Part shown: piece after piece, positions 1 through 64,000 of the stretch
Layout: the number at the start of each line of letters is the position of its first letter
Position numbering within the stretch: the first letter of the stretch is position 1
Origin: Galbibacter pacificus
GTDB taxonomy: Bacteria; Bacteroidota; Bacteroidia; Flavobacteriales; Flavobacteriaceae
Reading direction: 5' to 3'
Length of the DNA stretch: 64,000 nucleotides
Assembly (NCBI RefSeq): GCF_029603165.1
Contig: NZ_JAQSVC010000002.1
Span: 434,001 to 498,000 of the forward strand
Notes under the pieces: model-generated
The model's database searches: none
Told to the model about the DNA's origin: nothing
The model's input: the letters and a program-made list of their open reading frames with translations, nothing else
Position numbers and translations under genes: made by a program

Positions 1-203
1 GCAAAAATTATTCGCAATACATTGCAGAACTTCGGGTTTATCAAGCTGTCGAACTACTTAAAACCAATAAATACAAGCACTATACTATGGCTGCAATTGC
101 TTACGAATGCGGATTTAGCAGTATTTCATCATTTAATATTGCCTTTAAAAAAATTACCGGAAAGACCCCCGTTCAATATAAACAAACTGTTAAAGTTTAT
201 TAA
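1..203 (+). CDS. AraC-family regulator, C-terminal fragment (5' end outside window)
   Basis: Reading from base 3, the frame encodes the end of an AraC/XylS DNA-binding domain. The second helix-turn-helix is recognisable (IAYECGFSSISSFNIAFKK), followed by the family signature ending TGKTPVQYK, then TAA at 201-203. This motif is characteristic of AraC-type transcription activators. The sensor domain lies upstream of the window, so ligand and targets are unknown. A longer open frame at 22-264 on the same strand is a shadow. Confidence 0.85.
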   Translation, partial: KNYSQYIAELRVYQAVELLKTNKYKHYTMAAIAYECGFSSISSFNIAFKKITGKTPVQYKQTVKVY

Positions 204-286
204 AATATCCCATTTTGTTTTCCTAAATCATGATTTAAATAGATTTAACAGCATGATTAGATGATTTTCGTGAAAATTTCACGCGT

Positions 287-1867
287 ATGTTTTTCATTTG
301 GTTTATTTATTTTCTTTTTATTCAATTGGTACATTTTTTATCGACATGGAAATTATATAAAATGGCCGGAAGAAAAAGTTGGGAAGCCGCAACCCCTATA
401 TACAATGCCGTTATTTTAATGAAAATTATAAACCGGCCAACATGGTGGGTGATATTATTGTTTGTTCCCATTGTCAACTTAATCATGTTTCTGGTAATAT
501 GGGTTGAAACTATAAGGAGTTATGGTAAAAACACTCTATTGGATACATTTTTGGTTGTATGTAGTTTAGGATTGTATGTTGCATATCTAAACTATTTTTC
601 AATGGATTTATCATATATAAACAAAAGGTCATTGAAACCTAAAACATCCATCGGTGAATGGATAAGTTCTATGTTATTTGCCATTGTAGTTGCAACAATA
701 GTGCATACATATCTTGTTCAACCGTATGTAATACCTTCATCTTCACTTGAAAAAACGTTACTTGTTGGAGATTTTTTATTTGTAAGTAAAATTAATTACG
801 GAGCAAGGATTCCATTAACAACAATTGCTTTCCCGATGGTTCACGATACCATTCCAGTTATTAATTGCAAGTCGTATTTATTTAACGATGCTATTTCTAA
901 AAAGGAAACATCATGGTTTAATAAGTTTCAGCTCCCGTATTTGAGGTTGCCTGGTTTTCAACGAATAAAACGAAACGACCTTGTAGTGTTCAACCAACCT
1001 GCTGATACGCTTTTGGATATGAGCAACTTTCATCCAAACAGAAATTATTACAAGCCAATAGACAAAAAAACAAATTTAATTAAACGTTGTGTCGGTTTAC
1101 CTGGAGATACATTGTCCATTATCAATGGATATGTTTTTATAAATAATAAAAAATCAATACTGCCAAAAAATGCAAGGCTACAATTTGCATATTTTGTAGA
1201 AACCAAAGGAGGTAAGCTTACTCCAAAATATATGTACGAACGTTTTGGGGTTACCGACTGGTTTGGAGAAATTAAGCCCAGCTTATATTATTTTAAGTCA
1301 TTAACCAACAAAGCCGTCAAAAAGCTATTGAAAAACCCAAATGTTGTTGCCGCCAACAGAGACATGGTACAAATGGAAACCATTGTCCAAAAAGTTTTTC
1401 CATATTCGGGAGCATATAAAAATACTGTAAATCAATTTGAAGCAGTTTATATTCCAAAAGCAGGAAGAACCATTCAATTAAATAAAGGAATATTGCCGTT
1501 GTATAAAAGGGTAATTGAAGAATATGAACATAATGAATTAAAACTAAAAGGGAATCAAATATTTATCAATGGAAAAGAAGCAAAAACATATACCTTTAAA
1601 CAGGATTATTACTGGATGATGGGCGATAATAGGGATAATTCTATTGATTCCCGCTTTTGGGGTTTTGTTCCTTTTGACCATATTATTGGAAAACCTGTTC
1701 TTATTTGGTTCAGCTGGAATAAAAATGAAAAAGGGATTATAAAAAAAATACGTTGGAAGCGATTGTTGACTTCAGTTGAGGGTTCGTCAAAATCGTACTT
1801 TATATATTTTGCAATATTAACCCTTGCATACTTGGGCTATACAGCTTTTAGAAGAAATAGAAAGTAA
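287..1867 (+). CDS. lepB: Signal peptidase I
   Basis: Membrane serine protease that removes Sec signal peptides on the periplasmic side. Hydrophobic segments fill roughly residues 1-20, 50-75, 83-104 and 124-146. The catalytic box is PSSSLEKTLLVGD near 150-162, with Ser153 the expected nucleophile; the usual PSGSM is altered. Lys266 lies in KRCVGLPGD and is the expected general base. The signature GDNRDNSIDSRFWG starts near 446. At 526 residues it is much longer than the E. coli enzyme because of the N-terminal membrane region and an insertion between the Lys and GDNRD boxes, a layout familiar in Flavobacteriaceae. A C-terminal hydrophobic helix follows. Confidence 0.92.
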   Translation: MFFIWFIYFLFIQLVHFLSTWKLYKMAGRKSWEAATPIYNAVILMKIINRPTWWVILLFVPIVNLIMFLVIWVETIRSYGKNTLLDTFLVVCSLGLYVAYLNYFSMDLSYINKRSLKPKTSIGEWISSMLFAIVVATIVHTYLVQPYVIPSSSLEKTLLVGDFLFVSKINYGARIPLTTIAFPMVHDTIPVINCKSYLFNDAISKKETSWFNKFQLPYLRLPGFQRIKRNDLVVFNQPADTLLDMSNFHPNRNYYKPIDKKTNLIKRCVGLPGDTLSIINGYVFINNKKSILPKNARLQFAYFVETKGGKLTPKYMYERFGVTDWFGEIKPSLYYFKSLTNKAVKKLLKNPNVVAANRDMVQMETIVQKVFPYSGAYKNTVNQFEAVYIPKAGRTIQLNKGILPLYKRVIEEYEHNELKLKGNQIFINGKEAKTYTFKQDYYWMMGDNRDNSIDSRFWGFVPFDHIIGKPVLIWFSWNKNEKGIIKKIRWKRLLTSVEGSSKSYFIYFAILTLAYLGYTAFRRNRK

Positions 1868-1966
1868 CATTATAATGTTAATATTTCCCTAAAATCTAAG
1901 TTAATGTTTGTTTTTTGCAAGTAATCCTATGACAATATTTATTAACTTAATCAAAAAATAAAGAAT

Positions 1967-2434
1967 ATGGCCGACTTTAAACTTAACATTAACGGAGAAT
2001 CACGACAAGTAAGTATAGACCCTAATACCCCTATGCTATGGGTATTGCGCGATCACCTTCAATTAGTGGGCACCAAATTTGGTTGTGGCATTGCTCAATG
2101 CGGTGCATGTACCATCCATATTGAAGATGTAGCGGTACGCTCATGCCAATTGCCTGTTTCGGCGGTTGGCGAACAAAAAATCACCACCATTGAAGGCTTA
2201 TCAAAAGAAGGAGAGCATCCGGTGCAACAGGCATGGTTGGAGCAGGACGTACCACAATGCGGGTATTGCCAGGCCGGACAAATTATGTCGGCTACAGCCT
2301 TGCTTAAAGCTAACCCAAGCCCAACCGATGAAGAGATTGATCAAGCCATGAACGGCAATATATGCCGATGTGGTACTTATACACGCATCAAGAAAGCAAT
2401 TAAATCGGCTGCAACCACAGCACAGAATAGTTAG
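1967..2434 (+). CDS. iorA: Isoquinoline 1-oxidoreductase-type small subunit, [2Fe-2S] protein
   Basis: Small electron-transfer subunit of a xanthine-oxidase-family molybdenum hydroxylase. The N-terminal plant-type ferredoxin cluster is seen as [16 protein letters not shown], and the C-terminal cluster as [10 protein letters not shown] plus GNICRCGTY. The 155-residue length is typical. It is 50 bp upstream of the molybdopterin subunit, so the two are very likely co-transcribed. No FAD subunit lies nearby, which fits the two-subunit IorAB type using a membrane or cytochrome electron acceptor. The real substrate cannot be told from sequence. Confidence 0.9.
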
Positions 2435-2484
2435 TTATTCAATTTTGCTAATCACATTTATCACTAATCACTAAAAATAATATC

Positions 2485-4743
2485 GTGGCACTTATAAAAA
2501 CATCATATGGAAGAAGATCGTTCTTGAAAACTTCGGCTATGGCCGGTGGCGGACTCGTAGTTGGGTTTAGTTGGCTTGCATCGTGCAATCCTTCGCCTAA
2601 GGAAGTAGCAGAAATGCCCAAAGAATGGTTTGAAATTAACGGATATCTTAAAATAGGCGATAATGGCATGGCAACTATTATGTCGCCGAACCCCGAAATA
2701 GGTCAGAATGTAAAAACATCCATGCCTATGATCGTGGCCGAAGAGCTGGACATAGACTGGAACAACGTACTTGTTGAGCAGGCTCCGCTTAATACTACTA
2801 TTTTTATACGGCAACTGGCTGGAGGAAGTCAATCCATCCGTCAAGGATGGGACGGTTTACGTATGGCCGGAGCAACTGCAAGGCATATGTTAAAACAGGC
2901 CGCGGCAAAACAATGGGAAGTGCCCGTAGAAGAAGTAACTACAGAAGCAGGCGTAATTCACCATAAAAGCAGCAACCGTTCGGTAGGTTATGGCGAAGTA
3001 GCTTCATTGGCGGCAACTTTGACCGCCCCCGAGGAGGTTGAATTAAAAAGCTTGGACGAGTTTAAAATTATTGGTACGGCAACCAGAAACGTAGACGGAA
3101 AGAAAATCGTAACCGGAAAACCTTTGTTCGGGATCGATCAATATGAAGAAGGAATGCTTACTGCTATGATTGTGCATCCGCCAGCGTTTGGACTTACCTT
3201 AAAGTCTTTTGATGATGCCGAAGCACGTAAAATGCCGGGAATTAAAGATGTTTTCAGTATAAAAACTTATGAGAAAGGAAAAGCCAAAAGCATGTTTGAT
3301 GCCGATGCTTTTCCCGAGCTGATTGTGGTTGTGGGTAATTCTACATGGGAAGTAATGAACGCAAAGAAGACCATAAAAGCCGAATGGCAACCTTTTGAGG
3401 GTTATGAGGAGGAGTTTGCCAATTTTTCGGGCGATGGCTCTTTCTCTGTAAAAGTTCCCGGTGGGATGGAAAATACCAATAGCCACAAAGAAAAAATGGA
3501 AGCATTATCGGCTAAATTGGCCAAAGAGGCCCGAAAAGATGGCAATCCGGCTTCAGCATTTAAAAAAGCCGCTAAAATAGTAGAACGTAGCTATACAGCT
3601 CCTTTTTTGGCGCACAATACCATGGAGCCCATGAACTTTTTTGCCAATGTAACGGCAGATAAGGCTATTTTAAGCGGCCCCATTCAAACGCCGGAATTTA
3701 TGGAGAAATCGGTTTCGTCTCGAATCGGACTTCCTTTAGACAAAATTGAAATACAAATGACACGCCAAGGTGGAGGTTTTGGGCGTAGGCTATACGGCCA
3801 TTTTGTAGTGGAAGCCGCTGTAATTTCACAAAAAATGAAAGCTCCCGTTAAATTGGTTTATACCCGTGAAGACGATATGAGTTTTGGTAATTACCGACCT
3901 GCATATCACGCCAGATATAGGGCTGCACTTGACGAGGATAATAACTTAATTGGTTTCCATGTAAGGGCAGGAGGCATCCCCGAAAGTCCGCTGTTTGCCA
4001 ATAGGTTCCCGGCGGGGGCGGTCGAAAATTACTTGGCCGAATCGTGGGACGTACCATCCAATATTTCGGTAGGTGCATTTCGCGCACCACGCTCCAATTT
4101 TATTGCCGGAGCGGAACAGTCCTTTCTAGACGAAGTTGCCGAAGCTGCCGGAAAGGATCCTATTGAATTTAGGATTGAACTTTTTGAAAAAGCTAAAAAT
4201 AATCCCGTTGGCGAAAACAACGATTATGATGCCGAACGTTATGCGGGAGTACTAAAATTGGCCCGTGAAAAATCTGGATGGAACGGAAATACAACCGGAA
4301 ATGTATACCGGGGCGTTTCTGCTTATTATTGCCATAATTCGTATGTGGCCAATATTTTGGACATGGAAATGAAAGAAGATAAACCAGTGGTTAAAAAAGT
4401 ATTTTGTGCCGTGGACTGTGGCTTGGTGGTAAACCCGATTGCCGCCACCAATATGGTGGAAGGCGGCACCGTTGACGGTATTGGGCACGCCATGTATAGT
4501 GGGTTGACTTTTAAAGACGGTAAACCCGAACAGGTAAATTTTGACCGCTACCGGTTAATACGCCACAGCGAAGCCCCAAAAGATATTGAAGTGCATTTTG
4601 TTAAAAATAACGAGCACCCAACGGGATTGGGCGAACCACCTTTTCCTCCAATCATGGGGGCCTTGGCCAATGCGTTATATAAAGCAACCGGACAACGGCA
4701 TTACGACCAACCGTTTATAACCAAGCGTCCGGTCGTGAGCTAA
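2485..4743 (+). CDS. iorB: Isoquinoline 1-oxidoreductase-type large subunit (molybdopterin-binding), Tat-exported
   Basis: Large catalytic subunit of an aldehyde/xanthine-oxidase-family hydroxylase. The start is GTG at 2485; it gives a twin-arginine leader (YGRRSFLKTSAMAGGG) followed by a hydrophobic stretch and Cys, so the complex is probably exported folded and may be lipid-anchored. Molybdopterin motifs include the glycine-rich RQGGGFGRR and GLGEPPFPP, whose Glu is the expected base. Duplicated dehydrogenase-like regions are typical of the IorB group, and 752 residues is a normal length. A strong terminator follows, closing an iorAB unit. Confidence 0.9.
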   Translation: MALIKTSYGRRSFLKTSAMAGGGLVVGFSWLASCNPSPKEVAEMPKEWFEINGYLKIGDNGMATIMSPNPEIGQNVKTSMPMIVAEELDIDWNNVLVEQAPLNTTIFIRQLAGGSQSIRQGWDGLRMAGATARHMLKQAAAKQWEVPVEEVTTEAGVIHHKSSNRSVGYGEVASLAATLTAPEEVELKSLDEFKIIGTATRNVDGKKIVTGKPLFGIDQYEEGMLTAMIVHPPAFGLTLKSFDDAEARKMPGIKDVFSIKTYEKGKAKSMFDADAFPELIVVVGNSTWEVMNAKKTIKAEWQPFEGYEEEFANFSGDGSFSVKVPGGMENTNSHKEKMEALSAKLAKEARKDGNPASAFKKAAKIVERSYTAPFLAHNTMEPMNFFANVTADKAILSGPIQTPEFMEKSVSSRIGLPLDKIEIQMTRQGGGFGRRLYGHFVVEAAVISQKMKAPVKLVYTREDDMSFGNYRPAYHARYRAALDEDNNLIGFHVRAGGIPESPLFANRFPAGAVENYLAESWDVPSNISVGAFRAPRSNFIAGAEQSFLDEVAEAAGKDPIEFRIELFEKAKNNPVGENNDYDAERYAGVLKLAREKSGWNGNTTGNVYRGVSAYYCHNSYVANILDMEMKEDKPVVKKVFCAVDCGLVVNPIAATNMVEGGTVDGIGHAMYSGLTFKDGKPEQVNFDRYRLIRHSEAPKDIEVHFVKNNEHPTGLGEPPFPPIMGALANALYKATGQRHYDQPFITKRPVVS

Positions 4744-4764
4744 TACTAGTGATATTGAAAAGAT

Positions 4765-4807
4765 AAAAGAGTCGAAATATTTTTTGAATATTTCGACTCT
4801 TTTTTTA
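4765..4807 (+). terminator. Rho-independent terminator of iorAB
   Basis: A near-perfect inverted repeat (AAAAGAGTCGAAATATT and its complement) with a 5-nt loop is followed by seven Ts, 22 bp after the iorB stop codon. Confidence 0.9.
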
Positions 4808-5058
4808 GGGGCTAGATTAACGTGGTTTCTTGATTGATTTTTTTATACTGAAATGAAATTATTCACGTTTATATAAAGACATGATCAATCCATTGATTAT
4901 GATTTTAAATTAGTTGATAGACACTTGCTAACTGTTATTAGTGAACAATCAAGTCCACTGGCAACAAATAGCACCATAACTCCATAGCAAAACCATCAAT
5001 AGAAAAAGAGACCCTTCTTCGTTTATCTACTTGTTAACTCATTAACTTATAGATATTA

Positions 5059-5090
5059 TGCGACTTCTCCTTCGTCGAAGTGACTAAAAC
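5059..5090. repeat. Interspersed intergenic repeat, copy 1
   Basis: The stretch CGACTTCTCCTTCGTCGAAG continuing TGACTAAA contains an ACTTC/GAAGT dyad. It recurs almost unchanged at 62194-62223 and in degraded form near 9402. It sits in the 410-bp gap before the M1 peptidase (4808-5217), in which I see no other gene. Confidence 0.6.
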
Positions 5091-5217
5091 CAGAAACCAA
5101 AAATATTAAATCTTGAACCATGTACTTAAAAAACTTTCCCTTGTTAGCTTATTTCCTCATTACATTATGGGCTAGTTTTTAATAAAATGTTACTTTGGCA
5201 GTATAATTAAACAATCC

Positions 5218-7296
5218 ATGAAGTTATACATAAGTGCAATATTTTTAGTTGCTTCCTTCTTTGGCCTTGCCCAGCAGACTGCCTATATTGATGTTAAAAA
5301 AGCAGATATTGACATAAAAATAATTCCAGAAAAAGAGCAGGTTTCCGGAAATGTTGTTTATTCGTTTGAAATTATAAAGGCTATAGATTCAATGATAATC
5401 GATGCCAAACAAATGCAGGTTTCCGAAGTTTTTTTAAATGATAAACCAGTCGACTTCACCTACAATAAAACACAGATTATACTAAATCATTCATTTAATA
5501 AAAAAGATTTAAATACGTTTAAAATCAAATATTTATGTAATCCTAAAAAGGCAATGTATTTTATTTCTTCTGAAGAAAACGGCATTGATCAGGTTTGGAC
5601 GCAGGGGCAGGGCAAGTACACATCTAATTGGTTGCCCAGCTTTGACGATATGAATGAAAAAATTGAATTCGACATGTCCATTTCTGTTCCCCAATCATAC
5701 GGGGTTGTTGCCAACGGAAAATTAAAGACCAAAAAGAGCAGGGGCAATTTAACCACTTGGGAGTTTGACATGAAAAACCCAATGAGCAGTTATCTATTGG
5801 CCTTGGTAATTGGCAATTATAAAATAAAAGAAGACAGCGCTGCAAGCGGAATCCCGCTGGAAATGTATTACAATCCGCACGATAAAGATTTGGTAGCACC
5901 TACTTACAGGTATTCCAAAAAAATATTTGACTATCTGGAAACCGAGATTGGGGTTTCCTTTCCATGGCAAAATTACAAGCAGGTTCCGGTAAAAGACTTT
6001 TTGTATGCGGGGATGGAAAACACATCGCTAACAATTTTTTCGAATAGTTATATGGTCGATTCCATAGGTTATACCGACAAAAATTATATCAACGTAAATG
6101 CTCATGAACTGGCGCATCAATGGTTTGGCGATTTGGTGACAGAAGAAAACAGCACCCACCACTGGCTACAGGAAGGATTTGCCACTTACTTTGCTTTGTT
6201 GGCCGAAAGGGAAATTTTTGGTGATGATTATTTTTATGTACAATTGTTTCATACGGCCAAGCAACTGGAAGAACTTTCCAATAATGGAGGAGAAAGTTTG
6301 TTGGATCCGCATGCAAGCAGTCTTACCTTTTATCAGCGGGGCGCATGGGCTATTTTTGCGTTGAGGAATTTAATAGGGGACAGGGCTTTTAAAAAATCGA
6401 TAAAAAAATACCTAAACGATTATGCCTTTAAAAATGCAAATACAAACGATTTTATCAATATTGCCTCCGCTAAAAGTCAGACCAAATTGGAAGACTTCGT
6501 ACAAACGTGGTTTGTGGATAAAAAATTTCCAATAGCCGAAGCCCAGAACCTATTAAAAGAAAATACCTTAGCCAAAGAATTGCTGCGGGTCGATAAAATG
6601 GATAAAACCGGACTGCTAAGTTATGCCGAACAGCATCCCGAAATTTATATTGATACTACACAAACAGAAATTGTTGGGTTACTGCTAAAAAAATTAAAAT
6701 CCTATTCCGTTACCGAAACCCAAACAGCCTACAAAAAGGCAATCAATTCCAACAATATTAAAAACAGGCAAGCCGTGGCCATGTATCTGGACACGGTGCC
6801 AACGGCGCTCCAAAAATCTTTCGAAAGCCTTCTTAAGGACAAGAGTTATGTTACTATAGAAAATGCATTGATGAAACTCTGGGTCAACTTTCCACAAAAT
6901 AGGAACCAATATTTAAATACCACGGAAGGAATTGTAGGCTTTAAGGACAAAAATATAGAAACACTTTGGCTTACATTGGCCTTAATTACACCAGCCTACA
7001 AAACGGATACAAAAATGCAATATTACCAACGGTTAGTATCGTATACATCGCCTTATCAACATTTTGAGGTTAGGCAGCACGCATTTGAATATTTGTTCCA
7101 AATACAGGCTTTTAACGAAGAATCACTAAAAAATTTAATTCAGGCTTGTAAGCACCCGGTTTGGCAATTTTCTAAATTTTCTAAAGGTCTGCTCACGGAA
7201 TTATTAAAAAACGAAGATTATAGAATGGTGTTGAAAAATATAATGCCACAACTGGATAAAACTTCCCAAAGTTTTTTAAGTAATCAATTAAAATAA
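5218..7296 (+). CDS. M1-family metalloaminopeptidase, exported
   Basis: Zinc aminopeptidase removing N-terminal residues from peptides, probably in the periplasm. A signal peptide covers about residues 1-19 (hydrophobic stretch ending FGLAQQ). The GxMEN exopeptidase motif is at 265-268 (GMEN). The zinc site is H296-E297-L-A-H300, with the third ligand E319 in WLQEGFATY, the exact HExxH-x18-E spacing. The N-terminal beta domain and C-terminal helical domain fit the family, and 692 residues is normal. It appears monocistronic. Peptide specificity is unknown. Confidence 0.92.
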   Translation: MKLYISAIFLVASFFGLAQQTAYIDVKKADIDIKIIPEKEQVSGNVVYSFEIIKAIDSMIIDAKQMQVSEVFLNDKPVDFTYNKTQIILNHSFNKKDLNTFKIKYLCNPKKAMYFISSEENGIDQVWTQGQGKYTSNWLPSFDDMNEKIEFDMSISVPQSYGVVANGKLKTKKSRGNLTTWEFDMKNPMSSYLLALVIGNYKIKEDSAASGIPLEMYYNPHDKDLVAPTYRYSKKIFDYLETEIGVSFPWQNYKQVPVKDFLYAGMENTSLTIFSNSYMVDSIGYTDKNYINVNAHELAHQWFGDLVTEENSTHHWLQEGFATYFALLAEREIFGDDYFYVQLFHTAKQLEELSNNGGESLLDPHASSLTFYQRGAWAIFALRNLIGDRAFKKSIKKYLNDYAFKNANTNDFINIASAKSQTKLEDFVQTWFVDKKFPIAEAQNLLKENTLAKELLRVDKMDKTGLLSYAEQHPEIYIDTTQTEIVGLLLKKLKSYSVTETQTAYKKAINSNNIKNRQAVAMYLDTVPTALQKSFESLLKDKSYVTIENALMKLWVNFPQNRNQYLNTTEGIVGFKDKNIETLWLTLALITPAYKTDTKMQYYQRLVSYTSPYQHFEVRQHAFEYLFQIQAFNEESLKNLIQACKHPVWQFSKFSKGLLTELLKNEDYRMVLKNIMPQLDKTSQSFLSNQLK

Positions 7297-7346
7297 TATT
7301 TTTAGCTGATGGAAATTAAAAGAGGGCCAAACAAAACACAACCTAA

Positions 7347-8252
7347 ATGAAAGCATTGGTAATATCGGGAGGTGGAAGTAAGGGCGCTTTTGCCGGTGGC
7401 GTAGCACAATACCTTATTGAAGAATTAAAAAGGGATTACGATATATTTTTAGGCACTTCAACCGGAAGCCTTTTGGTAAACCATTTGGCACTGAACAAAG
7501 TAGAAAAAATAAAAGAAGTATATACCTCGGTAAACAATCAAAGTATTTTCAATATTTGTCCGTTTCATATCAAAGAAAAATACGGCGTCCAGCAAATAAG
7601 TATCAACCATTTTAATGTTGTCAGGAATTTTTTAAGGGGAAGCAAAACTTTTGGCGAAAGTGAAAACTTAAAACAACTTATAAGAAATACCCTTACCGAA
7701 GAAGAATTTTTGGAGCTTAAGCACGGCGAAAAAGAAGTTATAGTAACCGTATCCAACCTCTCCTTAAATCAAGTGGAATATAAATCGGTAAACGATTTTG
7801 AGTATGATGAATTTTGCGACTGGGTATGGATTTCCAGTAATTACACGCCGTTTATGAGCCTTGTAAGAAAGTATGGTTGTGAATATGCCGATGGTGGCCT
7901 TGGAACCATGGTCCCGATCGAGGAGGCCATCAAGCGGGGCGCCACCGAAATAGACGCCATTATTTTGCAAACCGAAGTAACACAGCTAAACCGGTTGCCG
8001 TCCAGAAACCCTTTTTCGCTTTTAACGACCATGTTTAGTTTTATGTTAGACAGAATTGAATATCAAAACATAAGAATTGGTAAATTTGTGGCCACAAATA
8101 ACAATGCAATTATAAATTTTTATTATACACCTACAATCCTAACAACCAATTCTTTAATCTTTAACAAGGGAAAAATGACAAAATGGTGGCAAAGTGGTTA
8201 TGATTTTGCTAAATTTAAAAACCAAGAAACGAGCCAGCTTGAAATTGAATAG
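7347..8252 (+). CDS. Patatin-like phospholipase, copy 1
   Basis: Serine acyl hydrolase with a Ser-Asp dyad. The oxyanion loop SGGGSKG is at 7-13, the nucleophile elbow GTSTG at 36-40 (Ser38), and the catalytic Asp182 is in YADGGLG. There is no signal peptide, so it should act on phospholipids from the cytoplasmic side. The next gene is a close paralogue with the same residues in the same positions. Substrate is unknown; the family is typically a lipid acyl hydrolase. Confidence 0.88.
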   Translation: MKALVISGGGSKGAFAGGVAQYLIEELKRDYDIFLGTSTGSLLVNHLALNKVEKIKEVYTSVNNQSIFNICPFHIKEKYGVQQISINHFNVVRNFLRGSKTFGESENLKQLIRNTLTEEEFLELKHGEKEVIVTVSNLSLNQVEYKSVNDFEYDEFCDWVWISSNYTPFMSLVRKYGCEYADGGLGTMVPIEEAIKRGATEIDAIILQTEVTQLNRLPSRNPFSLLTTMFSFMLDRIEYQNIRIGKFVATNNNAIINFYYTPTILTTNSLIFNKGKMTKWWQSGYDFAKFKNQETSQLEIE

Positions 8253-8354
8253 CTTTTTTGAAAGTTTAAAAATGAGTTTAGAAAAAAGAAATACGGCCGA
8301 AAATAAAACCTAAGTCGAAAATTTTAGCAGAAAACAACAAACAACAAAAAGCAT

Positions 8355-9272
8355 ATGCGCGCATTAGTAATTAGTGGTGGTGGAAGCAAGGGAGCCTTTG
8401 CAGGCGGAGTTGCTCAATATTTAATTGAAAACGAAGGAAGGGATTACGACATTTATTTGGGGACCTCTACGGGAAGCCTTTTAATTCCGCATTTGGCAAA
8501 TAGAAACATTCAAAAAATATACGAGGTCTATACAACCGTAAATCAGCGTAAAATATTCAGTAACAATCCATTTGTAACAAGAAAAAAAGGAGATAAGGAA
8601 TATGTGGCCATTAATTACCTAAATGTAATGTGGCAACTTATAAAACGCAAAAGGACCTTTGGTGAAAGTAAAAACTTAAGAAAACAGATAAACAAAAATT
8701 TTTCAGAAGAAGAATTTCAACTTCTAAAAGAAAAAGGAAAAGACGTTGTTGTTACGGTAAGTAACCTATCCATGAACAGGGTAGAGTATAAGTCTATTAC
8801 GGACCATAGTTATGAAGATTTTTGCGATTGGATCTGGATGTCGTGCAATTATGTGCCTTTTATGTCGCTGGCAAAGAAAAACGGCTTCGAGTATGCCGAC
8901 GGCGGTCTAGGTTGTGTAATTCCAATTCGTGAGGCCATTAAAATGGGAGCTACCGAGGTGGATGCCATTATTTTGGAAACGGAAAATATGGAACATAAAA
9001 AAGTGTTGGGCAAAAACCCTTTTTCATTGATGGTAAACCTTTATAGTTTTGTTTTGGACCAATTGGAGTCGCATGATATTATTGAAGGGAAATTGGCGGC
9101 CATCAACAAAGATGTAAAATTGAATACCTATTTTACACCAACCAGGCTTACCGAAAATTCGCTTTACTTCAACAATAAATTAATGACAGAATGGTGGGAA
9201 CAAGGAAAAGTGTATGCCCACGAACGTGTAAAGGCCCAAAAAGATGTTAAAAAAGTAAACATGGCCGGTTGA
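8355..9272 (+). CDS. Patatin-like phospholipase, copy 2
   Basis: Tandem paralogue of the preceding gene, 102 bp downstream. The first 20 residues are nearly identical; SGGGSKG, GTSTG (Ser38) and DGG (Asp182) occupy identical positions. The C-terminal third diverges more, suggesting an older duplication with separate specialisation. It is cytosolic by sequence. The 408-bp gap that follows holds only repeats. Confidence 0.88.
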   Translation: MRALVISGGGSKGAFAGGVAQYLIENEGRDYDIYLGTSTGSLLIPHLANRNIQKIYEVYTTVNQRKIFSNNPFVTRKKGDKEYVAINYLNVMWQLIKRKRTFGESKNLRKQINKNFSEEEFQLLKEKGKDVVVTVSNLSMNRVEYKSITDHSYEDFCDWIWMSCNYVPFMSLAKKNGFEYADGGLGCVIPIREAIKMGATEVDAIILETENMEHKKVLGKNPFSLMVNLYSFVLDQLESHDIIEGKLAAINKDVKLNTYFTPTRLTENSLYFNNKLMTEWWEQGKVYAHERVKAQKDVKKVNMAG

Positions 9273-9680
9273 TGATTGTTTTGATGAAGGCGGTAAGATT
9301 TATTATTAAGGGAATAGGGATTAGCGATAAGGGATTTAGTTATATTGTTAACAGTTAATTGGGTAATATCATAACAGCATAACAACGTAGCATCATAGTA
9401 TGAGATTTTTCAATAGGTTGAAGTGAATTGGCTTCGTATAGCAGTTAGAAAAAGTTAATAGTTACCGCCAAACAAAGAGAATTGTTAACAGTTAATTGTT
9501 GTCACTGGTAATATCATAGCAATGTAACAACATAACAACAAGAATAGGTCAATTAACATTTAACAAATAACAGAAAAATATAAACTTTGAATCTTTGCAA
9601 CTTTGAACCTCTGGACCTCAACTTTCAACAGCATAACAACATAGGATCGTAACAGCATAACAATAAAAAAAAGTAACAAA
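9273..9680. repeat. Gene-free region rich in short host repeats
   Basis: Contains several copies of a TTGTTAACAGTTAATTG-like motif (near 9348 and 9483), repeated AACAGCATAACAACATAG-type strings, a CTCTGGAC string near 9610 and a degraded relative of the 5059 repeat at 9402-9425. The same word families recur together at 62130-62225. No coding frame is supported. Confidence 0.5.
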
Positions 9681-10304
9681 ATGGCTGAATTAATCCGTAT
9701 TTATGAAGAAAATCCCAACCCCAAGGAAATAAAAAGGGTTGTTGATGTATTGCGGAATGGCGGGCTGGTTATTTATCCAACAGATACGGTTTACGGTCTG
9801 GGTTGCGATATAACCAATTCCAAAGCCTTGCAACGCATTGCGCGTATTAAAGGTGTAAAGTTGGAAAAGGCCAACCTTTCATTTATTTGTGCCGATTTGA
9901 GCAACTTGTCCGATTATGTACGCCAGATAGACACGCCGACTTTTAAAATCCTCAAACGGACATTGCCGGGGCCTTATACGTTTATTTTGCCAGGAAACAA
10001 CAATCTCCCAAAGGATTTTAAAAAAAAGAAAACCGTCGGGATACGGGTGCCAGACAATGCCATTGCCAAGATTTTGGTGGAGCAATTGGGAAACCCCATC
10101 GTTTCGACTTCCATACGCGATGATGACGAATTGATAGAATATACCACAGACCCCGAGTTGATTCATGAAAAATGGGACAATCTTGTAGATATTGTTATTG
10201 ACGGAGGTTATGGAGATAATGTGGCATCGACCGTAATCGACCTTTCGGGCGCAGAACCTGTAATTCTCCGTGAGGGTAAAGGAGATATAGACGAATTTTT
10301 ATAA
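9681..10304 (+). CDS. Sua5/YciO/TsaC-family protein (threonylcarbamoyl-AMP synthase-like)
   Basis: Belongs to the Sua5/YciO/YrdC fold family, whose TsaC members make threonylcarbamoyl-AMP for the t6A37 modification of ANN-decoding tRNAs. Seen here are GGLVIYPTDTVYGLGCD near the N-terminus, LPGPYTFILP, and the ending ASTVIDLSG...ILREGKG. The 207-residue length and absence of a C-terminal Sua5 domain fit TsaC/YciO; a YciO-type paralogue without full t6A activity is possible. A glycosyltransferase starts one base after the stop codon. Confidence 0.8.
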   Translation: MAELIRIYEENPNPKEIKRVVDVLRNGGLVIYPTDTVYGLGCDITNSKALQRIARIKGVKLEKANLSFICADLSNLSDYVRQIDTPTFKILKRTLPGPYTFILPGNNNLPKDFKKKKTVGIRVPDNAIAKILVEQLGNPIVSTSIRDDDELIEYTTDPELIHEKWDNLVDIVIDGGYGDNVASTVIDLSGAEPVILREGKGDIDEFL

Positions 10305-10305
10305 A

Positions 10306-11562
10306 GTGGGGCTAGTAAATAAAAAAGTACTTTTTATAGGCTATGTCTGGCCCGAACCTACATCGTCGGCGGCGGGTAGCAGAATACTTCAGTTGATACG
10401 ATTTTTTATGGATGCCAATTGCCAAATAACTTTTGCGTCTCCTGCCAAACATGGCGAACATATGCACGATTTGACTTCCGAAGGGGTTCAGCAAAAAAAA
10501 ATCGAACTCAACAGTGCTTCTTTTGATGAATTTATTATTGAACTGCAACCGGACGTGGTTGTTTTTGATAGGTACATGATGGAAGAACAATTTGGGTGGA
10601 GAATTGCCGAACATTGCCCCAATGCCTTGAGAATATTAGACACCGAGGACCTACATTTTTTGAGGGATGCGCGTAGGCTGGCCTTAAAAGACGAAAATAA
10701 CGCAGGAGATTTAAAATTGCTTGAAAACAATCTTGCCAAAAGGGAAATTGCAAGTATTTACCGCTGCGATATATCGCTGATTATTTCTGAAGCGGAACAT
10801 GCATTGTTGACAGGACTTTTTAAAATTGATAAGAAATTATTGTGCCATCTACCTTTTTTGCTGGATGAAAATTTAAATGAGTTGCAAAAAAAATGGCTGG
10901 CGTGGGAAGAAAAACAGGATTTTATTTTTATTGGTAATTTTATCCATGCTCCAAACTGGGATGCCGTTTTGGCCTTAAAGGAAACTGTTTGGCCACATAT
11001 AAAAAGGAAATTACCCGATGCTAAATTGCACATTTTTGGTGCTTATGCAGGTGATAAAGTACATAACCTAAACAATAAAAAAGACGGTTTTTTGGTTCAT
11101 GGCTGGGCAAAAAATGCCAAGAAGGAGTTTCAAAAGGCCAAGGTTTGCCTGGCACCTTTAAGATTTGGTGCGGGGTTAAAAGGCAAGCTTGTTGAAGCTA
11201 TGTTGTATGGCACCCCAAGTGTTACTACTACAATTGGTGCTGAAGGTATAAACGGTAACTTTCCATGGAATGGTGCCGTTTTTGATAATCCAGAGGCTTT
11301 TGTGCAAGCGGCGGTAGATTTGTATCAAAATAAGAATAACAGTTGGGAAGAAGCCCGGAAAAATGGCGCAACTATTTTAAAACACCGTTTTGACGGACAA
11401 AAGCACAAGGAACTGCTAAAGACTTCAATTACAGGAATACTTCAAAATTTGACCGGCCACCGAACGCAAAATTTTACGGGCGCCATGCTCATGCAACAAA
11501 CCGTGCAGGCTAGCAAATATATGTCCAAATGGATAATGGAGAAGAACAAGAAAAACCAATAG
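10306..11562 (+). CDS. Glycosyltransferase (GT4-like)
   Basis: Two-domain GT-B-type protein. The N-terminus GYVWPEPTSSAAGSR fits a GT4-style acceptor domain, and the C-terminal half has FIGNFIHAPNWDA, then HGWAKNAKKEF and LRFGAGLKGKLVEAMLYGTP, the donor-binding Glu-containing loop. The start is GTG, one base after the previous stop, so it is probably translationally coupled. Donor and acceptor sugars are unknown; no polysaccharide cluster surrounds it. Confidence 0.8.
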   Translation: MGLVNKKVLFIGYVWPEPTSSAAGSRILQLIRFFMDANCQITFASPAKHGEHMHDLTSEGVQQKKIELNSASFDEFIIELQPDVVVFDRYMMEEQFGWRIAEHCPNALRILDTEDLHFLRDARRLALKDENNAGDLKLLENNLAKREIASIYRCDISLIISEAEHALLTGLFKIDKKLLCHLPFLLDENLNELQKKWLAWEEKQDFIFIGNFIHAPNWDAVLALKETVWPHIKRKLPDAKLHIFGAYAGDKVHNLNNKKDGFLVHGWAKNAKKEFQKAKVCLAPLRFGAGLKGKLVEAMLYGTPSVTTTIGAEGINGNFPWNGAVFDNPEAFVQAAVDLYQNKNNSWEEARKNGATILKHRFDGQKHKELLKTSITGILQNLTGHRTQNFTGAMLMQQTVQASKYMSKWIMEKNKKNQ

Positions 11563-11568
11563 TTAAGT

Positions 11569-11958
11569 TTAGGTAAACATATTCTTTAATTGATCTGTAA
11601 GCCTAATGGGCCGTTTGCTGTTTTTGTCTATCAAACACCAGTCTGTTTTGGAACGCAATAATAATTTTTCGGTTTTATTGTTGTAGATTTCCACAATACG
11701 GGTAGAGGTAACCCCTTTGGCCTTTTCGATATATGTTTTAAGCAATATTTCATCGTTTAAAAATGCCTGTCCCTTGTATTCAATATAATGCGTAAGGACC
11801 ATCCAAATATAGGCGTCGAGCATTTCCTTGGAGGCTTCATTCAACCAATGATTTTTTGCGATATCCTGAATCCATTGCACATACCGCACGTTGTTAACAT
11901 GTTTTAAATCGTCCAGGTCTTCTTCCTGAACATGGATTATTTCTGTATATTCTTTCAA
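11569..11958 (-). CDS. Hotdog-fold acyl-CoA thioesterase
   Basis: Single 4HBT-type hotdog domain of 129 residues. The active-site helix region reads DLDDLKHVNNVRYVQW, with the Asp-hub pattern (D-x-x-x-H-x-N-N) found in YbgC/FadM-like thioesterases. It likely hydrolyses an acyl-CoA in the cytoplasm. It converges with the glycosyltransferase with only 6 bp between stops. The 226-bp gap upstream (11959-12184) holds a degraded small membrane-peptide frame but no supported gene. Confidence 0.82.
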   Translation of the reverse strand: MKEYTEIIHVQEEDLDDLKHVNNVRYVQWIQDIAKNHWLNEASKEMLDAYIWMVLTHYIEYKGQAFLNDEILLKTYIEKAKGVTSTRIVEIYNNKTEKLLLRSKTDWCLIDKNSKRPIRLTDQLKNMFT

Positions 11959-12184
11959 TTATGTTGGTTTGTGTTTCCGTATTCTTTTTTCAGATTTTTT
12001 CAGAACTCATTTTTATTTTCTTCTAAATATTTCACTTTATTTTCCCAATCATTACGATTGTTGTTTGATATTTTCTTTCTTGTAAAGAACCAAGATACTA
12101 AAATTACAAAGACAATAATTATGGGAATAATTATTGTATAAATAATAATATTTAATACTGGGCAAATTATTTAGATGTTAAAAA

Positions 12185-13249
12185 TCATTTCTCTTTGATA
12201 ATTACTTCAAAGAGTCTATCCCAATTTTTTCCGGTAACAAAGAAGGTCTTTGTTTTTGGGTTGTATGCAATTCCATTTAAAACGTCCAAATAGGGGTGCT
12301 GCTTTACCTTTTCTTTTAATCCCCTAAAATCTATAACCCCGATAATTGCGCCCGTTTTTGGGTCGATAATCATGGCGCTGTCTTTTTGGTATACGTTGGC
12401 GTAGATTTTGCCGTCTACATATTCCAGTTCGTTGGCCCTGTTAAAAACAGAGGTATTGGTAACGGTTTCTATAAAATCTTCTTCGGCCAGCGTTTCGGGG
12501 TTCAGTATCCATATTTTATCGCTTCCGTCGCTTTTGTATATTTTTTTTCCGTCGTTTGTGTGTGTAAGTCCCCAGCCTTCTTTGCTTTTGTTGTACTTAA
12601 AGGTGCTCAATTTTTCAAAAGTATGTAGGTCGTATACAAACCCGGTGCCTTCTTGCCAGGTAAGCATGTATATTTTGTTGTTGATAATTGTTATCCCTTC
12701 ACCAAAATACATATTATCCAAGTCGATTTTTTTAAGGATTTCCCCGCTTTTATAATCTACCTTTCTCAAAGAGGATTGCCCATTTCTACCCGGGTTCCCA
12801 GTGCTTTCGTATAAGGTATCGTTATAGAACTCCAGTCCTTGTGTGTAGGCTTTTATGTCGTGGGGATATGTATTGATTACTTCATATGTATACACTTTTG
12901 GGGCTTTATCGGAAAGGATCGTAATGTCTTCCGAAATTTTTACCGATTCACCTTCAAAAAAAACAGTAGCTTCCAAATTTTGTATGCCGTATTTATCGGT
13001 ATTTATGGTATACGCGTTGTTGTTAAGCTTAATGGGGTTACCGTGCAAAGTATAGGTAACCGAATCTATTTCCTTATTTTTCCGGTTCTTGAGGTCCACA
13101 TTTATAGTGCTTCCCTGCTGGATTTTACCGGTATTGGAATCTATTTTAAGAGAAAAAAGATTTTTTCCGGAAGAATTGGCGCCATTGCATCCGCCAACGG
13201 ACACCGCTAAAAAACTGACGATTAAAAACTTATAGAAATATATGGTCAT
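12185..13249 (-). CDS. Glutaminyl-peptide cyclotransferase-like lipoprotein
   Basis: Resembles the bacterial/plant-type glutamine cyclotransferase family, a five-bladed propeller that converts N-terminal Gln to pyroglutamate. A lipobox (VGGC) ends the signal sequence near residue 21. An Ig-like N-terminal segment runs to about 105, then the propeller starts at TYPHDIKAYTQGLEF and carries TWQEGTGFVYD, EGWGLTH and NELEYVDGKIYANVY, ending FFVTGKNWDRLFEV. Probably anchored facing the periplasm. Monocistronic. Confidence 0.85.
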   Translation of the reverse strand: MTIYFYKFLIVSFLAVSVGGCNGANSSGKNLFSLKIDSNTGKIQQGSTINVDLKNRKNKEIDSVTYTLHGNPIKLNNNAYTINTDKYGIQNLEATVFFEGESVKISEDITILSDKAPKVYTYEVINTYPHDIKAYTQGLEFYNDTLYESTGNPGRNGQSSLRKVDYKSGEILKKIDLDNMYFGEGITIINNKIYMLTWQEGTGFVYDLHTFEKLSTFKYNKSKEGWGLTHTNDGKKIYKSDGSDKIWILNPETLAEEDFIETVTNTSVFNRANELEYVDGKIYANVYQKDSAMIIDPKTGAIIGVIDFRGLKEKVKQHPYLDVLNGIAYNPKTKTFFVTGKNWDRLFEVIIKEK

Positions 13250-13298
13250 GTTTTATTTTTTAAGCAATTTATTTAATAAAATTAAGATAGTAAAATTA

Positions 13299-13328
13299 TT
13301 GTGCTAACATAAAAAGTTTGTAAATTTG
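13299..13328 (+). promoter_or_regulatory. Bacteroidota-type promoter of the SRP RNA
   Basis: TTG at 13299-13301, 19 bp spacer, then TAAATTTG at 13321-13328: an exact match to the -33/-7 consensus TTG-N19-TAnnTTTG. It lies 6 bp before the RNA 5' end. Confidence 0.88.
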
Positions 13329-13333
13329 CACCC

Positions 13334-13427
13334 GGCAAGTCCTACACGACCAGCTCCTATAGAATCCCCCAGGGCGGGAACGCAGCAAGGGTATATGGTT
13401 GTAGCGGTGCGATGTAGGTAGCTTGCC
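13334..13427 (+). ncRNA. ffs: Signal recognition particle RNA (small bacterial type)
   Basis: About 94 nt with closing stem GGCAAG...CTTGCC and the universally conserved SRP tip: CAGGGCGGGAACGCAGCAAGGG near 13372-13392 (asymmetric loop and GGAA-type tetraloop region), closed by TGGTTGTAGCGGTGCGATGTAGG. It binds the Ffh GTPase and targets membrane proteins. A run of seven Ts at 13428-13434 serves as the terminator. Ends are set by the stem. Confidence 0.95.
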
Positions 13428-13604
13428 TTTTTTTATGCCTTCAATTTAACTGCTTTCTCTTAGAATTTTCTTAAAATACCCAACTAAGTGTTATTAAATT
13501 ATAACTTTATAAATGTTATTTGTTTTTTAGTATAAAAAGACAAAATAGAGCAGTATCTTTACTGTATTAATAAAATTGTAAAATCAAGAACAGTATTTTA
13601 GGTT

Positions 13605-14261
13605 ATGAAATTTTTTATAGACACGGCAAATTTAGATCAAATTGCTGAAGCAGAAGCCTTAGGGGTTTTAGATGGTGTAACTACCAACCCTTCATTAATG
13701 GCAAAAGAAGGAATTACGGGACGAGACAATATCTTAAAGCATTACGTTGACATATGTAACTTAGTGGAAGGCGATGTTTCTGCCGAAGTTATCGCAACCG
13801 ATTTTGACAGCATTATAAAGGAAGGCGAAGAACTGGCAGACTTGCACGAGCAGATTATTGTTAAAGTTCCCATGATTAAAGATGGGGTAAAGGCAATTAA
13901 GTATTTTTCTGATAAAGGCATTAAAACAAACTGTACGTTGGTTTTTTCTCCCGGGCAGGCCTTGTTGGCCGCAAAAGCTGGGGCAACCTATGTTTCTCCT
14001 TTTATTGGAAGGCTGGACGATATCTCTACCGATGGCTTGGCATTGATTGCCGACATCCGGTTGATTTACGATAATTATGGTTTTGAAACAGAAATCTTGG
14101 CCGCATCCGTGCGCCATACCATGCACGTAATAGATTGTGCCAAACTTGGTGCCGATGTTATGACCGGTCCACTTTCTGCAATTACGGGATTGTTAAAACA
14201 CCCATTGACCGATATAGGCTTGGAAAAATTCCTTGCAGATTATAAAAAAGGAAACCAATAA
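13605..14261 (+). CDS. Transaldolase, TalC/FSA small type
   Basis: Class I aldolase barrel of 218 residues, the short TalC/fructose-6-phosphate-aldolase family. The start [16 protein letters not shown] and GVTTNPSL are diagnostic. Lys87 in VKVPM is the expected Schiff-base lysine. The conserved [23 protein letters not shown]-type strand is visible. In organisms without a long transaldolase, TalC members serve the pentose phosphate pathway. Cytosolic and monocistronic; a bidirectional-looking hairpin follows. Confidence 0.92.
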
Positions 14262-14288
14262 GAAAAACCTCCTTTTTAAAATAATATC

Positions 14289-14330
14289 AAGGCCTAAAAA
14301 TGGTATGCCGCTTTTAGGCCTTTGTTTTTT
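14289..14330. terminator. Terminator between convergent genes
   Basis: GGCCTAAAA / TTTTAGGCC hairpin with a 12-nt loop followed by TTTGTTTTTT. It ends talC; it may also serve the leftward gene at 14329. Confidence 0.75.
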
Positions 14331-14739
14331 AAGGAATGTCAATTCCCGAGGAATCCGGTTTTACCAATTTTAGCACATCCGAAAAAGAATGCGCCACAAT
14401 GGCTTCGTTTCCACGTATTGCAATGGGGTAAACAAATGCTTCCGGATGTTTGTTAAGTACTTTAAGGGCATCGTTTTCATCCAGTTCCACGTTGGTACCA
14501 TAAGTATTGGTAAATGCAGGATGGTCGGTGGCAATGAGCTCAGGCAACGTTTTGCCCACCCGCTCTGCTATTTCTGCCCATTCCGTATCGGCTATTTTGG
14601 TCTTGTTGATATCTATGGCCAATATTTTGGCCCCTGCCGAAGCTGCATAAGCCTGACATTCGCGCCCAAGTTTCGTACTTGAATCGAATATAAACTTTAT
14701 CTGATTTTCATTGGTTGCTATTATTCCCATTTTTTCCAC
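14329..14739 (-). CDS. ArsC/Spx-like thioredoxin-fold protein
   Basis: 136 residues with an ArsC-like layout: an N-terminal strand, a Cys in GRECQAYAASAGA, IDINKTKIADTEW and then a late PIAIRGNEAIVAHS segment resembling the cis-Pro region of arsenate reductase-like proteins. Canonical ArsC active-site context is not preserved, so reductase activity is doubtful. The start could be the second Met (residue 4). The function is inferred only at fold level. Confidence 0.6.
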   Translation of the reverse strand: MEKMGIIATNENQIKFIFDSSTKLGRECQAYAASAGAKILAIDINKTKIADTEWAEIAERVGKTLPELIATDHPAFTNTYGTNVELDENDALKVLNKHPEAFVYPIAIRGNEAIVAHSFSDVLKLVKPDSSGIDIP

Positions 14740-14817
14740 GACTAATTATTTTAAAAAATTCACTTTAAATTTTATTGTGTAGCAGTTTTAGGGAAAATTG
14801 ATATTATTTTAAATAGG

Positions 14818-15123
14818 CTATTTCCTGGCCTTCATTTTTTCTTTTCTCTTTTTTAGTTGTTTATCCAGGTCTTCGGTGGCCTCGGCAATGGACATCTCAA
14901 ACTTTTCATGGGATGCTTCTGCAAAAAGGCGTGGCCCCGGGACGCTAACCCTGATTTTACAAATTTTACCCGTATTTTTGGAAGATGTGTTTTCTGTTTT
15001 AAAAAACACGTCGGCCCTTACAATAAAATCGTATTTATCAACCAGCTTATTTACTCTTTTTCGGGTCAGTTCTTCCAAACGGCTGCTGGCAGCAACATTG
15101 TCGTATTCAAAATTTATCTGCAT
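14818..15123 (-). CDS. hpf: Ribosome hibernation-promoting factor, HPF/RaiA family
   Basis: 101 residues matching the short HPF/YfiA domain: MQINFEYDNVAASSRLEEL start, KICKIRVSVPGPRLFAEA beta region and a basic Lys/Arg-rich tail. The family binds the 30S decoding region in stationary phase. There is no C-terminal dimerisation domain, so it is the short type, or a diverged paralogue. The 240-bp upstream gap contains no gene that I can support. Confidence 0.82.
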   Translation of the reverse strand: MQINFEYDNVAASSRLEELTRKRVNKLVDKYDFIVRADVFFKTENTSSKNTGKICKIRVSVPGPRLFAEASHEKFEMSIAEATEDLDKQLKKRKEKMKARK

Positions 15124-15363
15124 AGTTCGTCAGTTTTACTCACCAAGTGAGATTTGATATTTTTCCGGCATCAATGTCGAAATATTTTTATTTTTAAAAA
15201 TGAATCCCGGGATTCCCGAGGTAATTAATCTAAAAATACTAAATTTTATAATGTAGATAAATACAAAAAATGTCTTTTAATAAGATTTTGTGAAGAAAGA
15301 AGTCAATATTACCAAAATATTATAAGAATATATGGGCACTTTCAATTTTATGATGAATAATCT

Positions 15364-16164
15364 TTAATTCAAAATAGAAAAATCTTCAATACTTTGGGTA
15401 ATAACCTCTGAATATTCTGTAGGAAAAGGAAGTTTGCCCTCCAGTTGATCGAGATTGGAAAGTTGATAAGCTATGGCAGCTTCATTATAAATAAGTCCGA
15501 TTCCAGGTGCAAAATATTGGGTGGAAATAATGGCATCTTGATCCTTGATTACGGGAATTGTTAGTTCGTACCCATCTACATCTGTAGTTAAAATCCCTTT
15601 TATGTTAACCGTTAAGGAGGTTTTTATAACGTTGTTGTAAGTATCATCAAATAAGGTATAATCGTTTAAAACAGCTTCTGTTTTGGTAGAAACGGTATAT
15701 TCTATATGAAGAATGTATTTGTTGTATTCGTAGGTACTAATGCCCGAATTTGTATAAAGTTCACCGCCCAAGGGGCTTTTTGTGTCCAAAAGCGTCAAAT
15801 TATGCACTGGAATTTCCAGACCGGGGATAAGCTGGCTAATGTTTCCGTCTAAAAAGAGTTTGCTTTTTGATTTTGCCACAAGCGAACTGGAAATCAAATT
15901 TGTAAAAAAGCCCTTTTTTTGGGCATTGCCTTTGGCTTGGTAATATATTTCCCCTTCAATTAAGGAGTCTTTTTCCACCCAGACACTATCTTTTGCCGAA
16001 GTTTCTGCTTCGATATTGTAGGTCCAATGGTTGTTTTTTTCCAAAGGAAAATAGTTTTCGCTTCCTATTTCGGCCAACAATTCTTCTGAAATGGATTCGT
16101 TACTGGAGCAAGAGCAATAGAAAGCTATAAAAAACAGTGTTGCAATGGGGTAGATACAGCGCAT
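15364..16164 (-). CDS. Lipoprotein of unknown function
   Basis: 266 residues with a signal peptide and lipobox near residues 15-19 (FYCSCSS), so outer- or inner-membrane anchored. The mature part starts with a YFPLEKNNHWTYNIE stretch, common among Bacteroidota beta-rich lipoproteins, and includes a late IGLIYNEAAI segment. I do not recognise the family beyond that. Located between hpf and the metallophosphoesterase, each probably separately transcribed. Confidence 0.75.
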   Translation of the reverse strand: MRCIYPIATLFFIAFYCSCSSNESISEELLAEIGSENYFPLEKNNHWTYNIEAETSAKDSVWVEKDSLIEGEIYYQAKGNAQKKGFFTNLISSSLVAKSKSKLFLDGNISQLIPGLEIPVHNLTLLDTKSPLGGELYTNSGISTYEYNKYILHIEYTVSTKTEAVLNDYTLFDDTYNNVIKTSLTVNIKGILTTDVDGYELTIPVIKDQDAIISTQYFAPGIGLIYNEAAIAYQLSNLDQLEGKLPFPTEYSEVITQSIEDFSILN

Positions 16165-16257
16165 GAAATAATGTTAATCCCTTATAAAATTTATATTTGT
16201 TTTTTAACGGGTTTCCCCATGGTATGTTTTGGTTTTTCCAAATATAAAAAATTAATT

Positions 16258-17088
16258 CTATTTTTTGCCCGTAATGGTTATTGCGGCCAACAATTCTTTG
16301 TAGTTCATGCTTTTAATATCTTCGTCGGAATAAAAAGGGCTTAGTTTATCTTCATTGAAATGGTAAAGTTCCCAACGTTTGTCGTGATATTCCAGGGCGG
16401 TTAAGTTCTCTATCCAGTCTCCAGAGTTTAAATATAGGCAAGTACCGTTTTTGTTGACCTTCCGGAGCATTTGAGGTTGGTGTATATGGCCACAAACCAC
16501 ATATTTGTACCCATTTTCAATGGCGAGGTCGGCTGCTACCTTTTCAAAATCGGCTATATATTTAAGGGCTTTTTTTACGCTGCTCTTTATTTTTTTTGAT
16601 AATGAATATTTTTCCCGGCCCATTTTTACCAAAAACCAATTGATGAACCTGTTTATCAAAATTAAAAAATCATATCCCCATCCGCCCAATTTTGCTATCC
16701 ATTTAGTGTGCTGGATGGAGGCATCAAAAACGTCGCCGTGGAAAACCCATGCTTTTTTTCCGTCCAAATTCATTGTCAATTTGTCCAATATATGGATGTT
16801 CCCCATGGTTACGTCACTAAATTTACGGAGCATCTCGTCGTGGTTTCCGGTAATGTAATATACTTCGGTCCCTTTGGTAGAAAGATCTATAATTTTTTTT
16901 ATTACTTGAAGATGGTTTTTTGGAAAGTACCTTTTCCTAAACTGCCATATGTCTATAATATCGCCATTTAGGATCAATTTTTCCGGAGAGATGCTATTTA
17001 AATAAGAGAGTAATTCTCCTGCATGGCAACCAAAAGTGCCAAGGTGCACATCTGAAATTACGACGACTTCTAATTTTCTTTTTCTCAA
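16258..17088 (-). CDS. Metallophosphoesterase, UDP-2,3-diacylglucosamine diphosphatase-like
   Basis: Calcineurin-like phosphoesterase with all metal motifs: D13-x-H15 (SDVHLG), GD at 42-43, GNHDE at 81-85, FHGD, and GHIHQPQ. This layout matches LpxH/YbbF-like enzymes that release lipid X in lipid A synthesis, although many Bacteroidota paralogues exist. The protein lacks a signal peptide. It is divergent from aroC, with a 185-bp region between them. Confidence 0.82.
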   Translation of the reverse strand: MRKRKLEVVVISDVHLGTFGCHAGELLSYLNSISPEKLILNGDIIDIWQFRKRYFPKNHLQVIKKIIDLSTKGTEVYYITGNHDEMLRKFSDVTMGNIHILDKLTMNLDGKKAWVFHGDVFDASIQHTKWIAKLGGWGYDFLILINRFINWFLVKMGREKYSLSKKIKSSVKKALKYIADFEKVAADLAIENGYKYVVCGHIHQPQMLRKVNKNGTCLYLNSGDWIENLTALEYHDKRWELYHFNEDKLSPFYSDEDIKSMNYKELLAAITITGKK

Positions 17089-17228
17089 TCGTATTAATTT
17101 GGTACTACGAAATAAAGAAACACATGGCGGTATTGTATTTCCTGAAAATTAAATATTTATGATAGGATTGTTAAGAATAGTTATATTTTCATGTTAAATA
17201 TTAATTTATGATTACGCATATTTAATTT

Positions 17229-17257
17229 TTGTTTCTCTTTTTTAAAATTTACATTTG
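17229..17257 (+). promoter_or_regulatory. Bacteroidota-type promoter of aroC
   Basis: TTG at 17229-17231, 18-bp spacer, TACATTTG at 17250-17257 (TAnnTTTG). Transcription would start near 17264, which makes the ATG at 17274, not the upstream in-frame ATG at 17229, the true aroC start. Confidence 0.75.
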
Positions 17258-17273
17258 TCAAAATCAAAATTTT

Positions 17274-18338
17274 ATGTCAGGAAATTCCTTTGGAAACCTC
17301 TTTAAGTTAAGCACTTTTGGCGAGTCTCACGGCGAGGCTTTAGGAGGAATTATAGATGGGTGCCCGGCGGGCATTGAGTTGGATATTAGTAAAATTCAAT
17401 TAGACCTCGATAGGCGAAAGCCCGGACAATCGGCCATTGTAACCCAACGCAAAGAACCGGATGAAGTTCGTTTTCTTTCCGGAGTGTTTGAAGGAAAGAC
17501 CACCGGCACGCCCATTGGCTTTGTTATAGAAAACACCAATCAGAAATCGCACGATTATTCTCATATAAAAGATAGCTACAGGCCTTCTCATGCTGATTAT
17601 GTTTATGATAAAAAATACGGTTTTAGGGATTATCGCGGCGGCGGAAGAAGCTCGGCAAGGGAAACAGCCAGCAGGGTAGTGGCAGGTGCCATTGCCAAGC
17701 AAATGCTAAAAGGCATTAAAATTAACGCTTTTGTGTCTTCCGTAGGAAGCATACAACTTGAAAAAGACTACACCGAGCTAGATCTTGCCAATGCAGAAAC
17801 CAATATAGTGCGCTGCCCCGATACGGCATTGGCCTCAAAAATGGAAGATTACATCAGGCAAATCCGCAAGGAAGGCGATACCGTTGGAGGCGTTGTAACC
17901 TGTGTTGTTCAAAATGTTCCTATTGGGCTTGGAGAGCCTGTTTTTGATAAGCTCCATGCAGAATTGGGCAAGGCCATGCTTTCCATTAATGCAGTTAAAG
18001 GATTTGAATACGGAAGCGGTTTTGGCGGCTCCAGCATGAAAGGGAGCCAGCATAACGACCTCTACAATGAGGACGGCACTACCAAAACAAATTATTCGGG
18101 AGGAATACAAGGTGGTATTAGCAACGGGATGGATATTTACTTCCGGGTTGCCTTTAAACCAGTTGCTACGATCATGCAAACGCAAAAAACAATAAACAAA
18201 GAAGGAGAAGAAGTGGAAATGCAAGGGAAAGGCCGGCACGACCCATGTGTGGTACCACGTGCAGTCCCTATTGTGGAAGCTATGGCAGCCTTGGTTTTGG
18301 CAGATTATACTTTAATAAATAATAGTATATTACGCTAA
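17274..18338 (+). CDS. aroC: Chorismate synthase
   Basis: Converts EPSP to chorismate with reduced FMN, the last shikimate step. Signatures: [19 protein letters not shown] at the N-terminus, [19 protein letters not shown] in the middle, and a C-terminal FKPVATI followed by [18 protein letters not shown]. The 354-residue length from ATG 17274 fits the family; 15 extra codons upstream would precede the conserved start and overlap the promoter. It stands alone from other aro genes. Confidence 0.95.
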
Positions 18339-18386
18339 ATTATAAAAGCTTAAACTAAACATCTTTGTTAACTTAAAACAATTCAT

Positions 18387-19832
18387 GTGAAAAAACTAGC
18401 ACTACACTGGCAGATTATTATAGGTTTGATACTTGGTATTATTTGGGCAATTTTTTCCAGTAAAATGGGATTGAGCCAATTTACCATTGATTGGATAGCT
18501 CCTTTCGGGACCATTTTTATCAACTTATTAAAGCTTATAGCTGTACCGTTGGTGCTTTTTTCCATAATAAATGGTGTTGCCAATATTGGGGATCCGTCAA
18601 GTTTGGGTAGAATGGGCGGTAAAACGCTTTTGGCATACCTTATTACCACAATACTTGCGGTTTCGTTGGGGTTGGTCTTGGTCAACTTTATAAAGCCAGG
18701 AAAACTTATTGATGAAGAAAGCAGGATAGATAACAGGATAAGCTATGAGTTGTGGGCCGCTTCTGAAAACCTAGAAATTAAAGACGGAATTAATTATTTG
18801 CACGACCCGGCTTTTCTTGAGCGGGCGCAACATATTTCTGACCTCTCCAAAGATGAGCTAAAAGAGGCCGCGACCAGTGAAGTAGGTGAAAAAATGAGCG
18901 AGGCCAACAAGACCAAAGATGCTGGCCCCTTAAAACCATTGGTTGATATTGTTCCAGACAATATCTTTTTGTCTTTGGCCGATAACGGCTTAATGTTGCA
19001 GGTAATATTCTTTGCCCTTTTCTTCGGTATTAGTTTACTTTTTATTCCAAATGATAAATCCAAACCGGTACTTGCTTTTGTAGATGGAATTATGGAAGTA
19101 TTTCTTAAAATGGTTGATTTAATTATGAAAGCGGCTCCGTTTTTTGTATTTGCTCTTTTAGCAGGAATAGTAAGCAAAATGGCAGGAAATGATATTGGTA
19201 AAGTATTCGAAATCTTTAAAGGTTTAAGTTGGTATTCACTTACGGTTGCTTTAGGTTTAGCTTTGATGATATTTGTAGTATATCCGGGTATTTTCAAAAT
19301 TTTTATCCGTGTAATTTCGTATTTCGGCTTTTTCAAAGCCATGAGCCCGGCACAAACATTGGCATTTTCAACATCGAGTAGTGTTGCTACACTTCCTGTA
19401 ACCATAGAATGTGTGGAAGATAATTTAGGCGTGAACAAAAAAATAACAAGTTTTGTACTTCCTATAGGTGCTACAATAAATATGGATGGTACTTGTTTGT
19501 ATCAAGCAGTAGCAGTAGTTTTTGTAGCACAATTACATATGATAGATCTTACCATTAGTCAACAATTAACCATTGTACTTACAGCTACATTAGCTTCCAT
19601 CGGAACAGCGGCAGTACCAAGCGCAGGATTGGTAATGCTCATTATCGTGCTTCAATCGGTTGGGCTTAACCCGGCCTGGATCGGTATTATACTTCCTGTA
19701 GACAGAATCTTGGACATGATGCGTACCGTTGTAAACGTAACTGGAGACGCAACGGTTTGTTCTTTAATTGCCAAAAGTGAATGCATGCTGGATTACGACC
19801 CAAATAAAACCGAGCTTAAAAGTGAAGTGTAA
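18387..19832 (+). CDS. Dicarboxylate/amino acid:cation symporter (DAACS family)
   Basis: Multi-pass inner-membrane carrier related to GltP/DctA and EAAT transporters. Characteristic motifs are the serine-rich re-entrant loop (STSSSVATLPVT) and LPIGATINMDGTCLYQ, with NVTGDATVC near the C-terminus matching the substrate-binding helix. A hydrophilic insertion of about 90 residues lies between early membrane segments (roughly 110-190). Substrate is probably glutamate or a C4-dicarboxylate. The stop overlaps the next start by one base (TAATG), so translation is likely coupled to the DUF1704 gene. Confidence 0.9.
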   Translation: MKKLALHWQIIIGLILGIIWAIFSSKMGLSQFTIDWIAPFGTIFINLLKLIAVPLVLFSIINGVANIGDPSSLGRMGGKTLLAYLITTILAVSLGLVLVNFIKPGKLIDEESRIDNRISYELWAASENLEIKDGINYLHDPAFLERAQHISDLSKDELKEAATSEVGEKMSEANKTKDAGPLKPLVDIVPDNIFLSLADNGLMLQVIFFALFFGISLLFIPNDKSKPVLAFVDGIMEVFLKMVDLIMKAAPFFVFALLAGIVSKMAGNDIGKVFEIFKGLSWYSLTVALGLALMIFVVYPGIFKIFIRVISYFGFFKAMSPAQTLAFSTSSSVATLPVTIECVEDNLGVNKKITSFVLPIGATINMDGTCLYQAVAVVFVAQLHMIDLTISQQLTIVLTATLASIGTAAVPSAGLVMLIIVLQSVGLNPAWIGIILPVDRILDMMRTVVNVTGDATVCSLIAKSECMLDYDPNKTELKSEV

Positions 19833-20992
19833 TGATTGCCGACGACCTTATAAGGGAGCATATAGACCTTATTGAAATAGATAAGAACCTGGATAGGCTT
19901 ATCAAGCGTATTGAATTGCTTAGTTATTTAAACCCTTTGAATGCCGAAAAGGAAAAACACCGCTTTTTCTCGTCAAAATATACCGAAGAGCCTGTTTTTA
20001 AATACCCCAAGCAGAACTTTAATGCCTATAAGTTGCAACGGGCTTTGTTTTCTAACAGGCTTGAAAAAATACCGGACAACGATATACGATCGCTTTACCA
20101 GAGCGTTATTTATTATTATGCCAATATGGTGCAATGTGCCGAGGCAATAGGGGAGCGGAAGAAATTTTTTTACAATAGCTTGCGTCTGTACGGTACCCCA
20201 AAAGAAAAAGATGTTGCCAATGCCAACTTTATCCTTCATATAAAAGATCAGCTTGCATCTTCGGATTCAGAAAAAAGATATACGGCCCTCGATGCTAAGG
20301 CTTATTTTGAAGATTTTGTAAAACGTTATGATTTTCCTTTAAACATAAAATTGTCTACAAGCATTGCTGCCGATGCCATGGTTTCCAACAGTACCCAGAC
20401 CCTTGCCATTAAAAAGAACGCCCGTTTTAGCGACAATCAACTTAAAACCTTGGCAAACCATGAAATAGGGGTGCATATGGTAACTACTTTTAACGGACTT
20501 AACCAACCGTTGAAGATTTTTTCAAATGGTTTTCCAAAAAACGTAGAAACACAAGAAGGGTTGGCCGTATTTAGCGAATACATGAGCGGCGCCTTGACCC
20601 TGGACCGATTAAAAATATTGGCATATCGTGTAATAGCGGCCGATAGCCTAATAAAAGGATATTCGTTTGCCGATACCTTCGACCTTTTGCACAACCAATA
20701 TAAATTGGATAGGGACAAGGCATTTATTATAACCTTAAGGATACACCGAGGAGGCGGTTTTACCAAAGATTTTTTATACCTCACCGGACTTAAAAAAATA
20801 TACGAATACTACAAAAAGGGACAGCCGCTTACACCATTACTCACCGGAAAGGTATCGCTGGACAGGGTAGACTCTATTCTAAAACTGCAAGAATACGGCC
20901 TGGCTTCTAAGTCGGTACATATAACCGATTCGTATTCAGGCAATAAAAACATCAATACAACCATTGATTTTATCCTTCAAAATTTAAGATAA
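19832..20992 (+). CDS. DUF1704 / QEGLA-motif metallopeptidase-like protein
   Basis: 386 residues with the HExxxH zinc motif (H210-E211...H215, in NHEIGVH) and the QEGLA motif at 241-245 with downstream acidic residue Glu249. These define DUF1704, formerly noted as flavohemoglobin-expression-modulating proteins; the eukaryotic members (MATCAP) are tubulin tyrosine carboxypeptidases. A bacterial metallocarboxypeptidase role is an inference. It is soluble, with no signal peptide. Overlaps the symporter stop by one base. Confidence 0.82.
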   Translation: MIADDLIREHIDLIEIDKNLDRLIKRIELLSYLNPLNAEKEKHRFFSSKYTEEPVFKYPKQNFNAYKLQRALFSNRLEKIPDNDIRSLYQSVIYYYANMVQCAEAIGERKKFFYNSLRLYGTPKEKDVANANFILHIKDQLASSDSEKRYTALDAKAYFEDFVKRYDFPLNIKLSTSIAADAMVSNSTQTLAIKKNARFSDNQLKTLANHEIGVHMVTTFNGLNQPLKIFSNGFPKNVETQEGLAVFSEYMSGALTLDRLKILAYRVIAADSLIKGYSFADTFDLLHNQYKLDRDKAFIITLRIHRGGGFTKDFLYLTGLKKIYEYYKKGQPLTPLLTGKVSLDRVDSILKLQEYGLASKSVHITDSYSGNKNINTTIDFILQNLR

Positions 20993-21019
20993 TTTGCTGG
21001 TTTCGTAATTGACTTTTTT

Positions 21020-21057
21020 CACATACAAAAAATTGCACTACACAACAAAAAATTTTA
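21020..21057. promoter_or_regulatory. Paired A-rich direct-repeat element, copy A
   Basis: CACATACAAAAAA, 9 bp of unrelated sequence, then ACAACAAAAAATTTTA. The same 13-mer and 16-mer with the same 9-bp gap recur at 22040-22077. Repeats two helical turns apart resemble sites bound by LytTR-type regulators, which is an inference. It lies 168 bp before the Hpt gene. Confidence 0.55.
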
Positions 21058-21224
21058 TTTCCTTACGATTAGAAATATGTTTGTTACTGTTAAACGTAAA
21101 TTACAAGGATTTGGGGTCTTTTTAATTTATGTTTAGTTGGCCAAATCAAACTATTTAAACAACGTATACCAACCAGCTTATATGGTTATGAAAATAGACA
21201 CCAAAGCTAAGTTGAACAGTATAA

Positions 21225-21626
21225 TTGTATGTAATGATTAATAATACCATACTAGGAGTGAATAGAGAAAAAAGATTAAAAAGAGCCGATATTACCAAAT
21301 TGGTAAACGATTGCCTTGGCGACAAGGAATACATAAGCGAAATTGTTTTGTTGCTGAATGAGAACATTGAAGAATTTTACGATGCTACCGCTATATATCT
21401 CAAGGCCAAAGACCGCTTTTCTATTTCCAGGGCGGCTCATAAAATAAAAAACGGACTGGAAATGATACAAGCGTATTCTTTGTTGGACTACATAGACGTT
21501 ATACAAACCGAATGCCAGCATTTGGATACTTTTAAGAACATTGAAAAGCTCATTACCGACTTTAAAAAAGAATATACCCACGTTTTAAGTGAAGTTAAAC
21601 AGCAAATAGAACTTTTGGATGAATAA
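21225..21626 (+). CDS. Hpt (histidine phosphotransfer) domain protein
   Basis: 133-residue helical protein with a candidate phosphorylatable His72 in SRAAHKIKNGLEM, similar to the Hpt HxLKG motif although the following Gly/Ser is changed. It would carry phosphate between a hybrid kinase and a response regulator. Alternative start at 21234 (third codon later). It overlaps the following receiver gene by 8 bp, so the two proteins are probably made together. No kinase is nearby. Confidence 0.7.
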   Translation: MYVMINNTILGVNREKRLKRADITKLVNDCLGDKEYISEIVLLLNENIEEFYDATAIYLKAKDRFSISRAAHKIKNGLEMIQAYSLLDYIDVIQTECQHLDTFKNIEKLITDFKKEYTHVLSEVKQQIELLDE

Positions 21627-22008
21627 AAAAAGCATTTTATTGGTTGAAGACGATAGAATGGTAGCTTCTTTGCTGTCTTTCAGGTTAAAAAAACATGGTT
21701 ACCATGTTGTTACCCAGTTAAATGAAGCAATGGTGTTTAATACTTTAAAATTCAATAAACCCGATATTGTTGTGTTTGGATTGTCGTCCAGCAGTTATGC
21801 AGGGCTTAATTTGGTTGAGCGGATTGAAAAGGAATTACAACTTAATATTCCCACAGTTATTGCAGTTTCAAAAGAGCAGCAAAAAAAAGCAATTGCTTCG
21901 TTACAATTAAATGTTGACGGAATTATTGAAAAGCCCGTGGTTTTTGAAGACTTAATGAAATTAATTTCAAGTATTTTATATCAAAACATCGATAAATCAT
22001 TATCGTAA
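21619..22008 (+). CDS. Stand-alone receiver domain lacking the phosphoacceptor Asp
   Basis: 129-residue CheY-like fold: ILLVEDD (acidic pocket Asp11/Asp12), a late IEKPV with the conserved Lys, and the switch Ser near TVIAVSKEQ. The strand that normally ends in the phosphorylated Asp reads PDIVVFGLSSSS, with Gly54 where Asp is expected. It is thus a pseudo-receiver, perhaps a phosphate-independent partner of the Hpt protein. No output domain. Confidence 0.75.
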   Translation: MNKKSILLVEDDRMVASLLSFRLKKHGYHVVTQLNEAMVFNTLKFNKPDIVVFGLSSSSYAGLNLVERIEKELQLNIPTVIAVSKEQQKKAIASLQLNVDGIIEKPVVFEDLMKLISSILYQNIDKSLS

Positions 22009-22039
22009 TTTTGCATTAAATACACATTTAAAAAACGTA

Positions 22040-22077
22040 CACATACAAAAAAAGGGGTTTTACAACAAAAAATTTTA
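22040..22077. promoter_or_regulatory. Paired A-rich direct-repeat element, copy B
   Basis: Same arrangement as 21020-21057: CACATACAAAAAA, N9, ACAACAAAAAATTTTA. It stands after the receiver gene and about 117 bp before a terminator-like hairpin, so it could control a short RNA or the gene at 22337. Confidence 0.55.
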
Positions 22078-22193
22078 ATTGTTATAAATCTCATGTACTT
22101 TTAGTCTGAATTTAAAATATGCTTGCCCCATAACATATTTTATATTCAAACCAACAGAAAAGACTTGCTTCAAGTCTTACCTGAATCCTACTT

Positions 22194-22229
22194 AAATCTC
22201 CCGGATATTCATCGTGGGAGATTTTTTTT
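22194..22229 (+). terminator. Intrinsic terminator with no gene directly upstream
   Basis: AAATCTCCC / GGGAGATTT stem, 13-nt loop, then a run of Ts. A second hairpin (AGACTTG/CAAGTCT) is at 22161-22178. It ends either the Hpt-receiver transcript or a short RNA starting after element B. Confidence 0.75.
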
Positions 22230-22336
22230 GAATCAAATTTACCTTCTGTTATAGAACGCTAAAAAACGATATATATTTTATAATTATTTCAAAAAATATT
22301 GTATCTTTTAATGGTTTAATTAAAAATTTCAGGCAT

Positions 22337-23632
22337 ATGGTGAGCATTCTTTTAAAAAGGCCTGTTTTATGGGTGCAATTCTTTATTTTAATGGCTTGTT
22401 TTACAACCAATGCTATTAACACCCCCCTTGTTTTAGCACAAGACACTTTAAAATATAAAGAATACAAAGGAACTGTTATAGATAGCAAGACAAACGATAA
22501 ATTAGTTTTTGCAACCTTGGCCATAGAAAATACAAACATAAGCTCAATAACCAATTCAGAAGGGGAATTTGTGCTAAAAGTGCACGATTCCATACGTTCA
22601 AACAACGTAATTGTATCTTTTTTAGGATATCAGCAAAAAATAGTGCCGTTAACCAACTTAAAAAAAGAAGACAATGAAATTGCATTGAGCCCTGTATCCA
22701 TAGAATTGCCTCAAATAGATTTGAGCGCTCCAAAAGACGCATTGAGCCTGGTTTTGGCCATGCTTAAAAAAAACGGGGACAATTACTTGACCCAGCCCGT
22801 TAAAATGACCGCCTTTTACAGGGAAACTATTAAAAAGAGGCGACGGGACGCATCGCTTTCAGAAGCAGTGGCTTATATTTATAAACAACCTAATTCATCA
22901 GCAAAAAAAGATATCATTGATCTGTACAAATCCAGAAAAAGCACAAACTATTCGCGTCTGGATACCGTGGCACTAAAACTGCAAGGAGGACCTTTTACAC
23001 CGCTTTTTGTGGATATTATGAAATATCCCGAATATATCTTTACAAAAGAATTGATTACTTATTACGATTTTAGTTTTGATGCCTCCACCAACATAAACGA
23101 CAAGCCGGTCTATGTAGTTAGTTTTAAACAAAAAGAAAACGTTATTGAGCCATTATTTTATGGCAAGCTGTATATCGATGCCGAAACAAAAGCACTGGCA
23201 AGCGCTGTTTTTAATTTAAATGTTGAAGATAAAGAAAAGGCCAGCGACCTACTGGTAAGGAGAAAACCGAACGATATAGATGTATACCCGACAGAAGCTT
23301 CATATAGGGTAGATTACCGGATTAAAAGCGGGAAGTGGTATTATGGTTATGGCAATGTACAACTGGCCTTTGTTGTAGACCGGAAGGGTAAATTATTTAA
23401 CTCGAAGTATTACGTAAGCAGTGAAATGGCAATTACCGACTGGCATGAAAACGGAACGGGAAGAGACATAAAATCAAAAGAAAGGTTAAGGCCGTCGATT
23501 ATTATAGCAGATGAAGCCTCTGGATTTTCAGACCCCGAATTCTGGGGGACATACAATGTAATAGAGCCCGAAAAATCCATAGAATCTGCAATAAGTAAAA
23601 TTCAACGGCAACTTGAAAGGGATAAAGGGTAA
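22337..23632 (+). CDS. Exported protein with carboxypeptidase-regulatory-like (CarboxypepD_reg) domain
   Basis: 431 residues. A signal peptide is at 1-34, ending LVLAQDT. Residues about 40-115 form a CarboxypepD_reg-like beta domain (GTVIDSKTNDKLVFATLAIE ... VSFLGYQQK), as at the N-termini of SusC/TonB-dependent receptors, but no barrel follows. The remainder, with a pattern like TAFYRETIKKRRR, belongs to a widespread uncharacterised Bacteroidota exported family. Probably periplasmic or surface-associated; function unknown. Confidence 0.8.
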   Translation: MVSILLKRPVLWVQFFILMACFTTNAINTPLVLAQDTLKYKEYKGTVIDSKTNDKLVFATLAIENTNISSITNSEGEFVLKVHDSIRSNNVIVSFLGYQQKIVPLTNLKKEDNEIALSPVSIELPQIDLSAPKDALSLVLAMLKKNGDNYLTQPVKMTAFYRETIKKRRRDASLSEAVAYIYKQPNSSAKKDIIDLYKSRKSTNYSRLDTVALKLQGGPFTPLFVDIMKYPEYIFTKELITYYDFSFDASTNINDKPVYVVSFKQKENVIEPLFYGKLYIDAETKALASAVFNLNVEDKEKASDLLVRRKPNDIDVYPTEASYRVDYRIKSGKWYYGYGNVQLAFVVDRKGKLFNSKYYVSSEMAITDWHENGTGRDIKSKERLRPSIIIADEASGFSDPEFWGTYNVIEPEKSIESAISKIQRQLERDKG

Positions 23633-23652
23633 TTCTTAATTAACCAACCCGG

Positions 23653-23698
23653 AAAGCCAATTTTTAGCATTCAAACCGCTTCAAAAATTGGCTTTTTC
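23653..23698 (+). terminator. Terminator after the CarboxypepD_reg-like gene
   Basis: AAAGCCAATTTTT pairs with AAAAATTGGCTTT (13 bp) and is followed by further Ts. Confidence 0.85.
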
Positions 23699-23871
23699 TT
23701 TTTTTGGTGAATAAAAAACAGGTTAAATTTCTTTTTATCTGAAGTAGCATGTAAGGAAATTAGATTCAAATTAACATAATTTAAAGCTTTGGCATAGATT
23801 TGGTTATTATTTTTACATGATTTAAAAAAGTCAAGAAGAATTCAACATCTATATCTATATTTATTGCGAAT

Positions 23872-24552
23872 ATGAATTTTAATGAAAAAATGAAGGTTTT
23901 ATTCACATTGATCGTATTATTGATAGGACTAAATACATATGCACAGGGAGATTTGCCAAATACGCCAATTCCATTAAAAGGTTTAGGTGCAACAGAACAA
24001 CCAAACAACGAAACCCCCGAAGAAAAGCCACTTGACATTAAGGCAGTTCCAGATATTAATGTTCCCGAGGCACCAAAGGAAAAAACCGCTGTAGACATTG
24101 CCAATAAAGAGGTAAATTTAATGGATAGCAACGAAGCTTTTTTGGATGCCGGTGACCGTTTTGACAAAAAGCTGAACCGCGAATACAATAGAAAAGACGG
24201 AGAAAAATTGGGGGCGACCACAACGCAGTATTTTGGAGATTTCAAAACCAATTCCAAAACCGTAAAGATATTGTGCCGGGACCATGGAAATATAGATGGG
24301 GATAGGGTAAGCATTATTATAAACGATAAAGTAGTGGTTCCAAATGTATTTCTGGAAGGTAGCTTTAAAGGGTTTTATTTCGATTTGCAGCCCGGCTTCA
24401 ACAAAATCGAGTTTAGGGCTTTAAACGAAGGTGCCTATTCCCCAAATACCGCACAATTTGCTGTTTTTGACGATAAAGGGGGAGAAATTTCCGCAAACGA
24501 ATGGAACTTAAACACAAACGTAAAAGCTTCGCTGCTCATTATCAAGGAATAA
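23872..24552 (+). CDS. Secreted protein of unknown function
   Basis: 226 residues. A signal peptide (KVLFTLIVLLIGLNTYAQG) suggests the true start may be the Met at 23890. A Pro/Glu-rich linker is followed by a beta-rich region with TVKILCRDHGNIDGDRVSI and FYFDLQPGFNKIEFRALNEG, typical of a jelly-roll-like Bacteroidota domain I cannot name. It precedes comM but is probably separate. Confidence 0.75.
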   Translation: MNFNEKMKVLFTLIVLLIGLNTYAQGDLPNTPIPLKGLGATEQPNNETPEEKPLDIKAVPDINVPEAPKEKTAVDIANKEVNLMDSNEAFLDAGDRFDKKLNREYNRKDGEKLGATTTQYFGDFKTNSKTVKILCRDHGNIDGDRVSIIINDKVVVPNVFLEGSFKGFYFDLQPGFNKIEFRALNEGAYSPNTAQFAVFDDKGGEISANEWNLNTNVKASLLIIKE

Positions 24553-24708
24553 TTTTCTGGAAATAGATACCGTTCTATTCATCTAAAAAATTAAACTCAC
24601 TTCAACTTCTTTGATTAATAGGATACACGGTCTTTTTATAGATATAAAGAATGTAATCCTTTATTATAGCATTTTTTTTATTATATTTAGATATATAAAT
24701 ATAATTCT

Positions 24709-25554
24709 ATGCTACGAAAAGTATTTTGAAGTTCCGTTTTTGGAATTGAAGCTACAACCATTACCGTTGAAGTCAACATAGGGCAGGGCATAAGCTACCA
24801 TTTGGTAGGATTACCCGACAACGCCATTAAAGAAAGTAATTATAGAATAGTTTCTGCGTTACAATATCACGGATATAAAATCCCCGGAAAAAAAATCACC
24901 ATAAATATGGCACCAGCCGATATGCGCAAGGAAGGCTCGGCATACGACCTTACTTTGGCCATAGGCATTCTGGCAGCTTCTGAACAGATCAAAGTCGATA
25001 ACCTTGACGACTACCTTATTATGGGCGAATTATCGTTGGATGGAACCCTACAGCCCATAAAAGGTGCACTTCCTATTGCAATAAAGGCCAAGGACGAAAG
25101 ATTTAAAAAATTTATCCTGCCCAATGAAAATGCCAAGGAAGCGGCCATAGTTGAAGGAGTTGAGATATGAGATATATGGGGTGACAGACATTCTTGAAGT
25201 TATCGAACATTTTGACAAAGAGGTTGTTTTAATACCCACAAAAGTTAACATTCAAGAAGAATTCTATAAAACGCTTAATTTTCCCGAATACGATTTTGCT
25301 GATGTAAAAGGACAGGAAAGCATTAAAAGAAGCATGGAAATTGCCGCCGCTGGAGGGCATAACATCATACTTATTGGTCCGCCAGGCGCCGGAAAGACAA
25401 TGTTGGCCAAGCGGTTGCCTTTTATTTTACCACCAATGACATTAAACGAGGCACTGGAAACAACAAAAATACATTCTGTTACAGCTAGGACGGTAGAAAA
25501 AGGCATCATGAACCAGCGGCCATTTAGGAGCCCACACCATACAATTTTGGATGT
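24709..25554 (+). pseudogene. comM: comM/yifB, 5' part, disrupted by mutations and the prophage
   Basis: Encodes the N-terminal half of the Mg-chelatase-like AAA+ ATPase ComM (YifB), a branch-migration helicase linked to natural transformation. Conserved parts: SSVFGIEATTITVEVNIG, YHLVGLPDNAIKES, MAPADMRKEG and the Walker A GPPGAGKTML. Three lesions: an in-frame TGA at codon 7 (24727-24729, where Gly is expected), a 7-bp tandem duplication GAGATAT-GAGATAT (25162-25175) that shifts the frame, and interruption by the prophage at HHTILDV. Removing one 7-mer restores VEIYGVTDILEV exactly. Confidence 0.95.
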
Positions 25555-25569
25555 GTTATAGTTAAATGT
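25550..25569. other. attL
   Basis: Core GATGT (25550-25554), then the phage arm GTTAT (25555-25559) and TTAAATGT (25562-25569). These pair as inverted repeats with ATAAC and ACATTTAA in attR. Confidence 0.8.
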
Positions 25570-25626
25570 GGTACAAATATAGTATATTGCATCCATATTT
25601 GCAAATTAATCACTTTATATATAACT

Positions 25627-27258
25627 ATGTTAGCTATTTACGTCCGTTTAAGCAAGGAAGATGAAGATTCAAATTCAATTGAGAACCAACTAAGCGAAGG
25701 TAAGGAATTTGCTAAAGCTCATAATTTAAACTACAAAATATATAATGAAGGTGAGGGGGTAAGCGGTACTTTGGATATTGCACAACGTCCACAACTACAG
25801 CTTTTGATGAATGAAATGAATAGCGGTATAGTCTCCTCAGTATGGATGCGTAATCAGAACCGTTTGGATAGGAATAGTTTAACATTTGCTTTTTTTGTGG
25901 ATGTGGCCAAAAAGAATAATATCGATGTATATTTTGGTTCAAATGAAAAGCTGGATTTTAATGACCCTACAACGCTTTTAACTACCTCCATACTTTCAAA
26001 TCTGAATCAATATCAAGCACAATTGCAAAGCTATCAAACCAAAAAAGTACTAGCCAGCAATGCCGCACAAGGTAAAGCCCATGGTATTTTGCCTTATGGT
26101 TACATGACCGATGAAAATGGCTATATGATAGTTAATGATGCAGAAGCAGAAGTTGTTGAACGGATATTTGAACTATCCCTTTCAGGTAAAGGTACCAAAA
26201 CAATTGCTGAAGCATTAAATAAAGAGAACACACCAACGAGATATAACACTTACAAGGGAGAGTATATACCAAGAAAATACAGGGATAAGAAAGATAAAAG
26301 TAGCGTAATCTGGCGTGACGGTACTGTATACACCATTCTGAAAAATGAAGTCTATAAGGGCGTTAGAAGTTTTGGGGGTAAATTATATAAATGTCCTACG
26401 ATTATTGAATCTGTTCTATGGCAGAAGGTACAGGATAATTTAAAAAAGAATCTGAACAATAGAGGGAAGAAAGTAGAACACAAGTACATGCTCAAAGGAC
26501 TTATTATTTGTGGTAGGTGTGGACGTAATTACTATGGCCGTACCAGAGTGAATAAAAAAGATAATTATTACATGTGTAGTTCTAAACGTTACAAAGATTT
26601 GAATTGCGGAAATAGAAGCATAAATATTGATTATTTAGAGCAATTCATTTGGGAACGCTTTTTTAAAGATGAGTATCTTACCGAAAAAGTCAAAGAACAC
26701 CTTTCAAGTGATGATTTAAGTACTCAGATTAGTGATTTAGAGCGTTTGTACAATGGTTTCACTAAAGAGACGGCTAATTTAGAGAAAGAAAGGCAAAACG
26801 CCGTGAGATTGACTGTAAAAGGAGTGCTTAGCGAGGCTGATGTACAACCTGAACTTGTAAGGATTGAGAGGGGAAAAAATGAAATCCTGGAAAAGCAGAA
26901 CCGCATAAACGAGCAACTCCATTTTTTAAAAGAATCGGCTGTTAAGGAGCAAGATATAGCTGATGAAATCCAGAAAATAAAAAGTAGTACGGATTTCACT
27001 ACAAAAAAGGAGGTTATGGGTAAGTATATCAAAGAAATACACATTAAGTACTTTGCTCAAATCAAAATGTATGTTTTGAATATAACATTTAACCTACCGA
27101 TAAAAGAAGAACTGTATTTTATCCCTCACCATTACAATCATGCCGTAGCTTTATTTGACCGTATTTTGATACCATTAAAGGGTAAAGTAAAGCAAATGAC
27201 TAAGGAAGATTGGGATGAATTGCAAATAAAGATTGTGGATGCTCATGGAATAGGGTGA
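25627..27258 (+). CDS. Large serine recombinase, phage integrase
   Basis: 543 residues. N-terminal resolvase domain (about 1-140) starts YVRLSKEDED, with Ser9 the expected nucleophile and the conserved RNQNRLDRN region; the recombinase domain follows (ILPYGYMTDENGY...), then a zinc ribbon with CGRCGR and two later Cys (MCSS, LNCGN), and a coiled coil near 370-450. This is the phiC31/A118-type integrase that acts on short att sites with a 2-bp crossover. It lies 73 bp from attL, the usual location. A separate directionality factor would be needed for excision and is not identified. Confidence 0.95.
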   Translation: MLAIYVRLSKEDEDSNSIENQLSEGKEFAKAHNLNYKIYNEGEGVSGTLDIAQRPQLQLLMNEMNSGIVSSVWMRNQNRLDRNSLTFAFFVDVAKKNNIDVYFGSNEKLDFNDPTTLLTTSILSNLNQYQAQLQSYQTKKVLASNAAQGKAHGILPYGYMTDENGYMIVNDAEAEVVERIFELSLSGKGTKTIAEALNKENTPTRYNTYKGEYIPRKYRDKKDKSSVIWRDGTVYTILKNEVYKGVRSFGGKLYKCPTIIESVLWQKVQDNLKKNLNNRGKKVEHKYMLKGLIICGRCGRNYYGRTRVNKKDNYYMCSSKRYKDLNCGNRSINIDYLEQFIWERFFKDEYLTEKVKEHLSSDDLSTQISDLERLYNGFTKETANLEKERQNAVRLTVKGVLSEADVQPELVRIERGKNEILEKQNRINEQLHFLKESAVKEQDIADEIQKIKSSTDFTTKKEVMGKYIKEIHIKYFAQIKMYVLNITFNLPIKEELYFIPHHYNHAVALFDRILIPLKGKVKQMTKEDWDELQIKIVDAHGIG

Positions 27259-27279
27259 TTTAACCCTACTATAAAACAT

Positions 27280-27543
27280 CTATGCGTCTGTATGATAATT
27301 TAACTTATGGTCAAATATTATATAATCTGAATAGTTAGAATGGTTGCCTATATGACTTTCTATGGTATATAAAAGTTCATTAGTTTTGCTAAATACTTGA
27401 CTTTCTATTATTCTACATACATAAGAAGCCTTATTAATGCCGTTTTTGCTAATGGTAACAAGTATTTCTGGCGTGTACCTTGTACGTTCAATTCTAACTT
27501 CACCAAGTTTTTCTTTTTCTTTTAGGGAGTCTAAAAATTTCAT
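27280..27543 (-). CDS. Small prophage protein, unknown
   Basis: 87 residues, charged N-terminus (MKFLDSLKEKEKLGEVRIER) and beta-rich centre; no recognised domain. Converges with the integrase, with 22 bp between. Possibly lysogeny-expressed or a recombination directionality factor by size and position, but nothing in the sequence proves this. Confidence 0.55.
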   Translation of the reverse strand: MKFLDSLKEKEKLGEVRIERTRYTPEILVTISKNGINKASYVCRIIESQVFSKTNELLYTIESHIGNHSNYSDYIIFDHKLNYHTDA

Positions 27544-27633
27544 AGTAATAATTTATTATTTAATACGGTAAAGATAATAAAAATTTATATACGCTTTTTT
27601 TAGATTAAACTACCTTAAAAATTAGAATTACTC

Positions 27634-27732
27634 CTATAATGATAAGCTATAATCTATTTTTCTCGACTTGTATAGGCGGTGTAGAAGTAAGGAAAATGCT
27701 ATTGTGAATATAATTAGATTTAAGTTGCCCAT
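27634..27732 (-). CDS. 32-residue single-span membrane peptide, third gene of a leftward triad
   Basis: MGNLNLIIFTIAFSLLLHRL followed by a basic tail (YKSRKIDYSLSL): one hydrophobic helix with a positively charged C-terminal end. ATG is at 27732, one base after the stop of the upstream gene (TAA T ATG), the same tight packing as between the other two genes, which is the main argument that it is translated. Function unknown; a small membrane partner or toxin-like peptide are possibilities. Confidence 0.5.
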   Translation of the reverse strand: MGNLNLIIFTIAFSLLLHRLYKSRKIDYSLSL

Positions 27733-27733
27733 A

Positions 27734-28126
27734 TTAATTTTTGAAGTAAGAAATTAGAATTGCTATTATGCTTAATCCTAAAGAAATCCATGCTACCCAT
27801 TTAGTAGTTATATTGGTAGAAATAGTAGATTTTTTTAACTGCTCTTCAAGTTCTTCATTATTACTTACCCATTTTTGATAATTTGACCAGCCGCCAAGTT
27901 CTTTAACCTTTCTCCCTACTTCACTTAACCTATAAGAGGAGCCTAGTTTTTCAATAAGTCCTAAATCAATGATATTTCTAACTATTGCCTCATGTTCTTG
28001 CTTGGTTAAATTGTGCTTAGTACATAGTTCAGGTAATCTTGACCAAACAAAATTAACTGTTCCCTTGTCTTCAAAGAGGTCAAGATATATTAATCTATGT
28101 TTATCTGTTATTTTAAATTTAGCCAT
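27734..28126 (-). CDS. Winged-helix-like protein with C-terminal membrane anchor
   Basis: 130 residues. The N-terminal part (about 1-75) has the helix pattern of a winged-helix domain, ending IIDLGLIEKLGSSYRLSEVG like a recognition helix plus wing. Residues about 107-128 (WVAWISLGLSIIAILISYF) form a tail anchor. A membrane-tethered DNA-binding-like protein is unusual. Starts 2 bp after the 238-residue gene. Could be a lysogeny regulator or an effector of superinfection immunity; no family recognised. Confidence 0.65.
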   Translation of the reverse strand: MAKFKITDKHRLIYLDLFEDKGTVNFVWSRLPELCTKHNLTKQEHEAIVRNIIDLGLIEKLGSSYRLSEVGRKVKELGGWSNYQKWVSNNEELEEQLKKSTISTNITTKWVAWISLGLSIIAILISYFKN

Positions 28127-28128
28127 AG

Positions 28129-28845
28129 CTATTTAATTTTGGTTGTATCAATTTTTTTTATTTCTATCGGTTCGGCTACCTTAACATCTAAAGTTTTATT
28201 AATATTTACATCGTATGGCGGTTGTGGATAGTCTGGCATAGGCCTAGATAGCTGATAAATAGATAATCCTATAGATGTAATCGCTGTAATTATGGATATT
28301 ACCAATGCCCATCCTGCAAAGTTTGTTGATTTTTTGGCTAGTTTAATTGATTCATCGGCTTTTTCTAGTGCTTTTTGTGATGATTCACGGGATTCAACTA
28401 GTTCTAGATAATCTATATACTGTTTATTTGTTGAGCCGTTAAGGAAAAATGTTTGCTTGAAAAATTTATTAACCGCTATAGTAGTTTGATAATCCTTATT
28501 TTGATTTTTATATTCTTCTCTCACGCCAGTAGGACGTTTTTGAACCTTCAGAAATTCTTCTTCTAACATTAAATTCTCGTGCATATAAAAATAAAATCGA
28601 TTGATATAAGTTTTAAAATCTCTATTATTGCTGCCATAATTAGTAACAAAATCACGGCATGAAAAATTATCAACAAACCACATAGCAAAATTATATTTGC
28701 TATCAGGAGAAACCAATACCTTATATTTTGATTCCGAATCTTTTGTTTTAAGTTCCTGTTCTAACTTTGTTATCATGTTAGGGTAGGTAATACCGTTATC
28801 AAGATTATCGGAGCCAATCTCCATGGCTTTTATGTAGATATTCAT
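28129..28845 (-). CDS. Tail-anchored prophage protein, first gene of the leftward triad
   Basis: 238 residues. The soluble N-terminal domain (about 1-145) is unfamiliar, with NFSCRDFVTNYGSNNRDF and FYFYMHENLML. A short coiled-coil-like stretch (ESSQKALEKADESIKLAKKS) leads into a membrane helix near 178-200 (WALVISIITAITSIGLSIY) and a short Pro-rich tail. It shares a divergent control region with the rightward gene at 28899. Its place near the integrase suggests expression in the lysogen. Confidence 0.65.
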   Translation of the reverse strand: MNIYIKAMEIGSDNLDNGITYPNMITKLEQELKTKDSESKYKVLVSPDSKYNFAMWFVDNFSCRDFVTNYGSNNRDFKTYINRFYFYMHENLMLEEEFLKVQKRPTGVREEYKNQNKDYQTTIAVNKFFKQTFFLNGSTNKQYIDYLELVESRESSQKALEKADESIKLAKKSTNFAGWALVISIITAITSIGLSIYQLSRPMPDYPQPPYDVNINKTLDVKVAEPIEIKKIDTTKIK

Positions 28846-28864
28846 TTATGTTGGTTTAGAATTC

Positions 28865-28876
28865 ACTAAATTTAGT
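28865..28876. promoter_or_regulatory. 12-bp palindrome in divergent intergenic region
   Basis: ACTAAATTTAGT is a perfect palindrome centred between the start codons of the leftward triad and the rightward secreted-protein gene, 20 bp from one and 22 bp from the other. A plausible operator for both directions. Confidence 0.45.
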
Positions 28877-28898
28877 AAAATTTTTAAACGCCCTAACA

Positions 28899-29480
28899 AT
28901 GAAACTTTTACTATTATTATTCTTGATTTCGTTTAATACCTTTTCTCAGAAACTCCCTATAAGTGAAATAAATAAGTATGTTGAGGAAGAACAAGAAATA
29001 GCATACAGCAACGACAATCATTTTATCTTGTACGGCTACAACAAGGATGGAGTTAAATTATTGCTTACCAAAATAGCTTTTGATGATATTAAGGATATGC
29101 AGATAGTGATAGAGAATGGAACAGTATCTGTTGACCTATTTTGTAAAAATGGTGATGATTGCTGTGGGATGTACATAGGCGACACTGTTTATTTGGATAG
29201 TTTCTATATCCCAGCAATTGATTATGAAGCTGCTGAAAAAATACTTGAATTACTTTCACCATTTATTAAGATAAAAGAAGAGAACGAATCAAATGAGTTT
29301 GATATTGAAAATATAAAAATAGGGATGAAAAAAGAGGAAGTAATATCCTACTTCAAAAACGCTGGTTATAATGTTGAGTTATTTAGTAGGTCGGCACAAT
29401 GGGAATCCTATACTATTGAAACCGATGAGAAAATTTATTTTTTAAATTTCAAGAATGGGAAACTTGATACGATTCACTAA
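28899..29480 (+). CDS. Secreted prophage protein, unknown
   Basis: 193 residues with a signal peptide (KLLLLLFLISFNTFSQKLP). The mature protein contains four closely placed Cys (FCKNGDDCCGMY), perhaps disulphide-bonded, and a C-terminal half (IENIKIGMKKEEVISYFKNAGY) resembling SmpA/OmlA-like repeats that follow the pattern I.IGMkkeeV...f.. A lysogenic-conversion candidate. A hairpin at 29639 may end its transcript. Confidence 0.65.
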   Translation: MKLLLLLFLISFNTFSQKLPISEINKYVEEEQEIAYSNDNHFILYGYNKDGVKLLLTKIAFDDIKDMQIVIENGTVSVDLFCKNGDDCCGMYIGDTVYLDSFYIPAIDYEAAEKILELLSPFIKIKEENESNEFDIENIKIGMKKEEVISYFKNAGYNVELFSRSAQWESYTIETDEKIYFLNFKNGKLDTIH

Positions 29481-29638
29481 ACATTTATGTAAAAACACCC
29501 CTTGGAACACCCTGTATTTATAGGGGTTAACAAAAAAGGCAGAACATTATGGATATAGATGAGTAAGGTAAAAGAAAAGAAAACTAAAAAGTAATGTAAA
29601 TAAAGATTTTAGAAAATAGATATTTTTGACTTTTTTTT

Positions 29639-29667
29639 ACCACTTCCTAGTATTTTAGTGGTTTTTA
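29639..29667 (+). terminator. Weak hairpin terminator
   Basis: ACCACT / AGTGGT stem with a 12-nt loop followed by TTTTT. It lies 159 bp after the secreted-protein stop. Confidence 0.4.
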
Positions 29668-29683
29668 CCAAGCTTTTCTATTG

Positions 29684-29839
29684 TTATAGATTTCCTAACT
29701 CCACTAAGTTACCGCCTTCATCCTTTCTTACCAGTTCTATTTTTAAAACGGTTCCATCATTATGGATAGATTTAACCTTTCCACATTCACCGATATTGTC
29801 AGTTTTTACCAGTACTAAATCATCTTTTTCTAGTTTCAC
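29684..29839 (-). CDS. 51-residue prophage protein, GTG start
   Basis: Frame GTG AAA CTA GAA ... TAA encodes MKLEKDDLVLVKTDNIGECG and onward to KIELVRKDEGGNLVELGNL. The strand-turn-strand pattern resembles a small SH3/KOW-like barrel. It runs leftward, back to back with the early promoter at 29923, where a Cro- or antirepressor-like gene is often found. The opposite frame is Ser-rich and looks like a shadow. GTG is the only standard start available after an upstream in-frame stop. Confidence 0.45.
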   Translation of the reverse strand: MKLEKDDLVLVKTDNIGECGKVKSIHNDGTVLKIELVRKDEGGNLVELGNL

Positions 29840-29922
29840 AAGTGTAGTTATTAAATTTTACAATCCCGTAAGCCTTGCTACAAAAGGGTTAACAGCTGTT
29901 ATATCCTAAAAAAATAACTAGT

Positions 29923-29953
29923 TTGGAAATAGTGTAAGGATTCACTATATTTG
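29923..29953 (+). promoter_or_regulatory. Early rightward promoter with overlapping operator
   Basis: TTGG at 29923-29926, exactly 19 bp, then TATATTTG at 29946-29953: a consensus host-type promoter. Within it, ATAGTG (29929-29934) and CACTAT (29943-29948) form an inverted repeat with an 8-bp spacer, covering the spacer and the -7 box, where a bound repressor would block RNA polymerase. Confidence 0.75.
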
Positions 29954-29974
29954 CGACAAATAAAAAAGAATAAA

Positions 29975-30043
29975 ATGCCTTGCAAATTTACTAACTATTT
30001 TAATTCTGACAAAAATAAATCGACGAAATACACAAAACTTTAA
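29975..30043 (+). CDS. Possible 22-codon leader peptide
   Basis: ATG at 29975, about 16 bp after the expected transcription start, encodes MPCKFTNYFNSDKNKSTKYT plus two residues, and stops 7 bp before the polymerase-like gene. It is the first open frame of the early transcript. It may be a leader or chance. Confidence 0.3.
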   Translation: MPCKFTNYFNSDKNKSTKYTKL

Positions 30044-30049
30044 CATTTA

Positions 30050-31369
30050 ATGATTAAAAGAAAATCCAAACACTTTACTAATGTAGTCCTCCCGACATCC
30101 TTAGTTCGGGAAATAAAAGAAATAACAACTTCCAGGGTGCAACTTCATAGGTGCTTTCAGATTATCGATTTGATACTAAAGAGTGAAAAGGATGCTATCC
30201 CAGCTTCATACTGGATATCAGCTTTAGGTAGTAAATATTACAAATATGCTAATCTGTTGGTAGATTATAATATAATATATAATAGTGGGGTATATTTCGA
30301 AGGTAAGGCGTTGGAGTGGTTCATTAATCCGATATACTGGCAGGATAAAGATGTTGATGTAGTGAAGTACAGCTATTTCAGAAGATACAAGAACAGAGGG
30401 CAGGAAATAGCCGCACTGAGCCAGAGAGAAGCCTTTATCAACGATTTCAAGAAGCTTTCTATACCATTCCCAAAGCTATATGCCAAGCGTGATGAAATAA
30501 TAGACGATATGTCCATTTCAGATTATCCTGCCTTTGAGGATGTAAAATGGGGCGGGTGCAGGCGTGTACAGGAAATAGATTTAGATGGTTTTGTAGAAGA
30601 TAGGTTTATTACGTGGAAAGATGCTGCCGTAACAGCAGATGCAACAAATAGGGTGCTGGTCGAAAAAAATAAACGGTTCTACATTATAGATGCAGAAATG
30701 TTAATGGTAATGGCTAAAGAAGATGCATATAAATCTTACACCGCCAGCATCGAGAACCTAAAGAGTGAAGATACTTTGTATGCTAACCGAAACGAAACAA
30801 ACAACCGCCTCGACACAAATTTCACAAATATGAAAAGTGAGTTATATGGAATCATTAAAGAAGAAAATAACTTAGCTGAACTAGATTTGGCAAACAGCCA
30901 GCCAGCCATTTTAAGCCACATTCTTAAAGAAAATGATATAATAGATGGAAACTTTGCAAAAGCCGCTGAGAAAGGTAAGTTATATGATGAAATGGCAAAA
31001 GAATCAAACATAACAAGGGAAGAAGCTAAAGTAATGATGTTCCAGATACTTTTCCGCCGCCACACAAAGAGTAACCGTTATACAAGAATGTTTGAAAAAA
31101 AGTATCCAGAAGTAGCAAAATTTATTTTTGACTACAAAAGAACCTTTGGGGATAACCAGTTTTGTATAATGTTGCAGGAATGGGAAAGCGAACTCTTTAT
31201 TGATAACATATTAAAAGAAGTCCATGGGAGAGGGATATTAGCTTTCACCAAACATGATAGCATTACAGTGCCACAGGATAAAATAGATGAAGTCGAAGCC
31301 TATGTTAATGGTTTATTCAAAAAAATAGGCTTCAAAGTAGAAATAAAACGAGAACTAAAAGCAGCATAA
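30050..31369 (+). CDS. Divergent family-A-like polymerase, putative prophage replication protein
   Basis: 439 residues. Residues 30-95 look like a winged-helix region. The C-terminal half shows an ordered set of palm/fingers motifs as in family A DNA polymerases and T7-type RNA polymerases: motif A with Asp279 (AELDLANSQPAIL), motif B R323xxAKxxxF (REEAKVMMFQILF), and motif C with His402-Asp403-Ser404 (KHDSITVP). The order and spacing support a polymerase-like fold, but this is much shorter than PolA and has no exonuclease domain. First large gene after the early promoter, followed by a nuclease gene. Function as replicase or primase-polymerase is inferred. Confidence 0.65.
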   Translation: MIKRKSKHFTNVVLPTSLVREIKEITTSRVQLHRCFQIIDLILKSEKDAIPASYWISALGSKYYKYANLLVDYNIIYNSGVYFEGKALEWFINPIYWQDKDVDVVKYSYFRRYKNRGQEIAALSQREAFINDFKKLSIPFPKLYAKRDEIIDDMSISDYPAFEDVKWGGCRRVQEIDLDGFVEDRFITWKDAAVTADATNRVLVEKNKRFYIIDAEMLMVMAKEDAYKSYTASIENLKSEDTLYANRNETNNRLDTNFTNMKSELYGIIKEENNLAELDLANSQPAILSHILKENDIIDGNFAKAAEKGKLYDEMAKESNITREEAKVMMFQILFRRHTKSNRYTRMFEKKYPEVAKFIFDYKRTFGDNQFCIMLQEWESELFIDNILKEVHGRGILAFTKHDSITVPQDKIDEVEAYVNGLFKKIGFKVEIKRELKAA

Positions 31370-31370
31370 A

Positions 31371-31487
31371 ATGAAAGAAACATTTAACCAACTCGAGAAA
31401 TTAATCGAAAAACAAAAAATAATGCTTGAGAAGCTAGAAGCAGAAATTTTACCAACCAACCAAAACACCAAAGAAGATGAAGCGTAA
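31371..31487 (+). CDS. 38-residue helical protein
   Basis: MKETFNQLEKLIEKQKIMLE followed by a short tail; a single amphipathic, coiled-coil-like helix. The ATG is directly after the polymerase stop (1 bp), and the gene overlaps the nuclease start by 11 bp, so it lies within a tightly coupled operon. Function unknown. Confidence 0.6.
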   Translation: MKETFNQLEKLIEKQKIMLEKLEAEILPTNQNTKEDEA

Positions 31488-32016
31488 TAGTGATTTTAGA
31501 TACGACCTGAAAATCGGACAAGAAGCCGAGGATAAAGTAGCGGCCTTCCTAAAGATGGACAAATCAGAAATAGAAGTGAAGTATGAGAAACGCACCTGTA
31601 TAACATCAAATATTTTTCTGGAATTTGAAGGCAGGGGCAAACCCTCTGGGGTAGCGACATCCGAAGCAAAGTACTATGTTTTTGAATTTGGTAATGAGTG
31701 GGAGGGTATGAAGCTTGTGATGCCTACAAAAAAACTTAAGGAAATGGCCAGGAATTTCTATAAACGGGACGGATACAGAGTAGGTGGCGACAGTAATACA
31801 TCTAAGGGAGTACTTATACCTGTACATGAACTCCTAAACCCCGATAGTGAACTCACTATGCCAGAGAAGTTCTGGGAAAAAAACACGGCACAACTAGCCG
31901 AAGAGTGGGGAGAGGGGTGTTTTTCAGCTCCTTCAGAGACAAAAAAGAATGAACCCGAAGAACCCAAAATGACACTTGAGTATTTCTTACAAGGCATAGA
32001 TGATGAAAATAACTGA
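31477..32016 (+). CDS. PD-(D/E)XK-type nuclease-like protein
   Basis: 179 residues. Asp10 and Glu33-Val34-Lys35 (IEVKYEKR) match a PD-(D/E)XK core, and NIFLEFEGRGKPSG followed by KYYVFEFG fits the following strands seen in phage Holliday-junction-resolvase or VRR-like nucleases. The C-terminal 40 residues are acidic and probably disordered. Overlaps its neighbours on both sides. Likely processes replicating phage DNA with the polymerase-like protein; exact activity is unproven. Confidence 0.65.
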   Translation: MKRNSDFRYDLKIGQEAEDKVAAFLKMDKSEIEVKYEKRTCITSNIFLEFEGRGKPSGVATSEAKYYVFEFGNEWEGMKLVMPTKKLKEMARNFYKRDGYRVGGDSNTSKGVLIPVHELLNPDSELTMPEKFWEKNTAQLAEEWGEGCFSAPSETKKNEPEEPKMTLEYFLQGIDDENN

Positions 32017-32206
32017 TATGCTCTTACTTCACCTTCATCTAAAAGGACTGACACCCCAACAGATTTTTGAAGGCTATGGGGATGATTTGGGACTAGATAG
32101 TGTTGATGATGTCCTTAAACGGGGTTTTATTCTTTATGGACAAATAGTTGATTCTAAATTACGAAGAGAATTCATAAAGTACCTTTTAAGTTTAACCTTA
32201 TCATAA
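32000..32206 (+). CDS. Small helical early-operon protein
   Basis: 68 residues, overlapping the nuclease gene by 17 bp; the start may be the second ATG at 32003. The composition (LLLHLHLKGLTPQQIFEGYG) suggests a compact helical fold, possibly HTH-like (LTPQQIFEGYGDDLGLDSVDDVLKRG). The 3' end overlaps a leftward gene by 73 bp. Function unknown. Confidence 0.6.
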   Translation: MMKITDMLLLHLHLKGLTPQQIFEGYGDDLGLDSVDDVLKRGFILYGQIVDSKLRREFIKYLLSLTLS

Positions 32207-32412
32207 TCTAAGCAATTTGAAAGTATTAACTGTTCGTATGAAAGAAATTTTAATCGAACTTTCATTCTTATTGACTCTATGTTATTTAATGAGGTAATAG
32301 GATTATTACTACTTAGTTTACAGCATCTTTTAAAGACTTTTAATAAAGTGGTACTCCTTTCATCAAGCCAAGATTCATACCAAGTTGCAACTTTATTTTT
32401 TTCAATTCTCAT
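32134..32412 (-). CDS. Leftward small prophage protein opposite the sigma gene
   Basis: 92 residues from ATG 32412: MRIEKNKVATWYESWLDERS..., helical and basic, with two Cys in FKRCCKLSS. A longer upstream extension of the frame runs through the sigma gene and is a shadow. It fills what would otherwise be a 297-bp gap and diverges from promoter P1. No family recognised. Its 3' end is antisense to the 68-residue gene. Confidence 0.5.
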   Translation of the reverse strand: MRIEKNKVATWYESWLDERSTTLLKVFKRCCKLSSNNPITSLNNIESIRMKVRLKFLSYEQLILSNCLDYDKVKLKRYFMNSLRNLESTICP

Positions 32413-32446
32413 AATAGTGATTTTAGATACCACCAAATTATAAAAA

Positions 32447-32477
32447 TTCTTCCAAAACAAACCCATTCCTGTTAATT
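32447..32477 (+). promoter_or_regulatory. Phage promoter-like element P1 (before sigma gene)
   Basis: TTCTTCC at 32447-32453, 16 bp, TGTTAATT at 32470-32477, continuing CTACAGGT. First of six related elements. The 20 bp at 32435-32454 are identical to 33253-33272. Confidence 0.65.
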
Positions 32478-32503
32478 CTACAGGTAATAACAAGTTCCTA
32501 CTT

Positions 32504-33001
32504 ATGAAAATGAACCCAAACTTACAAGATATATCCAAAGAGCATGACCGCTTTGTACTTATGGCAAAGAAGCTTTTAGGTGCCGCCGCAAATGATGATA
32601 AGGCAAATGAAATGGTACAGGAAATGTACATAAAGCTACATGAGAGACTAAGCGACCAGAGCCAACCACAACTGCAATTTGTATCAACTGGATACATCTT
32701 CAGGATGCTACGGAACCATCTATATAACAGCACCGCAAAGAAGCAATACGAGTACTTACAGGATGATGATTACTGGTCTAGTACACAGACCTACGAAGAT
32801 AACGAACTACTAGAATGGCGGCAAGATATATCAGCTAAATTAGACGAAATTCCATACTTAGAAAGGGAAGTGCTACTAAGACACCAAGAACAATCACAGA
32901 GAAGCTTACAAAGGGAAACAGGAGTATGTAGAGACCGCTTAAGAATGTACAAAAATCGTGCACTAGATAAACTAAAAGAAATGTATAATGATGATGTTTA
33001 A
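32504..33001 (+). CDS. Phage-encoded sigma-70/ECF-like factor
   Basis: 165 residues: an N-terminal region 2-like helix set (DKANEMVQEMYIKLHERL) and a C-terminal region 4 helix-turn-helix (IPYLEREVLLRHQEQSQRSL, then TGVCRDRLRMYKNRALDKL). Such two-domain layout fits ECF-type sigma factors. Next ATG at 32510 is an alternative start. Preceded by P1, a member of the repeated promoter set, so it may activate its own gene and the late genes. Sits between replication and packaging genes, the usual place for a middle/late activator. Confidence 0.75.
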   Translation: MKMNPNLQDISKEHDRFVLMAKKLLGAAANDDKANEMVQEMYIKLHERLSDQSQPQLQFVSTGYIFRMLRNHLYNSTAKKQYEYLQDDDYWSSTQTYEDNELLEWRQDISAKLDEIPYLEREVLLRHQEQSQRSLQRETGVCRDRLRMYKNRALDKLKEMYNDDV

Positions 33002-33246
33002 AGAGATTTTATTTTTTTTATAAGTTTGACTCCGCATTCTGCTCGATGTTTTTTTAGAAGTTCTTCATCTTCTTCTAGGCAAAGTAAAAGTACTTCGCTA
33101 GTGTTTACGACATAGCGTTTTATAGCCTTTTTTATGAATTCATTAGGGCTTAAATGAAGGGGTAGTAATTCATTTACAACTTCACAAACCTGGCTATCCA
33201 AAAATTTTTTATAGTAAGAGCAGTCCTTATAACCATCCAAATGCAT
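32998..33246 (-). CDS. Leftward small prophage protein, divergent from P2
   Basis: 82 residues: MHLDGYKDCSYYKKFLDSQV, then LHLSPNEFIKKAIKRYVVN resembling a ribbon-helix-helix or short helical DNA-binding pattern, then LLLCLEEDEELLKKHRAE. Its end overlaps the sigma gene stop by 4 bp, converging. Possibly a regulator; the family is not recognised. Confidence 0.6.
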   Translation of the reverse strand: MHLDGYKDCSYYKKFLDSQVCEVVNELLPLHLSPNEFIKKAIKRYVVNTSEVLLLCLEEDEELLKKHRAECGVKLIKKIKSL

Positions 33247-33264
33247 AATCTAAAATTATAAAAA

Positions 33265-33294
33265 TTCTTCCATTAACCTATATATCGGTTAATT
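33265..33294 (+). promoter_or_regulatory. Phage promoter-like element P2
   Basis: TTCTTCC at 33265-33271, 15 bp, GGTTAATT at 33287-33294. The ATG of the next gene is only 4 bp later, so the mRNA would be nearly leaderless or a later start is used. Confidence 0.6.
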
Positions 33295-33298
33295 AAGT

Positions 33299-33787
33299 AT
33301 GAAAAATAGAGAAGAACTACAGCAATACAAAGTAAAAGAAATAAAAAAAATGTACCCCGACCATAAGTACAAGGTAGGGATGACAAAAGAAGCTTACATT
33401 GATAAGATACTCGCCCCAAAAGGATTAGGTGATACCATAGAGAAGATAACAACCGCCACAGGAATCAAAAAAGCAGTTGAATTTGTAAGCGAGAAGACAG
33501 GTATTGATTGCGGGTGCGAAGAAAGAAAACAGAAATTAAATCAGTTATTCCCATATAACAAGCCTAACTGCATGAGCGAAGAACAGTTAAATGAATGGAA
33601 TAGTACCATAACGGAAATCAAAAAGACAAATACAATAACAGCAAAGCAACAGGACACTATCATACTATTACTTAAAGAAGTACTTAACATGAGCATATCA
33701 AAAGACAATTGCAGGACTTGCAACGGAGAGATATGGAAAAAGTATATAGATATGATTGATAAAGTCGCCGCAGAACATAAAAAATAA
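33299..33787 (+). CDS. Conserved-looking phage protein near terminase, unknown
   Basis: 162 residues. The N-terminal 50 residues resemble a SAP-like helix-extended-helix (YKVKEIKKMYPDHKYKVGMT). The centre has Cys-rich GIDCGCEERKQKLNQLFPYN, the C-terminus has NCRTCNGE; these Cys pairs could bind zinc. If P2 makes a leaderless RNA the start could be Met18 at 33350. First gene of the packaging unit; a role in head or packaging is only contextual. Confidence 0.6.
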   Translation: MKNREELQQYKVKEIKKMYPDHKYKVGMTKEAYIDKILAPKGLGDTIEKITTATGIKKAVEFVSEKTGIDCGCEERKQKLNQLFPYNKPNCMSEEQLNEWNSTITEIKKTNTITAKQQDTIILLLKEVLNMSISKDNCRTCNGEIWKKYIDMIDKVAAEHKK

Positions 33788-33792
33788 ATACT

Positions 33793-33912
33793 ATGAAATT
33801 ATTTAAGAAGAAAAAAGAAACAATTATAGAACCGCCGCAGGAAAAGAACAGCAAGAAACAACAACCTATAGAAGAGACACAAGAGTACAAACAAAATAAC
33901 GGACTAGCATAA
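33793..33912 (+). CDS. 39-residue Lys/Gln-rich protein
   Basis: Starts MKLFKKKKETIIEPPQEKNS, fully hydrophilic and probably disordered. It begins 5 bp after the previous stop and overlaps the terminase small subunit start by one base (TAATG), which supports translation. Function unknown. Confidence 0.55.
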   Translation: MKLFKKKKETIIEPPQEKNSKKQQPIEETQEYKQNNGLA

Positions 33913-34373
33913 TGGCATATACACAAGAACAAAGAGATAAGATACTAGATGATATTTGCCAATTCATTAGAAAGGGAGATACATTACGTACAGCATTATC
34001 TAAGGCTGATAAAGGGGATGAAGGTAATAGTGGATATAGTGAGAAGGGTATCAGTTGGACAACATTTTATGAATGGATAGACGAAAACCCAAAAAAAGCG
34101 GAACAATATTCCCGTGCGATAGAGATTAGGGCCGAAAAAATGGCAGAAGAACTACTTGATATCGCAGATGCTACAGCCGACGATATAATTACAGATAAGG
34201 ACGGTAAAGAGATAATAAACCACCATGTAGTAAATAGAGATAAGCTAAGAGTAGATACAAGGAAATGGTTAATGTCCAAAATGTTCGCCAAAAAATACAG
34301 CGACAAATCAACCCATATACTAGAAGGTGGGGATAAACCACTTGATATCAACATAGACTTCGGGGATGATTAA
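33912..34373 (+). CDS. terS: Terminase small subunit
   Basis: 153 residues. N-terminal helix-turn-helix region (QRDKILDDICQFIRKGDTLR... WTTFYEWIDENP), central helices, and the typical C-terminal motif DTRKWLMSKMFAKKYSDKS seen in Bacteroidota and Firmicutes phage TerS proteins. It recognises phage DNA and recruits the large subunit. Unusually it is separated from terL by 1.9 kb of cargo genes. Confidence 0.85.
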   Translation: MAYTQEQRDKILDDICQFIRKGDTLRTALSKADKGDEGNSGYSEKGISWTTFYEWIDENPKKAEQYSRAIEIRAEKMAEELLDIADATADDIITDKDGKEIINHHVVNRDKLRVDTRKWLMSKMFAKKYSDKSTHILEGGDKPLDINIDFGDD

Positions 34374-34448
34374 GAAAACAGTTATTGATTGAGTTCATTT
34401 TATAGGGTGTCAGAAATGGCATCCTTTTTTTATGTTCAAAAAGATATG

Positions 34449-34542
34449 AAAATGAACATTTTGTTTATTTATAGGTTGTTAGGGTAGTTTATTAAAAAAT
34501 AATGTTTATATTTGTCGTAATACTAATGTAAATGAACATTTT
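34449..34542. promoter_or_regulatory. Twin operator-like palindromes around a recombinase promoter
   Basis: AAAATGAACATTTT at 34449-34462 and TAAATGAACATTTT at 34529-34542, 80 bp apart and identical in 13 of 14 positions; each is an inverted repeat (AAATG-AA-CATTT). Between them is TATATTTG at 34507-34514, a -7-like box. The second copy ends 3 bp before the tyrosine recombinase ATG. Confidence 0.55.
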
Positions 34543-34545
34543 ATT

Positions 34546-35082
34546 ATGACAGGAAGCACTTATTTAGAATTCGATACGGCACTTAATAAAGGAATGAAAT
34601 TAATAAAGGAAGAAAAACATAAAAACTTTGGTTTATTAATTATTACAGCCATTAATTTAGGCTTAAGAATTAGCGACTTATTAACTCTCACATTCGAACA
34701 GCTTAGAAAGGAATCATTTGAAATTGTCGAGGGTAAGACAGGGAAAAGAAGAAAGCTAACGGTGAACAGTAATATTAAGAACGCCCTGAAACACTTCACA
34801 GATGAACCAGATAACTTTTATTGTTTTCGTTCGCAAAAGAACTCTGTATACAGCACACAACAGATTAACAGATTGATGAAGGAACATTTTAACGGCGGCA
34901 GAAAATATACAAGCCATTCACTAAGAAAAGCATTCGGTAGAAGGGTATGGGAAAATGATAATGGAAGCGAAAGAAGTTTGGTATATCTCAATGAGTTATT
35001 TAACCACGTAACTATTAAGCAGACAAAAGTTTACCTAGGGATAAGGCAGGAAGAACTGGATAATATCTATTTGAATTTGTAG
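34546..35082 (+). CDS. Minimal tyrosine recombinase (catalytic domain only)
   Basis: 178 residues with the R-H-R-Y set: Arg in GLRISDLLTL, H-x-x-R in TSHSLRKAFGR, then FNHVTIKQTKVYLGI with His and the nucleophile Tyr. There is no N-terminal SAM-like core-binding domain, so it is about half the length of a phage integrase. It has its own promoter/operator region and lies between terS and terL. It may move this cassette, invert DNA or resolve multimers; the prophage integrates with its serine recombinase instead. Confidence 0.8.
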   Translation: MTGSTYLEFDTALNKGMKLIKEEKHKNFGLLIITAINLGLRISDLLTLTFEQLRKESFEIVEGKTGKRRKLTVNSNIKNALKHFTDEPDNFYCFRSQKNSVYSTQQINRLMKEHFNGGRKYTSHSLRKAFGRRVWENDNGSERSLVYLNELFNHVTIKQTKVYLGIRQEELDNIYLNL

Positions 35083-35176
35083 TTGATAACTAATTGATAA
35101 ATAATGTAGTATGAATTATATGTACATGTATTTTTCTCTTAATTTTATGATTTAAAGTTAAATAAAGTACAAAGGG

Positions 35177-35911
35177 ATGAATAACAATATACCAATCGTT
35201 CTAAAAAAGAATATTGTAAGCACTTTTATTAATATAAGAAATGTAGTTGAAAAAAATTCTGAATTTATAAGAATTGTAAGAGATGATTCTTTTATAATTC
35301 ATATTGAAGATATAAAAAATGAATTGGGTTTTAAATGGATTATATCTACCCCTGAATTTGCAAGGAATAGAGTTAGTTACAATATAGAGTTCATTCCAAA
35401 GTCTAGGATAGACAATGGAATAAAAAAGCAAACCTATGATAGTTCAATGGTAATAAAGAATTTGGAAGGTTGGATTAATCTTATTAAAGACCATTCAAAT
35501 TTTAATCCACATCCAAATAGTAATATGTTCAACCATTACCGAAATAATATTTTTGAAAAGTTTATATCACTTGACCCTGATGCAAAGACTTTACCCTTTG
35601 ATGATGAAGCCCAACTTGCAATTAAATCTTTCACAAGTAAATTATTATTAGAATTAAAGAATGAAGATATTGAAGATGGTGAATACGTAGATTCAGTTAA
35701 AGATTTAGATGAAAATATTGGTAATTATACAAAACAGCAAGTTTTAGATAAATTTGCAGATATATATGCTAAAACTAGAATTGCAGGAGGAAAAATTTTT
35801 ACCGCATTTGTTAATGTTTTAAAAAAGAATGTTCCCCCATTCCTAATAGAAAAAGGGTTGGAGTATGTATATCAATTAGGTGCAGCAGCTATTACTCATA
35901 TGATAAACTAA
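35177..35911 (+). CDS. Cargo protein in the terS-terL gap, unknown
   Basis: 244 residues, AT-rich gene. N-terminal beta/alpha region (FIRIVRDDSFIIHIEDIKNE), a long helical C-terminus and a final hydrophobic helix (PPFLIEKGLEYVYQLGAAAI). No family recognised. The location next to a stand-alone recombinase and inside the packaging module fits a moron gene; a phage-defence or host-fitness role is possible but not shown. Confidence 0.6.
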   Translation: MNNNIPIVLKKNIVSTFINIRNVVEKNSEFIRIVRDDSFIIHIEDIKNELGFKWIISTPEFARNRVSYNIEFIPKSRIDNGIKKQTYDSSMVIKNLEGWINLIKDHSNFNPHPNSNMFNHYRNNIFEKFISLDPDAKTLPFDDEAQLAIKSFTSKLLLELKNEDIEDGEYVDSVKDLDENIGNYTKQQVLDKFADIYAKTRIAGGKIFTAFVNVLKKNVPPFLIEKGLEYVYQLGAAAITHMIN

Positions 35912-35983
35912 CAATTTTCCCAGCTCCATCAACATGCAGTATGAGAAAAATAAACATCAAAACCGCCTCAATTAGCGTCCATT

Positions 35984-36199
35984 TTAATTTTCAAGTGTTG
36001 CCATAACAACCGCCCTAAATGTTTTTCTTTTATTTTTGGGTATCTCCTCTTCAATAGTATCAATATTTTCTTCCACAATATTTAATAAATTTTTATGGTA
36101 TTTAGCTTGTTGTTCTTCTGACAAGACGGATTTTAAAGCTTTTATTTTACATAAAAGTGAGAAGAAATTTACGTTAGATGAAAATTCTGAGTAATCCAT
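35984..36199 (-). CDS. Leftward small prophage protein, divergent from P3
   Basis: 71 residues from ATG 36199 (MDYSEFSSNVNFFSLLCKIK), all-helical and acidic in the middle (NIVEENIDTIEEEIPKNKRK). A longer frame starting at 36244 would overlap promoter P3, so the inner start is preferred. Unknown function; third case of a small leftward gene placed back to back with a phage promoter. Confidence 0.55.
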   Translation of the reverse strand: MDYSEFSSNVNFFSLLCKIKALKSVLSEEQQAKYHKNLLNIVEENIDTIEEEIPKNKRKTFRAVVMATLEN

Positions 36200-36228
36200 G
36201 GTAAAAATATTTCTTTCAAGATAACAAT

Positions 36229-36259
36229 TTCCCCCAACAGCCACAACATACTGTTAATT
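36229..36259 (+). promoter_or_regulatory. Phage promoter-like element P3 (before terL)
   Basis: TTCCCCC at 36229-36235, 16 bp, TGTTAATT at 36252-36259, continuing CCATAGGT, matching the P1 and P5 extensions. Confidence 0.6.
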
Positions 36260-36283
36260 CCATAGGTGCAATAAATAACACTT

Positions 36284-37567
36284 ATGAGCAAATTAACTAT
36301 CAAAGCCCCAAAGCTTACCGATTACCAAAAAGCATTTCTTTACCCAGAATCAAAAGCAAGATTTAGGATTGTATTGGCCAGTACTAAGTGCGGTAAAACA
36401 TTCAGTTGTATATGGTACTTATTTGAACAAGCCCATAAATCAGATGTTAAGGAAGGTGATAATTTCTGGTGGGTTTCTCCAACTTACTCACAAAGTAAGA
36501 TAGCCTTTAAGCGCATGAAGCGTAAGGTGATAAAATCAAAGGTATATAGCATAAATGAAAGTAACCTTACCATTACTTGTCCTAACGGTGCTGTTATTTC
36601 TTTTAAATCCGCTGACAATGAAGATAACTTGTACGGTGACGATGTAAAGACAGCTATTTTTGATGAAGCTAGTAGAGCAAAAGAAGAAGCTTGGTTTGCT
36701 TTACGTTCAACTCTTACAGCTACTAAGGGGGATTGCATCCTTATTGCCAACTACAAAGGACAAGGTAACTGGCTTACCTTACTAGCAGAAAAAGCCGAAA
36801 CAGATAGTACTTACGAAAAGTTCGTTATTAATGCATACGATGCAGTTGAAGCTGGCATACTATCCCTTGAAGAAGTAGAACAAGCAAAGAAGGATTTACC
36901 AGAAAAGATATTTAAGGAATTATACTTAGCCGAAGGTGGTGGAGAAGCAGGGCAATTAATTGATGAAGAAAGTATAAGCAAGTTATTTACTAATCAAATT
37001 GGAGGCGGTATAAAATACATTACTATAGACGTAGCACGCCTTGGAAAAGACAAATCTGTAATTTATGTATGGGATGGACTTAAAGTAATCGAGATTAAAG
37101 AACTGGCTAAAAATACATTAATTGAACTCTCAAAAGAGATTAGAGAATTACAGGCGAAATATAACGTAAACTTGTCTAACATCATTGCAGACGAAAATGG
37201 AGTGGGAGGGTTTCTTTGTGACCATATCGGATGTAAAGGATTTGTTAATAATGCCAGTCCCCTAAAGGTAAAAGGAGAGAAACAAAACTTTGCCAGCTTG
37301 AAAGACCAATGTTATTACAAATTAGCTGAAATAATAAACAGTAACCTTATTTCAATAACTTCAATTAATTACAAAACAAAAGAACTTCTTATACAGGAAC
37401 TGCAACAGATAAAACTACCTGCTGAGGTTGACACCAACAGAATAAAACTACTTAACAAGGATGCCATTAAAAAAATAATAGGACGTTCACCAGACTATAG
37501 CGATGCAATGATGATGCGCATGTATTTTGAACTACGCCCTAATTATGGGGTTTATCATATAGGTTAA
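36284..37567 (+). CDS. terL: Terminase large subunit
   Basis: 427 residues, ATPase plus nuclease. Walker A variant ASTKCGKT around 32-39, Walker B TAIFDEAS with Asp127-Glu128. The RNase H-like nuclease has Asp249 (YITIDVARLG), Asp303 (IIADENGVGG) and Asp404/Asp407 (PDYSDAM). It packages DNA into the prohead through the portal and cuts concatemers. It has its own element, P3, rather than being coupled to terS. Confidence 0.93.
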   Translation: MSKLTIKAPKLTDYQKAFLYPESKARFRIVLASTKCGKTFSCIWYLFEQAHKSDVKEGDNFWWVSPTYSQSKIAFKRMKRKVIKSKVYSINESNLTITCPNGAVISFKSADNEDNLYGDDVKTAIFDEASRAKEEAWFALRSTLTATKGDCILIANYKGQGNWLTLLAEKAETDSTYEKFVINAYDAVEAGILSLEEVEQAKKDLPEKIFKELYLAEGGGEAGQLIDEESISKLFTNQIGGGIKYITIDVARLGKDKSVIYVWDGLKVIEIKELAKNTLIELSKEIRELQAKYNVNLSNIIADENGVGGFLCDHIGCKGFVNNASPLKVKGEKQNFASLKDQCYYKLAEIINSNLISITSINYKTKELLIQELQQIKLPAEVDTNRIKLLNKDAIKKIIGRSPDYSDAMMMRMYFELRPNYGVYHIG

Positions 37568-37570
37568 AAT

Positions 37571-37601
37571 TTCTCCCACACACAACTTCAAACGGTTAAT
37601 T
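37571..37601 (+). promoter_or_regulatory. Phage promoter-like element P4
   Basis: TTCTCCC at 37571-37577, 16 bp, GGTTAATT at 37594-37601, continuing CTATA. It starts 4 bp after the terL stop and is 22 bp from the next ATG. Confidence 0.6.
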
Positions 37602-37623
37602 CTATATCAAGGAATAATCAAAC

Positions 37624-38334
37624 ATGAAGCAAACTTTAACAATCCCCACATCTTTAAAAGATATCACACTTAAAAGTTATCAACGTTTTTTAGATGTGGC
37701 AGAAGATAGTGATGAACAGTTTATACGTGAAAAAATGATACAGATATTTTGCGGTGTAGAACTACTTCATATACAGCATATACCATCAAAAGATTTCATT
37801 GAAATAACTGATGGCATAACAACGGTACTATCCGAAACCCCAGAACTTAAACAGACTTTCAAATTAGATGGTATAACCTACGGCTTCATCCCGAACTTAG
37901 ACAAGATGTCACTTGGTGAGTTTATCGACTTAGATACGCATATAGGCAATTGGCAAAAGATGCATATAGCTATGAGCGTTCTTTACCGCCCCATCACAGA
38001 AAAGAAAGGGGAGAAGTACAGAATAGAAGCTTACGAAGGAGAGCCAAACGAAGCTTTTAAAAAGATGCCCCTTGATATTGTCATTGGTTCAATGCTTTTT
38101 TTTTGGACTATAGGCAACGACTTACTGAATTATATCAAGAACTATTTACCCAGAGTAGCACGGGAACAACAAAAGAAAGTACAAGAAACTTTAATAGCAA
38201 ATGGGGTTGGTACATCTCAATTGACGCACTCAGTGGAGGGGATTACCTCAGAATTGAGACAGTCGTTAAACAGAACGTTCATACCTCCCTCAATCATTTA
38301 TGCTACCTCAAAGATAAAGCCGAAACAGAACTAA
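37624..38334 (+). CDS. Dual-frame tail assembly chaperone-type protein, short (0-frame) product
   Basis: 236 residues; soluble N-terminal domain ending near YGFIPNLDKMSLGEFIDLDT and a helical C-terminus. It has features of a G/GT-type tail chaperone: a T9 run at 38096-38104 makes the slippery heptamer T-TTT-TTT in frame, and the -1 frame stays open to 38357 with a conserved-looking tail. Position in the tail module agrees, although four genes separate it from the tape measure instead of none. If not a chaperone, it is a structural protein of unknown role. Confidence 0.6.
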   Translation: MKQTLTIPTSLKDITLKSYQRFLDVAEDSDEQFIREKMIQIFCGVELLHIQHIPSKDFIEITDGITTVLSETPELKQTFKLDGITYGFIPNLDKMSLGEFIDLDTHIGNWQKMHIAMSVLYRPITEKKGEKYRIEAYEGEPNEAFKKMPLDIVIGSMLFFWTIGNDLLNYIKNYLPRVAREQQKKVQETLIANGVGTSQLTHSVEGITSELRQSLNRTFIPPSIIYATSKIKPKQN

Positions 38335-38357
38335 AACAATACAGTAGAAATGCGTAA
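37624..38357 (+). CDS. Same gene, predicted -1 frameshift (GT-like) product
   Basis: Slipping back one base at 38097-38103 joins residues 1-160 to 84 residues in the -1 frame, giving about 244 residues. The new tail has KWGWYISIDALSGGDYLRIE and then LNHLCYLKDKAETELKQ, a Trp/Gly/Tyr-rich pattern that looks like genuine protein. The 0 frame stays open too for 76 more codons, so both frames are used over about 230 bp. An A-rich stretch near 38170-38178 is an alternative slip point. The product would end 8 bp inside the next gene. Confidence 0.5.
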
Positions 38358-38799
38358 TTATTTTCAAGTACTTAAACTTATAAAGGAAACCTTAGAAGCC
38401 GATAATTTAGTTAATACGGTTACTCAGGGTGATATTGCCGATGTTGATTTAGACAAAAAGAACATCTACCCTTTAACGCACATACAGACAGGAGCAGCCA
38501 CTTTAGGACTACAGACAATCAGTTTTTCCATTACTGTTTTTGCTATGGATATACGTGATAAGAGAAACCAGACAGTAGAAGAAAAGTTTGTTGGCAATGA
38601 TAATGAGATTGATAACATGAATACAATGTTAGCCATTTTAAACAGGCTGTATAAAGCAATTGTAAAGCTTGATAATGATGTAGCTATAAGTGAAAACCCA
38701 ACATGTGAACCATTTTATGAAAGTAGGATGAATTTACTGGATGGGTGGGCAATGACTTTTGACATTGAGATACCAAATACCGAGATAGCTGTATGTTAA
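38350..38799 (+). CDS. Phage structural protein, tail-terminator-like
   Basis: 149 residues. Alpha/beta pattern and small size (FQVLKLIKETLEADNLVNTV ... LQTISFSITVFAMDIRD ... LLDGWAMTFDIEIP) resemble tail-completion or neck proteins that cap the tail tube. Overlaps the next gene by 7 bp. Assignment rests on size, pattern and place, not on a signature motif. Confidence 0.5.
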   Translation: MRNYFQVLKLIKETLEADNLVNTVTQGDIADVDLDKKNIYPLTHIQTGAATLGLQTISFSITVFAMDIRDKRNQTVEEKFVGNDNEIDNMNTMLAILNRLYKAIVKLDNDVAISENPTCEPFYESRMNLLDGWAMTFDIEIPNTEIAVC

Positions 38800-39290
38800 T
38801 TCCAAATAACACAAAAAAAGCATTATCCCAATTTGCCCAAACAGTAGTGAGGGAATCAAAAAGCAATGTCTCCAAGGTAAGTAAGAAGCTTTATAACAGC
38901 ATTGACTATGATTTAAGGGTACATAAACAGTCCTTCTCATTATCCTTTGAAATGGAAGAGTACGGACAGTACCAAGATAAAGGGGTTAGTGGTACTAAGA
39001 AGAAATATGATACAGAATACAAGTATACTACCAAACGCCCACCATTAGCTGTATTTGATAAATGGATAGTTAAGAAAAAAGGGATTGCCCCCAGAGATAA
39101 TAAAGGAAAATTTCAAAGCAGGAAATCATTACAGTATCTATTGTCGAAATCGATTTTTGAACAAGGCATAAAACCAAGTTTATTTTTTACCAAGCCATTT
39201 GAGAAGGCTTTTAAGGATTTGGATGAAGAAGTAATTGAAGCCTTTGCACTTGATACCGATAAATTTTTAAAACAGACATTGAAAAAGTAA
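38793..39290 (+). CDS. HK97-gp10-like head-tail/neck protein
   Basis: 165 residues. The N-terminus (NTKKALSQFAQTVVRESKSN...SKKLYNSIDYDL) followed by EYGQYQDKGVSG and a late SLFFTKPFEKAF is the pattern of gp10-like neck/tail-completion proteins. Basic. Overlaps the next gene by one base. Function by family resemblance. Confidence 0.6.
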   Translation: MLIPNNTKKALSQFAQTVVRESKSNVSKVSKKLYNSIDYDLRVHKQSFSLSFEMEEYGQYQDKGVSGTKKKYDTEYKYTTKRPPLAVFDKWIVKKKGIAPRDNKGKFQSRKSLQYLLSKSIFEQGIKPSLFFTKPFEKAFKDLDEEVIEAFALDTDKFLKQTLKK

Positions 39291-40258
39291 TGATTTTAAC
39301 ACGCTCCCCATACACGATACACCCATCTAAAATAGTTGGTACAACATCGGCCGTAAACATGACTTTACATTGTTGGACTTCTGGAAGTATGCCAGGTTCC
39401 CCAACATATACCATTTTTAAAAATGTACCCCCATCTACGATTGAATTTGAAATATCAAATCTTATAAAGGACTTTTATGTATATACGCCTATATATTACA
39501 GTTCCACAGGGGTACGGAAATCTATAGAAGGTAATATTGTTGCCGTAAATATCTATCAAACATATTTAACGCCAGTTGATACCGAGAACTTTACAGGCTT
39601 ATTTGCAACAGATGGGTACGGCTACTTTATGGAGGGAGAAAATCCAGATATACCATCAAATAAGATACTGCTATCCAATGATTACTATGTTGTTAATGCA
39701 TCAGGCTACTTCAATATACCAGTATTAAAGAGTGCAGGAACAATCAATATAAACGGTACAAATTATAACTATCAAACAGGAACAGAAATAAGGAGCAACC
39801 TACAAAATATATGGTTGGATTTATCAAATTTTGAAGATGATTTTACAGTAACCATCGGAGGCAATGAAATCTATTTTGAAATAAAAAGTGAATGTAAGTA
39901 CACCCCAAAGGACATAATGTTTTTGAACAAATACGGAGCATGGGAGATAATGACATTTTTTAAAAAGCCCACAGAAAGCTTAAAAACGGAATCCAAAGAG
40001 TTTAAACCTTACACCAGAACATATCAGAGATATAACACCACGGGAAGGGAAAATTTAGAACTCAATTCGGGCTTCCTTCCTGAATGGTACAATGAAACAG
40101 TAAAGCAATTATTACTGTCTGAGCACGTGTATTTGTTGGAAGGTGGCACACATATACCTTTAACTGTAGATACAAGTTCTTACGAGTTTAAAACACGTAA
40201 AACAGACAAGTTAATAAGCCATAATATAAAATTCAAATATGCTTTTGATGTAATATGA
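39290..40258 (+). CDS. Phage tail-associated structural protein
   Basis: 322 residues, beta-rich, with FEISNLIKDFYVYTPIYY and a late FKPYTRTYQRYNTTGRENLE. It is part of an overlapping run (next gene overlaps by 4 bp) leading to the tape measure. Probably a baseplate or distal-tail component; no motif identifies which. Confidence 0.5.
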   Translation: MILTRSPYTIHPSKIVGTTSAVNMTLHCWTSGSMPGSPTYTIFKNVPPSTIEFEISNLIKDFYVYTPIYYSSTGVRKSIEGNIVAVNIYQTYLTPVDTENFTGLFATDGYGYFMEGENPDIPSNKILLSNDYYVVNASGYFNIPVLKSAGTININGTNYNYQTGTEIRSNLQNIWLDLSNFEDDFTVTIGGNEIYFEIKSECKYTPKDIMFLNKYGAWEIMTFFKKPTESLKTESKEFKPYTRTYQRYNTTGRENLELNSGFLPEWYNETVKQLLLSEHVYLLEGGTHIPLTVDTSSYEFKTRKTDKLISHNIKFKYAFDVI

Positions 40259-42315
40259 AGCAAACCACTATATATATAGAAAATGAAAGACTGGACTTGT
40301 TCAAGGATGAGAACATTGTAATTAATTCGAGCGTACAGAACATCAATGATATATCTAAGGTTTTTACCGATTATTCACAAAGCTTTACAGTTCCTGCATC
40401 CCAAAACAACAACAGGATTTTTAGGCATTATTACAACGCTTCTATTGTAAACGGTTTTGATGCAAGGGTAAAGAGAACAGCTAAAATTGAAATATCCAGC
40501 ATCCCATTTAAGGAGGGAAAGATAAGACTGGAAGGTGTAACCGTCAAGAACGGAAAGCCCGAAAGTTATAAAATCACATTTTTCGGCAACTTGGTTAGTT
40601 TAACTGATTTGTTCGGGGATGATATATTAAAGGATGTTGACTTTAGCCAGTATAACCATTTATACAATGCTGATACGCTTAGAATAGCTTTTGATAACGA
40701 TGATTATGGGGGAGTAACAAACACAGGAATATTTTTTAAGGCACTTGTCTATACGGCAATTTCACCTAAAAGGAGATTTTTATACAATGCAAATGCAGGT
40801 GATACAACGGACACAGAAACAGTCCTAAATATAGCCTCACAACCTATCAAGATACAGGATGTTACCCTTGCTATGAGGGTAAGGGATATTTTTAATAAGA
40901 TAGAAACTGTGTACGGTATTGATTTTTCAGATGAACTCATAAATGGTACAGGCATATTCTACAATCTATATATGACACTTGGTAATTCCAAAGATGGGGT
41001 AGTATTACGTAGTGCGAATGATGTAAAGCTAACTTCATCCAGTACAACACAATACCATCAACAAGTAGACTATGACGGGGCACATGAAGGACAAAGTTAT
41101 ATATCCCACTTTACAAAGGTCACCCCCTCGGCAGGGTATGAGAATGTGACTTACACGATAACAGCACGTGATATTACAAATAATATAAGTACATCAAAGA
41201 CAATAACAGGTAATGGAAGTCATGGTACAGGTATTGATTGGGAAGATGTACCAACGATTCCCTATGAAAGAGATATTGAGTTTTATATTAATGCAGATGC
41301 CCCCTTTCAATTTACTGCTGAAACTTGGATAACATTAGAAAGATACATTGAGGTAATGCCGCCTAATCTAACAAGGAGCTATACCACAACCAAGCTAAAT
41401 GATGTTGACCAGACATCAATTACGGTTAGGGCTATTATTTCAGATAATATGCCAGATATGAAAGTAAAGGACTTTGTAACTGGTATTATCAATGCCTTTA
41501 ACTTGGTGGTTATTCCTACTTCAGATACTTCCTATTACGTTGATACCCTTAATAATTGGTATGCTGATGGGAATGAATATGATATAACCAAGTATGTAAG
41601 TATTGAAAATGTAGATATTTCAAATCAGGAGTATTTAAACGAAATTAATTTCGAGTATGAAGAGCCAAAAACGTTTCTTCAACAGCAGTTTAAAACCCAA
41701 AACAACAGATACTACGGAAATCTTCAACACATAGTAACTGATGGTAGCGGTGAAAAAGTAGATGGACAAGAATACAGCATTAAACTACCATTCGAGCAGA
41801 TGATATATGAAAGGCTATATGATGCAGATTCAAGTGATTTAACGAATTTCCAGTATGGCTACAAGGTAGATGAGGAAGAAGAACCAACAGACGCAAAACC
41901 GATTTTGTTTTTTAATACTGAAACTAGGTTAGGTGACTATACAATACAAATAGACAATGGAAGCGGAGGAACAACAGAAGTAAATGAATGCAATGTACCA
42001 TACATCTATGAAAGAAGATATAGTAACTTCAGTAGTAATCAATCTTTAACGTTTGGAATTGAAACAGACACCTATACGGGTTATCTCTTTGAAAAGACGC
42101 TATACAATAACTATTACGAAGATTATATAACCGATATATTTTCAGCACAAAGAAGGCTGTACAAATACACCGCCAAACTACCTGAATATCTATTAACTAA
42201 GTTACAGCTAAATGATAAAGTAATCATATCAGGTACACGCTATATAATCAATAATATGGAAATAAACCTTACCACCAATATAACACAATTGGAACTGCTA
42301 AACGATATATATTAA
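40255..42315 (+). CDS. Large phage tail/baseplate protein
   Basis: 686 residues. N-terminus YIENERLDLFKDENIVINSS, then DYSQSFTVPASQNNNRIFRH, a start seen in large tail proteins of Bacteroidota siphophages, followed by beta-rich domains and a C-terminal region (KLQLNDKVIISGTRYIINNM) reminiscent of baseplate hub folds. No enzyme motif. Just upstream of the tape measure gene with one small gene between. Confidence 0.55.
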   Translation: MKQTTIYIENERLDLFKDENIVINSSVQNINDISKVFTDYSQSFTVPASQNNNRIFRHYYNASIVNGFDARVKRTAKIEISSIPFKEGKIRLEGVTVKNGKPESYKITFFGNLVSLTDLFGDDILKDVDFSQYNHLYNADTLRIAFDNDDYGGVTNTGIFFKALVYTAISPKRRFLYNANAGDTTDTETVLNIASQPIKIQDVTLAMRVRDIFNKIETVYGIDFSDELINGTGIFYNLYMTLGNSKDGVVLRSANDVKLTSSSTTQYHQQVDYDGAHEGQSYISHFTKVTPSAGYENVTYTITARDITNNISTSKTITGNGSHGTGIDWEDVPTIPYERDIEFYINADAPFQFTAETWITLERYIEVMPPNLTRSYTTTKLNDVDQTSITVRAIISDNMPDMKVKDFVTGIINAFNLVVIPTSDTSYYVDTLNNWYADGNEYDITKYVSIENVDISNQEYLNEINFEYEEPKTFLQQQFKTQNNRYYGNLQHIVTDGSGEKVDGQEYSIKLPFEQMIYERLYDADSSDLTNFQYGYKVDEEEEPTDAKPILFFNTETRLGDYTIQIDNGSGGTTEVNECNVPYIYERRYSNFSSNQSLTFGIETDTYTGYLFEKTLYNNYYEDYITDIFSAQRRLYKYTAKLPEYLLTKLQLNDKVIISGTRYIINNMEINLTTNITQLELLNDIY

Positions 42316-42317
42316 CG

Positions 42318-42476
42318 ATGATAGTACAGATATTAAAATTACTCCAAACAGATAACTATTATGGCATTTCTAAAGAAATAGAGATAGCCAAAGGAAAGAA
42401 TGAACTGCCCAAATCCTTCCAAGAAATAATCAACCAAGCTAAAAGAAAACTTAAATGGCAATTAAGAAAACCATAG
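42318..42476 (+). CDS. 52-residue protein upstream of tape measure
   Basis: ATG 2 bp after the previous stop: MIVQILKLLQTDNYYGISKE, then a helical, basic end. It overlaps the tape measure start by 22 bp, typical of translational coupling. Function unknown. Confidence 0.6.
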   Translation: MIVQILKLLQTDNYYGISKEIEIAKGKNELPKSFQEIINQAKRKLKWQLRKP

Positions 42477-44395
42477 ATATTGATGTAAATACAAAGAATG
42501 CACAGAAAAATGTAGATGATTTAGGTAACTCTATTGATAAAACATCTAAAAAGGCAAAGGGTTCTTTGGATGGTGTTACTAATGCCGCTGATAATTTTAC
42601 TGGTGGGCTTATAACCAAAGGTAAAAACCTTATAGGAACATTGGGAGGTGTTGCCAAAGGTTTTAAAGGTATCGGTGTTGCAATTGCAGCTTCTGGTATT
42701 GGTTTATTGGTTACGGTTATTGCTTCTGTAGTGGCTGCCTTTAAATCTAGTGAGGAAGGACAAAATAAGTTTGCTAAACTGATGGGTGTAATAGGTTCAG
42801 TGGTAGGTAATCTTATGGATGTTCTTAGTGATTTTGGTGAGGTTGTAATTGATTCTATTGAAAACCCACAGAAAGCTTGGGAAGATTTTAAAACTGCTTT
42901 AGAAACAGGCTACGAGTTCATTAAAGGGCAAGTAATTGACAGATTTAAAGCTAATTGGACTATCCTAACCAAAGGAGTAGAAGCTGGTATACTTTCAATG
43001 CGTATAAAATGGAACGAATTTACGGGAGATGCCGAAGAAGCCGAACAGTTAAAGACAGAACTAAAGGAAGTACAGACCGAAATTGAAAAATCGGTTGATG
43101 TAATAAACAAGCGCAACCAAGAAATCGTAAACGGTTTTAACGCTGCCATAGATAAGGTAAAAGAATTTGCCGCAGAAGTAGAGGCAGATGCAAAAAGAGC
43201 CGCAGAAATAGCCAATATACGAGCAGCAGCAGATAAACAAGAAAGGGATTTATTAGTTGCCCGTGCCAGAGCCAGTAGAGATGTAGCAGATTTAAGGGCT
43301 AAGGCAGTTGAAAAAGAAAAGTATGATGTAGGTGAAAGAATTAAATTCTTAGAACAGGCTGCAACAATAGAAGAAAATATAACCAATAGGGAAATAGCAC
43401 TTGCCCAAGCTAGATATAACGCTAAAGTAGCAGAAAACTCACTATCCAAATCAACCAAAGAGGACTTAAAAGAAGAAGCACAATTAAAGGCAGAGGTAAT
43501 ACAGCTTGAAACTAAAAGACTGAATTTACAGAGAAGCCTTAACAGTCAAATATCTGCATTCCAGAAAGAAGCCGAGGCACAAAGGGAAGCCGAAAAAAAA
43601 GCTAAGGAAGAACAGCTTAAAAAGGAACAGGAAGATGAATTAAAAAGGTTGGAATCAATACAAGCTATCAGGGATGAGTTTAAACAGAAAATAGAAGATG
43701 CCGAAGCTGAAAGCGAGATTGAAAAACTTGAACTGGAAGAAGAAAGAAAGATTGCGGAACTAGAAGCATTGGAAGCTTCCGAGCAACAAAAGGCAGAAGT
43801 AGTTGCATATTATCAAAAGATGCGAACGGAAGCCGAAAAAGAAGAAGCCAAAAAACGTGAAGAAATTGCATTACAGGAAAAGGAATACAAAAATGATGTG
43901 CTTAATGCCGAAGCTGATTTATTGGGGCAATTTTCAAATATTTTAAAACAACTGGGAGAAAAGAATAAAACCTTAGCCATAGCAGGGATTATTGCAGAAC
44001 AAGTAGCATCCGTTGCCAAAATCATTTCCAATACAGGAGTTGCCAATGCAAAAGCGGCAGCAGCCTTGCCATTAACAGGGGGAATGCCATTTGTAGCCAT
44101 AAATTCTATTGCAGCAGGTTTAGGTATAGCAAATTCGGTATTAAGTGCCAAAAAGGCTATATCTCAATTAGGTGGTGGGGCTTCACCAGACAGTTCAGGC
44201 GAAATATCGGCAAATAATTCTTCTTCTGCTCCAAATGCACCTTCGTTTAATATAGTTGGTGATACAGGTATAAATCAGATTGCACAAAGTTTAAATAACC
44301 AAAATAACAACCCTGTAAAGGCGTATGTGGTAGGTAAAGATGTAAGCACACAACAGGAACTGGACAGGAATATACAAGCCACAGCAAGCTTCTAA
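42455..44395 (+). CDS. Tape measure protein
   Basis: 646 residues. N-terminal DVNTKNAQKNVDDLGNSIDK repeat-like helices, a hydrophobic glycine-rich stretch near 65-95 (IGVAIAASGIGLLVTVIASV), a long Glu/Lys/Ala-rich coiled coil about 190-500, and a second hydrophobic region near 505-570. Its length sets tail length; using the usual rough figure of 0.15 nm per residue, the tail would be near 100 nm. Supports siphovirus morphology. Confidence 0.88.
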   Translation: MAIKKTIDIDVNTKNAQKNVDDLGNSIDKTSKKAKGSLDGVTNAADNFTGGLITKGKNLIGTLGGVAKGFKGIGVAIAASGIGLLVTVIASVVAAFKSSEEGQNKFAKLMGVIGSVVGNLMDVLSDFGEVVIDSIENPQKAWEDFKTALETGYEFIKGQVIDRFKANWTILTKGVEAGILSMRIKWNEFTGDAEEAEQLKTELKEVQTEIEKSVDVINKRNQEIVNGFNAAIDKVKEFAAEVEADAKRAAEIANIRAAADKQERDLLVARARASRDVADLRAKAVEKEKYDVGERIKFLEQAATIEENITNREIALAQARYNAKVAENSLSKSTKEDLKEEAQLKAEVIQLETKRLNLQRSLNSQISAFQKEAEAQREAEKKAKEEQLKKEQEDELKRLESIQAIRDEFKQKIEDAEAESEIEKLELEEERKIAELEALEASEQQKAEVVAYYQKMRTEAEKEEAKKREEIALQEKEYKNDVLNAEADLLGQFSNILKQLGEKNKTLAIAGIIAEQVASVAKIISNTGVANAKAAAALPLTGGMPFVAINSIAAGLGIANSVLSAKKAISQLGGGASPDSSGEISANNSSSAPNAPSFNIVGDTGINQIAQSLNNQNNNPVKAYVVGKDVSTQQELDRNIQATASF

Positions 44396-44424
44396 AGTCC
44401 ATTTAAAGAGTACTTCTGTTAATT
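44394..44424 (+). promoter_or_regulatory. Phage promoter-like element P5
   Basis: Weak upstream box AAAGTCC at 44394-44400, 16 bp, TGTTAATT at 44417-44424, continuing CTGTAGGG. 28 bp before the protease-scaffold gene; overlaps the tape measure stop codon. Confidence 0.55.
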
Positions 44425-44452
44425 CTGTAGGGCGAAAAATAAATCCCCGCTT

Positions 44453-45508
44453 ATGGAAGTATATAATGTGATATTTAATGAAAAAGAAGATAAAGGTATT
44501 TATGCCTTGTCTTTGGTTGAAAATCCTGCTATGGAAGGTATGTTTGTGGCTCTTAAAGAGAACGAAAAACCCGAAACCTTTCACACTCAATTATCTACTA
44601 TAGATGAAGAACAAAGACTTTTAGTAGGTCTGGCCATGCAACCCGATAAGCTTATTTACCGCAATGTTGAAGGTAGAGAGTTCTATATCACATTTTCCAA
44701 AGAAGAAATAAAAAAAGGTGCCCATGCCTTTTTAAAAAACCACTTCAATAACAATTCATCCCTTGAGCACGAAGAAGTAATTGATGGTGTTGCAGTTGTA
44801 GAAAGCTGGATTATCGAAGATGCAGAACATGACAAATCAAAAAAATACGGTTTTGAATATCCTGTAGGTAGTTGGATGGTAGCCATGAAAGTAGATAGTG
44901 ACGAGGTATGGAACAGTTATGTAAAGAGTGGGAAAGTAAAAGGCTTTTCAATTGATGGGCTTTTCAGCTTAGAGAAAATTAATTTAAAATCAGATATGAA
45001 CGTAATAGACGAACTAAAAAAAGGATTTGCTGAATTAAAAGCAATGCTTTCAAATCAAGAAATAAAACTTGGCTCAATCAAGGCAGGGGATATCACCATT
45101 TATTTTGAAGGTGAATTACTTGCTTTGGATGCACCTGTATTTTCAGATGAAGAAATGAAAGAGACTTTACAGGACAACGAATATGAACTTGAAACAGGGA
45201 TGATTGCAGTTGTAACAGATGGTAAGGTAGCTGAATTAAAAGAGCCACAGCCAGAAGAAGAAGTTGAACTTGCAAATGAAGACCTCCTTAAAGAATTGAA
45301 CTCTTTAAAGTCGGAATTTGAGGCTTATAAAGCTAGTTTGAGCAAACAACTTGAAGATAAAGAAAAAGAAGTTGCTGATTTGAAAGCTGAACTTTCTGAA
45401 ACCCCAGCAACCAAGCCTATTAAACACACACCTGTACAGTTAGCATCAAAAGAAGTTACAGGAACAAACCCAAAAGAACGAATTTTTAACCGATTAAGAA
45501 ATAGCTAA
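44453..45508 (+). CDS. Prohead protease (XkdF-like) fused to scaffold domain
   Basis: 351 residues. Residues about 1-180 match XkdF/serine-protease prohead proteases: LEHEEVIDGVAVVESWIIED, YPVGSWMVAMKV, and GFSIDGLF, whose Ser is the likely nucleophile with the upstream His as partner. A second part (about 270-320) is a coiled coil (LLKELNSLKSEFEAYKASLS...), then a basic C-terminal tail. This is a protease plus scaffold in one chain. It lies 2 bp before the capsid gene. Confidence 0.8.
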   Translation: MEVYNVIFNEKEDKGIYALSLVENPAMEGMFVALKENEKPETFHTQLSTIDEEQRLLVGLAMQPDKLIYRNVEGREFYITFSKEEIKKGAHAFLKNHFNNNSSLEHEEVIDGVAVVESWIIEDAEHDKSKKYGFEYPVGSWMVAMKVDSDEVWNSYVKSGKVKGFSIDGLFSLEKINLKSDMNVIDELKKGFAELKAMLSNQEIKLGSIKAGDITIYFEGELLALDAPVFSDEEMKETLQDNEYELETGMIAVVTDGKVAELKEPQPEEEVELANEDLLKELNSLKSEFEAYKASLSKQLEDKEKEVADLKAELSETPATKPIKHTPVQLASKEVTGTNPKERIFNRLRNS

Positions 45509-45510
45509 TA

Positions 45511-46413
45511 ATGGCAACAACTAACACAGTAAACAGTAATTATGCAGGTGAAGCCGGAAAGATTTTAACCGCTTCATTTAAAGAAGGTGATACTTTAGGT
45601 AGAGGACTTGTAACAGTAGCCCCTAAAGTAAAATACAAATTAAACCTAAGAAAGATACAGACAACCGATGGACGTGTAGACTATACATGTGGGTTTACCC
45701 CAGCAGGTGCAGTTGTATTATCTGAAAATGTACTTACAGTAAAGCATATCAAAGATGATTTTCAAGTATGTAAAGATACTTTCAGAGCCACATGGAACGG
45801 TTTAGATAGTGAAATGATGGATGGTATCAAGGCTGATAAATTAGCTGATACTGCTGAAAACTTGGATTATGAGATATGGAACGGTAACGCAGCTACTACT
45901 GGTCAAATAGGTGGTTTTATCCCTCAATTTACAGCAGATGATGATGTAATCAAAGCTAACAACGGTATCGTACCCGCTGCTGCTGCCATTACAAAGGCAA
46001 ATGTACTTTCACAATTTGAATTAGTATCAAATGCGGTACCAACTTCAATCAAAAAGAAATCCGATTTAGTTTTTGCAGTTTCTTCTAATGTTGCTGAAGC
46101 TTATAGCCAGTACTTGGTAGCTAATGGAATCGGAGCAGGTTTTGGCGGTAAAGAGCTTGATATGGTCTATGGACGCTATAAAGTTGAAGAAATCGGTGGT
46201 TTACCCGATAATACAATTGTAGTTTATAGAAAAACTAACCTAGTTTTTGGTACCGATGAAGAAAATGATGCAAACGAAGTATCAGTTGTAGATGAAGATG
46301 AAATAGGATTACTTTCTGGACAAGTAAGGGGTAAAGTAGCTTATTTTGGTGGAACTGGCTATTACAACTCTGCCGAAATCGTATGGTATTTATCTACTGA
46401 AACAGCAGACTAA
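45511..46413 (+). CDS. Major capsid protein
   Basis: 300 residues directly after the protease-scaffold gene, the normal place. N-arm region followed by LGRGLVTVAPKVKYKLNLRK, central DDFQVCKDTFRATWNGLDSE, and a C-terminal GKVAYFGGTGYYNSAEIVWY typical of capsid proteins of Bacteroidota phages. HK97-like fold is inferred. A strong hairpin terminator follows, probably to raise capsid transcript levels relative to the genes after it. Confidence 0.8.
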   Translation: MATTNTVNSNYAGEAGKILTASFKEGDTLGRGLVTVAPKVKYKLNLRKIQTTDGRVDYTCGFTPAGAVVLSENVLTVKHIKDDFQVCKDTFRATWNGLDSEMMDGIKADKLADTAENLDYEIWNGNAATTGQIGGFIPQFTADDDVIKANNGIVPAAAAITKANVLSQFELVSNAVPTSIKKKSDLVFAVSSNVAEAYSQYLVANGIGAGFGGKELDMVYGRYKVEEIGGLPDNTIVVYRKTNLVFGTDEENDANEVSVVDEDEIGLLSGQVRGKVAYFGGTGYYNSAEIVWYLSTETAD

Positions 46414-46433
46414 TCAAAATAAATAATTAACTC

Positions 46434-46470
46434 AAAAGGCAGGTAGGCAAATGCTTGCTTGCCTTTTTTT
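46434..46470 (+). terminator. Terminator after capsid gene
   Basis: AAAAGGCAGGTAGGCA pairs with TGCTTGCTTGCCTTTT through G-U wobbles and is followed by seven Ts. Confidence 0.75.
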
Positions 46471-46484
46471 AATAATATAAAACT

Positions 46485-46997
46485 ATGGCATGTTTAATAA
46501 CAGCAGGACGCACAGAACCATGTAAAGATTCTTTAGGTGGTATAAGGGCTGCTTACTTTATAAATTACGTGGAAGACCCTTTTACTATTACGGACGGTGA
46601 GGCAATCGCTATTAATGTAGATGTAACTGAAGCTTTCAAGTACGAACTTCGGGCGGATGGTAACAACTTTGCTCAAAATAAAGTAAGTGACAGAAACACT
46701 GGTACAAACGTTAATACTCAAACCCTGACTTTAGCCCTGAAGCAATTAGATAAAGAAACCAGCTTGCAAGTTGATTTAATGAGCAAGGGAAGACCGATAA
46801 TAGTAATCGAAGATTATAACGGCAATTTTCAAGCTGCTGGTATTTCGGAAGGAATGGATTTAACGGGTACGGATATAAATTCTGGTGGTGCAAAAACAGA
46901 TTTCAATGGGTATAATCTGACCTTGACCGCAATGGAAAAAGATTTAGCCCCTTTCCTGGACGAATCCACTATAACAGCACTTAAGGCACTTGTATAA
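46485..46997 (+). CDS. Tail tube-type protein, copy 1
   Basis: 170 residues. Starts MACLITAGRTEPCKDSLGGI and ends with GGAKTDFNGYNLTLTAMEKD. The gene at 49588 is a clear paralogue (MSCLISKGRKEPCKNNIAGV ... GGAKSEFNGYTFNFEGREEK). Size and beta-rich pattern fit a major tail protein. It stands between two terminators, as expected for a highly expressed structural gene. Confidence 0.6.
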   Translation: MACLITAGRTEPCKDSLGGIRAAYFINYVEDPFTITDGEAIAINVDVTEAFKYELRADGNNFAQNKVSDRNTGTNVNTQTLTLALKQLDKETSLQVDLMSKGRPIIVIEDYNGNFQAAGISEGMDLTGTDINSGGAKTDFNGYNLTLTAMEKDLAPFLDESTITALKALV

Positions 46998-47020
46998 AAA
47001 ATAGCAGTTCTTTTATTTTT

Positions 47021-47047
47021 CCCTTGTCGTCCTGACAGGGGTTTTTT
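47021..47047 (+). terminator. Terminator after tail tube-type gene
   Basis: CCCTTGTC / GACAGGGG stem (one G-U), 5-nt loop, then TTTTTT. Confidence 0.75.
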
Positions 47048-47055
47048 GTTTATGC

Positions 47056-47086
47056 TTCTTCCATCACTAGCCTTATACGGTTAATT
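47056..47086 (+). promoter_or_regulatory. Phage promoter-like element P6
   Basis: TTCTTCC at 47056-47062, 16 bp, GGTTAATT at 47079-47086. Lies directly after the terminator at 47021 and 16 bp before the ATG at 47103, so it restarts transcription for portal and fibres. Confidence 0.65.
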
Positions 47087-47102
47087 AACTAAAGGCAGAA
47101 CG

Positions 47103-47408
47103 ATGAACGTAATAAAACCTATACATACCCCTCAAAGCTTATTATTTATACCCCGTTATGAGGCTGATACAGTTACTATATGGCTGTTAGATGAGCTCTT
47201 AGAAAAATCTTATGAATATACATCGGCTGTAACCTACTTAGATGGATATATGACAGCAGAAATCACCCATGACTTCAAAGAAGGTGATAACTATTCCTAT
47301 GAAATATCAGATATGGATGGAAATCTAATGTATAGGGGAAAAATCTTCATCACAGACCAAAACGACATTCAAAATTATAAAGTTGACCCAGACCTATTAA
47401 CCTTATGA
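47103..47408 (+). CDS. Small phage structural protein
   Basis: 101 residues, all-beta pattern: LLFIPRYEADTVTIWLLDEL ... YSYEISDMDGNLMYRGKIFI. It resembles small beta-sandwich phage proteins found beside portal or tail genes in Bacteroidota. Overlaps portal by 4 bp. Function unknown. Confidence 0.55.
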   Translation: MNVIKPIHTPQSLLFIPRYEADTVTIWLLDELLEKSYEYTSAVTYLDGYMTAEITHDFKEGDNYSYEISDMDGNLMYRGKIFITDQNDIQNYKVDPDLLTL

Positions 47409-49093
47409 ACGAGAAAGAATATAATAAAATCAGTTTAATACAGCTTAACAGCTATGTGAAGCCCACCATTAAGGAAGAAATGGGCAAGGATTGGGTTTTA
47501 AATGGTAAGAACAATTCATTTTTTGATGATGTAATAGATAGGTACAACGGTAGCCCAACTAATGCAGCTATCATAAATGGGTATAGTGAAATGATTTATG
47601 GTAAGGGGTTAACCGCTGTAGATGATTCAATTTTAAAACTTTTCCCTTCAAAGGATATCAGAAAGATTTGTAATGATTTTGAATTGTTCGGGAGTGCTTC
47701 CTTTCAAGTTATATACAGTAAAGGTAAAGGGGCACTTAGAAAGGTAACAGGGGTTTATCACATACCAAGGCAAACCATAGCCCCAAATAAAATGAACGAT
47801 GAAGGGGAAATAACAACTTACTGGTACTGTAAAGATTGGAGCAAAGCAAGTTCAAACAAACCAGAACCTTACCCAGCATTTGGTACAAGTAAAGAAGACA
47901 AGGAAATATATGTTATCGAGCCTTATAAGGCAGGGAAGTACTATTATGCTGACCCTGATTACTTGGCATGCATGCAGTATGCACAACTGGAAGAAGAAAT
48001 AAGCAATTTTTCAATCAATCATATCCGTAACGGTCTATCTGCTGGTTTTATAATCAACCTAAATAATGGAGTGCCAGAAAAGGAAGTAAGGAATGAAATT
48101 GAAAGGGATATCAAGAAAAAAGTTACTGGTAGTTCTGCTGCTGGTAATGTTGTAGTATCGTTTAATGATAACGCCGAAACTAAGGCGACAATAGAAGCTT
48201 TTCCAAGTAATGAAAATCATAAGCAATGGGATTTTTGGTGTGAAGAAGCTAGAAAGCAGATAATGGTTGGGCATAGGGTAACTTCTCCTATGTTATTCGG
48301 GATAAAGGACAATACAGGACTTGGTAACAATGCAGAAGAACTTGAAACAGCATCTAAACTAAGTTATGCAACAGTTATACAACCAAAGCAGGAACTGATA
48401 CTTGACGCTTTTAATGAAGTGGTTAAATATAATGGTATTGATACCGAACTGGAATTTAAACCCCTGATAAGCTTTACTAAAGAAGACGGGGGAACAACCA
48501 AGGCAGGGGAAGAAGTAGAATTACATTCCCATTATGATGATTCATTTGTAGCTGATGCATTAATCGAAGTTGGGGAAGATATAAAAAGCTTGGAAGGTTG
48601 GGAACTCATTGATGAAAGTAAAGTAATAAAAGACCCAACGGCATTTGAACTGAAACTAGCAAAAACTTTTTCATCTAGTTGGGCAAGTGCCTCAGAACAG
48701 GATAATGAACTTTTCAAAGTAAGGTATGTATATGCCCCAAATGCTGTAAGCGATAATAGTAGAGAGTTTTGCCGTAAGATGGTAAATGCTGATAAAGTCT
48801 ATAGAAAGGAAGATATAATACTAGCACAAGATAAGGTAGTTAATGAAGGTTTTGGTGCTGGTGGTGCCGATACTTATTCCATTTGGCTATACAAGGGCGG
48901 CGTTAATTGTGCCCATTTCTGGCAAAGGCAGATTTATTTGAAGAAAAATAACGGTAAAATATCTGTTACCGAGGCAAGGAAAATGATTTTGGATTTAGAG
49001 CCTTCGGAAAGAAATGATGCAAGATTACCTATTAACGAAAAAGAAGTTGCACAAACAGCAGGAAGCAATAATAACTATTGGAAATTACAGTAA
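47405..49093 (+). CDS. Portal protein with minor-head-like C-terminal extension
   Basis: 562 residues. Portal part about 1-350: FELFGSASFQVIYSKGKG, YYYADPDYLACMQYAQLEEE, MLFGIKDNTGLGNNAEELET and helices typical of SPP1/HK97-like portals. After a Glu-rich linker, residues about 400-562 carry FKVRYVYAPNAVSDNSREFC and GGVNCAHFWQRQIY, reminiscent of minor head (gp7/Mu F-like) C-terminal domains. The portal is placed after the capsid rather than next to terL. Confidence 0.75.
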   Translation: MNEKEYNKISLIQLNSYVKPTIKEEMGKDWVLNGKNNSFFDDVIDRYNGSPTNAAIINGYSEMIYGKGLTAVDDSILKLFPSKDIRKICNDFELFGSASFQVIYSKGKGALRKVTGVYHIPRQTIAPNKMNDEGEITTYWYCKDWSKASSNKPEPYPAFGTSKEDKEIYVIEPYKAGKYYYADPDYLACMQYAQLEEEISNFSINHIRNGLSAGFIINLNNGVPEKEVRNEIERDIKKKVTGSSAAGNVVVSFNDNAETKATIEAFPSNENHKQWDFWCEEARKQIMVGHRVTSPMLFGIKDNTGLGNNAEELETASKLSYATVIQPKQELILDAFNEVVKYNGIDTELEFKPLISFTKEDGGTTKAGEEVELHSHYDDSFVADALIEVGEDIKSLEGWELIDESKVIKDPTAFELKLAKTFSSSWASASEQDNELFKVRYVYAPNAVSDNSREFCRKMVNADKVYRKEDIILAQDKVVNEGFGAGGADTYSIWLYKGGVNCAHFWQRQIYLKKNNGKISVTEARKMILDLEPSERNDARLPINEKEVAQTAGSNNNYWKLQ

Positions 49094-49096
49094 CGA

Positions 49097-49600
49097 ATGG
49101 CTACTACACTACTTATAAAAGCAGAAGATTTAACAAAAGGAACTCCATTAGGGGGAAATATAGACGTGTCAAAATACTTACATGTCATTAAAGAGGTTCA
49201 GGTTTTTGTTATCGAACCCATTCTTGGTACAAAGCTGTATAAAAAGATACTTTCAGATTATTTAAGTAATGCCTTAGATAACGATTATAAAGCCCTATAT
49301 GAAGACTATATAAAGCCAATTATAATTTACAGCGTTGCTGCTGAATATGTAATTATAGCCTCTTATAATGTGGCTAATGGGGGTATATTCAAACACCAAC
49401 CAGAGAATGGGGAAGCGGTCAATAAATCAGAGGTAGATTATTTGGCTCAAAACCAAAGAAACAAGGCAGATGCCTATATAAAAAGACTTCAAAAATTCCT
49501 TTGTACGGTTAATTTACCTGAGTACACCACGGCACAAGAAGAAAATTATGATATAACACCTGATAGAAGCTTTAGATATACGGGAGGTTGGAATTTATGA
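49097..49600 (+). CDS. Head-tail connector/adaptor protein (DUF6712-like)
   Basis: 167 residues, mainly helical: YLHVIKEVQVFVIEPILGTK, then LYEDYIKPIIIYSVAAEYVI. It matches the pattern of head-completion adaptors following portal genes. Starts 3 bp after portal and overlaps the next gene by 13 bp. Confidence 0.6.
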   Translation: MATTLLIKAEDLTKGTPLGGNIDVSKYLHVIKEVQVFVIEPILGTKLYKKILSDYLSNALDNDYKALYEDYIKPIIIYSVAAEYVIIASYNVANGGIFKHQPENGEAVNKSEVDYLAQNQRNKADAYIKRLQKFLCTVNLPEYTTAQEENYDITPDRSFRYTGGWNL

Positions 49601-50166
49601 GCTGTTTAATTTCAAAAGGAAGAAAAGAGCCTTGTAAAAATAACATTGCAGGGGTTAAGAGAATGTATATAGCTAATTATCTGTTTCATAAGAAGTTTCA
49701 ATATGAAATATCGGATAATACACTTGTTTCATTTCCTGCAACAATGATTTATCAATTCGATTTACTGGCAGACGGTAATAGCTACAGGGAAGCACTAGGG
49801 AGCGATAAAAGTTATGGGCAAAGTATAAGTATAACGCTGCCAATGCTAGACAGACCAACCAATGAAATAATGGAAGCCCTTTTAAACAGTGAGTTTAGGG
49901 TGATTTTGGAACTCAATAATGGTATCTATAAGATTTTTGGTCTGGAAAATGGACTTTCCGTGGATAGTGTAAAGCTTGTAACAGGCGGTGCAAAGTCAGA
50001 ATTTAACGGCTATACCTTCAATTTTGAAGGAAGGGAAGAAAAGGAAAGCTTTTATATCGATGATTTAGAAGAAGCAGGGTTTATACCGTATTCACCAACA
50101 TTATACGAGTTCCAAGATTTTATATTACACGTTTTTCAGGATAACGAACTATACAATTTTAATTAA
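49588..50166 (+). CDS. Tail tube-type protein, copy 2
   Basis: 192 residues. Paralogue of 46485 gene over nearly its full length: the same MxCLIxxGRxEPCK start, LADGNSY in place of RADGNNF, and GGAKSEFNGYTF. It has about 20 extra C-terminal residues ending in an acidic/aromatic tail. It may form a tail-tip, connector or minor tube protein. Confidence 0.6.
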   Translation: MEFMSCLISKGRKEPCKNNIAGVKRMYIANYLFHKKFQYEISDNTLVSFPATMIYQFDLLADGNSYREALGSDKSYGQSISITLPMLDRPTNEIMEALLNSEFRVILELNNGIYKIFGLENGLSVDSVKLVTGGAKSEFNGYTFNFEGREEKESFYIDDLEEAGFIPYSPTLYEFQDFILHVFQDNELYNFN

Positions 50167-50168
50167 AA

Positions 50169-51905
50169 ATGAGGTTAACAGATAGAAACGAGCTAACAAC
50201 TCCCCACAATAATGATTTGCTGCATATAGTGGATGTATCAGATTTAAGCGATTCGCCACAAGGAAGTAGCAAAAAGATAAAAATTGGAAACCTTGACTTT
50301 CAATCAATAAATGAAAAAGGTATTGCAAATGGCTATACCCCGTTAAATAGTTCAACCAAAATAGATAGTGCTTATTTACCGTCCTATGTAGATGATGTTT
50401 TGGAATATTCATCATTATCTGCCTTCCCAGCAGTAGGGGAGACGGGTAAAATATATATAGCAAAAGATACAAACTTCACCTACAGATGGGGCGGAAGCTC
50501 ATATGTACAAGTAGGTGGGGGAGGCTCTGGGGATGTTGAAAGTGTATTTGGCAGGATAGGTAATGTTGTGGCAGTAACGGGAGATTATGATGCCTCTCAG
50601 ATAACCAATGATTCTGGTGTTAGCGGTACCAATGTAGATGATGCATTGGACTGGTTAAATTCAAATAAAATAAATACCACTACAGCAGATTCAAAATATC
50701 TACTTAACACAACAGATACTTTAACAGGAGATTTAACTGTTACTAGTTCTATATCTGGTGCCACAATTACTTCGTCTGGTAGAATTTTAGCTGGTTCTGG
50801 ATTAAATTCAGGATATGGAGTAGTAACAGAAAATGCCAATAGCATATTAGATTTGCCAAGCAATACTTTTTTTAACTACTCGAATAGCACAGGTTCAACT
50901 AATTTTCCAACTGAATTTGGGCAAAGCTTTGGGATACGAGGTGGTTCCGATAATAGAAGTTTCTTTTTTTATAAACCTTCTGGAAATAACAACTCTTTAT
51001 ATTTTTCTGATTATACTGGAAGTGCTTGGAGGCATCAACAAATATGGCATTCAGGAAATTTTACCCCATCTAATTATTATACGAAGGCAGAAAGCGATGG
51101 CAACTATATATTAAAAAACGCTAGAACAGATGGAGGTTATGCTTGGATTAGAAGAAACGGAGGTACTCCACTCTATATAACTCAACAAGGTTCAGGTAAC
51201 ATATTAGAGGCACAACAAGGTGCAGGAGATGGTGTTAATATATTTACCATAAATCAAAATGGAGACGTCGATTTGACTGGTGGTGGAGATGTGTATTTTA
51301 AATCTTCAGGAAGAATAAGAAGATATTCGCATGTAGCAGGATTTTTGGAAGGCAGTTATCAAACAGTAGGTAATAATTCTGCAAAAACTAATCCAATATA
51401 TACCATAGGTTCATCATATATACCAGACGAAGAAACACTAAATAACATGTACGGTATCGGATATGCACAAGGCAGTAGTGCTTCATTTTTAAATTCCACA
51501 GATTTAGGTACTAATCCAGGTAGTTGGGGATTATATGTAGCATCTAATGGTACTGCAAGTATATTTTTAGAAGCAGGAAATGGACATGGTAGGTTTTTTG
51601 GGAATGTTTATGCTGCTGGATTTTTTGAAAATTCGGATAAAAGATTAAAAGAGAATATACAGCCATTAACTGAAGGATTGAAAACGCTTGAAAAAATTAA
51701 TACTTATTCCTACAGTTGGAAGAAAAACAATAAAGAAGATATAGGGGTTATTGCACAAGAAATTGAAGAAATTTTACCTATTGCAGTAAATACAGATGAT
51801 AGTGAAGAAGGTATGAAATCGGTTAACTACACCAAATTAATCCCTGTACTTATAAACGCAGTTAAAGAGTTAAGCGAAGAAGTAAAACAGTTAAAAAATG
51901 GGTAG
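50169..51905 (+). CDS. Tail fibre with intramolecular chaperone (Peptidase S74)
   Basis: 578 residues. N-terminal repeats, GDYDASQITNDSGVSGTNVD typical of tail fibres, then Gly/Ser/Asn-rich beta shaft. The last 90 residues are an S74 endosialidase-type chaperone, starting NSDKRLKENIQPLTEGLKTL and containing IGVIAQEIEEILPIAV, that trims itself after trimer folding. Likely binds the host surface. Overlaps the next gene by 8 bp. Confidence 0.85.
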   Translation: MRLTDRNELTTPHNNDLLHIVDVSDLSDSPQGSSKKIKIGNLDFQSINEKGIANGYTPLNSSTKIDSAYLPSYVDDVLEYSSLSAFPAVGETGKIYIAKDTNFTYRWGGSSYVQVGGGGSGDVESVFGRIGNVVAVTGDYDASQITNDSGVSGTNVDDALDWLNSNKINTTTADSKYLLNTTDTLTGDLTVTSSISGATITSSGRILAGSGLNSGYGVVTENANSILDLPSNTFFNYSNSTGSTNFPTEFGQSFGIRGGSDNRSFFFYKPSGNNNSLYFSDYTGSAWRHQQIWHSGNFTPSNYYTKAESDGNYILKNARTDGGYAWIRRNGGTPLYITQQGSGNILEAQQGAGDGVNIFTINQNGDVDLTGGGDVYFKSSGRIRRYSHVAGFLEGSYQTVGNNSAKTNPIYTIGSSYIPDEETLNNMYGIGYAQGSSASFLNSTDLGTNPGSWGLYVASNGTASIFLEAGNGHGRFFGNVYAAGFFENSDKRLKENIQPLTEGLKTLEKINTYSYSWKKNNKEDIGVIAQEIEEILPIAVNTDDSEEGMKSVNYTKLIPVLINAVKELSEEVKQLKNG

Positions 51906-52974
51906 GGCATATAATCAGATAATTACACATGATGACTTGGTATGGATGGAAAATAATAATTTATTATTCCCTGAGATACCAGCGGTTGGCGGGAAACTAT
52001 GTGTCATTCGAGGAACTCTAAATATACACTACAAAAACCTAGATACGTCCTTACTCACAAATTACCCTACCAATAGGTTAGTACCGTATCAACGAGTTAA
52101 GCAGTATCCTATATTTACGGTTGATTTTATTAACAGCTTAGATTGGGATGGAGATACAGGAACGGCACAAGTTTTTAATGCTGGGGGTTATTCATGGACT
52201 ATTTCGTGGAAACTTTTTAAATGGTGGATTTATCCCCCTCCATTAGACCCTGATTGGCAGGAAGATACTGGCGGCAGTTGGTTTAGTGCCTCCCCAACAT
52301 CGGGAAGTAACGCACCTACGATAAACTTCACGATTGATTATAACGATACACCAGAGCAAAGAATGGTAGAACTTACCATAACTTCAAATGGAGGTGCAAA
52401 CAGCTATACAACCTATTTATACCAAGATGCGAACCCGGGAGTTGATACGCAATCAATGCCCGTTAGTACTGGTTCAAACGCTGAAAATGCTTGTTTGAAT
52501 TTTGTTAATGAAGCTGGGCGACTTGATTACTATATTAAAGATGGATATACATGGACGGGAGCAGATGTTTTATATGTCAATGAAGAAGGTACTGAGTTTG
52601 CCCCAACAGGTTGGTATAGTAATGGTGCATGGGCAAGAAATTGGAATAAAGCTAATAAAACATTTTACGGTTTAACACAATGTGAAGAAGATAATTCTGA
52701 TGGTGGCGGTGACCCAGTAGACCCTCACCCAGAAACACAAGCAATAGCCGTAAGTACTGGTTCAGATGCTGCAAGTGCCTGTACAAACTATGCTAATGTA
52801 GGTAGTAGGCTTGATTATTATATTGAAGACGGTTATACATGGACGGGTGCCACCGTTTTATATACAGATGATGCTGGAACTACATTGGCAGACACTGGAT
52901 GGTATTCAAATGGCTCATGGGCGAGGTATTGGAATAAAGCTAATGAAACATTCTATGGGCTTACAGCATGTTAA
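51898..52974 (+). CDS. Tail adhesin with BACON-like domain and two C-terminal repeats
   Basis: 358 residues. Residues about 95-178 read as a BACON-like beta sandwich (WFSASPTSGSNAPTINFTID ... VELTITSNGGANSYTTYLYQ), a domain family linked to glycan binding in Bacteroidota and also found in crAss-like phage tail proteins. Two near-identical repeats follow (185-262 and 281-358), each with LDYYI.DGYTWTG, LY and GWYSNG.WAR.WNKAN. A probable receptor-binding protein. Overlaps the next gene by 7 bp. Confidence 0.7.
   Translation: MGRAYNQIITHDDLVWMENNNLLFPEIPAVGGKLCVIRGTLNIHYKNLDTSLLTNYPTNRLVPYQRVKQYPIFTVDFINSLDWDGDTGTAQVFNAGGYSWTISWKLFKWWIYPPPLDPDWQEDTGGSWFSASPTSGSNAPTINFTIDYNDTPEQRMVELTITSNGGANSYTTYLYQDANPGVDTQSMPVSTGSNAENACLNFVNEAGRLDYYIKDGYTWTGADVLYVNEEGTEFAPTGWYSNGAWARNWNKANKTFYGLTQCEEDNSDGGGDPVDPHPETQAIAVSTGSDAASACTNYANVGSRLDYYIEDGYTWTGATVLYTDDAGTTLADTGWYSNGSWARYWNKANETFYGLTAC
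52450..52683 (+). repeat. Adhesin repeat unit 1
   Basis: Encodes residues 185-262 of the adhesin; the same 78-residue unit recurs at 52738-52971, separated by an Asp/Gly/Pro-rich linker. Confidence 0.85.
52738..52971 (+). repeat. Adhesin repeat unit 2
   Basis: Encodes residues 281-358; matches unit 1 through LDYYI-DGYTWTG and GWYSNG-WAR-WNKAN-TFYGLT, and ends with the same final Cys. Confidence 0.85.
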
Positions 52975-53516
52975 AAAAATATCTTCCATATATAGTTATA
53001 CTTATACTGCTTTTATTGCTTTTCACAAGGCAGGAGAGGACAATACAGCCTGTTTCAAACACTTTTGTTAGGGATTCAATTGATTTAAGACCTATCATTT
53101 TGACCGATACAATAAAATTAAAAGGCAAGGATTCGATTATTACAATCGAAAATCCAGTAAACACCAAACTATTAAACGATTTTAAGCAGTTATCAGATAG
53201 TTTAGAGCGTATTAAGATGTATGAGGACGCCATAACGAAAAGAACGTACAGAGAGGTTTATAAAGACTCTACAGCCACCATAGAAGTAGAGAGTGAAGTA
53301 CAAGGTTATCTTACCAAACAGAAAGTAAAGTACACCATAAATGAGAGGGAAATAAAACAAAAGGGATTTAACTTATATACAGGAGTAGAAACAACCGTAA
53401 CTACAAAGCCTGTTATAACAGGTAAATTATATCTACAGAGAAACAGAACTATTTACACAATCGGCTACAATTCAGAAAAACAGATAATTGTGGGCGTGGG
53501 GTTTAAACTATTATAA
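52968..53516 (+). CDS. Membrane-anchored protein of the lysis region
   Basis: 182 residues. N-terminal membrane helix (YLPYIVILILLLLLFTRQER) followed by a helical stretch and a beta-rich C-terminus (FNLYTGVETTVTTKPVITG). The pattern N-in/C-out with periplasmic domain fits a spanin- or holin-associated role, inferred from place only. Confidence 0.5.
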   Translation: MLKKYLPYIVILILLLLLFTRQERTIQPVSNTFVRDSIDLRPIILTDTIKLKGKDSIITIENPVNTKLLNDFKQLSDSLERIKMYEDAITKRTYREVYKDSTATIEVESEVQGYLTKQKVKYTINEREIKQKGFNLYTGVETTVTTKPVITGKLYLQRNRTIYTIGYNSEKQIIVGVGFKLL

Positions 53517-53520
53517 GACG

Positions 53521-53850
53521 ATGAACATATTAGAGATATTACAGCAGTGGGGGATACCTGCCATTACAGGGGTGGTAGCATGGAACAAGGACAGGATTTT
53601 AACCGCTTTGAACGTTAAAAAACAGGAAACGGATATAGCTGGGAGCGAAGCGGACAACATGAGCAAGAACTTAAAAATATATCAGGATATGATTGATGAT
53701 ATGAAAGTACGATTTGAAAGCCAACTACAGGACATAGAAGCTGATTACAAAGAAGAATTACAGAAACATAAGGAGTTTATCCAGAAATGTAACAGGAGCC
53801 TTCAATACTACCAAAAAAACTGTAAATGTCTACCCAATGAAAGTATCTAA
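53521..53850 (+). CDS. Holin/spanin-region protein with coiled coil
   Basis: 109 residues from ATG 53521, 4 bp after the previous stop; an in-frame GTG at 53488 is rejected because it lies inside the upstream gene. The N-terminus (ILEILQQWGIPAITGVVAWN) is a weak amphipathic or membrane helix; the rest is a coiled coil with a Cys-containing end (NCKCLP). A holin-like or i-spanin-like role is possible. Overlaps the lysozyme by 14 bp. Confidence 0.5.
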   Translation: MNILEILQQWGIPAITGVVAWNKDRILTALNVKKQETDIAGSEADNMSKNLKIYQDMIDDMKVRFESQLQDIEADYKEELQKHKEFIQKCNRSLQYYQKNCKCLPNESI

Positions 53851-54283
53851 GAAAGGAATACAAGCGATAAAAAAGCATGAGGCATTAAGATTATGCCCTT
53901 ATTTATGCCCCTCAGAAATCCCTACTATCGGTTATGGTAATACATTTTATGAAGATGGCAGAAAAGTAGCTTTAAATGATGATTGCATAAGTGAAGAAAG
54001 GGCAAATAGACTGTTTCTGTACGTACTTTATGGTTTTGAACAGTATGTTAATCAGAAAGTAACTAAAACGCTCTTACAAGGGCAATTTGATGCTTTGGTA
54101 AGCTTTTGTTATAATGTGGGTAAGGGTGCTTTTGCGTCAAGTACATTACTCAAGAAAGTTAATGTAAATCCTTTTGATGAAAATATCAAATATCAGTTCT
54201 CAAGATGGAATAAATCCAATGGAAAAGTATTAAAAGGATTGGTTAAGAGAAGGAAAGAAGAGGCTGAAATGTATTATATTTGA
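53837..54283 (+). CDS. Endolysin, GH24 phage lysozyme
   Basis: 148 residues. The GH24 signature E-x8-(D/C)-x5-T is present: Glu15, Cys24, Thr30, followed by IGYGN; later FDALVSFCYNVGKGAF and GLVKRRKEEAEMY complete the fold. It cuts peptidoglycan N-acetylmuramic acid links. There is no signal peptide, so a holin should release it; a neighbour at 52968 or 53521 is the candidate. Confidence 0.92.
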   Translation: MKVSKKGIQAIKKHEALRLCPYLCPSEIPTIGYGNTFYEDGRKVALNDDCISEERANRLFLYVLYGFEQYVNQKVTKTLLQGQFDALVSFCYNVGKGAFASSTLLKKVNVNPFDENIKYQFSRWNKSNGKVLKGLVKRRKEEAEMYYI

Positions 54284-54319
54284 AACAGAGGACAGACTTC
54301 AAATTACACTCTCATAGTA

Positions 54320-54850
54320 TCATTTGATATTTCCAGCGGGGCATATTTTAATTAATAAGGTACTATCTTTTTCGAATTCTAATCGGACTTTATCATAACA
54401 ACCAGGTAAAAACCAACCATTTGCTTTTATATTATGATAACCTAATTTATATAAAGTTTGAAATATCTCATTTCCATATATATATGATTCTTTATTCTCC
54501 CTCACATACCAAAACCTGATTTTCGCATTGTGATTTGGTAGTTTGTTTAAAATTTCTTGTAATAATTTTTTATCCAAATGTCTTTGTTGAATACCATAAT
54601 TGACATCACCATTTACGCCCACTTGATTATTATTACCACTAATAATATGTGAGTTATTTTTTGTATTTATATTTTTACTTTCTTTTTCTTTAAATTGTTC
54701 ATTATTACCATTAAATTCAATGCCAAATAATTTTATGTGCTTATCAGTTGCTATACCTAAACCACATAAAATTATTAAACATAATAAGAGTATTATAATA
54801 ATATATTTCACAAAATTATTATTTAATAATTTCTCATAATTTATCGACAT
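54320..54850 (-). CDS. Leftward membrane-anchored moron protein
   Basis: 176 residues. N-terminal hydrophobic helix (IIIILLLCLIILCGLGIA), then an Asn/Lys linker (SHIISGNNNQVGVNGDVNYG) and a C-terminal alpha/beta domain (EILNKLPNHNAKIRFWYVRE ... LYKLGYHNIKANGW). The polar NNN/GDVN linker followed by an alpha/beta domain also occurs in some stress- or defence-associated membrane proteins. Opposite to the structural genes and close to attR; likely made in the lysogen. Function unknown. Confidence 0.6.
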   Translation of the reverse strand: MSINYEKLLNNNFVKYIIIILLLCLIILCGLGIATDKHIKLFGIEFNGNNEQFKEKESKNINTKNNSHIISGNNNQVGVNGDVNYGIQQRHLDKKLLQEILNKLPNHNAKIRFWYVRENKESYIYGNEIFQTLYKLGYHNIKANGWFLPGCYDKVRLEFEKDSTLLIKICPAGNIK

Positions 54851-55067
54851 ATTTTTATAAATTTAAATACATTGTAAATATCTAAAAACGAGTAATTATA
54901 ATTAAAAATATAATTTAGAAGTTTTTAACAAAAATTGTTAATATGTCTACTAAAAGGTTATTAACAGAGAAACGTTAACAGTATGCAAGTCAGATTTTTA
55001 ATTAAATAAAAAAAGGAGCAAACTTTTTTAAAGCCTACTCCCTTTATATTCTTTTTATGATAGTATT

Positions 55068-55457
55068 TTACTTATCCCTTATAGCTTTATAAGTTTCACC
55101 GCCATAACTATAGTCCATCGTATTTCCGTTATCGGAAAATTCAACCTCAATTGTTAACGTGTGTGAGCCTTCATCATCCTTCCATTGTACCAAGTATACA
55201 CCTTTCTCTATTTTTTCCCATGTACCGCCCTTAAAGTGGTAATCTTGATTAATTTTCACTTTGGTATATTGAAATTGATTTGAGAAGATTTGCAAATCCC
55301 CCGATTCATTTTTCCATATACCAACAATGGTATCAATGTTTACTACTTCTTTTTCAGGTTGTTTGCCTTCGGGCAAATAATAAAAATCGTTGATTTCGTC
55401 CTTGGAGCAAGCTACAAGCAACATAATAACTGCAATTAATGATAATGCTTTTTTCAT
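55068..55457 (-). CDS. Prophage-encoded lipoprotein, lipocalin-like
   Basis: 129 residues from ATG 55457 (MKKALSLIAVIMLLVACSKD), lipobox LVAC with Cys17. A 13-residue longer start would put extra polar residues before the signal peptide and is rejected. The mature part (DTIVGIWKNESGDLQIF ... YSYGGETYKAIRDK) has a lipocalin-like small-barrel pattern. Sits 54 bp inside attR, typical for lysogenic conversion cargo. The 217-bp gap upstream of the neighbour (54851-55067) holds no gene I can support. Confidence 0.72.
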   Translation of the reverse strand: MKKALSLIAVIMLLVACSKDEINDFYYLPEGKQPEKEVVNIDTIVGIWKNESGDLQIFSNQFQYTKVKINQDYHFKGGTWEKIEKGVYLVQWKDDEGSHTLTIEVEFSDNGNTMDYSYGGETYKAIRDK

Positions 55458-55492
55458 TGTTTGATAATTTGAATTGTTAATAAAAAATGTAT

Positions 55493-55515
55493 ACATTTAA
55501 TAAAATAACAGATGT
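55493..55515. other. attR
   Basis: Phage arm ACATTTAA (55493-55500) and ATAAC (55505-55509), then core GATGT (55511-55515). The arms are the inverted complement of those in attL. A separate palindrome, AAATGTATACATTT, spans 55485-55498. Confidence 0.8.
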
Positions 55516-56211
55516 TGTCTTGGTTGGCGGCAGTGCTTATCCGTAGCCGGGCGAAATTTCCATGGCACATAATGGCGTGCTTTTTCTGGACGAGTTGCCC
55601 AAGTTTAAAAGGAGCGTACTGGAAGTTATACGCCATCCCCCTGGAAGACCGGGAAGTTACCATTTCCAGGGCAAAATTTACAGTTACGTATCCTTCCAGT
55701 TTTATGTTGGTGGCCAACATGAACCCAAGTCCCGGCGGATATTTCAACGACCCCGATGCCCCCGTAACTTCGTCCCAGGCCGAAATGCAACGGTATTTAA
55801 GCAAAATATCGGGGCCGCTTTTGGATAGGATAGACATTCATATTGAAGTAACCCCGGTCCCGTTTGAAAAACTTTCGGAAGAAAGAAAAGGAGAACAAAG
55901 TATTGATATCAGAAAAAGGGTTACCGCCGCTAAGGTGCTACACAGAACGCTTTAATGAACTTCCCAACATTCATTACAATGCCCAAATGGGAACAAAGCA
56001 AATTAGAAAATTTTGCGTGCTGGACGATGAGTCCAAAACATTGCTGAAAAAAGCCATGGAACGCCTAAACCTTTCGGCAAGGGCTTACGACCGCATACTT
56101 AAAGTTTCCCGTACCATTGCCGATCTGGAAAACGAAACCCAAATAATGCCAGTTCATATCAGTGAGGCCATTCAATACAGAAGCTTGGATAGGGATGGTT
56201 GGTTGGGGTAA
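55511..56211 (+). pseudogene. comM: comM/yifB, 3' part, with three further lesions
   Basis: Continues the ComM ATPase: DVVLVGGSAYP, then [36 protein letters not shown] and the C-terminal [20 protein letters not shown]. Lesions: TAG at 55544-55546 where Gln or similar is expected; an extra C in a C5 run at 55637-55641, shifting PLEDREV out of frame; and another frameshift near 55931-55955 between RVTAAKVL and TERFNELP. Even precise prophage excision would not restore the gene. Confidence 0.93.
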
Positions 56212-56347
56212 AGCTACAAATACACTAAACATAGCCCCTGTATATTAATAATCCTAAATTTATTTAGCCAAAGCAAAAACTTATGTTATATTTATTATAG
56301 AAGTTATTTAATCAATAAATTACAGATTAATGTTGCCTGAAGATAAA

Positions 56348-57076
56348 ATGGAAACAATAAATATTAACTGCGATTTAGGTGAGGGTACTTTCAATGAAAA
56401 CGAAATAATGCCTTATATTCAATCGTGCAATATTGCCTGTGGCGGTCATGCCGGAGATTTGCAAAGCATGAAAGATGTGGTGAGCTTGGCGTTGAAATAC
56501 AATATCCTCATTGGTGCGCATCCGTCTTATCCCGATAAGGAAAATTTTGGTCGGAAATCTGTTGATATTTCAGCAAAAGATTTAAAGGAAAGCATCTCTC
56601 TTCAACTGGAAAATTTTGATAATGTTTTACAGGAATGTAACGGGAAACTACATCATATAAAGGCACACGGTGCGCTGTACAACGATATTGCCCGAGACAA
56701 ACGTTTGGCAACCACATTTTTGGAAGCTGTTAACATGTATAAAAAAAGAGCACTGTTGTATGTTCCATATAATTCCATAATTGCCGATGTTGCCCAAGAA
56801 AATGGATTCCAGATATTATATGAAGCCTTTGCCGATAGGAGTTATAACGAAGACTTATCCTTGGTAAAAAGAACACTTCCAGATGCGGTGCTTCATGATA
56901 AAAATGCTATTTTAAAACAGGTGCAGGATATTGCGAATCATCAAAAAGTAGTGACCATTAACGGAAGATCGCTCTTTATAAAAGCTGCTACTTTTTGTGT
57001 TCATTCTGATACCGAAAACGCCGCCCAGATTGTAAAATACCTATATAACTCTTTATACACTACTGCCATTGGATAG
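56348..57076 (+). CDS. pxpA: 5-oxoprolinase subunit A (LamB/YcsF)
   Basis: 243 residues from ATG 56348, which gives the family start METININCDLGEG; an upstream ATG at 56330 adds six unlikely residues. Signatures: CNIACGGHAGDLQSM, GAHPSYPDKENFGRK and LHHIKAHGALYNDIARD. PxpA works with PxpBC to open 5-oxoproline to glutamate using ATP. Overlaps pxpB by 8 bp. Confidence 0.93.
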   Translation: METININCDLGEGTFNENEIMPYIQSCNIACGGHAGDLQSMKDVVSLALKYNILIGAHPSYPDKENFGRKSVDISAKDLKESISLQLENFDNVLQECNGKLHHIKAHGALYNDIARDKRLATTFLEAVNMYKKRALLYVPYNSIIADVAQENGFQILYEAFADRSYNEDLSLVKRTLPDAVLHDKNAILKQVQDIANHQKVVTINGRSLFIKAATFCVHSDTENAAQIVKYLYNSLYTTAIG

Positions 57077-57803
57077 ATTTAAACTAGAATACCGGCCCTA
57101 CGGGGATAAGGCATTGTTGGTGGAATGGCCAAGAATGGTGAATGAGGAAGTATTGAACAATATACTAAAGTTCAAAAAATTAATCTTATTGAACATGGAT
57201 GGTTATGAAATCGTTCCGGCATACAACTCCCTTACTTTAATTGCACAAGTGCCCATTCGGCATAAAGAATTAATCGAGCAGCTAAAACAGCTTTACAAAC
57301 AAAAAGACATTTTTGGAAATCTCCAACGTAAATTATGGCATATTCCCGTTTGTTATGATGCCGAATTTGGCATCGACATGGAAACTTTTTCCATGGAAAA
57401 AAAGATGTCGGTACCGCAAATTATAGAACTGCACACGGCTCCATTGTATACCATTTATTGTATTGGTTTTTTACCGGGATTTATGTATTTGGGCGGATTG
57501 AACAAAGCCTTGCACCATCCAAGACGAAGCAAGCCTAGGTTAAAAATACCACAGGGCTCTGTTGGTATTGGGGGCGAGCAAACCGGCATGTATCCACAGG
57601 AATCTCCAGGTGGATGGAATATTATTGGCAATTCGCCCGTAAAGGTTTTTAATCTCAAAAACGAGAATCCCTGTGGTGTGGGCGTAGGCGATAAAATTAA
57701 GTTTTATCCAATAGACAAGGCCACGCATGAACTGATTAGCATTCAGGTAGAAGCCAAAATTTTTCATTTAAAAACATACGAACTCGATGATACAGGTAAA
57801 TAA
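57069..57803 (+). CDS. pxpB: 5-oxoprolinase subunit B (KipI-like)
   Basis: 244 residues starting at TTG 57069 inside the end of pxpA. Allophanate-hydrolase-subunit-1 motifs: YGDKALLVEWP at the start, CIGFLPGFMYLGGL, RSKPRLKIPQGSVGIGGEQT, and GGWNIIGNSPVKVFN. Forms the PxpBC complex that phosphorylates and hydrolyses 5-oxoproline. TTG start is an oddity; 17-bp overlap with pxpC supports coupling. Confidence 0.92.
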   Translation: MDRFKLEYRPYGDKALLVEWPRMVNEEVLNNILKFKKLILLNMDGYEIVPAYNSLTLIAQVPIRHKELIEQLKQLYKQKDIFGNLQRKLWHIPVCYDAEFGIDMETFSMEKKMSVPQIIELHTAPLYTIYCIGFLPGFMYLGGLNKALHHPRRSKPRLKIPQGSVGIGGEQTGMYPQESPGGWNIIGNSPVKVFNLKNENPCGVGVGDKIKFYPIDKATHELISIQVEAKIFHLKTYELDDTGK

Positions 57804-58632
57804 ACCCGGTTTCTATTCTACCATTCAAGATATGGGCAGGTTTCAATACCGCGACAAAGGTGTGCCCGTAAGTGGCGTCATGGATGCCATTTCGGCTGGG
57901 TTTGCCAACAAATTATTGAACAACGACCCAACGGCTGCCGTTATGGAAATTACCATGACAGGGCCCGAACTTCTTTTTGAAGAAGAAAGCTATATTGCCG
58001 TTTGCGGGGCAATTATGTCGCCTTCCATCAACAACAATGAAATTTATAACGACGAGGTTTACAAGGTTGTTCCGGGCGATGTATTGCGGTTTGGGAAACT
58101 AAAAAGCGGAATCCGTTGCTATTTGGCCGTTAAGGGCGGGTTTGATACCGAAGTTGTTTTGGGGAGCAGATCGTGGTATGTTTCAATTACTGAGAAATTT
58201 CATTTAACCATTGGGCTAACATTAAACATAGCGAAACACAAAGCATTTTCACCACCGGAAAACTTGCCGGGCATGGATCATAATTTTAAGGAAAAAGAAC
58301 TGGAAGTCTACAAAGGTCCTGAGTTTAATTTGTTGACGGAAGAACAAGAATATCAGGTGTTAAATGGCATTTTCAATATCGCAAAGGAAAACAGCCGGAT
58401 GGCATGTCAATTAAAACAGCAACTTTATCCGCATAAGTATTCCATACTCACGTCTTCAACATTACCGGGAACGGTACAATTTACGCCATCGGGGAAATTA
58501 ATTATTCTAATGAAAGATGCACAAACAACAGGTGGTTACCCAAGAATATTACAGCTTACCGCTAAAGCAATTGCCCTATTGGCACAAAAAAGGACCCATG
58601 AAGAAATATTATTCAGTTTAGTCGAGCAATAA
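57787..58632 (+). CDS. pxpC: 5-oxoprolinase subunit C (KipA-like)
   Basis: 281 residues: PGFYSTIQDMGRFQYRDKGV start, then GVMDAISAGFANKLLNND and a late MKDAQTTGGYPRI, the allophanate-hydrolase-subunit-2 pattern. Partner of PxpB. The three genes form an operon beside broken comM but are unrelated in function. The end faces a leftward gene with 1 bp between. Confidence 0.92.
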   Translation: MIQVNKPGFYSTIQDMGRFQYRDKGVPVSGVMDAISAGFANKLLNNDPTAAVMEITMTGPELLFEEESYIAVCGAIMSPSINNNEIYNDEVYKVVPGDVLRFGKLKSGIRCYLAVKGGFDTEVVLGSRSWYVSITEKFHLTIGLTLNIAKHKAFSPPENLPGMDHNFKEKELEVYKGPEFNLLTEEQEYQVLNGIFNIAKENSRMACQLKQQLYPHKYSILTSSTLPGTVQFTPSGKLIILMKDAQTTGGYPRILQLTAKAIALLAQKRTHEEILFSLVEQ

Positions 58633-58633
58633 G

Positions 58634-59221
58634 TTAGCCAACCACCTTTTTGGGGGCTGGTTTTTTACCTGGGTGCACTTCTTCTGCTAGAATATATAAA
58701 ATATCGTTATTGGTAATGGACTGCGAAACCGTGATGGCTTTGGTTTTAAAGTTGTCGTGATTTAACAACAAACGCCACAAAGCATTGATAAAATCAGAGA
58801 AATTCGTTGCTTCGTGATATTGCACCATGTTACTGTCGTACGCCTGGGAAATTAATTCCTTGATAATAACCCTGGACTCGTTAATCCTGTTTTTAATGGG
58901 CCTTAATGCTTCATGAACCGTTTTTGTAATATCTGGAATCAAGGCCATTGCCTTTTCCAGTTGATGGCTTTTTTGAGGCACACGTTGATCTAATGCTATC
59001 CGGGACGAAAGTAAATCAATCCTATACGTAGCAATATCGGTAAACGCCGATATTTTATTCCGTCTAAAGGTATCTTCAATTTCCTTTAAAAAAGTATATA
59101 ATTCATCAGAAGCACTAATATCTTCATTTTCAATTAAATCCTTTATTTTCCCAACAGTTGCATGGGTTTTGGTATGTATGCGGTTATACATATCCACATA
59201 TGAGGTAGTAATATTCATCAT
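58634..59221 (-). CDS. Helical protein of unknown function (DUF6261-like)
   Basis: 195 residues, all-helical; two four-helix-like halves. Features: TDIATYRIDLLSSRIALDQR and a C-terminal Pro/Lys tail (GKKPAPKKVVG). It resembles the Bacteroidota DUF6261 group, known only as a conserved family. No signal peptide. Converges on pxpC. Confidence 0.55.
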   Translation of the reverse strand: MMNITTSYVDMYNRIHTKTHATVGKIKDLIENEDISASDELYTFLKEIEDTFRRNKISAFTDIATYRIDLLSSRIALDQRVPQKSHQLEKAMALIPDITKTVHEALRPIKNRINESRVIIKELISQAYDSNMVQYHEATNFSDFINALWRLLLNHDNFKTKAITVSQSITNNDILYILAEEVHPGKKPAPKKVVG

Positions 59222-59400
59222 TGCTGCTTTTATGTTGCTAATTTGGTATAAATAAGTATAATAGGAAAGGGGAAAATACCTGATTCTTTGTAAGAAGGGA
59301 ACTATGGAATTAAGATAGCGATTTTTTGTGTAACCGCGGTTGGATTAATAAAAATTTAATACAAATTGTAGAAAAAATTAACTTTAAAATCTGAGTTCGA

Positions 59401-60231
59401 TTAATTTTTGGCAGTGTATTTAAAGTACAAAAGTTTTAACCGTTTGTCATACTGGTTTTTTTTGTAAGAAGGCCCGTTATAGGCCCTTGAAAAAGCATCC
59501 CAATCTTTCTCCCGTAGAAAAGGCAGGAGCTTATTTGCTTTTAAGTACATGCCAAATGCGTGTAAATGTTCCCGTTCGTGAATTTGCATGGCCTCAACAA
59601 ACGCATTTACAGAGGTGTAACCTAAATCTTTGTAATGGTAGCCCATAATCTGGAAAGCCCCCCACGAAGCCGATGCATGGGCTGCATCATGGAAATCTTT
59701 GCTTTTTTGTATGGAAGCGGCGGTCTCCAACCGCAAATATTCGCCTTCGCCACCTACATAGTATTTTTTGGTCCATTTAGGGTAGAGTACGTGTCGGGTT
59801 TTTGCAGAAACGTATTTTTCGGGAGAAATCCCGCGTTTTTCAAGTTCCTTCCAAAATACATGGCCTTCAAATAAAATTTTTGCCCTTCCGGAAATTAAAA
59901 AGCCTTTTCCATTGCTTTCTACTTCATTGATGGCTTTTACAATGGCCAGATCCAGATTGAATTTCTTTGAAAAGTCCATTAAATCTTTTTCAGAAAGAAG
60001 TTTGTCCGTATTGTTAAAAAGAGTGTTCTCAATGGCTAGCAATTTGCTCCATGTTTTTACCCCTACGATGCCATCGATAACCAGATCGTGTTTAAGCTGA
60101 AAGCTTTTTACGGCGGTTTCGGTATCTTTTCCGAAGTAATTGGAAATTACAACGGGAAAACCCAGTTTCACCAGAATTTGTTCCAGTAAATAAACAGCGG
60201 GATCGTACGATTTATAGCGGAGTGTTTTCAT
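59401..60231 (-). CDS. N-acetylmuramidase-family protein with peptidoglycan-binding domain
   Basis: 276 residues. Residues about 10-68 form a PG_binding_1 domain (VYLLEQILVKLGFPVV ... IDGIVGVKTWSKLL). The rest is an N-acetylmuramidase (DUF3380-type) domain: AINEVESNGKGFLISGRAKI with the likely catalytic Glu, ASWGAFQIMGYHYKDLGY, and FSRAYNGPSYKKNQYDKRL. Normally found in phages or toxin cargos. There is no signal peptide. It lies outside the prophage; whether it is a housekeeping muramidase or remnant of another element is unclear. Confidence 0.82.
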   Translation of the reverse strand: MKTLRYKSYDPAVYLLEQILVKLGFPVVISNYFGKDTETAVKSFQLKHDLVIDGIVGVKTWSKLLAIENTLFNNTDKLLSEKDLMDFSKKFNLDLAIVKAINEVESNGKGFLISGRAKILFEGHVFWKELEKRGISPEKYVSAKTRHVLYPKWTKKYYVGGEGEYLRLETAASIQKSKDFHDAAHASASWGAFQIMGYHYKDLGYTSVNAFVEAMQIHEREHLHAFGMYLKANKLLPFLREKDWDAFSRAYNGPSYKKNQYDKRLKLLYFKYTAKN

Positions 60232-60694
60232 GGATTGAAAATGTATAATTCAAATAAAAATGAAAAACATAACTCTCATTACATAGTATAAATACACAGC
60301 AAAGGTTGCCACATGCATTTGTTATGGTGTTTTTCATTAACTCGGTGCATTTGTGGTAAAACCAACATTTTATCAGTTGCAAAATTAAAAGGCATTAAGT
60401 GTCTAAAAGCCTCCGTTTCTTTGCTTTATGGCAATACATCGTTGATTAAATACTTTTAATCGAATTCTTGTAAGGGATTTTCCCCGAAAACAAACGGTGA
60501 AAACAATGTAACTAATTTGTTTTCAATTAATTATATTGCAATATGAAATTTTATAGCTATGAAGGTACTGATTTTTTTATAGTATATTAGTAGTATGGAT
60601 AGGTTTATAATGAACATGGCTTGATTTATACGCCTTTTCAGCACCTAAACTATTTATAATTAACATAATTGATAACTAACCAAATTAAGTAAAA
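60232..60694. other. 463-bp intergenic region
   Basis: AT-rich spacer between divergent genes at 60231 and 60695. I see no coding frame, hairpin terminator, RNA or convincing TAnnTTTG box in it. Confidence 0.4.
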
Positions 60695-61342
60695 ATGAGA
60701 ACCAATCAACCAAAATGGCTCAACGGCTTACTGTTGGGTTTATGCGTAGTTTTTTTAGCATCGTGTAACAAAGGAAGGAACCTTGTTGAATACAATCCGG
60801 TAGACCTTTCCCAGCATAAGTTAACGCCAAAACTTGCCGAAAAGTTAAGTAAACGTTATGTAAAGGACATGGACGAGCTCTTTGCCCAGTCCGATTCGCT
60901 GGAATACTACAAGGCACTGGTAAAGCAATTGCAAGAGCAGCAAGCAAATACTACGGGTAGTGGAAGAAGTATAAAACAAAGCGAACCGGTTACCTTTAAG
61001 CCCAAAAAACCAAAGTTTGAACTTTCTGTTTCCAGCTGGTATTCTGTAGATGAATTAATGACATATATTGACAATTCTATGGAAACCGTAGAAAAAAGTG
61101 GCGGGAAAGTAGATGGTTTTAGAATATATATTGGGGTGTTTCCAAAAGTAGGGGACGACCGAAAGAAAAATACCCTTACCACTTTTATTACCCCAACCGG
61201 ACATATGGGCAGTGGAAAAGAGGAGGGAAGCGTACTGCCCAACTTGGCAATACCGTTGTATGCTGCACAAGATATTACAGGTGTAGATCCGTTGGATTAT
61301 AGTGGTTCTGGAAACCCACCGACACGAACCTATCCTCAATAA
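60695..61342 (+). CDS. Lipoprotein of unknown function
   Basis: 215 residues. Signal peptide with lipobox (LGLCVVFLASCNKG). A soluble domain follows with WYSVDELMTYIDNSMETVEK and a late RIYIGVFPKVGDDRKKNTLT, then SGSGNPPTRTYPQ at the end. The next gene begins 8 bp later, suggesting a two-gene unit with a membrane protein. Family not recognised. Confidence 0.7.
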   Translation: MRTNQPKWLNGLLLGLCVVFLASCNKGRNLVEYNPVDLSQHKLTPKLAEKLSKRYVKDMDELFAQSDSLEYYKALVKQLQEQQANTTGSGRSIKQSEPVTFKPKKPKFELSVSSWYSVDELMTYIDNSMETVEKSGGKVDGFRIYIGVFPKVGDDRKKNTLTTFITPTGHMGSGKEEGSVLPNLAIPLYAAQDITGVDPLDYSGSGNPPTRTYPQ

Positions 61343-61350
61343 AATATGGT

Positions 61351-62076
61351 ATGACCTCAGATATAGAATTCTATTTAAAAAGGTCAATTATTTTGTTAGA
61401 AATTATAGCTTTAGTTTATTCTATAAAAACACTGTATAATAATAAATCAATATCAATTAAAATTATTGTTTTGTTATTGGTGATAACAGTCTTTATAGAA
61501 TTGCTCCAACTTGTAGCTGTAGTAGTATGGAGGTACCCAGAAATTACTGCTTTTAAATTTCTGAAAAAATGGTTTGAAAATACATTTCCCGATATTTTAA
61601 ATGGAACAGTATGGTTAGGAAGTTTATACTCTTTAGCAATGTTTTATTGCTACCTTATTTATTATAATCTTGTTAATGAAGACGCCAATTTCAAAAAAAT
61701 AATTAATATTTTTCTTATCATATATTCTTTATTTGTTTGTTACAGCCTTTTTCATTATGAAAAATTGTTAGAATCTTGGTTACAGCCCCATATGTATGCA
61801 GGTGTAATATTGACATTATTGGCTATTTTTTTGTATTTAATGACCATATTGAAAAGTGATAAAATATTAACTTTTCATAAAACTTTACCGTTTTGGATAA
61901 CAATCGGGATCCTTTTTTTTAATTTGGTAACCATGCCCATATTTATTTTTGCAAAGCAGCTCAATTTTTCGGCATCGGTATATGTGTATATTTTGGTGAT
62001 TTCCAATTATGTAATGTACGGCAGTTTTATTATCGGGTTTATCATCAATGCCCGGGAACAACGTAAATTGGAGTGA
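61351..62076 (+). CDS. Multi-pass membrane protein of unknown function
   Basis: 241 residues with seven hydrophobic segments at roughly 10-26, 33-55, 88-106, 112-130, 148-168, 178-200 and 212-232, giving a compact 7-helix inner-membrane protein. Charged loops are short; the C-terminus ends in NAREQQRKLE. Probably co-transcribed with the lipoprotein. Sequence motifs do not identify a transporter or sensor family. Confidence 0.7.
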   Translation: MTSDIEFYLKRSIILLEIIALVYSIKTLYNNKSISIKIIVLLLVITVFIELLQLVAVVVWRYPEITAFKFLKKWFENTFPDILNGTVWLGSLYSLAMFYCYLIYYNLVNEDANFKKIINIFLIIYSLFVCYSLFHYEKLLESWLQPHMYAGVILTLLAIFLYLMTILKSDKILTFHKTLPFWITIGILFFNLVTMPIFIFAKQLNFSASVYVYILVISNYVMYGSFIIGFIINAREQRKLE

Positions 62077-62193
62077 AATTGACGGGTTAGTGTGTTTTGT
62101 GATTAGGGAAAAACGTAAGGGATAAGTTGTTAGTTATTTGTTAATGGTTAATTGTTGAATCTCTGGACTCTCAACAACATAACAGCGTAGCAT

Positions 62194-62223
62194 GAGACTT
62201 CTCCTTACGTCGAAGTGACTAAA
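62194..62223. repeat. Interspersed intergenic repeat, copy 2
   Basis: GAGACTTCTCCTTACGTCGA followed by AGTGACTAAA, differing from 5059-5090 mainly by one inserted base; it is embedded in the same word set (TTAATGGTTAATTG, CTCTGGACTCTCAACAACAT) as 9273-9680. Confidence 0.6.
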
Positions 62224-62257
62224 CGCTATGCTCTACACTTTAAACTTAAAAAACTGA

Positions 62258-62998
62258 CTAATTATAAGCCTCAATGTCTCCCATGTCGATTGTAAAAAAC
62301 AAAAACTTGTGTTTTGAAGGTAGGTAAGTGGTGGTTTCCATTACTTTCCAATCGTCCCAAGAGGCCTGTAATCCGCCAATAGGTATAATTTTAACCCACA
62401 TTTTAAAGCTTTCGGGAAAGCCATTGTCTTTTAGTATCCACAAATAAGAATCTCCCGGTGTAGTTCCCCCTTCGGTATAGGTTACCAACAATGCCGACTT
62501 GCCATTTTCCAGGGTCACTAATTTTCTTTCAACCCCTTTATCCATTATTTTAAACGGTGCAACCAGCCAAAAAGAGTCGTTGTTAAAATACTTTACAGCC
62601 TTATCTATAAGTTCTTGGCGGGGTTCGGTATGCATTTTTACGCCGTCTATAAAAACTTCGCTCTTTCCGTAATTTTTTAGGTTGAGTTTTACCTGCTTAT
62701 CATCCCACTTTACATCGGCTTGGTGTTCTTGTTTATCCCATTTATAGTGATGCACATTGTTAAAAGACCATTCTATGTACCTAGTTTTTGTATAATTGGA
62801 ATAGTTAATGGCTTTTAGCATTTTCTGTGCCAATGCTTCAGCCTCGGGACCTTGCTTTCCAACAGGAACGGGCTCGTTGTACAAAAAATAAACGGCAACG
62901 CTTATTATTATTAGAAATAGCAATATTCCAATAAATAGTTTAAGTATTTTACGTAATATGTTCATATTTAAAACTTTTAAATCCTCTTTTAGGGGCAA
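62258..62998 (-). CDS. Membrane-anchored protein of unknown function
   Basis: 246 residues as a full frame, or 235 from the inner ATG at 62965 (MNILRKILKLFIGILLFLII), which puts the membrane helix at the N-terminus and looks like the better start. The exported part has VPVGKQGPEAEALAQKMLKA and many Trp/Lys residues (WSFNNVHHYKWDKQEHQADV). No recognised family. Short gap to the gamma-glutamyltransferase gene upstream on the same strand suggests co-transcription. Confidence 0.7.
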   Translation of the reverse strand: MPLKEDLKVLNMNILRKILKLFIGILLFLIIISVAVYFLYNEPVPVGKQGPEAEALAQKMLKAINYSNYTKTRYIEWSFNNVHHYKWDKQEHQADVKWDDKQVKLNLKNYGKSEVFIDGVKMHTEPRQELIDKAVKYFNNDSFWLVAPFKIMDKGVERKLVTLENGKSALLVTYTEGGTTPGDSYLWILKDNGFPESFKMWVKIIPIGGLQASWDDWKVMETTTYLPSKHKFLFFTIDMGDIEAYN

Positions 62999-63007
62999 GT
63001 TTACGGA

Positions 63008-64000
63008 TTAAAAACCAATAGCGGTATCGTCTCCACGTTTATCGGCACCGCCTTCTAAAGTGCCGTTTTTTAGCACTAAAATTGCATCGACTAAACCAAT
63101 TATCCTAGCTTTTGATTCGTTGATTTGATATCCCAATGCTTTTAGGGTTTCTATTTTTTCTTTTTCAAAGCCATTGGGCTCCATTAATATTTCATCGGGA
63201 AGCCATTGGTGGTGAAACCTTGGCTGGTTAACAGCTTCTTGCATCCCCATATTAAATTCATAAACATTTAAAATGGTTTGCAATACCGAAGTAATAATGG
63301 TAGAACCGCCCGGGGTACCTACAACCATTAACAAGTTACCATTTTTTTCAACAATCGTTGGTGTCATGCTGCTCAGCATACGCTTTTCAGGGGCAATACT
63401 ATTGGCTTCGGTACCAAGAAGACCAAACATGTTCGGTACACCGGGCTTGGCACTAAAATCGTCCATTTCGTTGTTGAAGAAAAAGCCCAGCTCTTCAGAA
63501 TACAATTTTGATCCATAGGCACCGTTGAGCGTAGTGGTTACCGATACGGCATTCCCGGAAGTGTCCACAATGGAAAAATGCGTTGTTTGGTTACTTTCCA
63601 CAATTTCGATTTCTCCGTGCGATACTTCAGAAGAAGGTGTTGCGGCTTTAAAAGAAAAATTGTTCATTCTTTCATTTAAATAATAATCGCTAAGTAATTT
63701 TTTTTCAGGAACTTCCACAAAATCAGGATCTCCTAAAAAATAAGCTCGGTCTGCATAGGCGCGTCGTTCGGCTTCTGTAATTAACTGGATGGCCTTTACC
63801 GAGTTGTGCCCTAGTTTACCAACTTTGTATGGAGCTATCATTTTCATTATTTCGGCCAAGGTAATTCCGCCACTGCTCGGTGGGCCCATAGAGATTATTT
63901 TTAAGTCTTTATAACTGAACACAACTGGATCCCGCCAAACGGCATTGTAACGTGCCAGGTCTTCTTTTGTTATCAATCCACCGTTTTTTTGAATAAAAGT
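63008..64000 (-). CDS. ggt: Gamma-glutamyltransferase, C-terminal part (5' end outside window)
   Basis: The frame runs on past an internal Met at 63976 to the window end (TFIQKNGGLITKEDLARY), so the gene continues upstream. The small-subunit start with nucleophile Thr is in NQTTHFSIVDTSGNAVSVTT; the substrate loop APEKRMLSSMTPTIV and GTPGGSTIITSVLQTILNV are intact. It self-cleaves before the Thr and hydrolyses or transfers gamma-glutamyl groups, typically in the periplasm. Its glutamate metabolism link with nearby pxpABC is suggestive only. Confidence 0.92.
   Translation of the reverse strand, partial: TFIQKNGGLITKEDLARYNAVWRDPVVFSYKDLKIISMGPPSSGGITLAEIMKMIAPYKVGKLGHNSVKAIQLITEAERRAYADRAYFLGDPDFVEVPEKKLLSDYYLNERMNNFSFKAATPSSEVSHGEIEIVESNQTTHFSIVDTSGNAVSVTTTLNGAYGSKLYSEELGFFFNNEMDDFSAKPGVPNMFGLLGTEANSIAPEKRMLSSMTPTIVEKNGNLLMVVGTPGGSTIITSVLQTILNVYEFNMGMQEAVNQPRFHHQWLPDEILMEPNGFEKEKIETLKALGYQINESKARIIGLVDAILVLKNGTLEGGADKRGDDTAIGF

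Follow-up and report, generated by a model that had tools for sequence, protein, structure and literature searches.

Organization of the locus

The analysed stretch of 64,000 nucleotides (the window) contains six two-box elements on its + strand, each ending with the box GTTAATT 4–28 bases 5' of a phage gene (Table 1). All six are read in the sequence where the first-pass annotation had placed them, and they precede the sigma gene, the packaging unit, terL, the gene after terL, and the protease-capsid and portal units. The C-rich first box, described there as common to the set, is present in five elements; in the one at 44394 only TCC agrees. The spacing between the boxes is indeed nearly fixed, but instead of the 15/16 bases given there it measures 16 at 33265 and 17 at the other five sites. 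Three elements (32447, 36229, and 44394) continue with a CTACAGG-like extension, as already noticed, and C[T/G] immediately precedes GTTAATT in all six, a point absent from that annotation. Counted from the first base of GTTAATT, the ATG lies 33, 11, 31, 29, 35, and 23 bases away in elements 1–6, respectively. TAnnTTTG, the -7 element of the primary promoter of the host (Bacteroidota), is not found at any of the six sites on either strand from -39 to +60 bases around the element starts, consistent with the earlier remark that the elements do not match the host promoter pattern.

Table 1. Positions of the genes, two-box elements, and other signals discussed in the text.
Feature	Position	Strand	Description
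Host-type promoter match	29922..29954	+	TTTG-N-TAnnTTTG, before early gene at 30050; pattern match only
Element 1	32447..32477	+	TTCTTCC-N17-GTTAATT, second box 32471-32477; precedes sigma gene
ECF-type sigma factor, 165 aa	32504..33001	+	PHROG 1740 2.3e-9; TIGR02937 7.4e-10; PDB profile search; fold match
Element 2	33265..33294	+	TTCTTCC-N16-GTTAATT, second box 33288-33294; ATG 33299; precedes unknown gene-terS unit
Unknown gene of the sigma-unknown-terS-terL block	33299..33787	+	LGDTIEKxTxATGIK motif; family in 17/20 sets compared
Small terminase (terS), Sf6 type	33912..34373	+	PF20901 7.2e-24
Terminator-like stem after terS	34404..34425	+	Stem search
Element 3	36229..36259	+	TTCCCCC-N17-GTTAATT, second box 36253-36259; precedes terL
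Large terminase (terL)	36284..37567	+	PF03237 9e-8; 60% identical relative in G215
Element 4	37571..37601	+	TTCTCCC-N17-GTTAATT, second box 37595-37601; precedes gene after terL
Gene after terL (family A of the comparison)	37624..38334	+	phrog_32199; family comparison
Element 5	44394..44424	+	AAAGTCC-N17-GTTAATT, second box 44418-44424; weak first box; precedes protease-capsid unit
XkdF-type protease	44453..45508	+	PF14550 2.6e-16
Terminator-like stem directly 5' of element 6	47021..47041	+	Stem search
Element 6	47056..47086	+	TTCTTCC-N17-GTTAATT, second box 47080-47086; directly 3' of intrinsic terminator; precedes portal unit
Gene preceding portal gene	47103..47408	+	PHROG; family comparison
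Portal protein	47405..49093	+	phrog_33693 1.2e-153

The stem search yielded 13 terminator-like stems, compared with a shuffle mean of 8.8. No repeats were found in the prophage flanks when each flank was searched within itself, a comparison that has no bearing on att sites.

The phage sigma factor

By homology, gene 32504 encodes an ECF-type sigma factor, which is predicted to bind the core polymerase; PHROG 1740, TIGR02937, and the PDB profile search bear out the initial description of a sigma-like phage gene. Homology to region 2 is indicated by the match of residues 22–160 to TIGR02937 (38.7 bits, under the cut-off of 42.9), by Sigma70_r2, matched by 10 of 16 aligned relatives, and by the ECF sigma chains (4.6e-9 and weaker) found in the PDB with the profile of the sigma family. 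Region 4, with its C-terminal helix-turn-helix (HTH), is supported by the full-length profile matches and by model helices 118–126, 132–139, and 143–164; the Pfam region 4 models are matched by a single one of the 16 relatives, and no Pfam sigma model matches the window protein itself. Regions 1.1 and 3 are absent and the length falls within the ~160–200 residues of ECF factors, with two helical domains joined in the predicted structure by a disordered link (residues 81–97). The model is modest (pLDDT 76.6, pTM 0.46), and Foldseek gave no match in the PDB at E<=0.001; its top matches begin at 1.6e-3 and include ECF sigmas at many ranks.

The weak scores of this protein with curated models leave some room for a different, though improbable, assignment, in which the elements are sites of another phage activator working with the host primary sigma, as Ltr and RinA do, the sigma-like protein being either this activator or a bystander. 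Ltr genes are described in the same place, at the end of the early cluster and just 5' of the late promoter (PMC13123087). The profile libraries (Pfam, PHROG, and NCBIfam) gave no match to the Ltr, ArpU, or RinA families at the limits used. However, the protein is homologous to regions 2 and 4 over its length. In the systems of Gram-positive phages presented in that source, direct repeats activate a TATA-box promoter, and the Ltr promoter P23 retains its TATA box, whereas the window has several dispersed two-box elements with no TAnnTTTG, accompanied by a sigma-like protein. Two boxes, with one fixed spacing per phage and the second in the -10 register, are a better fit to a sigma factor.

Occurrence of the element in the genome

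The strict pattern TTCTTCC-N13..18-GTTAATT occurs three times in the window and in none of 100 dinucleotide shuffles. On both strands of the 4.04 Mb genome, TTCYYCC-N16/17-GTTAATT has seven matches, five of them in the prophage (within 14.6 kb, all on the + strand) and two elsewhere, with none for the reversed-pattern control. Since this pattern had been relaxed so as to include five of the six known sites, the count is descriptive and not a blind test. An earlier, looser pattern, TTCNTCC-N12..18-GTTAATT, is found at 10 places in the genome, three of them in the prophage, and CKGTTAATTMNNWA gives 10 in the genome, five in the prophage, and seven in the control. Equal frequency of the motif across host DNA, which the first-pass annotation had set as grounds for abandoning its reading, was thus not what the scan returned; the element is repeated before late units of the phage, with five of its seven genomic matches in the prophage, and chance or a common host motif is rejected as its source.

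The same counts bear on the proposal that the elements are promoters of a host ECF sigma exploited by the phage. Proteins with a 25–31% match to the phage sigma are present in 43 of 397 genomes of the family, besides the host genome itself and G215 (see below). We nevertheless consider such borrowing very unlikely, as both matches outside the prophage lie within ORFs on the opposite strand (as drawn by a crude ORF caller), and every phage has its own element beside its own sigma.

Comparison with related phages

A search with terL returned six of the 397 family genomes at E<=1e-20, the host genome included; for closer relatives, 395 genomes of the order and seven of the genus each returned the host genome alone, and a further scan of genome contigs gave one partial match. 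The nearest relative, G215, is a prophage of another genus, represented by one genome, with a sigma 37–39% identical to that of the window. It has four similar elements at orthologous starts, all with N17; the first box TTCTTCC is common to both prophages, and the protease-capsid site also reads AAAGTCC. The two sigmas share 18 of 24 HTH residues (75%) and 20 of 85 in region 2 (24%), whereas the HTH of the window sigma agrees with those of five other phages at 4–6 of 24 positions. In a weight matrix built from the ten sites of the two prophages, these sites score 19–30 and chance sites up to 17.9. Neither a sigma match nor an element set was seen in two more distant relatives, G086 (terL 51%) and G329 (terL 49%).

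Nonlabens phages P12024S and P12024L (NC_018271, NC_018272) resemble the window in their orthologous sigma, block order, and late genes. In P12024S, gp33 occupies the position of the window sigma; the annotation of these phages gives "sigma-70 region 2" only. They carry their own element, AAAACAAA-N14/15-GTTAATA, with boxes unlike those of the window, before orthologous genes (gp01, gp05, gp08, gp35, gp41, gp44, and gp45 in P12024S), but no element 5' of their own sigma gene. A sigma gene lies 0.9–2.3 kb 5' of terL in 18 contigs, P12024S and 17 metagenomic ones. No sigma was found by a single-protein scan of viral contigs, or by a search of 50,697 phage records with the window sigma.

One motif shared by all terL relatives was considered and dropped: a two-mismatch scan for the window motif in 80 IMG/VR loci gave no clear set among the matches listed, which led to the idea of an element differing by phage. 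A phage-specific segment common to upstream regions of orthologous late genes was found in 14 of 17 phages tested (22 of 37 pairs at p<=0.05); for the window alone, this test gave p values of 0.075, 0.28, and 0.59. A blind all-pairs test gave 54 pairs for phages with the sigma (14.2 expected), three for those without it (1.1 expected), and three for those with a far sigma (1.4 expected), barely separating the first group from the others. This statistic, together with the above weight matrix when run over the other phages, is too weak to decide and is counted as evidence against the promoter reading; a k-mer search found a clear word in some, but not all, of 17 phages. Because an element of different sequence recurs ahead of these late genes in related phages, the comparison points to joint evolution of sigma and promoters.

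Model of late gene control and comparison with known systems

The six elements are very probably promoters of late units, read by the host RNA polymerase with the ECF-type sigma of the phage, whose binding to them is predicted. TTCTTCC would be a -35-like box contacted by sigma region 4, and CKGTTAATT a -10-like box contacted by region 2. Early genes would be driven from the host-type promoter near 29922, an order that we infer, and read-through from them may provide the first sigma. The sigma would then activate its own promoter (32447) as well as those of the packaging, terL, tail, protease-capsid, and portal-fibre-lysis units. The most likely reading is therefore that the phage sigma switches on late genes and, in the window prophage, activates itself. 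Of the autoactivated sigma and late regulon proposed at the outset, the phage sigma and its set of late-unit promoters stand, on homology and on relatives whose sigma is at the corresponding position and which carry their own element before these genes; the regulon as such is our inference. Self-activation is supported only for the window and G215, the two of 17 sigma starts read that are preceded by an element; in several of the remaining 15, the ORF start given by the caller is probably downstream of the true one.

Phage ECF sigmas with their own promoters are already known from phiEco32 and 7-11, which have their own sigma factor and promoters before late genes and express early genes from host promoters (PMC4331800); the phiEco32 sigma is termed ECF (PMC7881722). 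The likeness to the window phage extends to phage promoters 5' of the sigma gene and to the derivation of the motif by pairwise comparison of intergenic regions, the sigmas themselves being likened by description alone. An anti-sigma gene is also described, and the published core motif is TAATGTATA / TGATGT (PMC4331800), not the TTCTTCC-N17-GTTAATT pair. Those phages are lytic podophages of enteric bacteria, whereas the window holds a prophage of Flavobacteriaceae. The host phylum, the co-divergence of sigma and promoters, and the leaderless layout discussed below look new; no description of late gene control in Bacteroidota phages was found in open-licence papers. The model offers a testable rule for such control, and the roughly twenty natural pairs of sigma and promoter, sited at orthologous places, could reveal which sigma residues choose which bases.

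Distance to the start codon and predicted leaderless transcripts

At 30 of 40 starts in the relatives, the first base of the second box lies exactly 11 bases 5' of the ATG, with a background of 18 of 433. This fixed distance predicts leaderless late mRNAs, against hosts that mostly use leaders: in F. johnsoniae, 87% of predicted transcripts have leaders longer than 10 bases (PMC6847099). We can speculate, with confidence evenly divided, that throughout a flavobacterial phage lineage a fast-diverging ECF sigma and its matching set of late promoters vary in step, each box following its sigma domain, giving each phage a private late-gene polymerase specificity, and that transcription starts at the A of the ATG in most, so that late mRNAs would be leaderless.

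The constant distance could also be expected if the common upstream sequence were a translation-start signal and not a promoter, particularly as base preferences near the start codon are reported to replace Shine-Dalgarno sequences in Flavobacterium (PMC6847099). This is the least probable of the explanations considered, since the reported preference concerns A at positions -3, -6, and -12/-13, the box sequence varies among phages, and the distance to the ATG in the window ranges from 11 to 35 bases while the box spacing stays at 16–17. Terminators directly 5' of the element at the portal unit also favor a promoter; a stem occupies the place equivalent to 47021..47041 in five of eight phages (the window and four relatives).

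Layout of the Prophage

The prophage, about 30 kb long, sits between two halves of a comM/yifB-like gene in the window, with its late region, at about 32.4–54.3 kb, on the plus strand. The gene order of the segment 36284–49093 is unusual, and common to the relatives, in that the protease, capsid and portal genes come after the tail genes and the tape measure. The terS–terL interval holds two inserted genes, and the 'dual-frame gene' of the first-pass annotation is present as two overlapping frames at the end of the gene that follows terL.

Features of the prophage, and a stretch conserved before terS in IMG/VR metagenomic phage contigs (L-numbers)
Feature	Position	Strand	Remark
PF13541 (ChlI domain) half of comM/yifB-like gene	24802–25167		one side of prophage
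PF01078 (Mg_chelatase domain) half of comM/yifB-like gene	55512–55952		other side of prophage
Large serine recombinase	25627		within split comM/yifB-like gene
Elements 1–6	32447, 33265, 36229, 37571, 44394, 47056	+	promoter-like
Small genes	about 32134–32413, 32998–33246, about 35984–36200	−	next to elements 1, 2, 3, in divergent orientation
Sigma-like gene	32504	+	
Gene without assigned function	33299	+	sigma-to-terS interval
terS	33912	+	
Terminator-like stem	34404		between terS and terL
Tyrosine-recombinase-like gene	34546–35082		inserted
Gene of no assigned function	35177–35911		inserted
terL	36284	+	
Overlapping frames	37624–38334, 38103–38357	+	end of gene after terL
Tape measure	42455	+	among tail genes
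Protease	44453	+	
Capsid-like	45511	+	
Intrinsic terminator-like stem	47021–47041		just before element 6
Portal	47405	+	
Fibre	50169	+	
Endolysin	53837	+	
GGATTTCAATTTTTTTCAATATG-like stretch	L009 2091, L010 741, L011 9747, L012 6458, L013 9750, L019 9762		before terS

Promoter-Like Elements

All six positions proposed earlier for two-box elements, with a TTCTTCC-like first (−35-like) and a GTTAATT-like second (−10-like) box, were borne out on reading the sequence, whereas the proposed spacing of 15 or 16 bases has to be corrected to 17 in five elements and 16 at 33265. C[T/G] precedes GTTAATT in all six, and the first box at 44394 is AAAGTCC. A strict pattern gave three matches, compared to none in 100 shuffles. 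Nor is the motif equally frequent in host DNA: TTCYYCC-N16/17-GTTAATT, widened to include five known sites so that its genome count is descriptive rather than a test, occurs seven times in the genome, both strands taken together, five times here and twice elsewhere. Outside the prophage the pattern is so rare that fewer than 0.01 match would be expected in the element interval, and a control pattern has no match in the genome. The result is less clean with the first box omitted (CKGTTAATTMNNWA; 10 matches, five in the prophage, control 7). As had been claimed, the elements differ from the host promoter pattern, with no TAnnTTTG near the six sites; the stricter host-type TTTG-N16..20-TAnnTTTG is found five times in the prophage, always in its early part (25.6–30.0 kb). 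A translation signal is argued against by the distance to the ATG, which in the window ranges from 11 to 35 bases while the box spacing is fixed.

The terminator-like stem just before element 6, present at this position also in the related prophage genome G215 and in L213, L216 and L217 (five of eight examined, window included), means that transcription would have to restart there. In the window, terL has its own element and is separated from terS by a stem and the two inserted genes; G215, whose terS and terL overlap, lacks an element at that place.

Upstream of elements 1 and 2, 19 identical bases (AAATTATAAAAATTCTTCC) lie within 32422–32453 and 33240–33271; they may belong to divergent promoters that serve the minus-strand genes. 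In the Nonlabens phage P12024S, small genes of this kind (gp04, gp07, gp40 and gp43) likewise oppose its elements, some of them with host-type TATATTTG promoters.

The Sigma-Like Protein and Its Nearest Relative

The 165-residue product of the sigma-like gene matches PHROG 1740 (RNA polymerase sigma factor; 2.3e-9) and TIGR02937 (7.4e-10), the latter below its own cut-off; it matches no Pfam sigma model, and Sigma70_r2 is matched by 10 of 16 aligned sigma proteins. A PDB search with a profile that includes 15 relatives retrieves ECF sigmas; its best hit is at 4.6e-9, and the 11 sequences with E ≤ 0.01 bear sigma-factor names. The predicted structure has two helical domains joined by a disordered link; Foldseek pairs it mostly with sigma factors, with no match reaching E ≤ 0.001.

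Among 397 family genomes the protein has 45 matches at E ≤ 1e-5, of which, beyond its own genome, that of G215, from another genus, stands out (1.7e-25, 39% identity; terL 60%). Elements in G215 precede four starts, those of sigma (AACTACC - 17 bases - ATTATAT), the gene after terL (TTCTTCC - 17 bases - ATTTATA), the protease (AAAGTCC - 17 bases - ATTATTA) and the pre-portal gene (TTCTTCC - 17 bases - ATTAATA), so that the weak first box of element 5 recurs in the relative. The two sigmas are only 24% identical in residues 1–90, yet share 18 of 24 HTH residues, compared to 4–6 of 24 (23–29% in region 2) for those of five other phages. Among the phages read, TTCTTCC is common only to the window and G215, and their second boxes differ. 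Such a combination would be expected if region 4 reads the first box, with a further contribution from common descent.

Comparison Across Phages

In 18 contigs (G215 and 17 from IMG/VR, several being near-duplicates; eight-sigma profile), a sigma ORF precedes terL by 0.9–2.3 kb. Across 20 sets compared all against all, the gene of no assigned function after sigma, the gene after terL and the protease family each recur in 17. P12024S gp33, annotated as sigma-70 region 2, is placed as in the window, before terS and terL; the phage's own element, AAAACAAA-N14/15-GTTAATA, precedes gp05, gp08, gp41, gp44 and gp45, while gp01 and gp35 have weaker versions of it.

When regions upstream of three orthologous starts were compared pairwise against shuffles, p ≤ 0.05 was obtained in 22 of 37 pairs, with at least one such pair in 14 of 17 phages, although in some phages two starts share one protein family and may be alike by duplication. 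No pair was significant for the window (p 0.075, 0.28, 0.59), L019 or L146. The pattern [AT]ACAAN-N12..16-G[TC][TC]WWW-N5-ATG, read off the relatives' elements, has 29 forward and no reverse matches across 19 contigs totalling 348 kb (a sigma was found in 17, and L213 and L217 were admitted via their portal; near-duplicates L010, L138 and L143 excluded). These matches fall in 10 contigs, none in the window or G215; 25 were judged to be at gene starts and four inside genes. On 116 terL contigs without sigma on the examined stretch (1252 kb) there were two forward matches, at one place, and two reverse, and on the 21 whose sigma is far away (253 kb) one and none. Since the pattern was derived from the first set and many sigma-less contigs are short, this result amounts to an association rather than a blind test. 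With an all-pairs statistic that was blind, phages with sigma (54 pairs vs. 14.2 expected) are not discriminated from those without (3 vs. 1.1) or with a far sigma (3 vs. 1.4).

The second box lies exactly 11 bases before the ATG in 30 of 40 homology-defined starts, compared to 18 of 433 ATG starts elsewhere in these sequences; the ten misses are all from L009, L010, L012, L013 and L135. This count excludes nine of 49 start rows (three of the window; A, the family of the gene after terL, and C of L010; P of L012; and A of L012, L019 and L152, swapped for a neighbouring element-bearing start) and uses, for P12024S, the start one gene on. Of eight further starts picked by motif, six were usable, four at 11 and two at 9–10 bases. 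Taking the A of ATG as +1, which would make the mRNA leaderless, places a box that starts at −11 in −10 register; an excerpt of a F. johnsoniae study gives leaders longer than 10 nt in 87% of predicted transcripts (PMC6847099). In the window, the 11-base layout occurs only at 33265, before a gene whose start is uncertain because a later in-frame ATG exists.

Relation to Known Systems

Phages phiEco32 and 7-11 are described, in the part of the source consulted, as having their own sigma and matching promoters, including upstream of the sigma gene (PMC4331800), and sigmas of the phiEco32 kind are termed ECF in an excerpt of PMC7881722. Text searches of open-licence papers turned up no phage sigma with a late-promoter system of this sort for Bacteroidota phages. 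The Ltr regulators in phages of Gram-positive bacteria, as excerpted from PMC13123087, occupy the same genomic place as the sigma gene here. Directly before terS, the IMG/VR relatives carry a different conserved stretch, like GGATTTCAATTTTTTTCAATATG, which is perhaps a packaging site.
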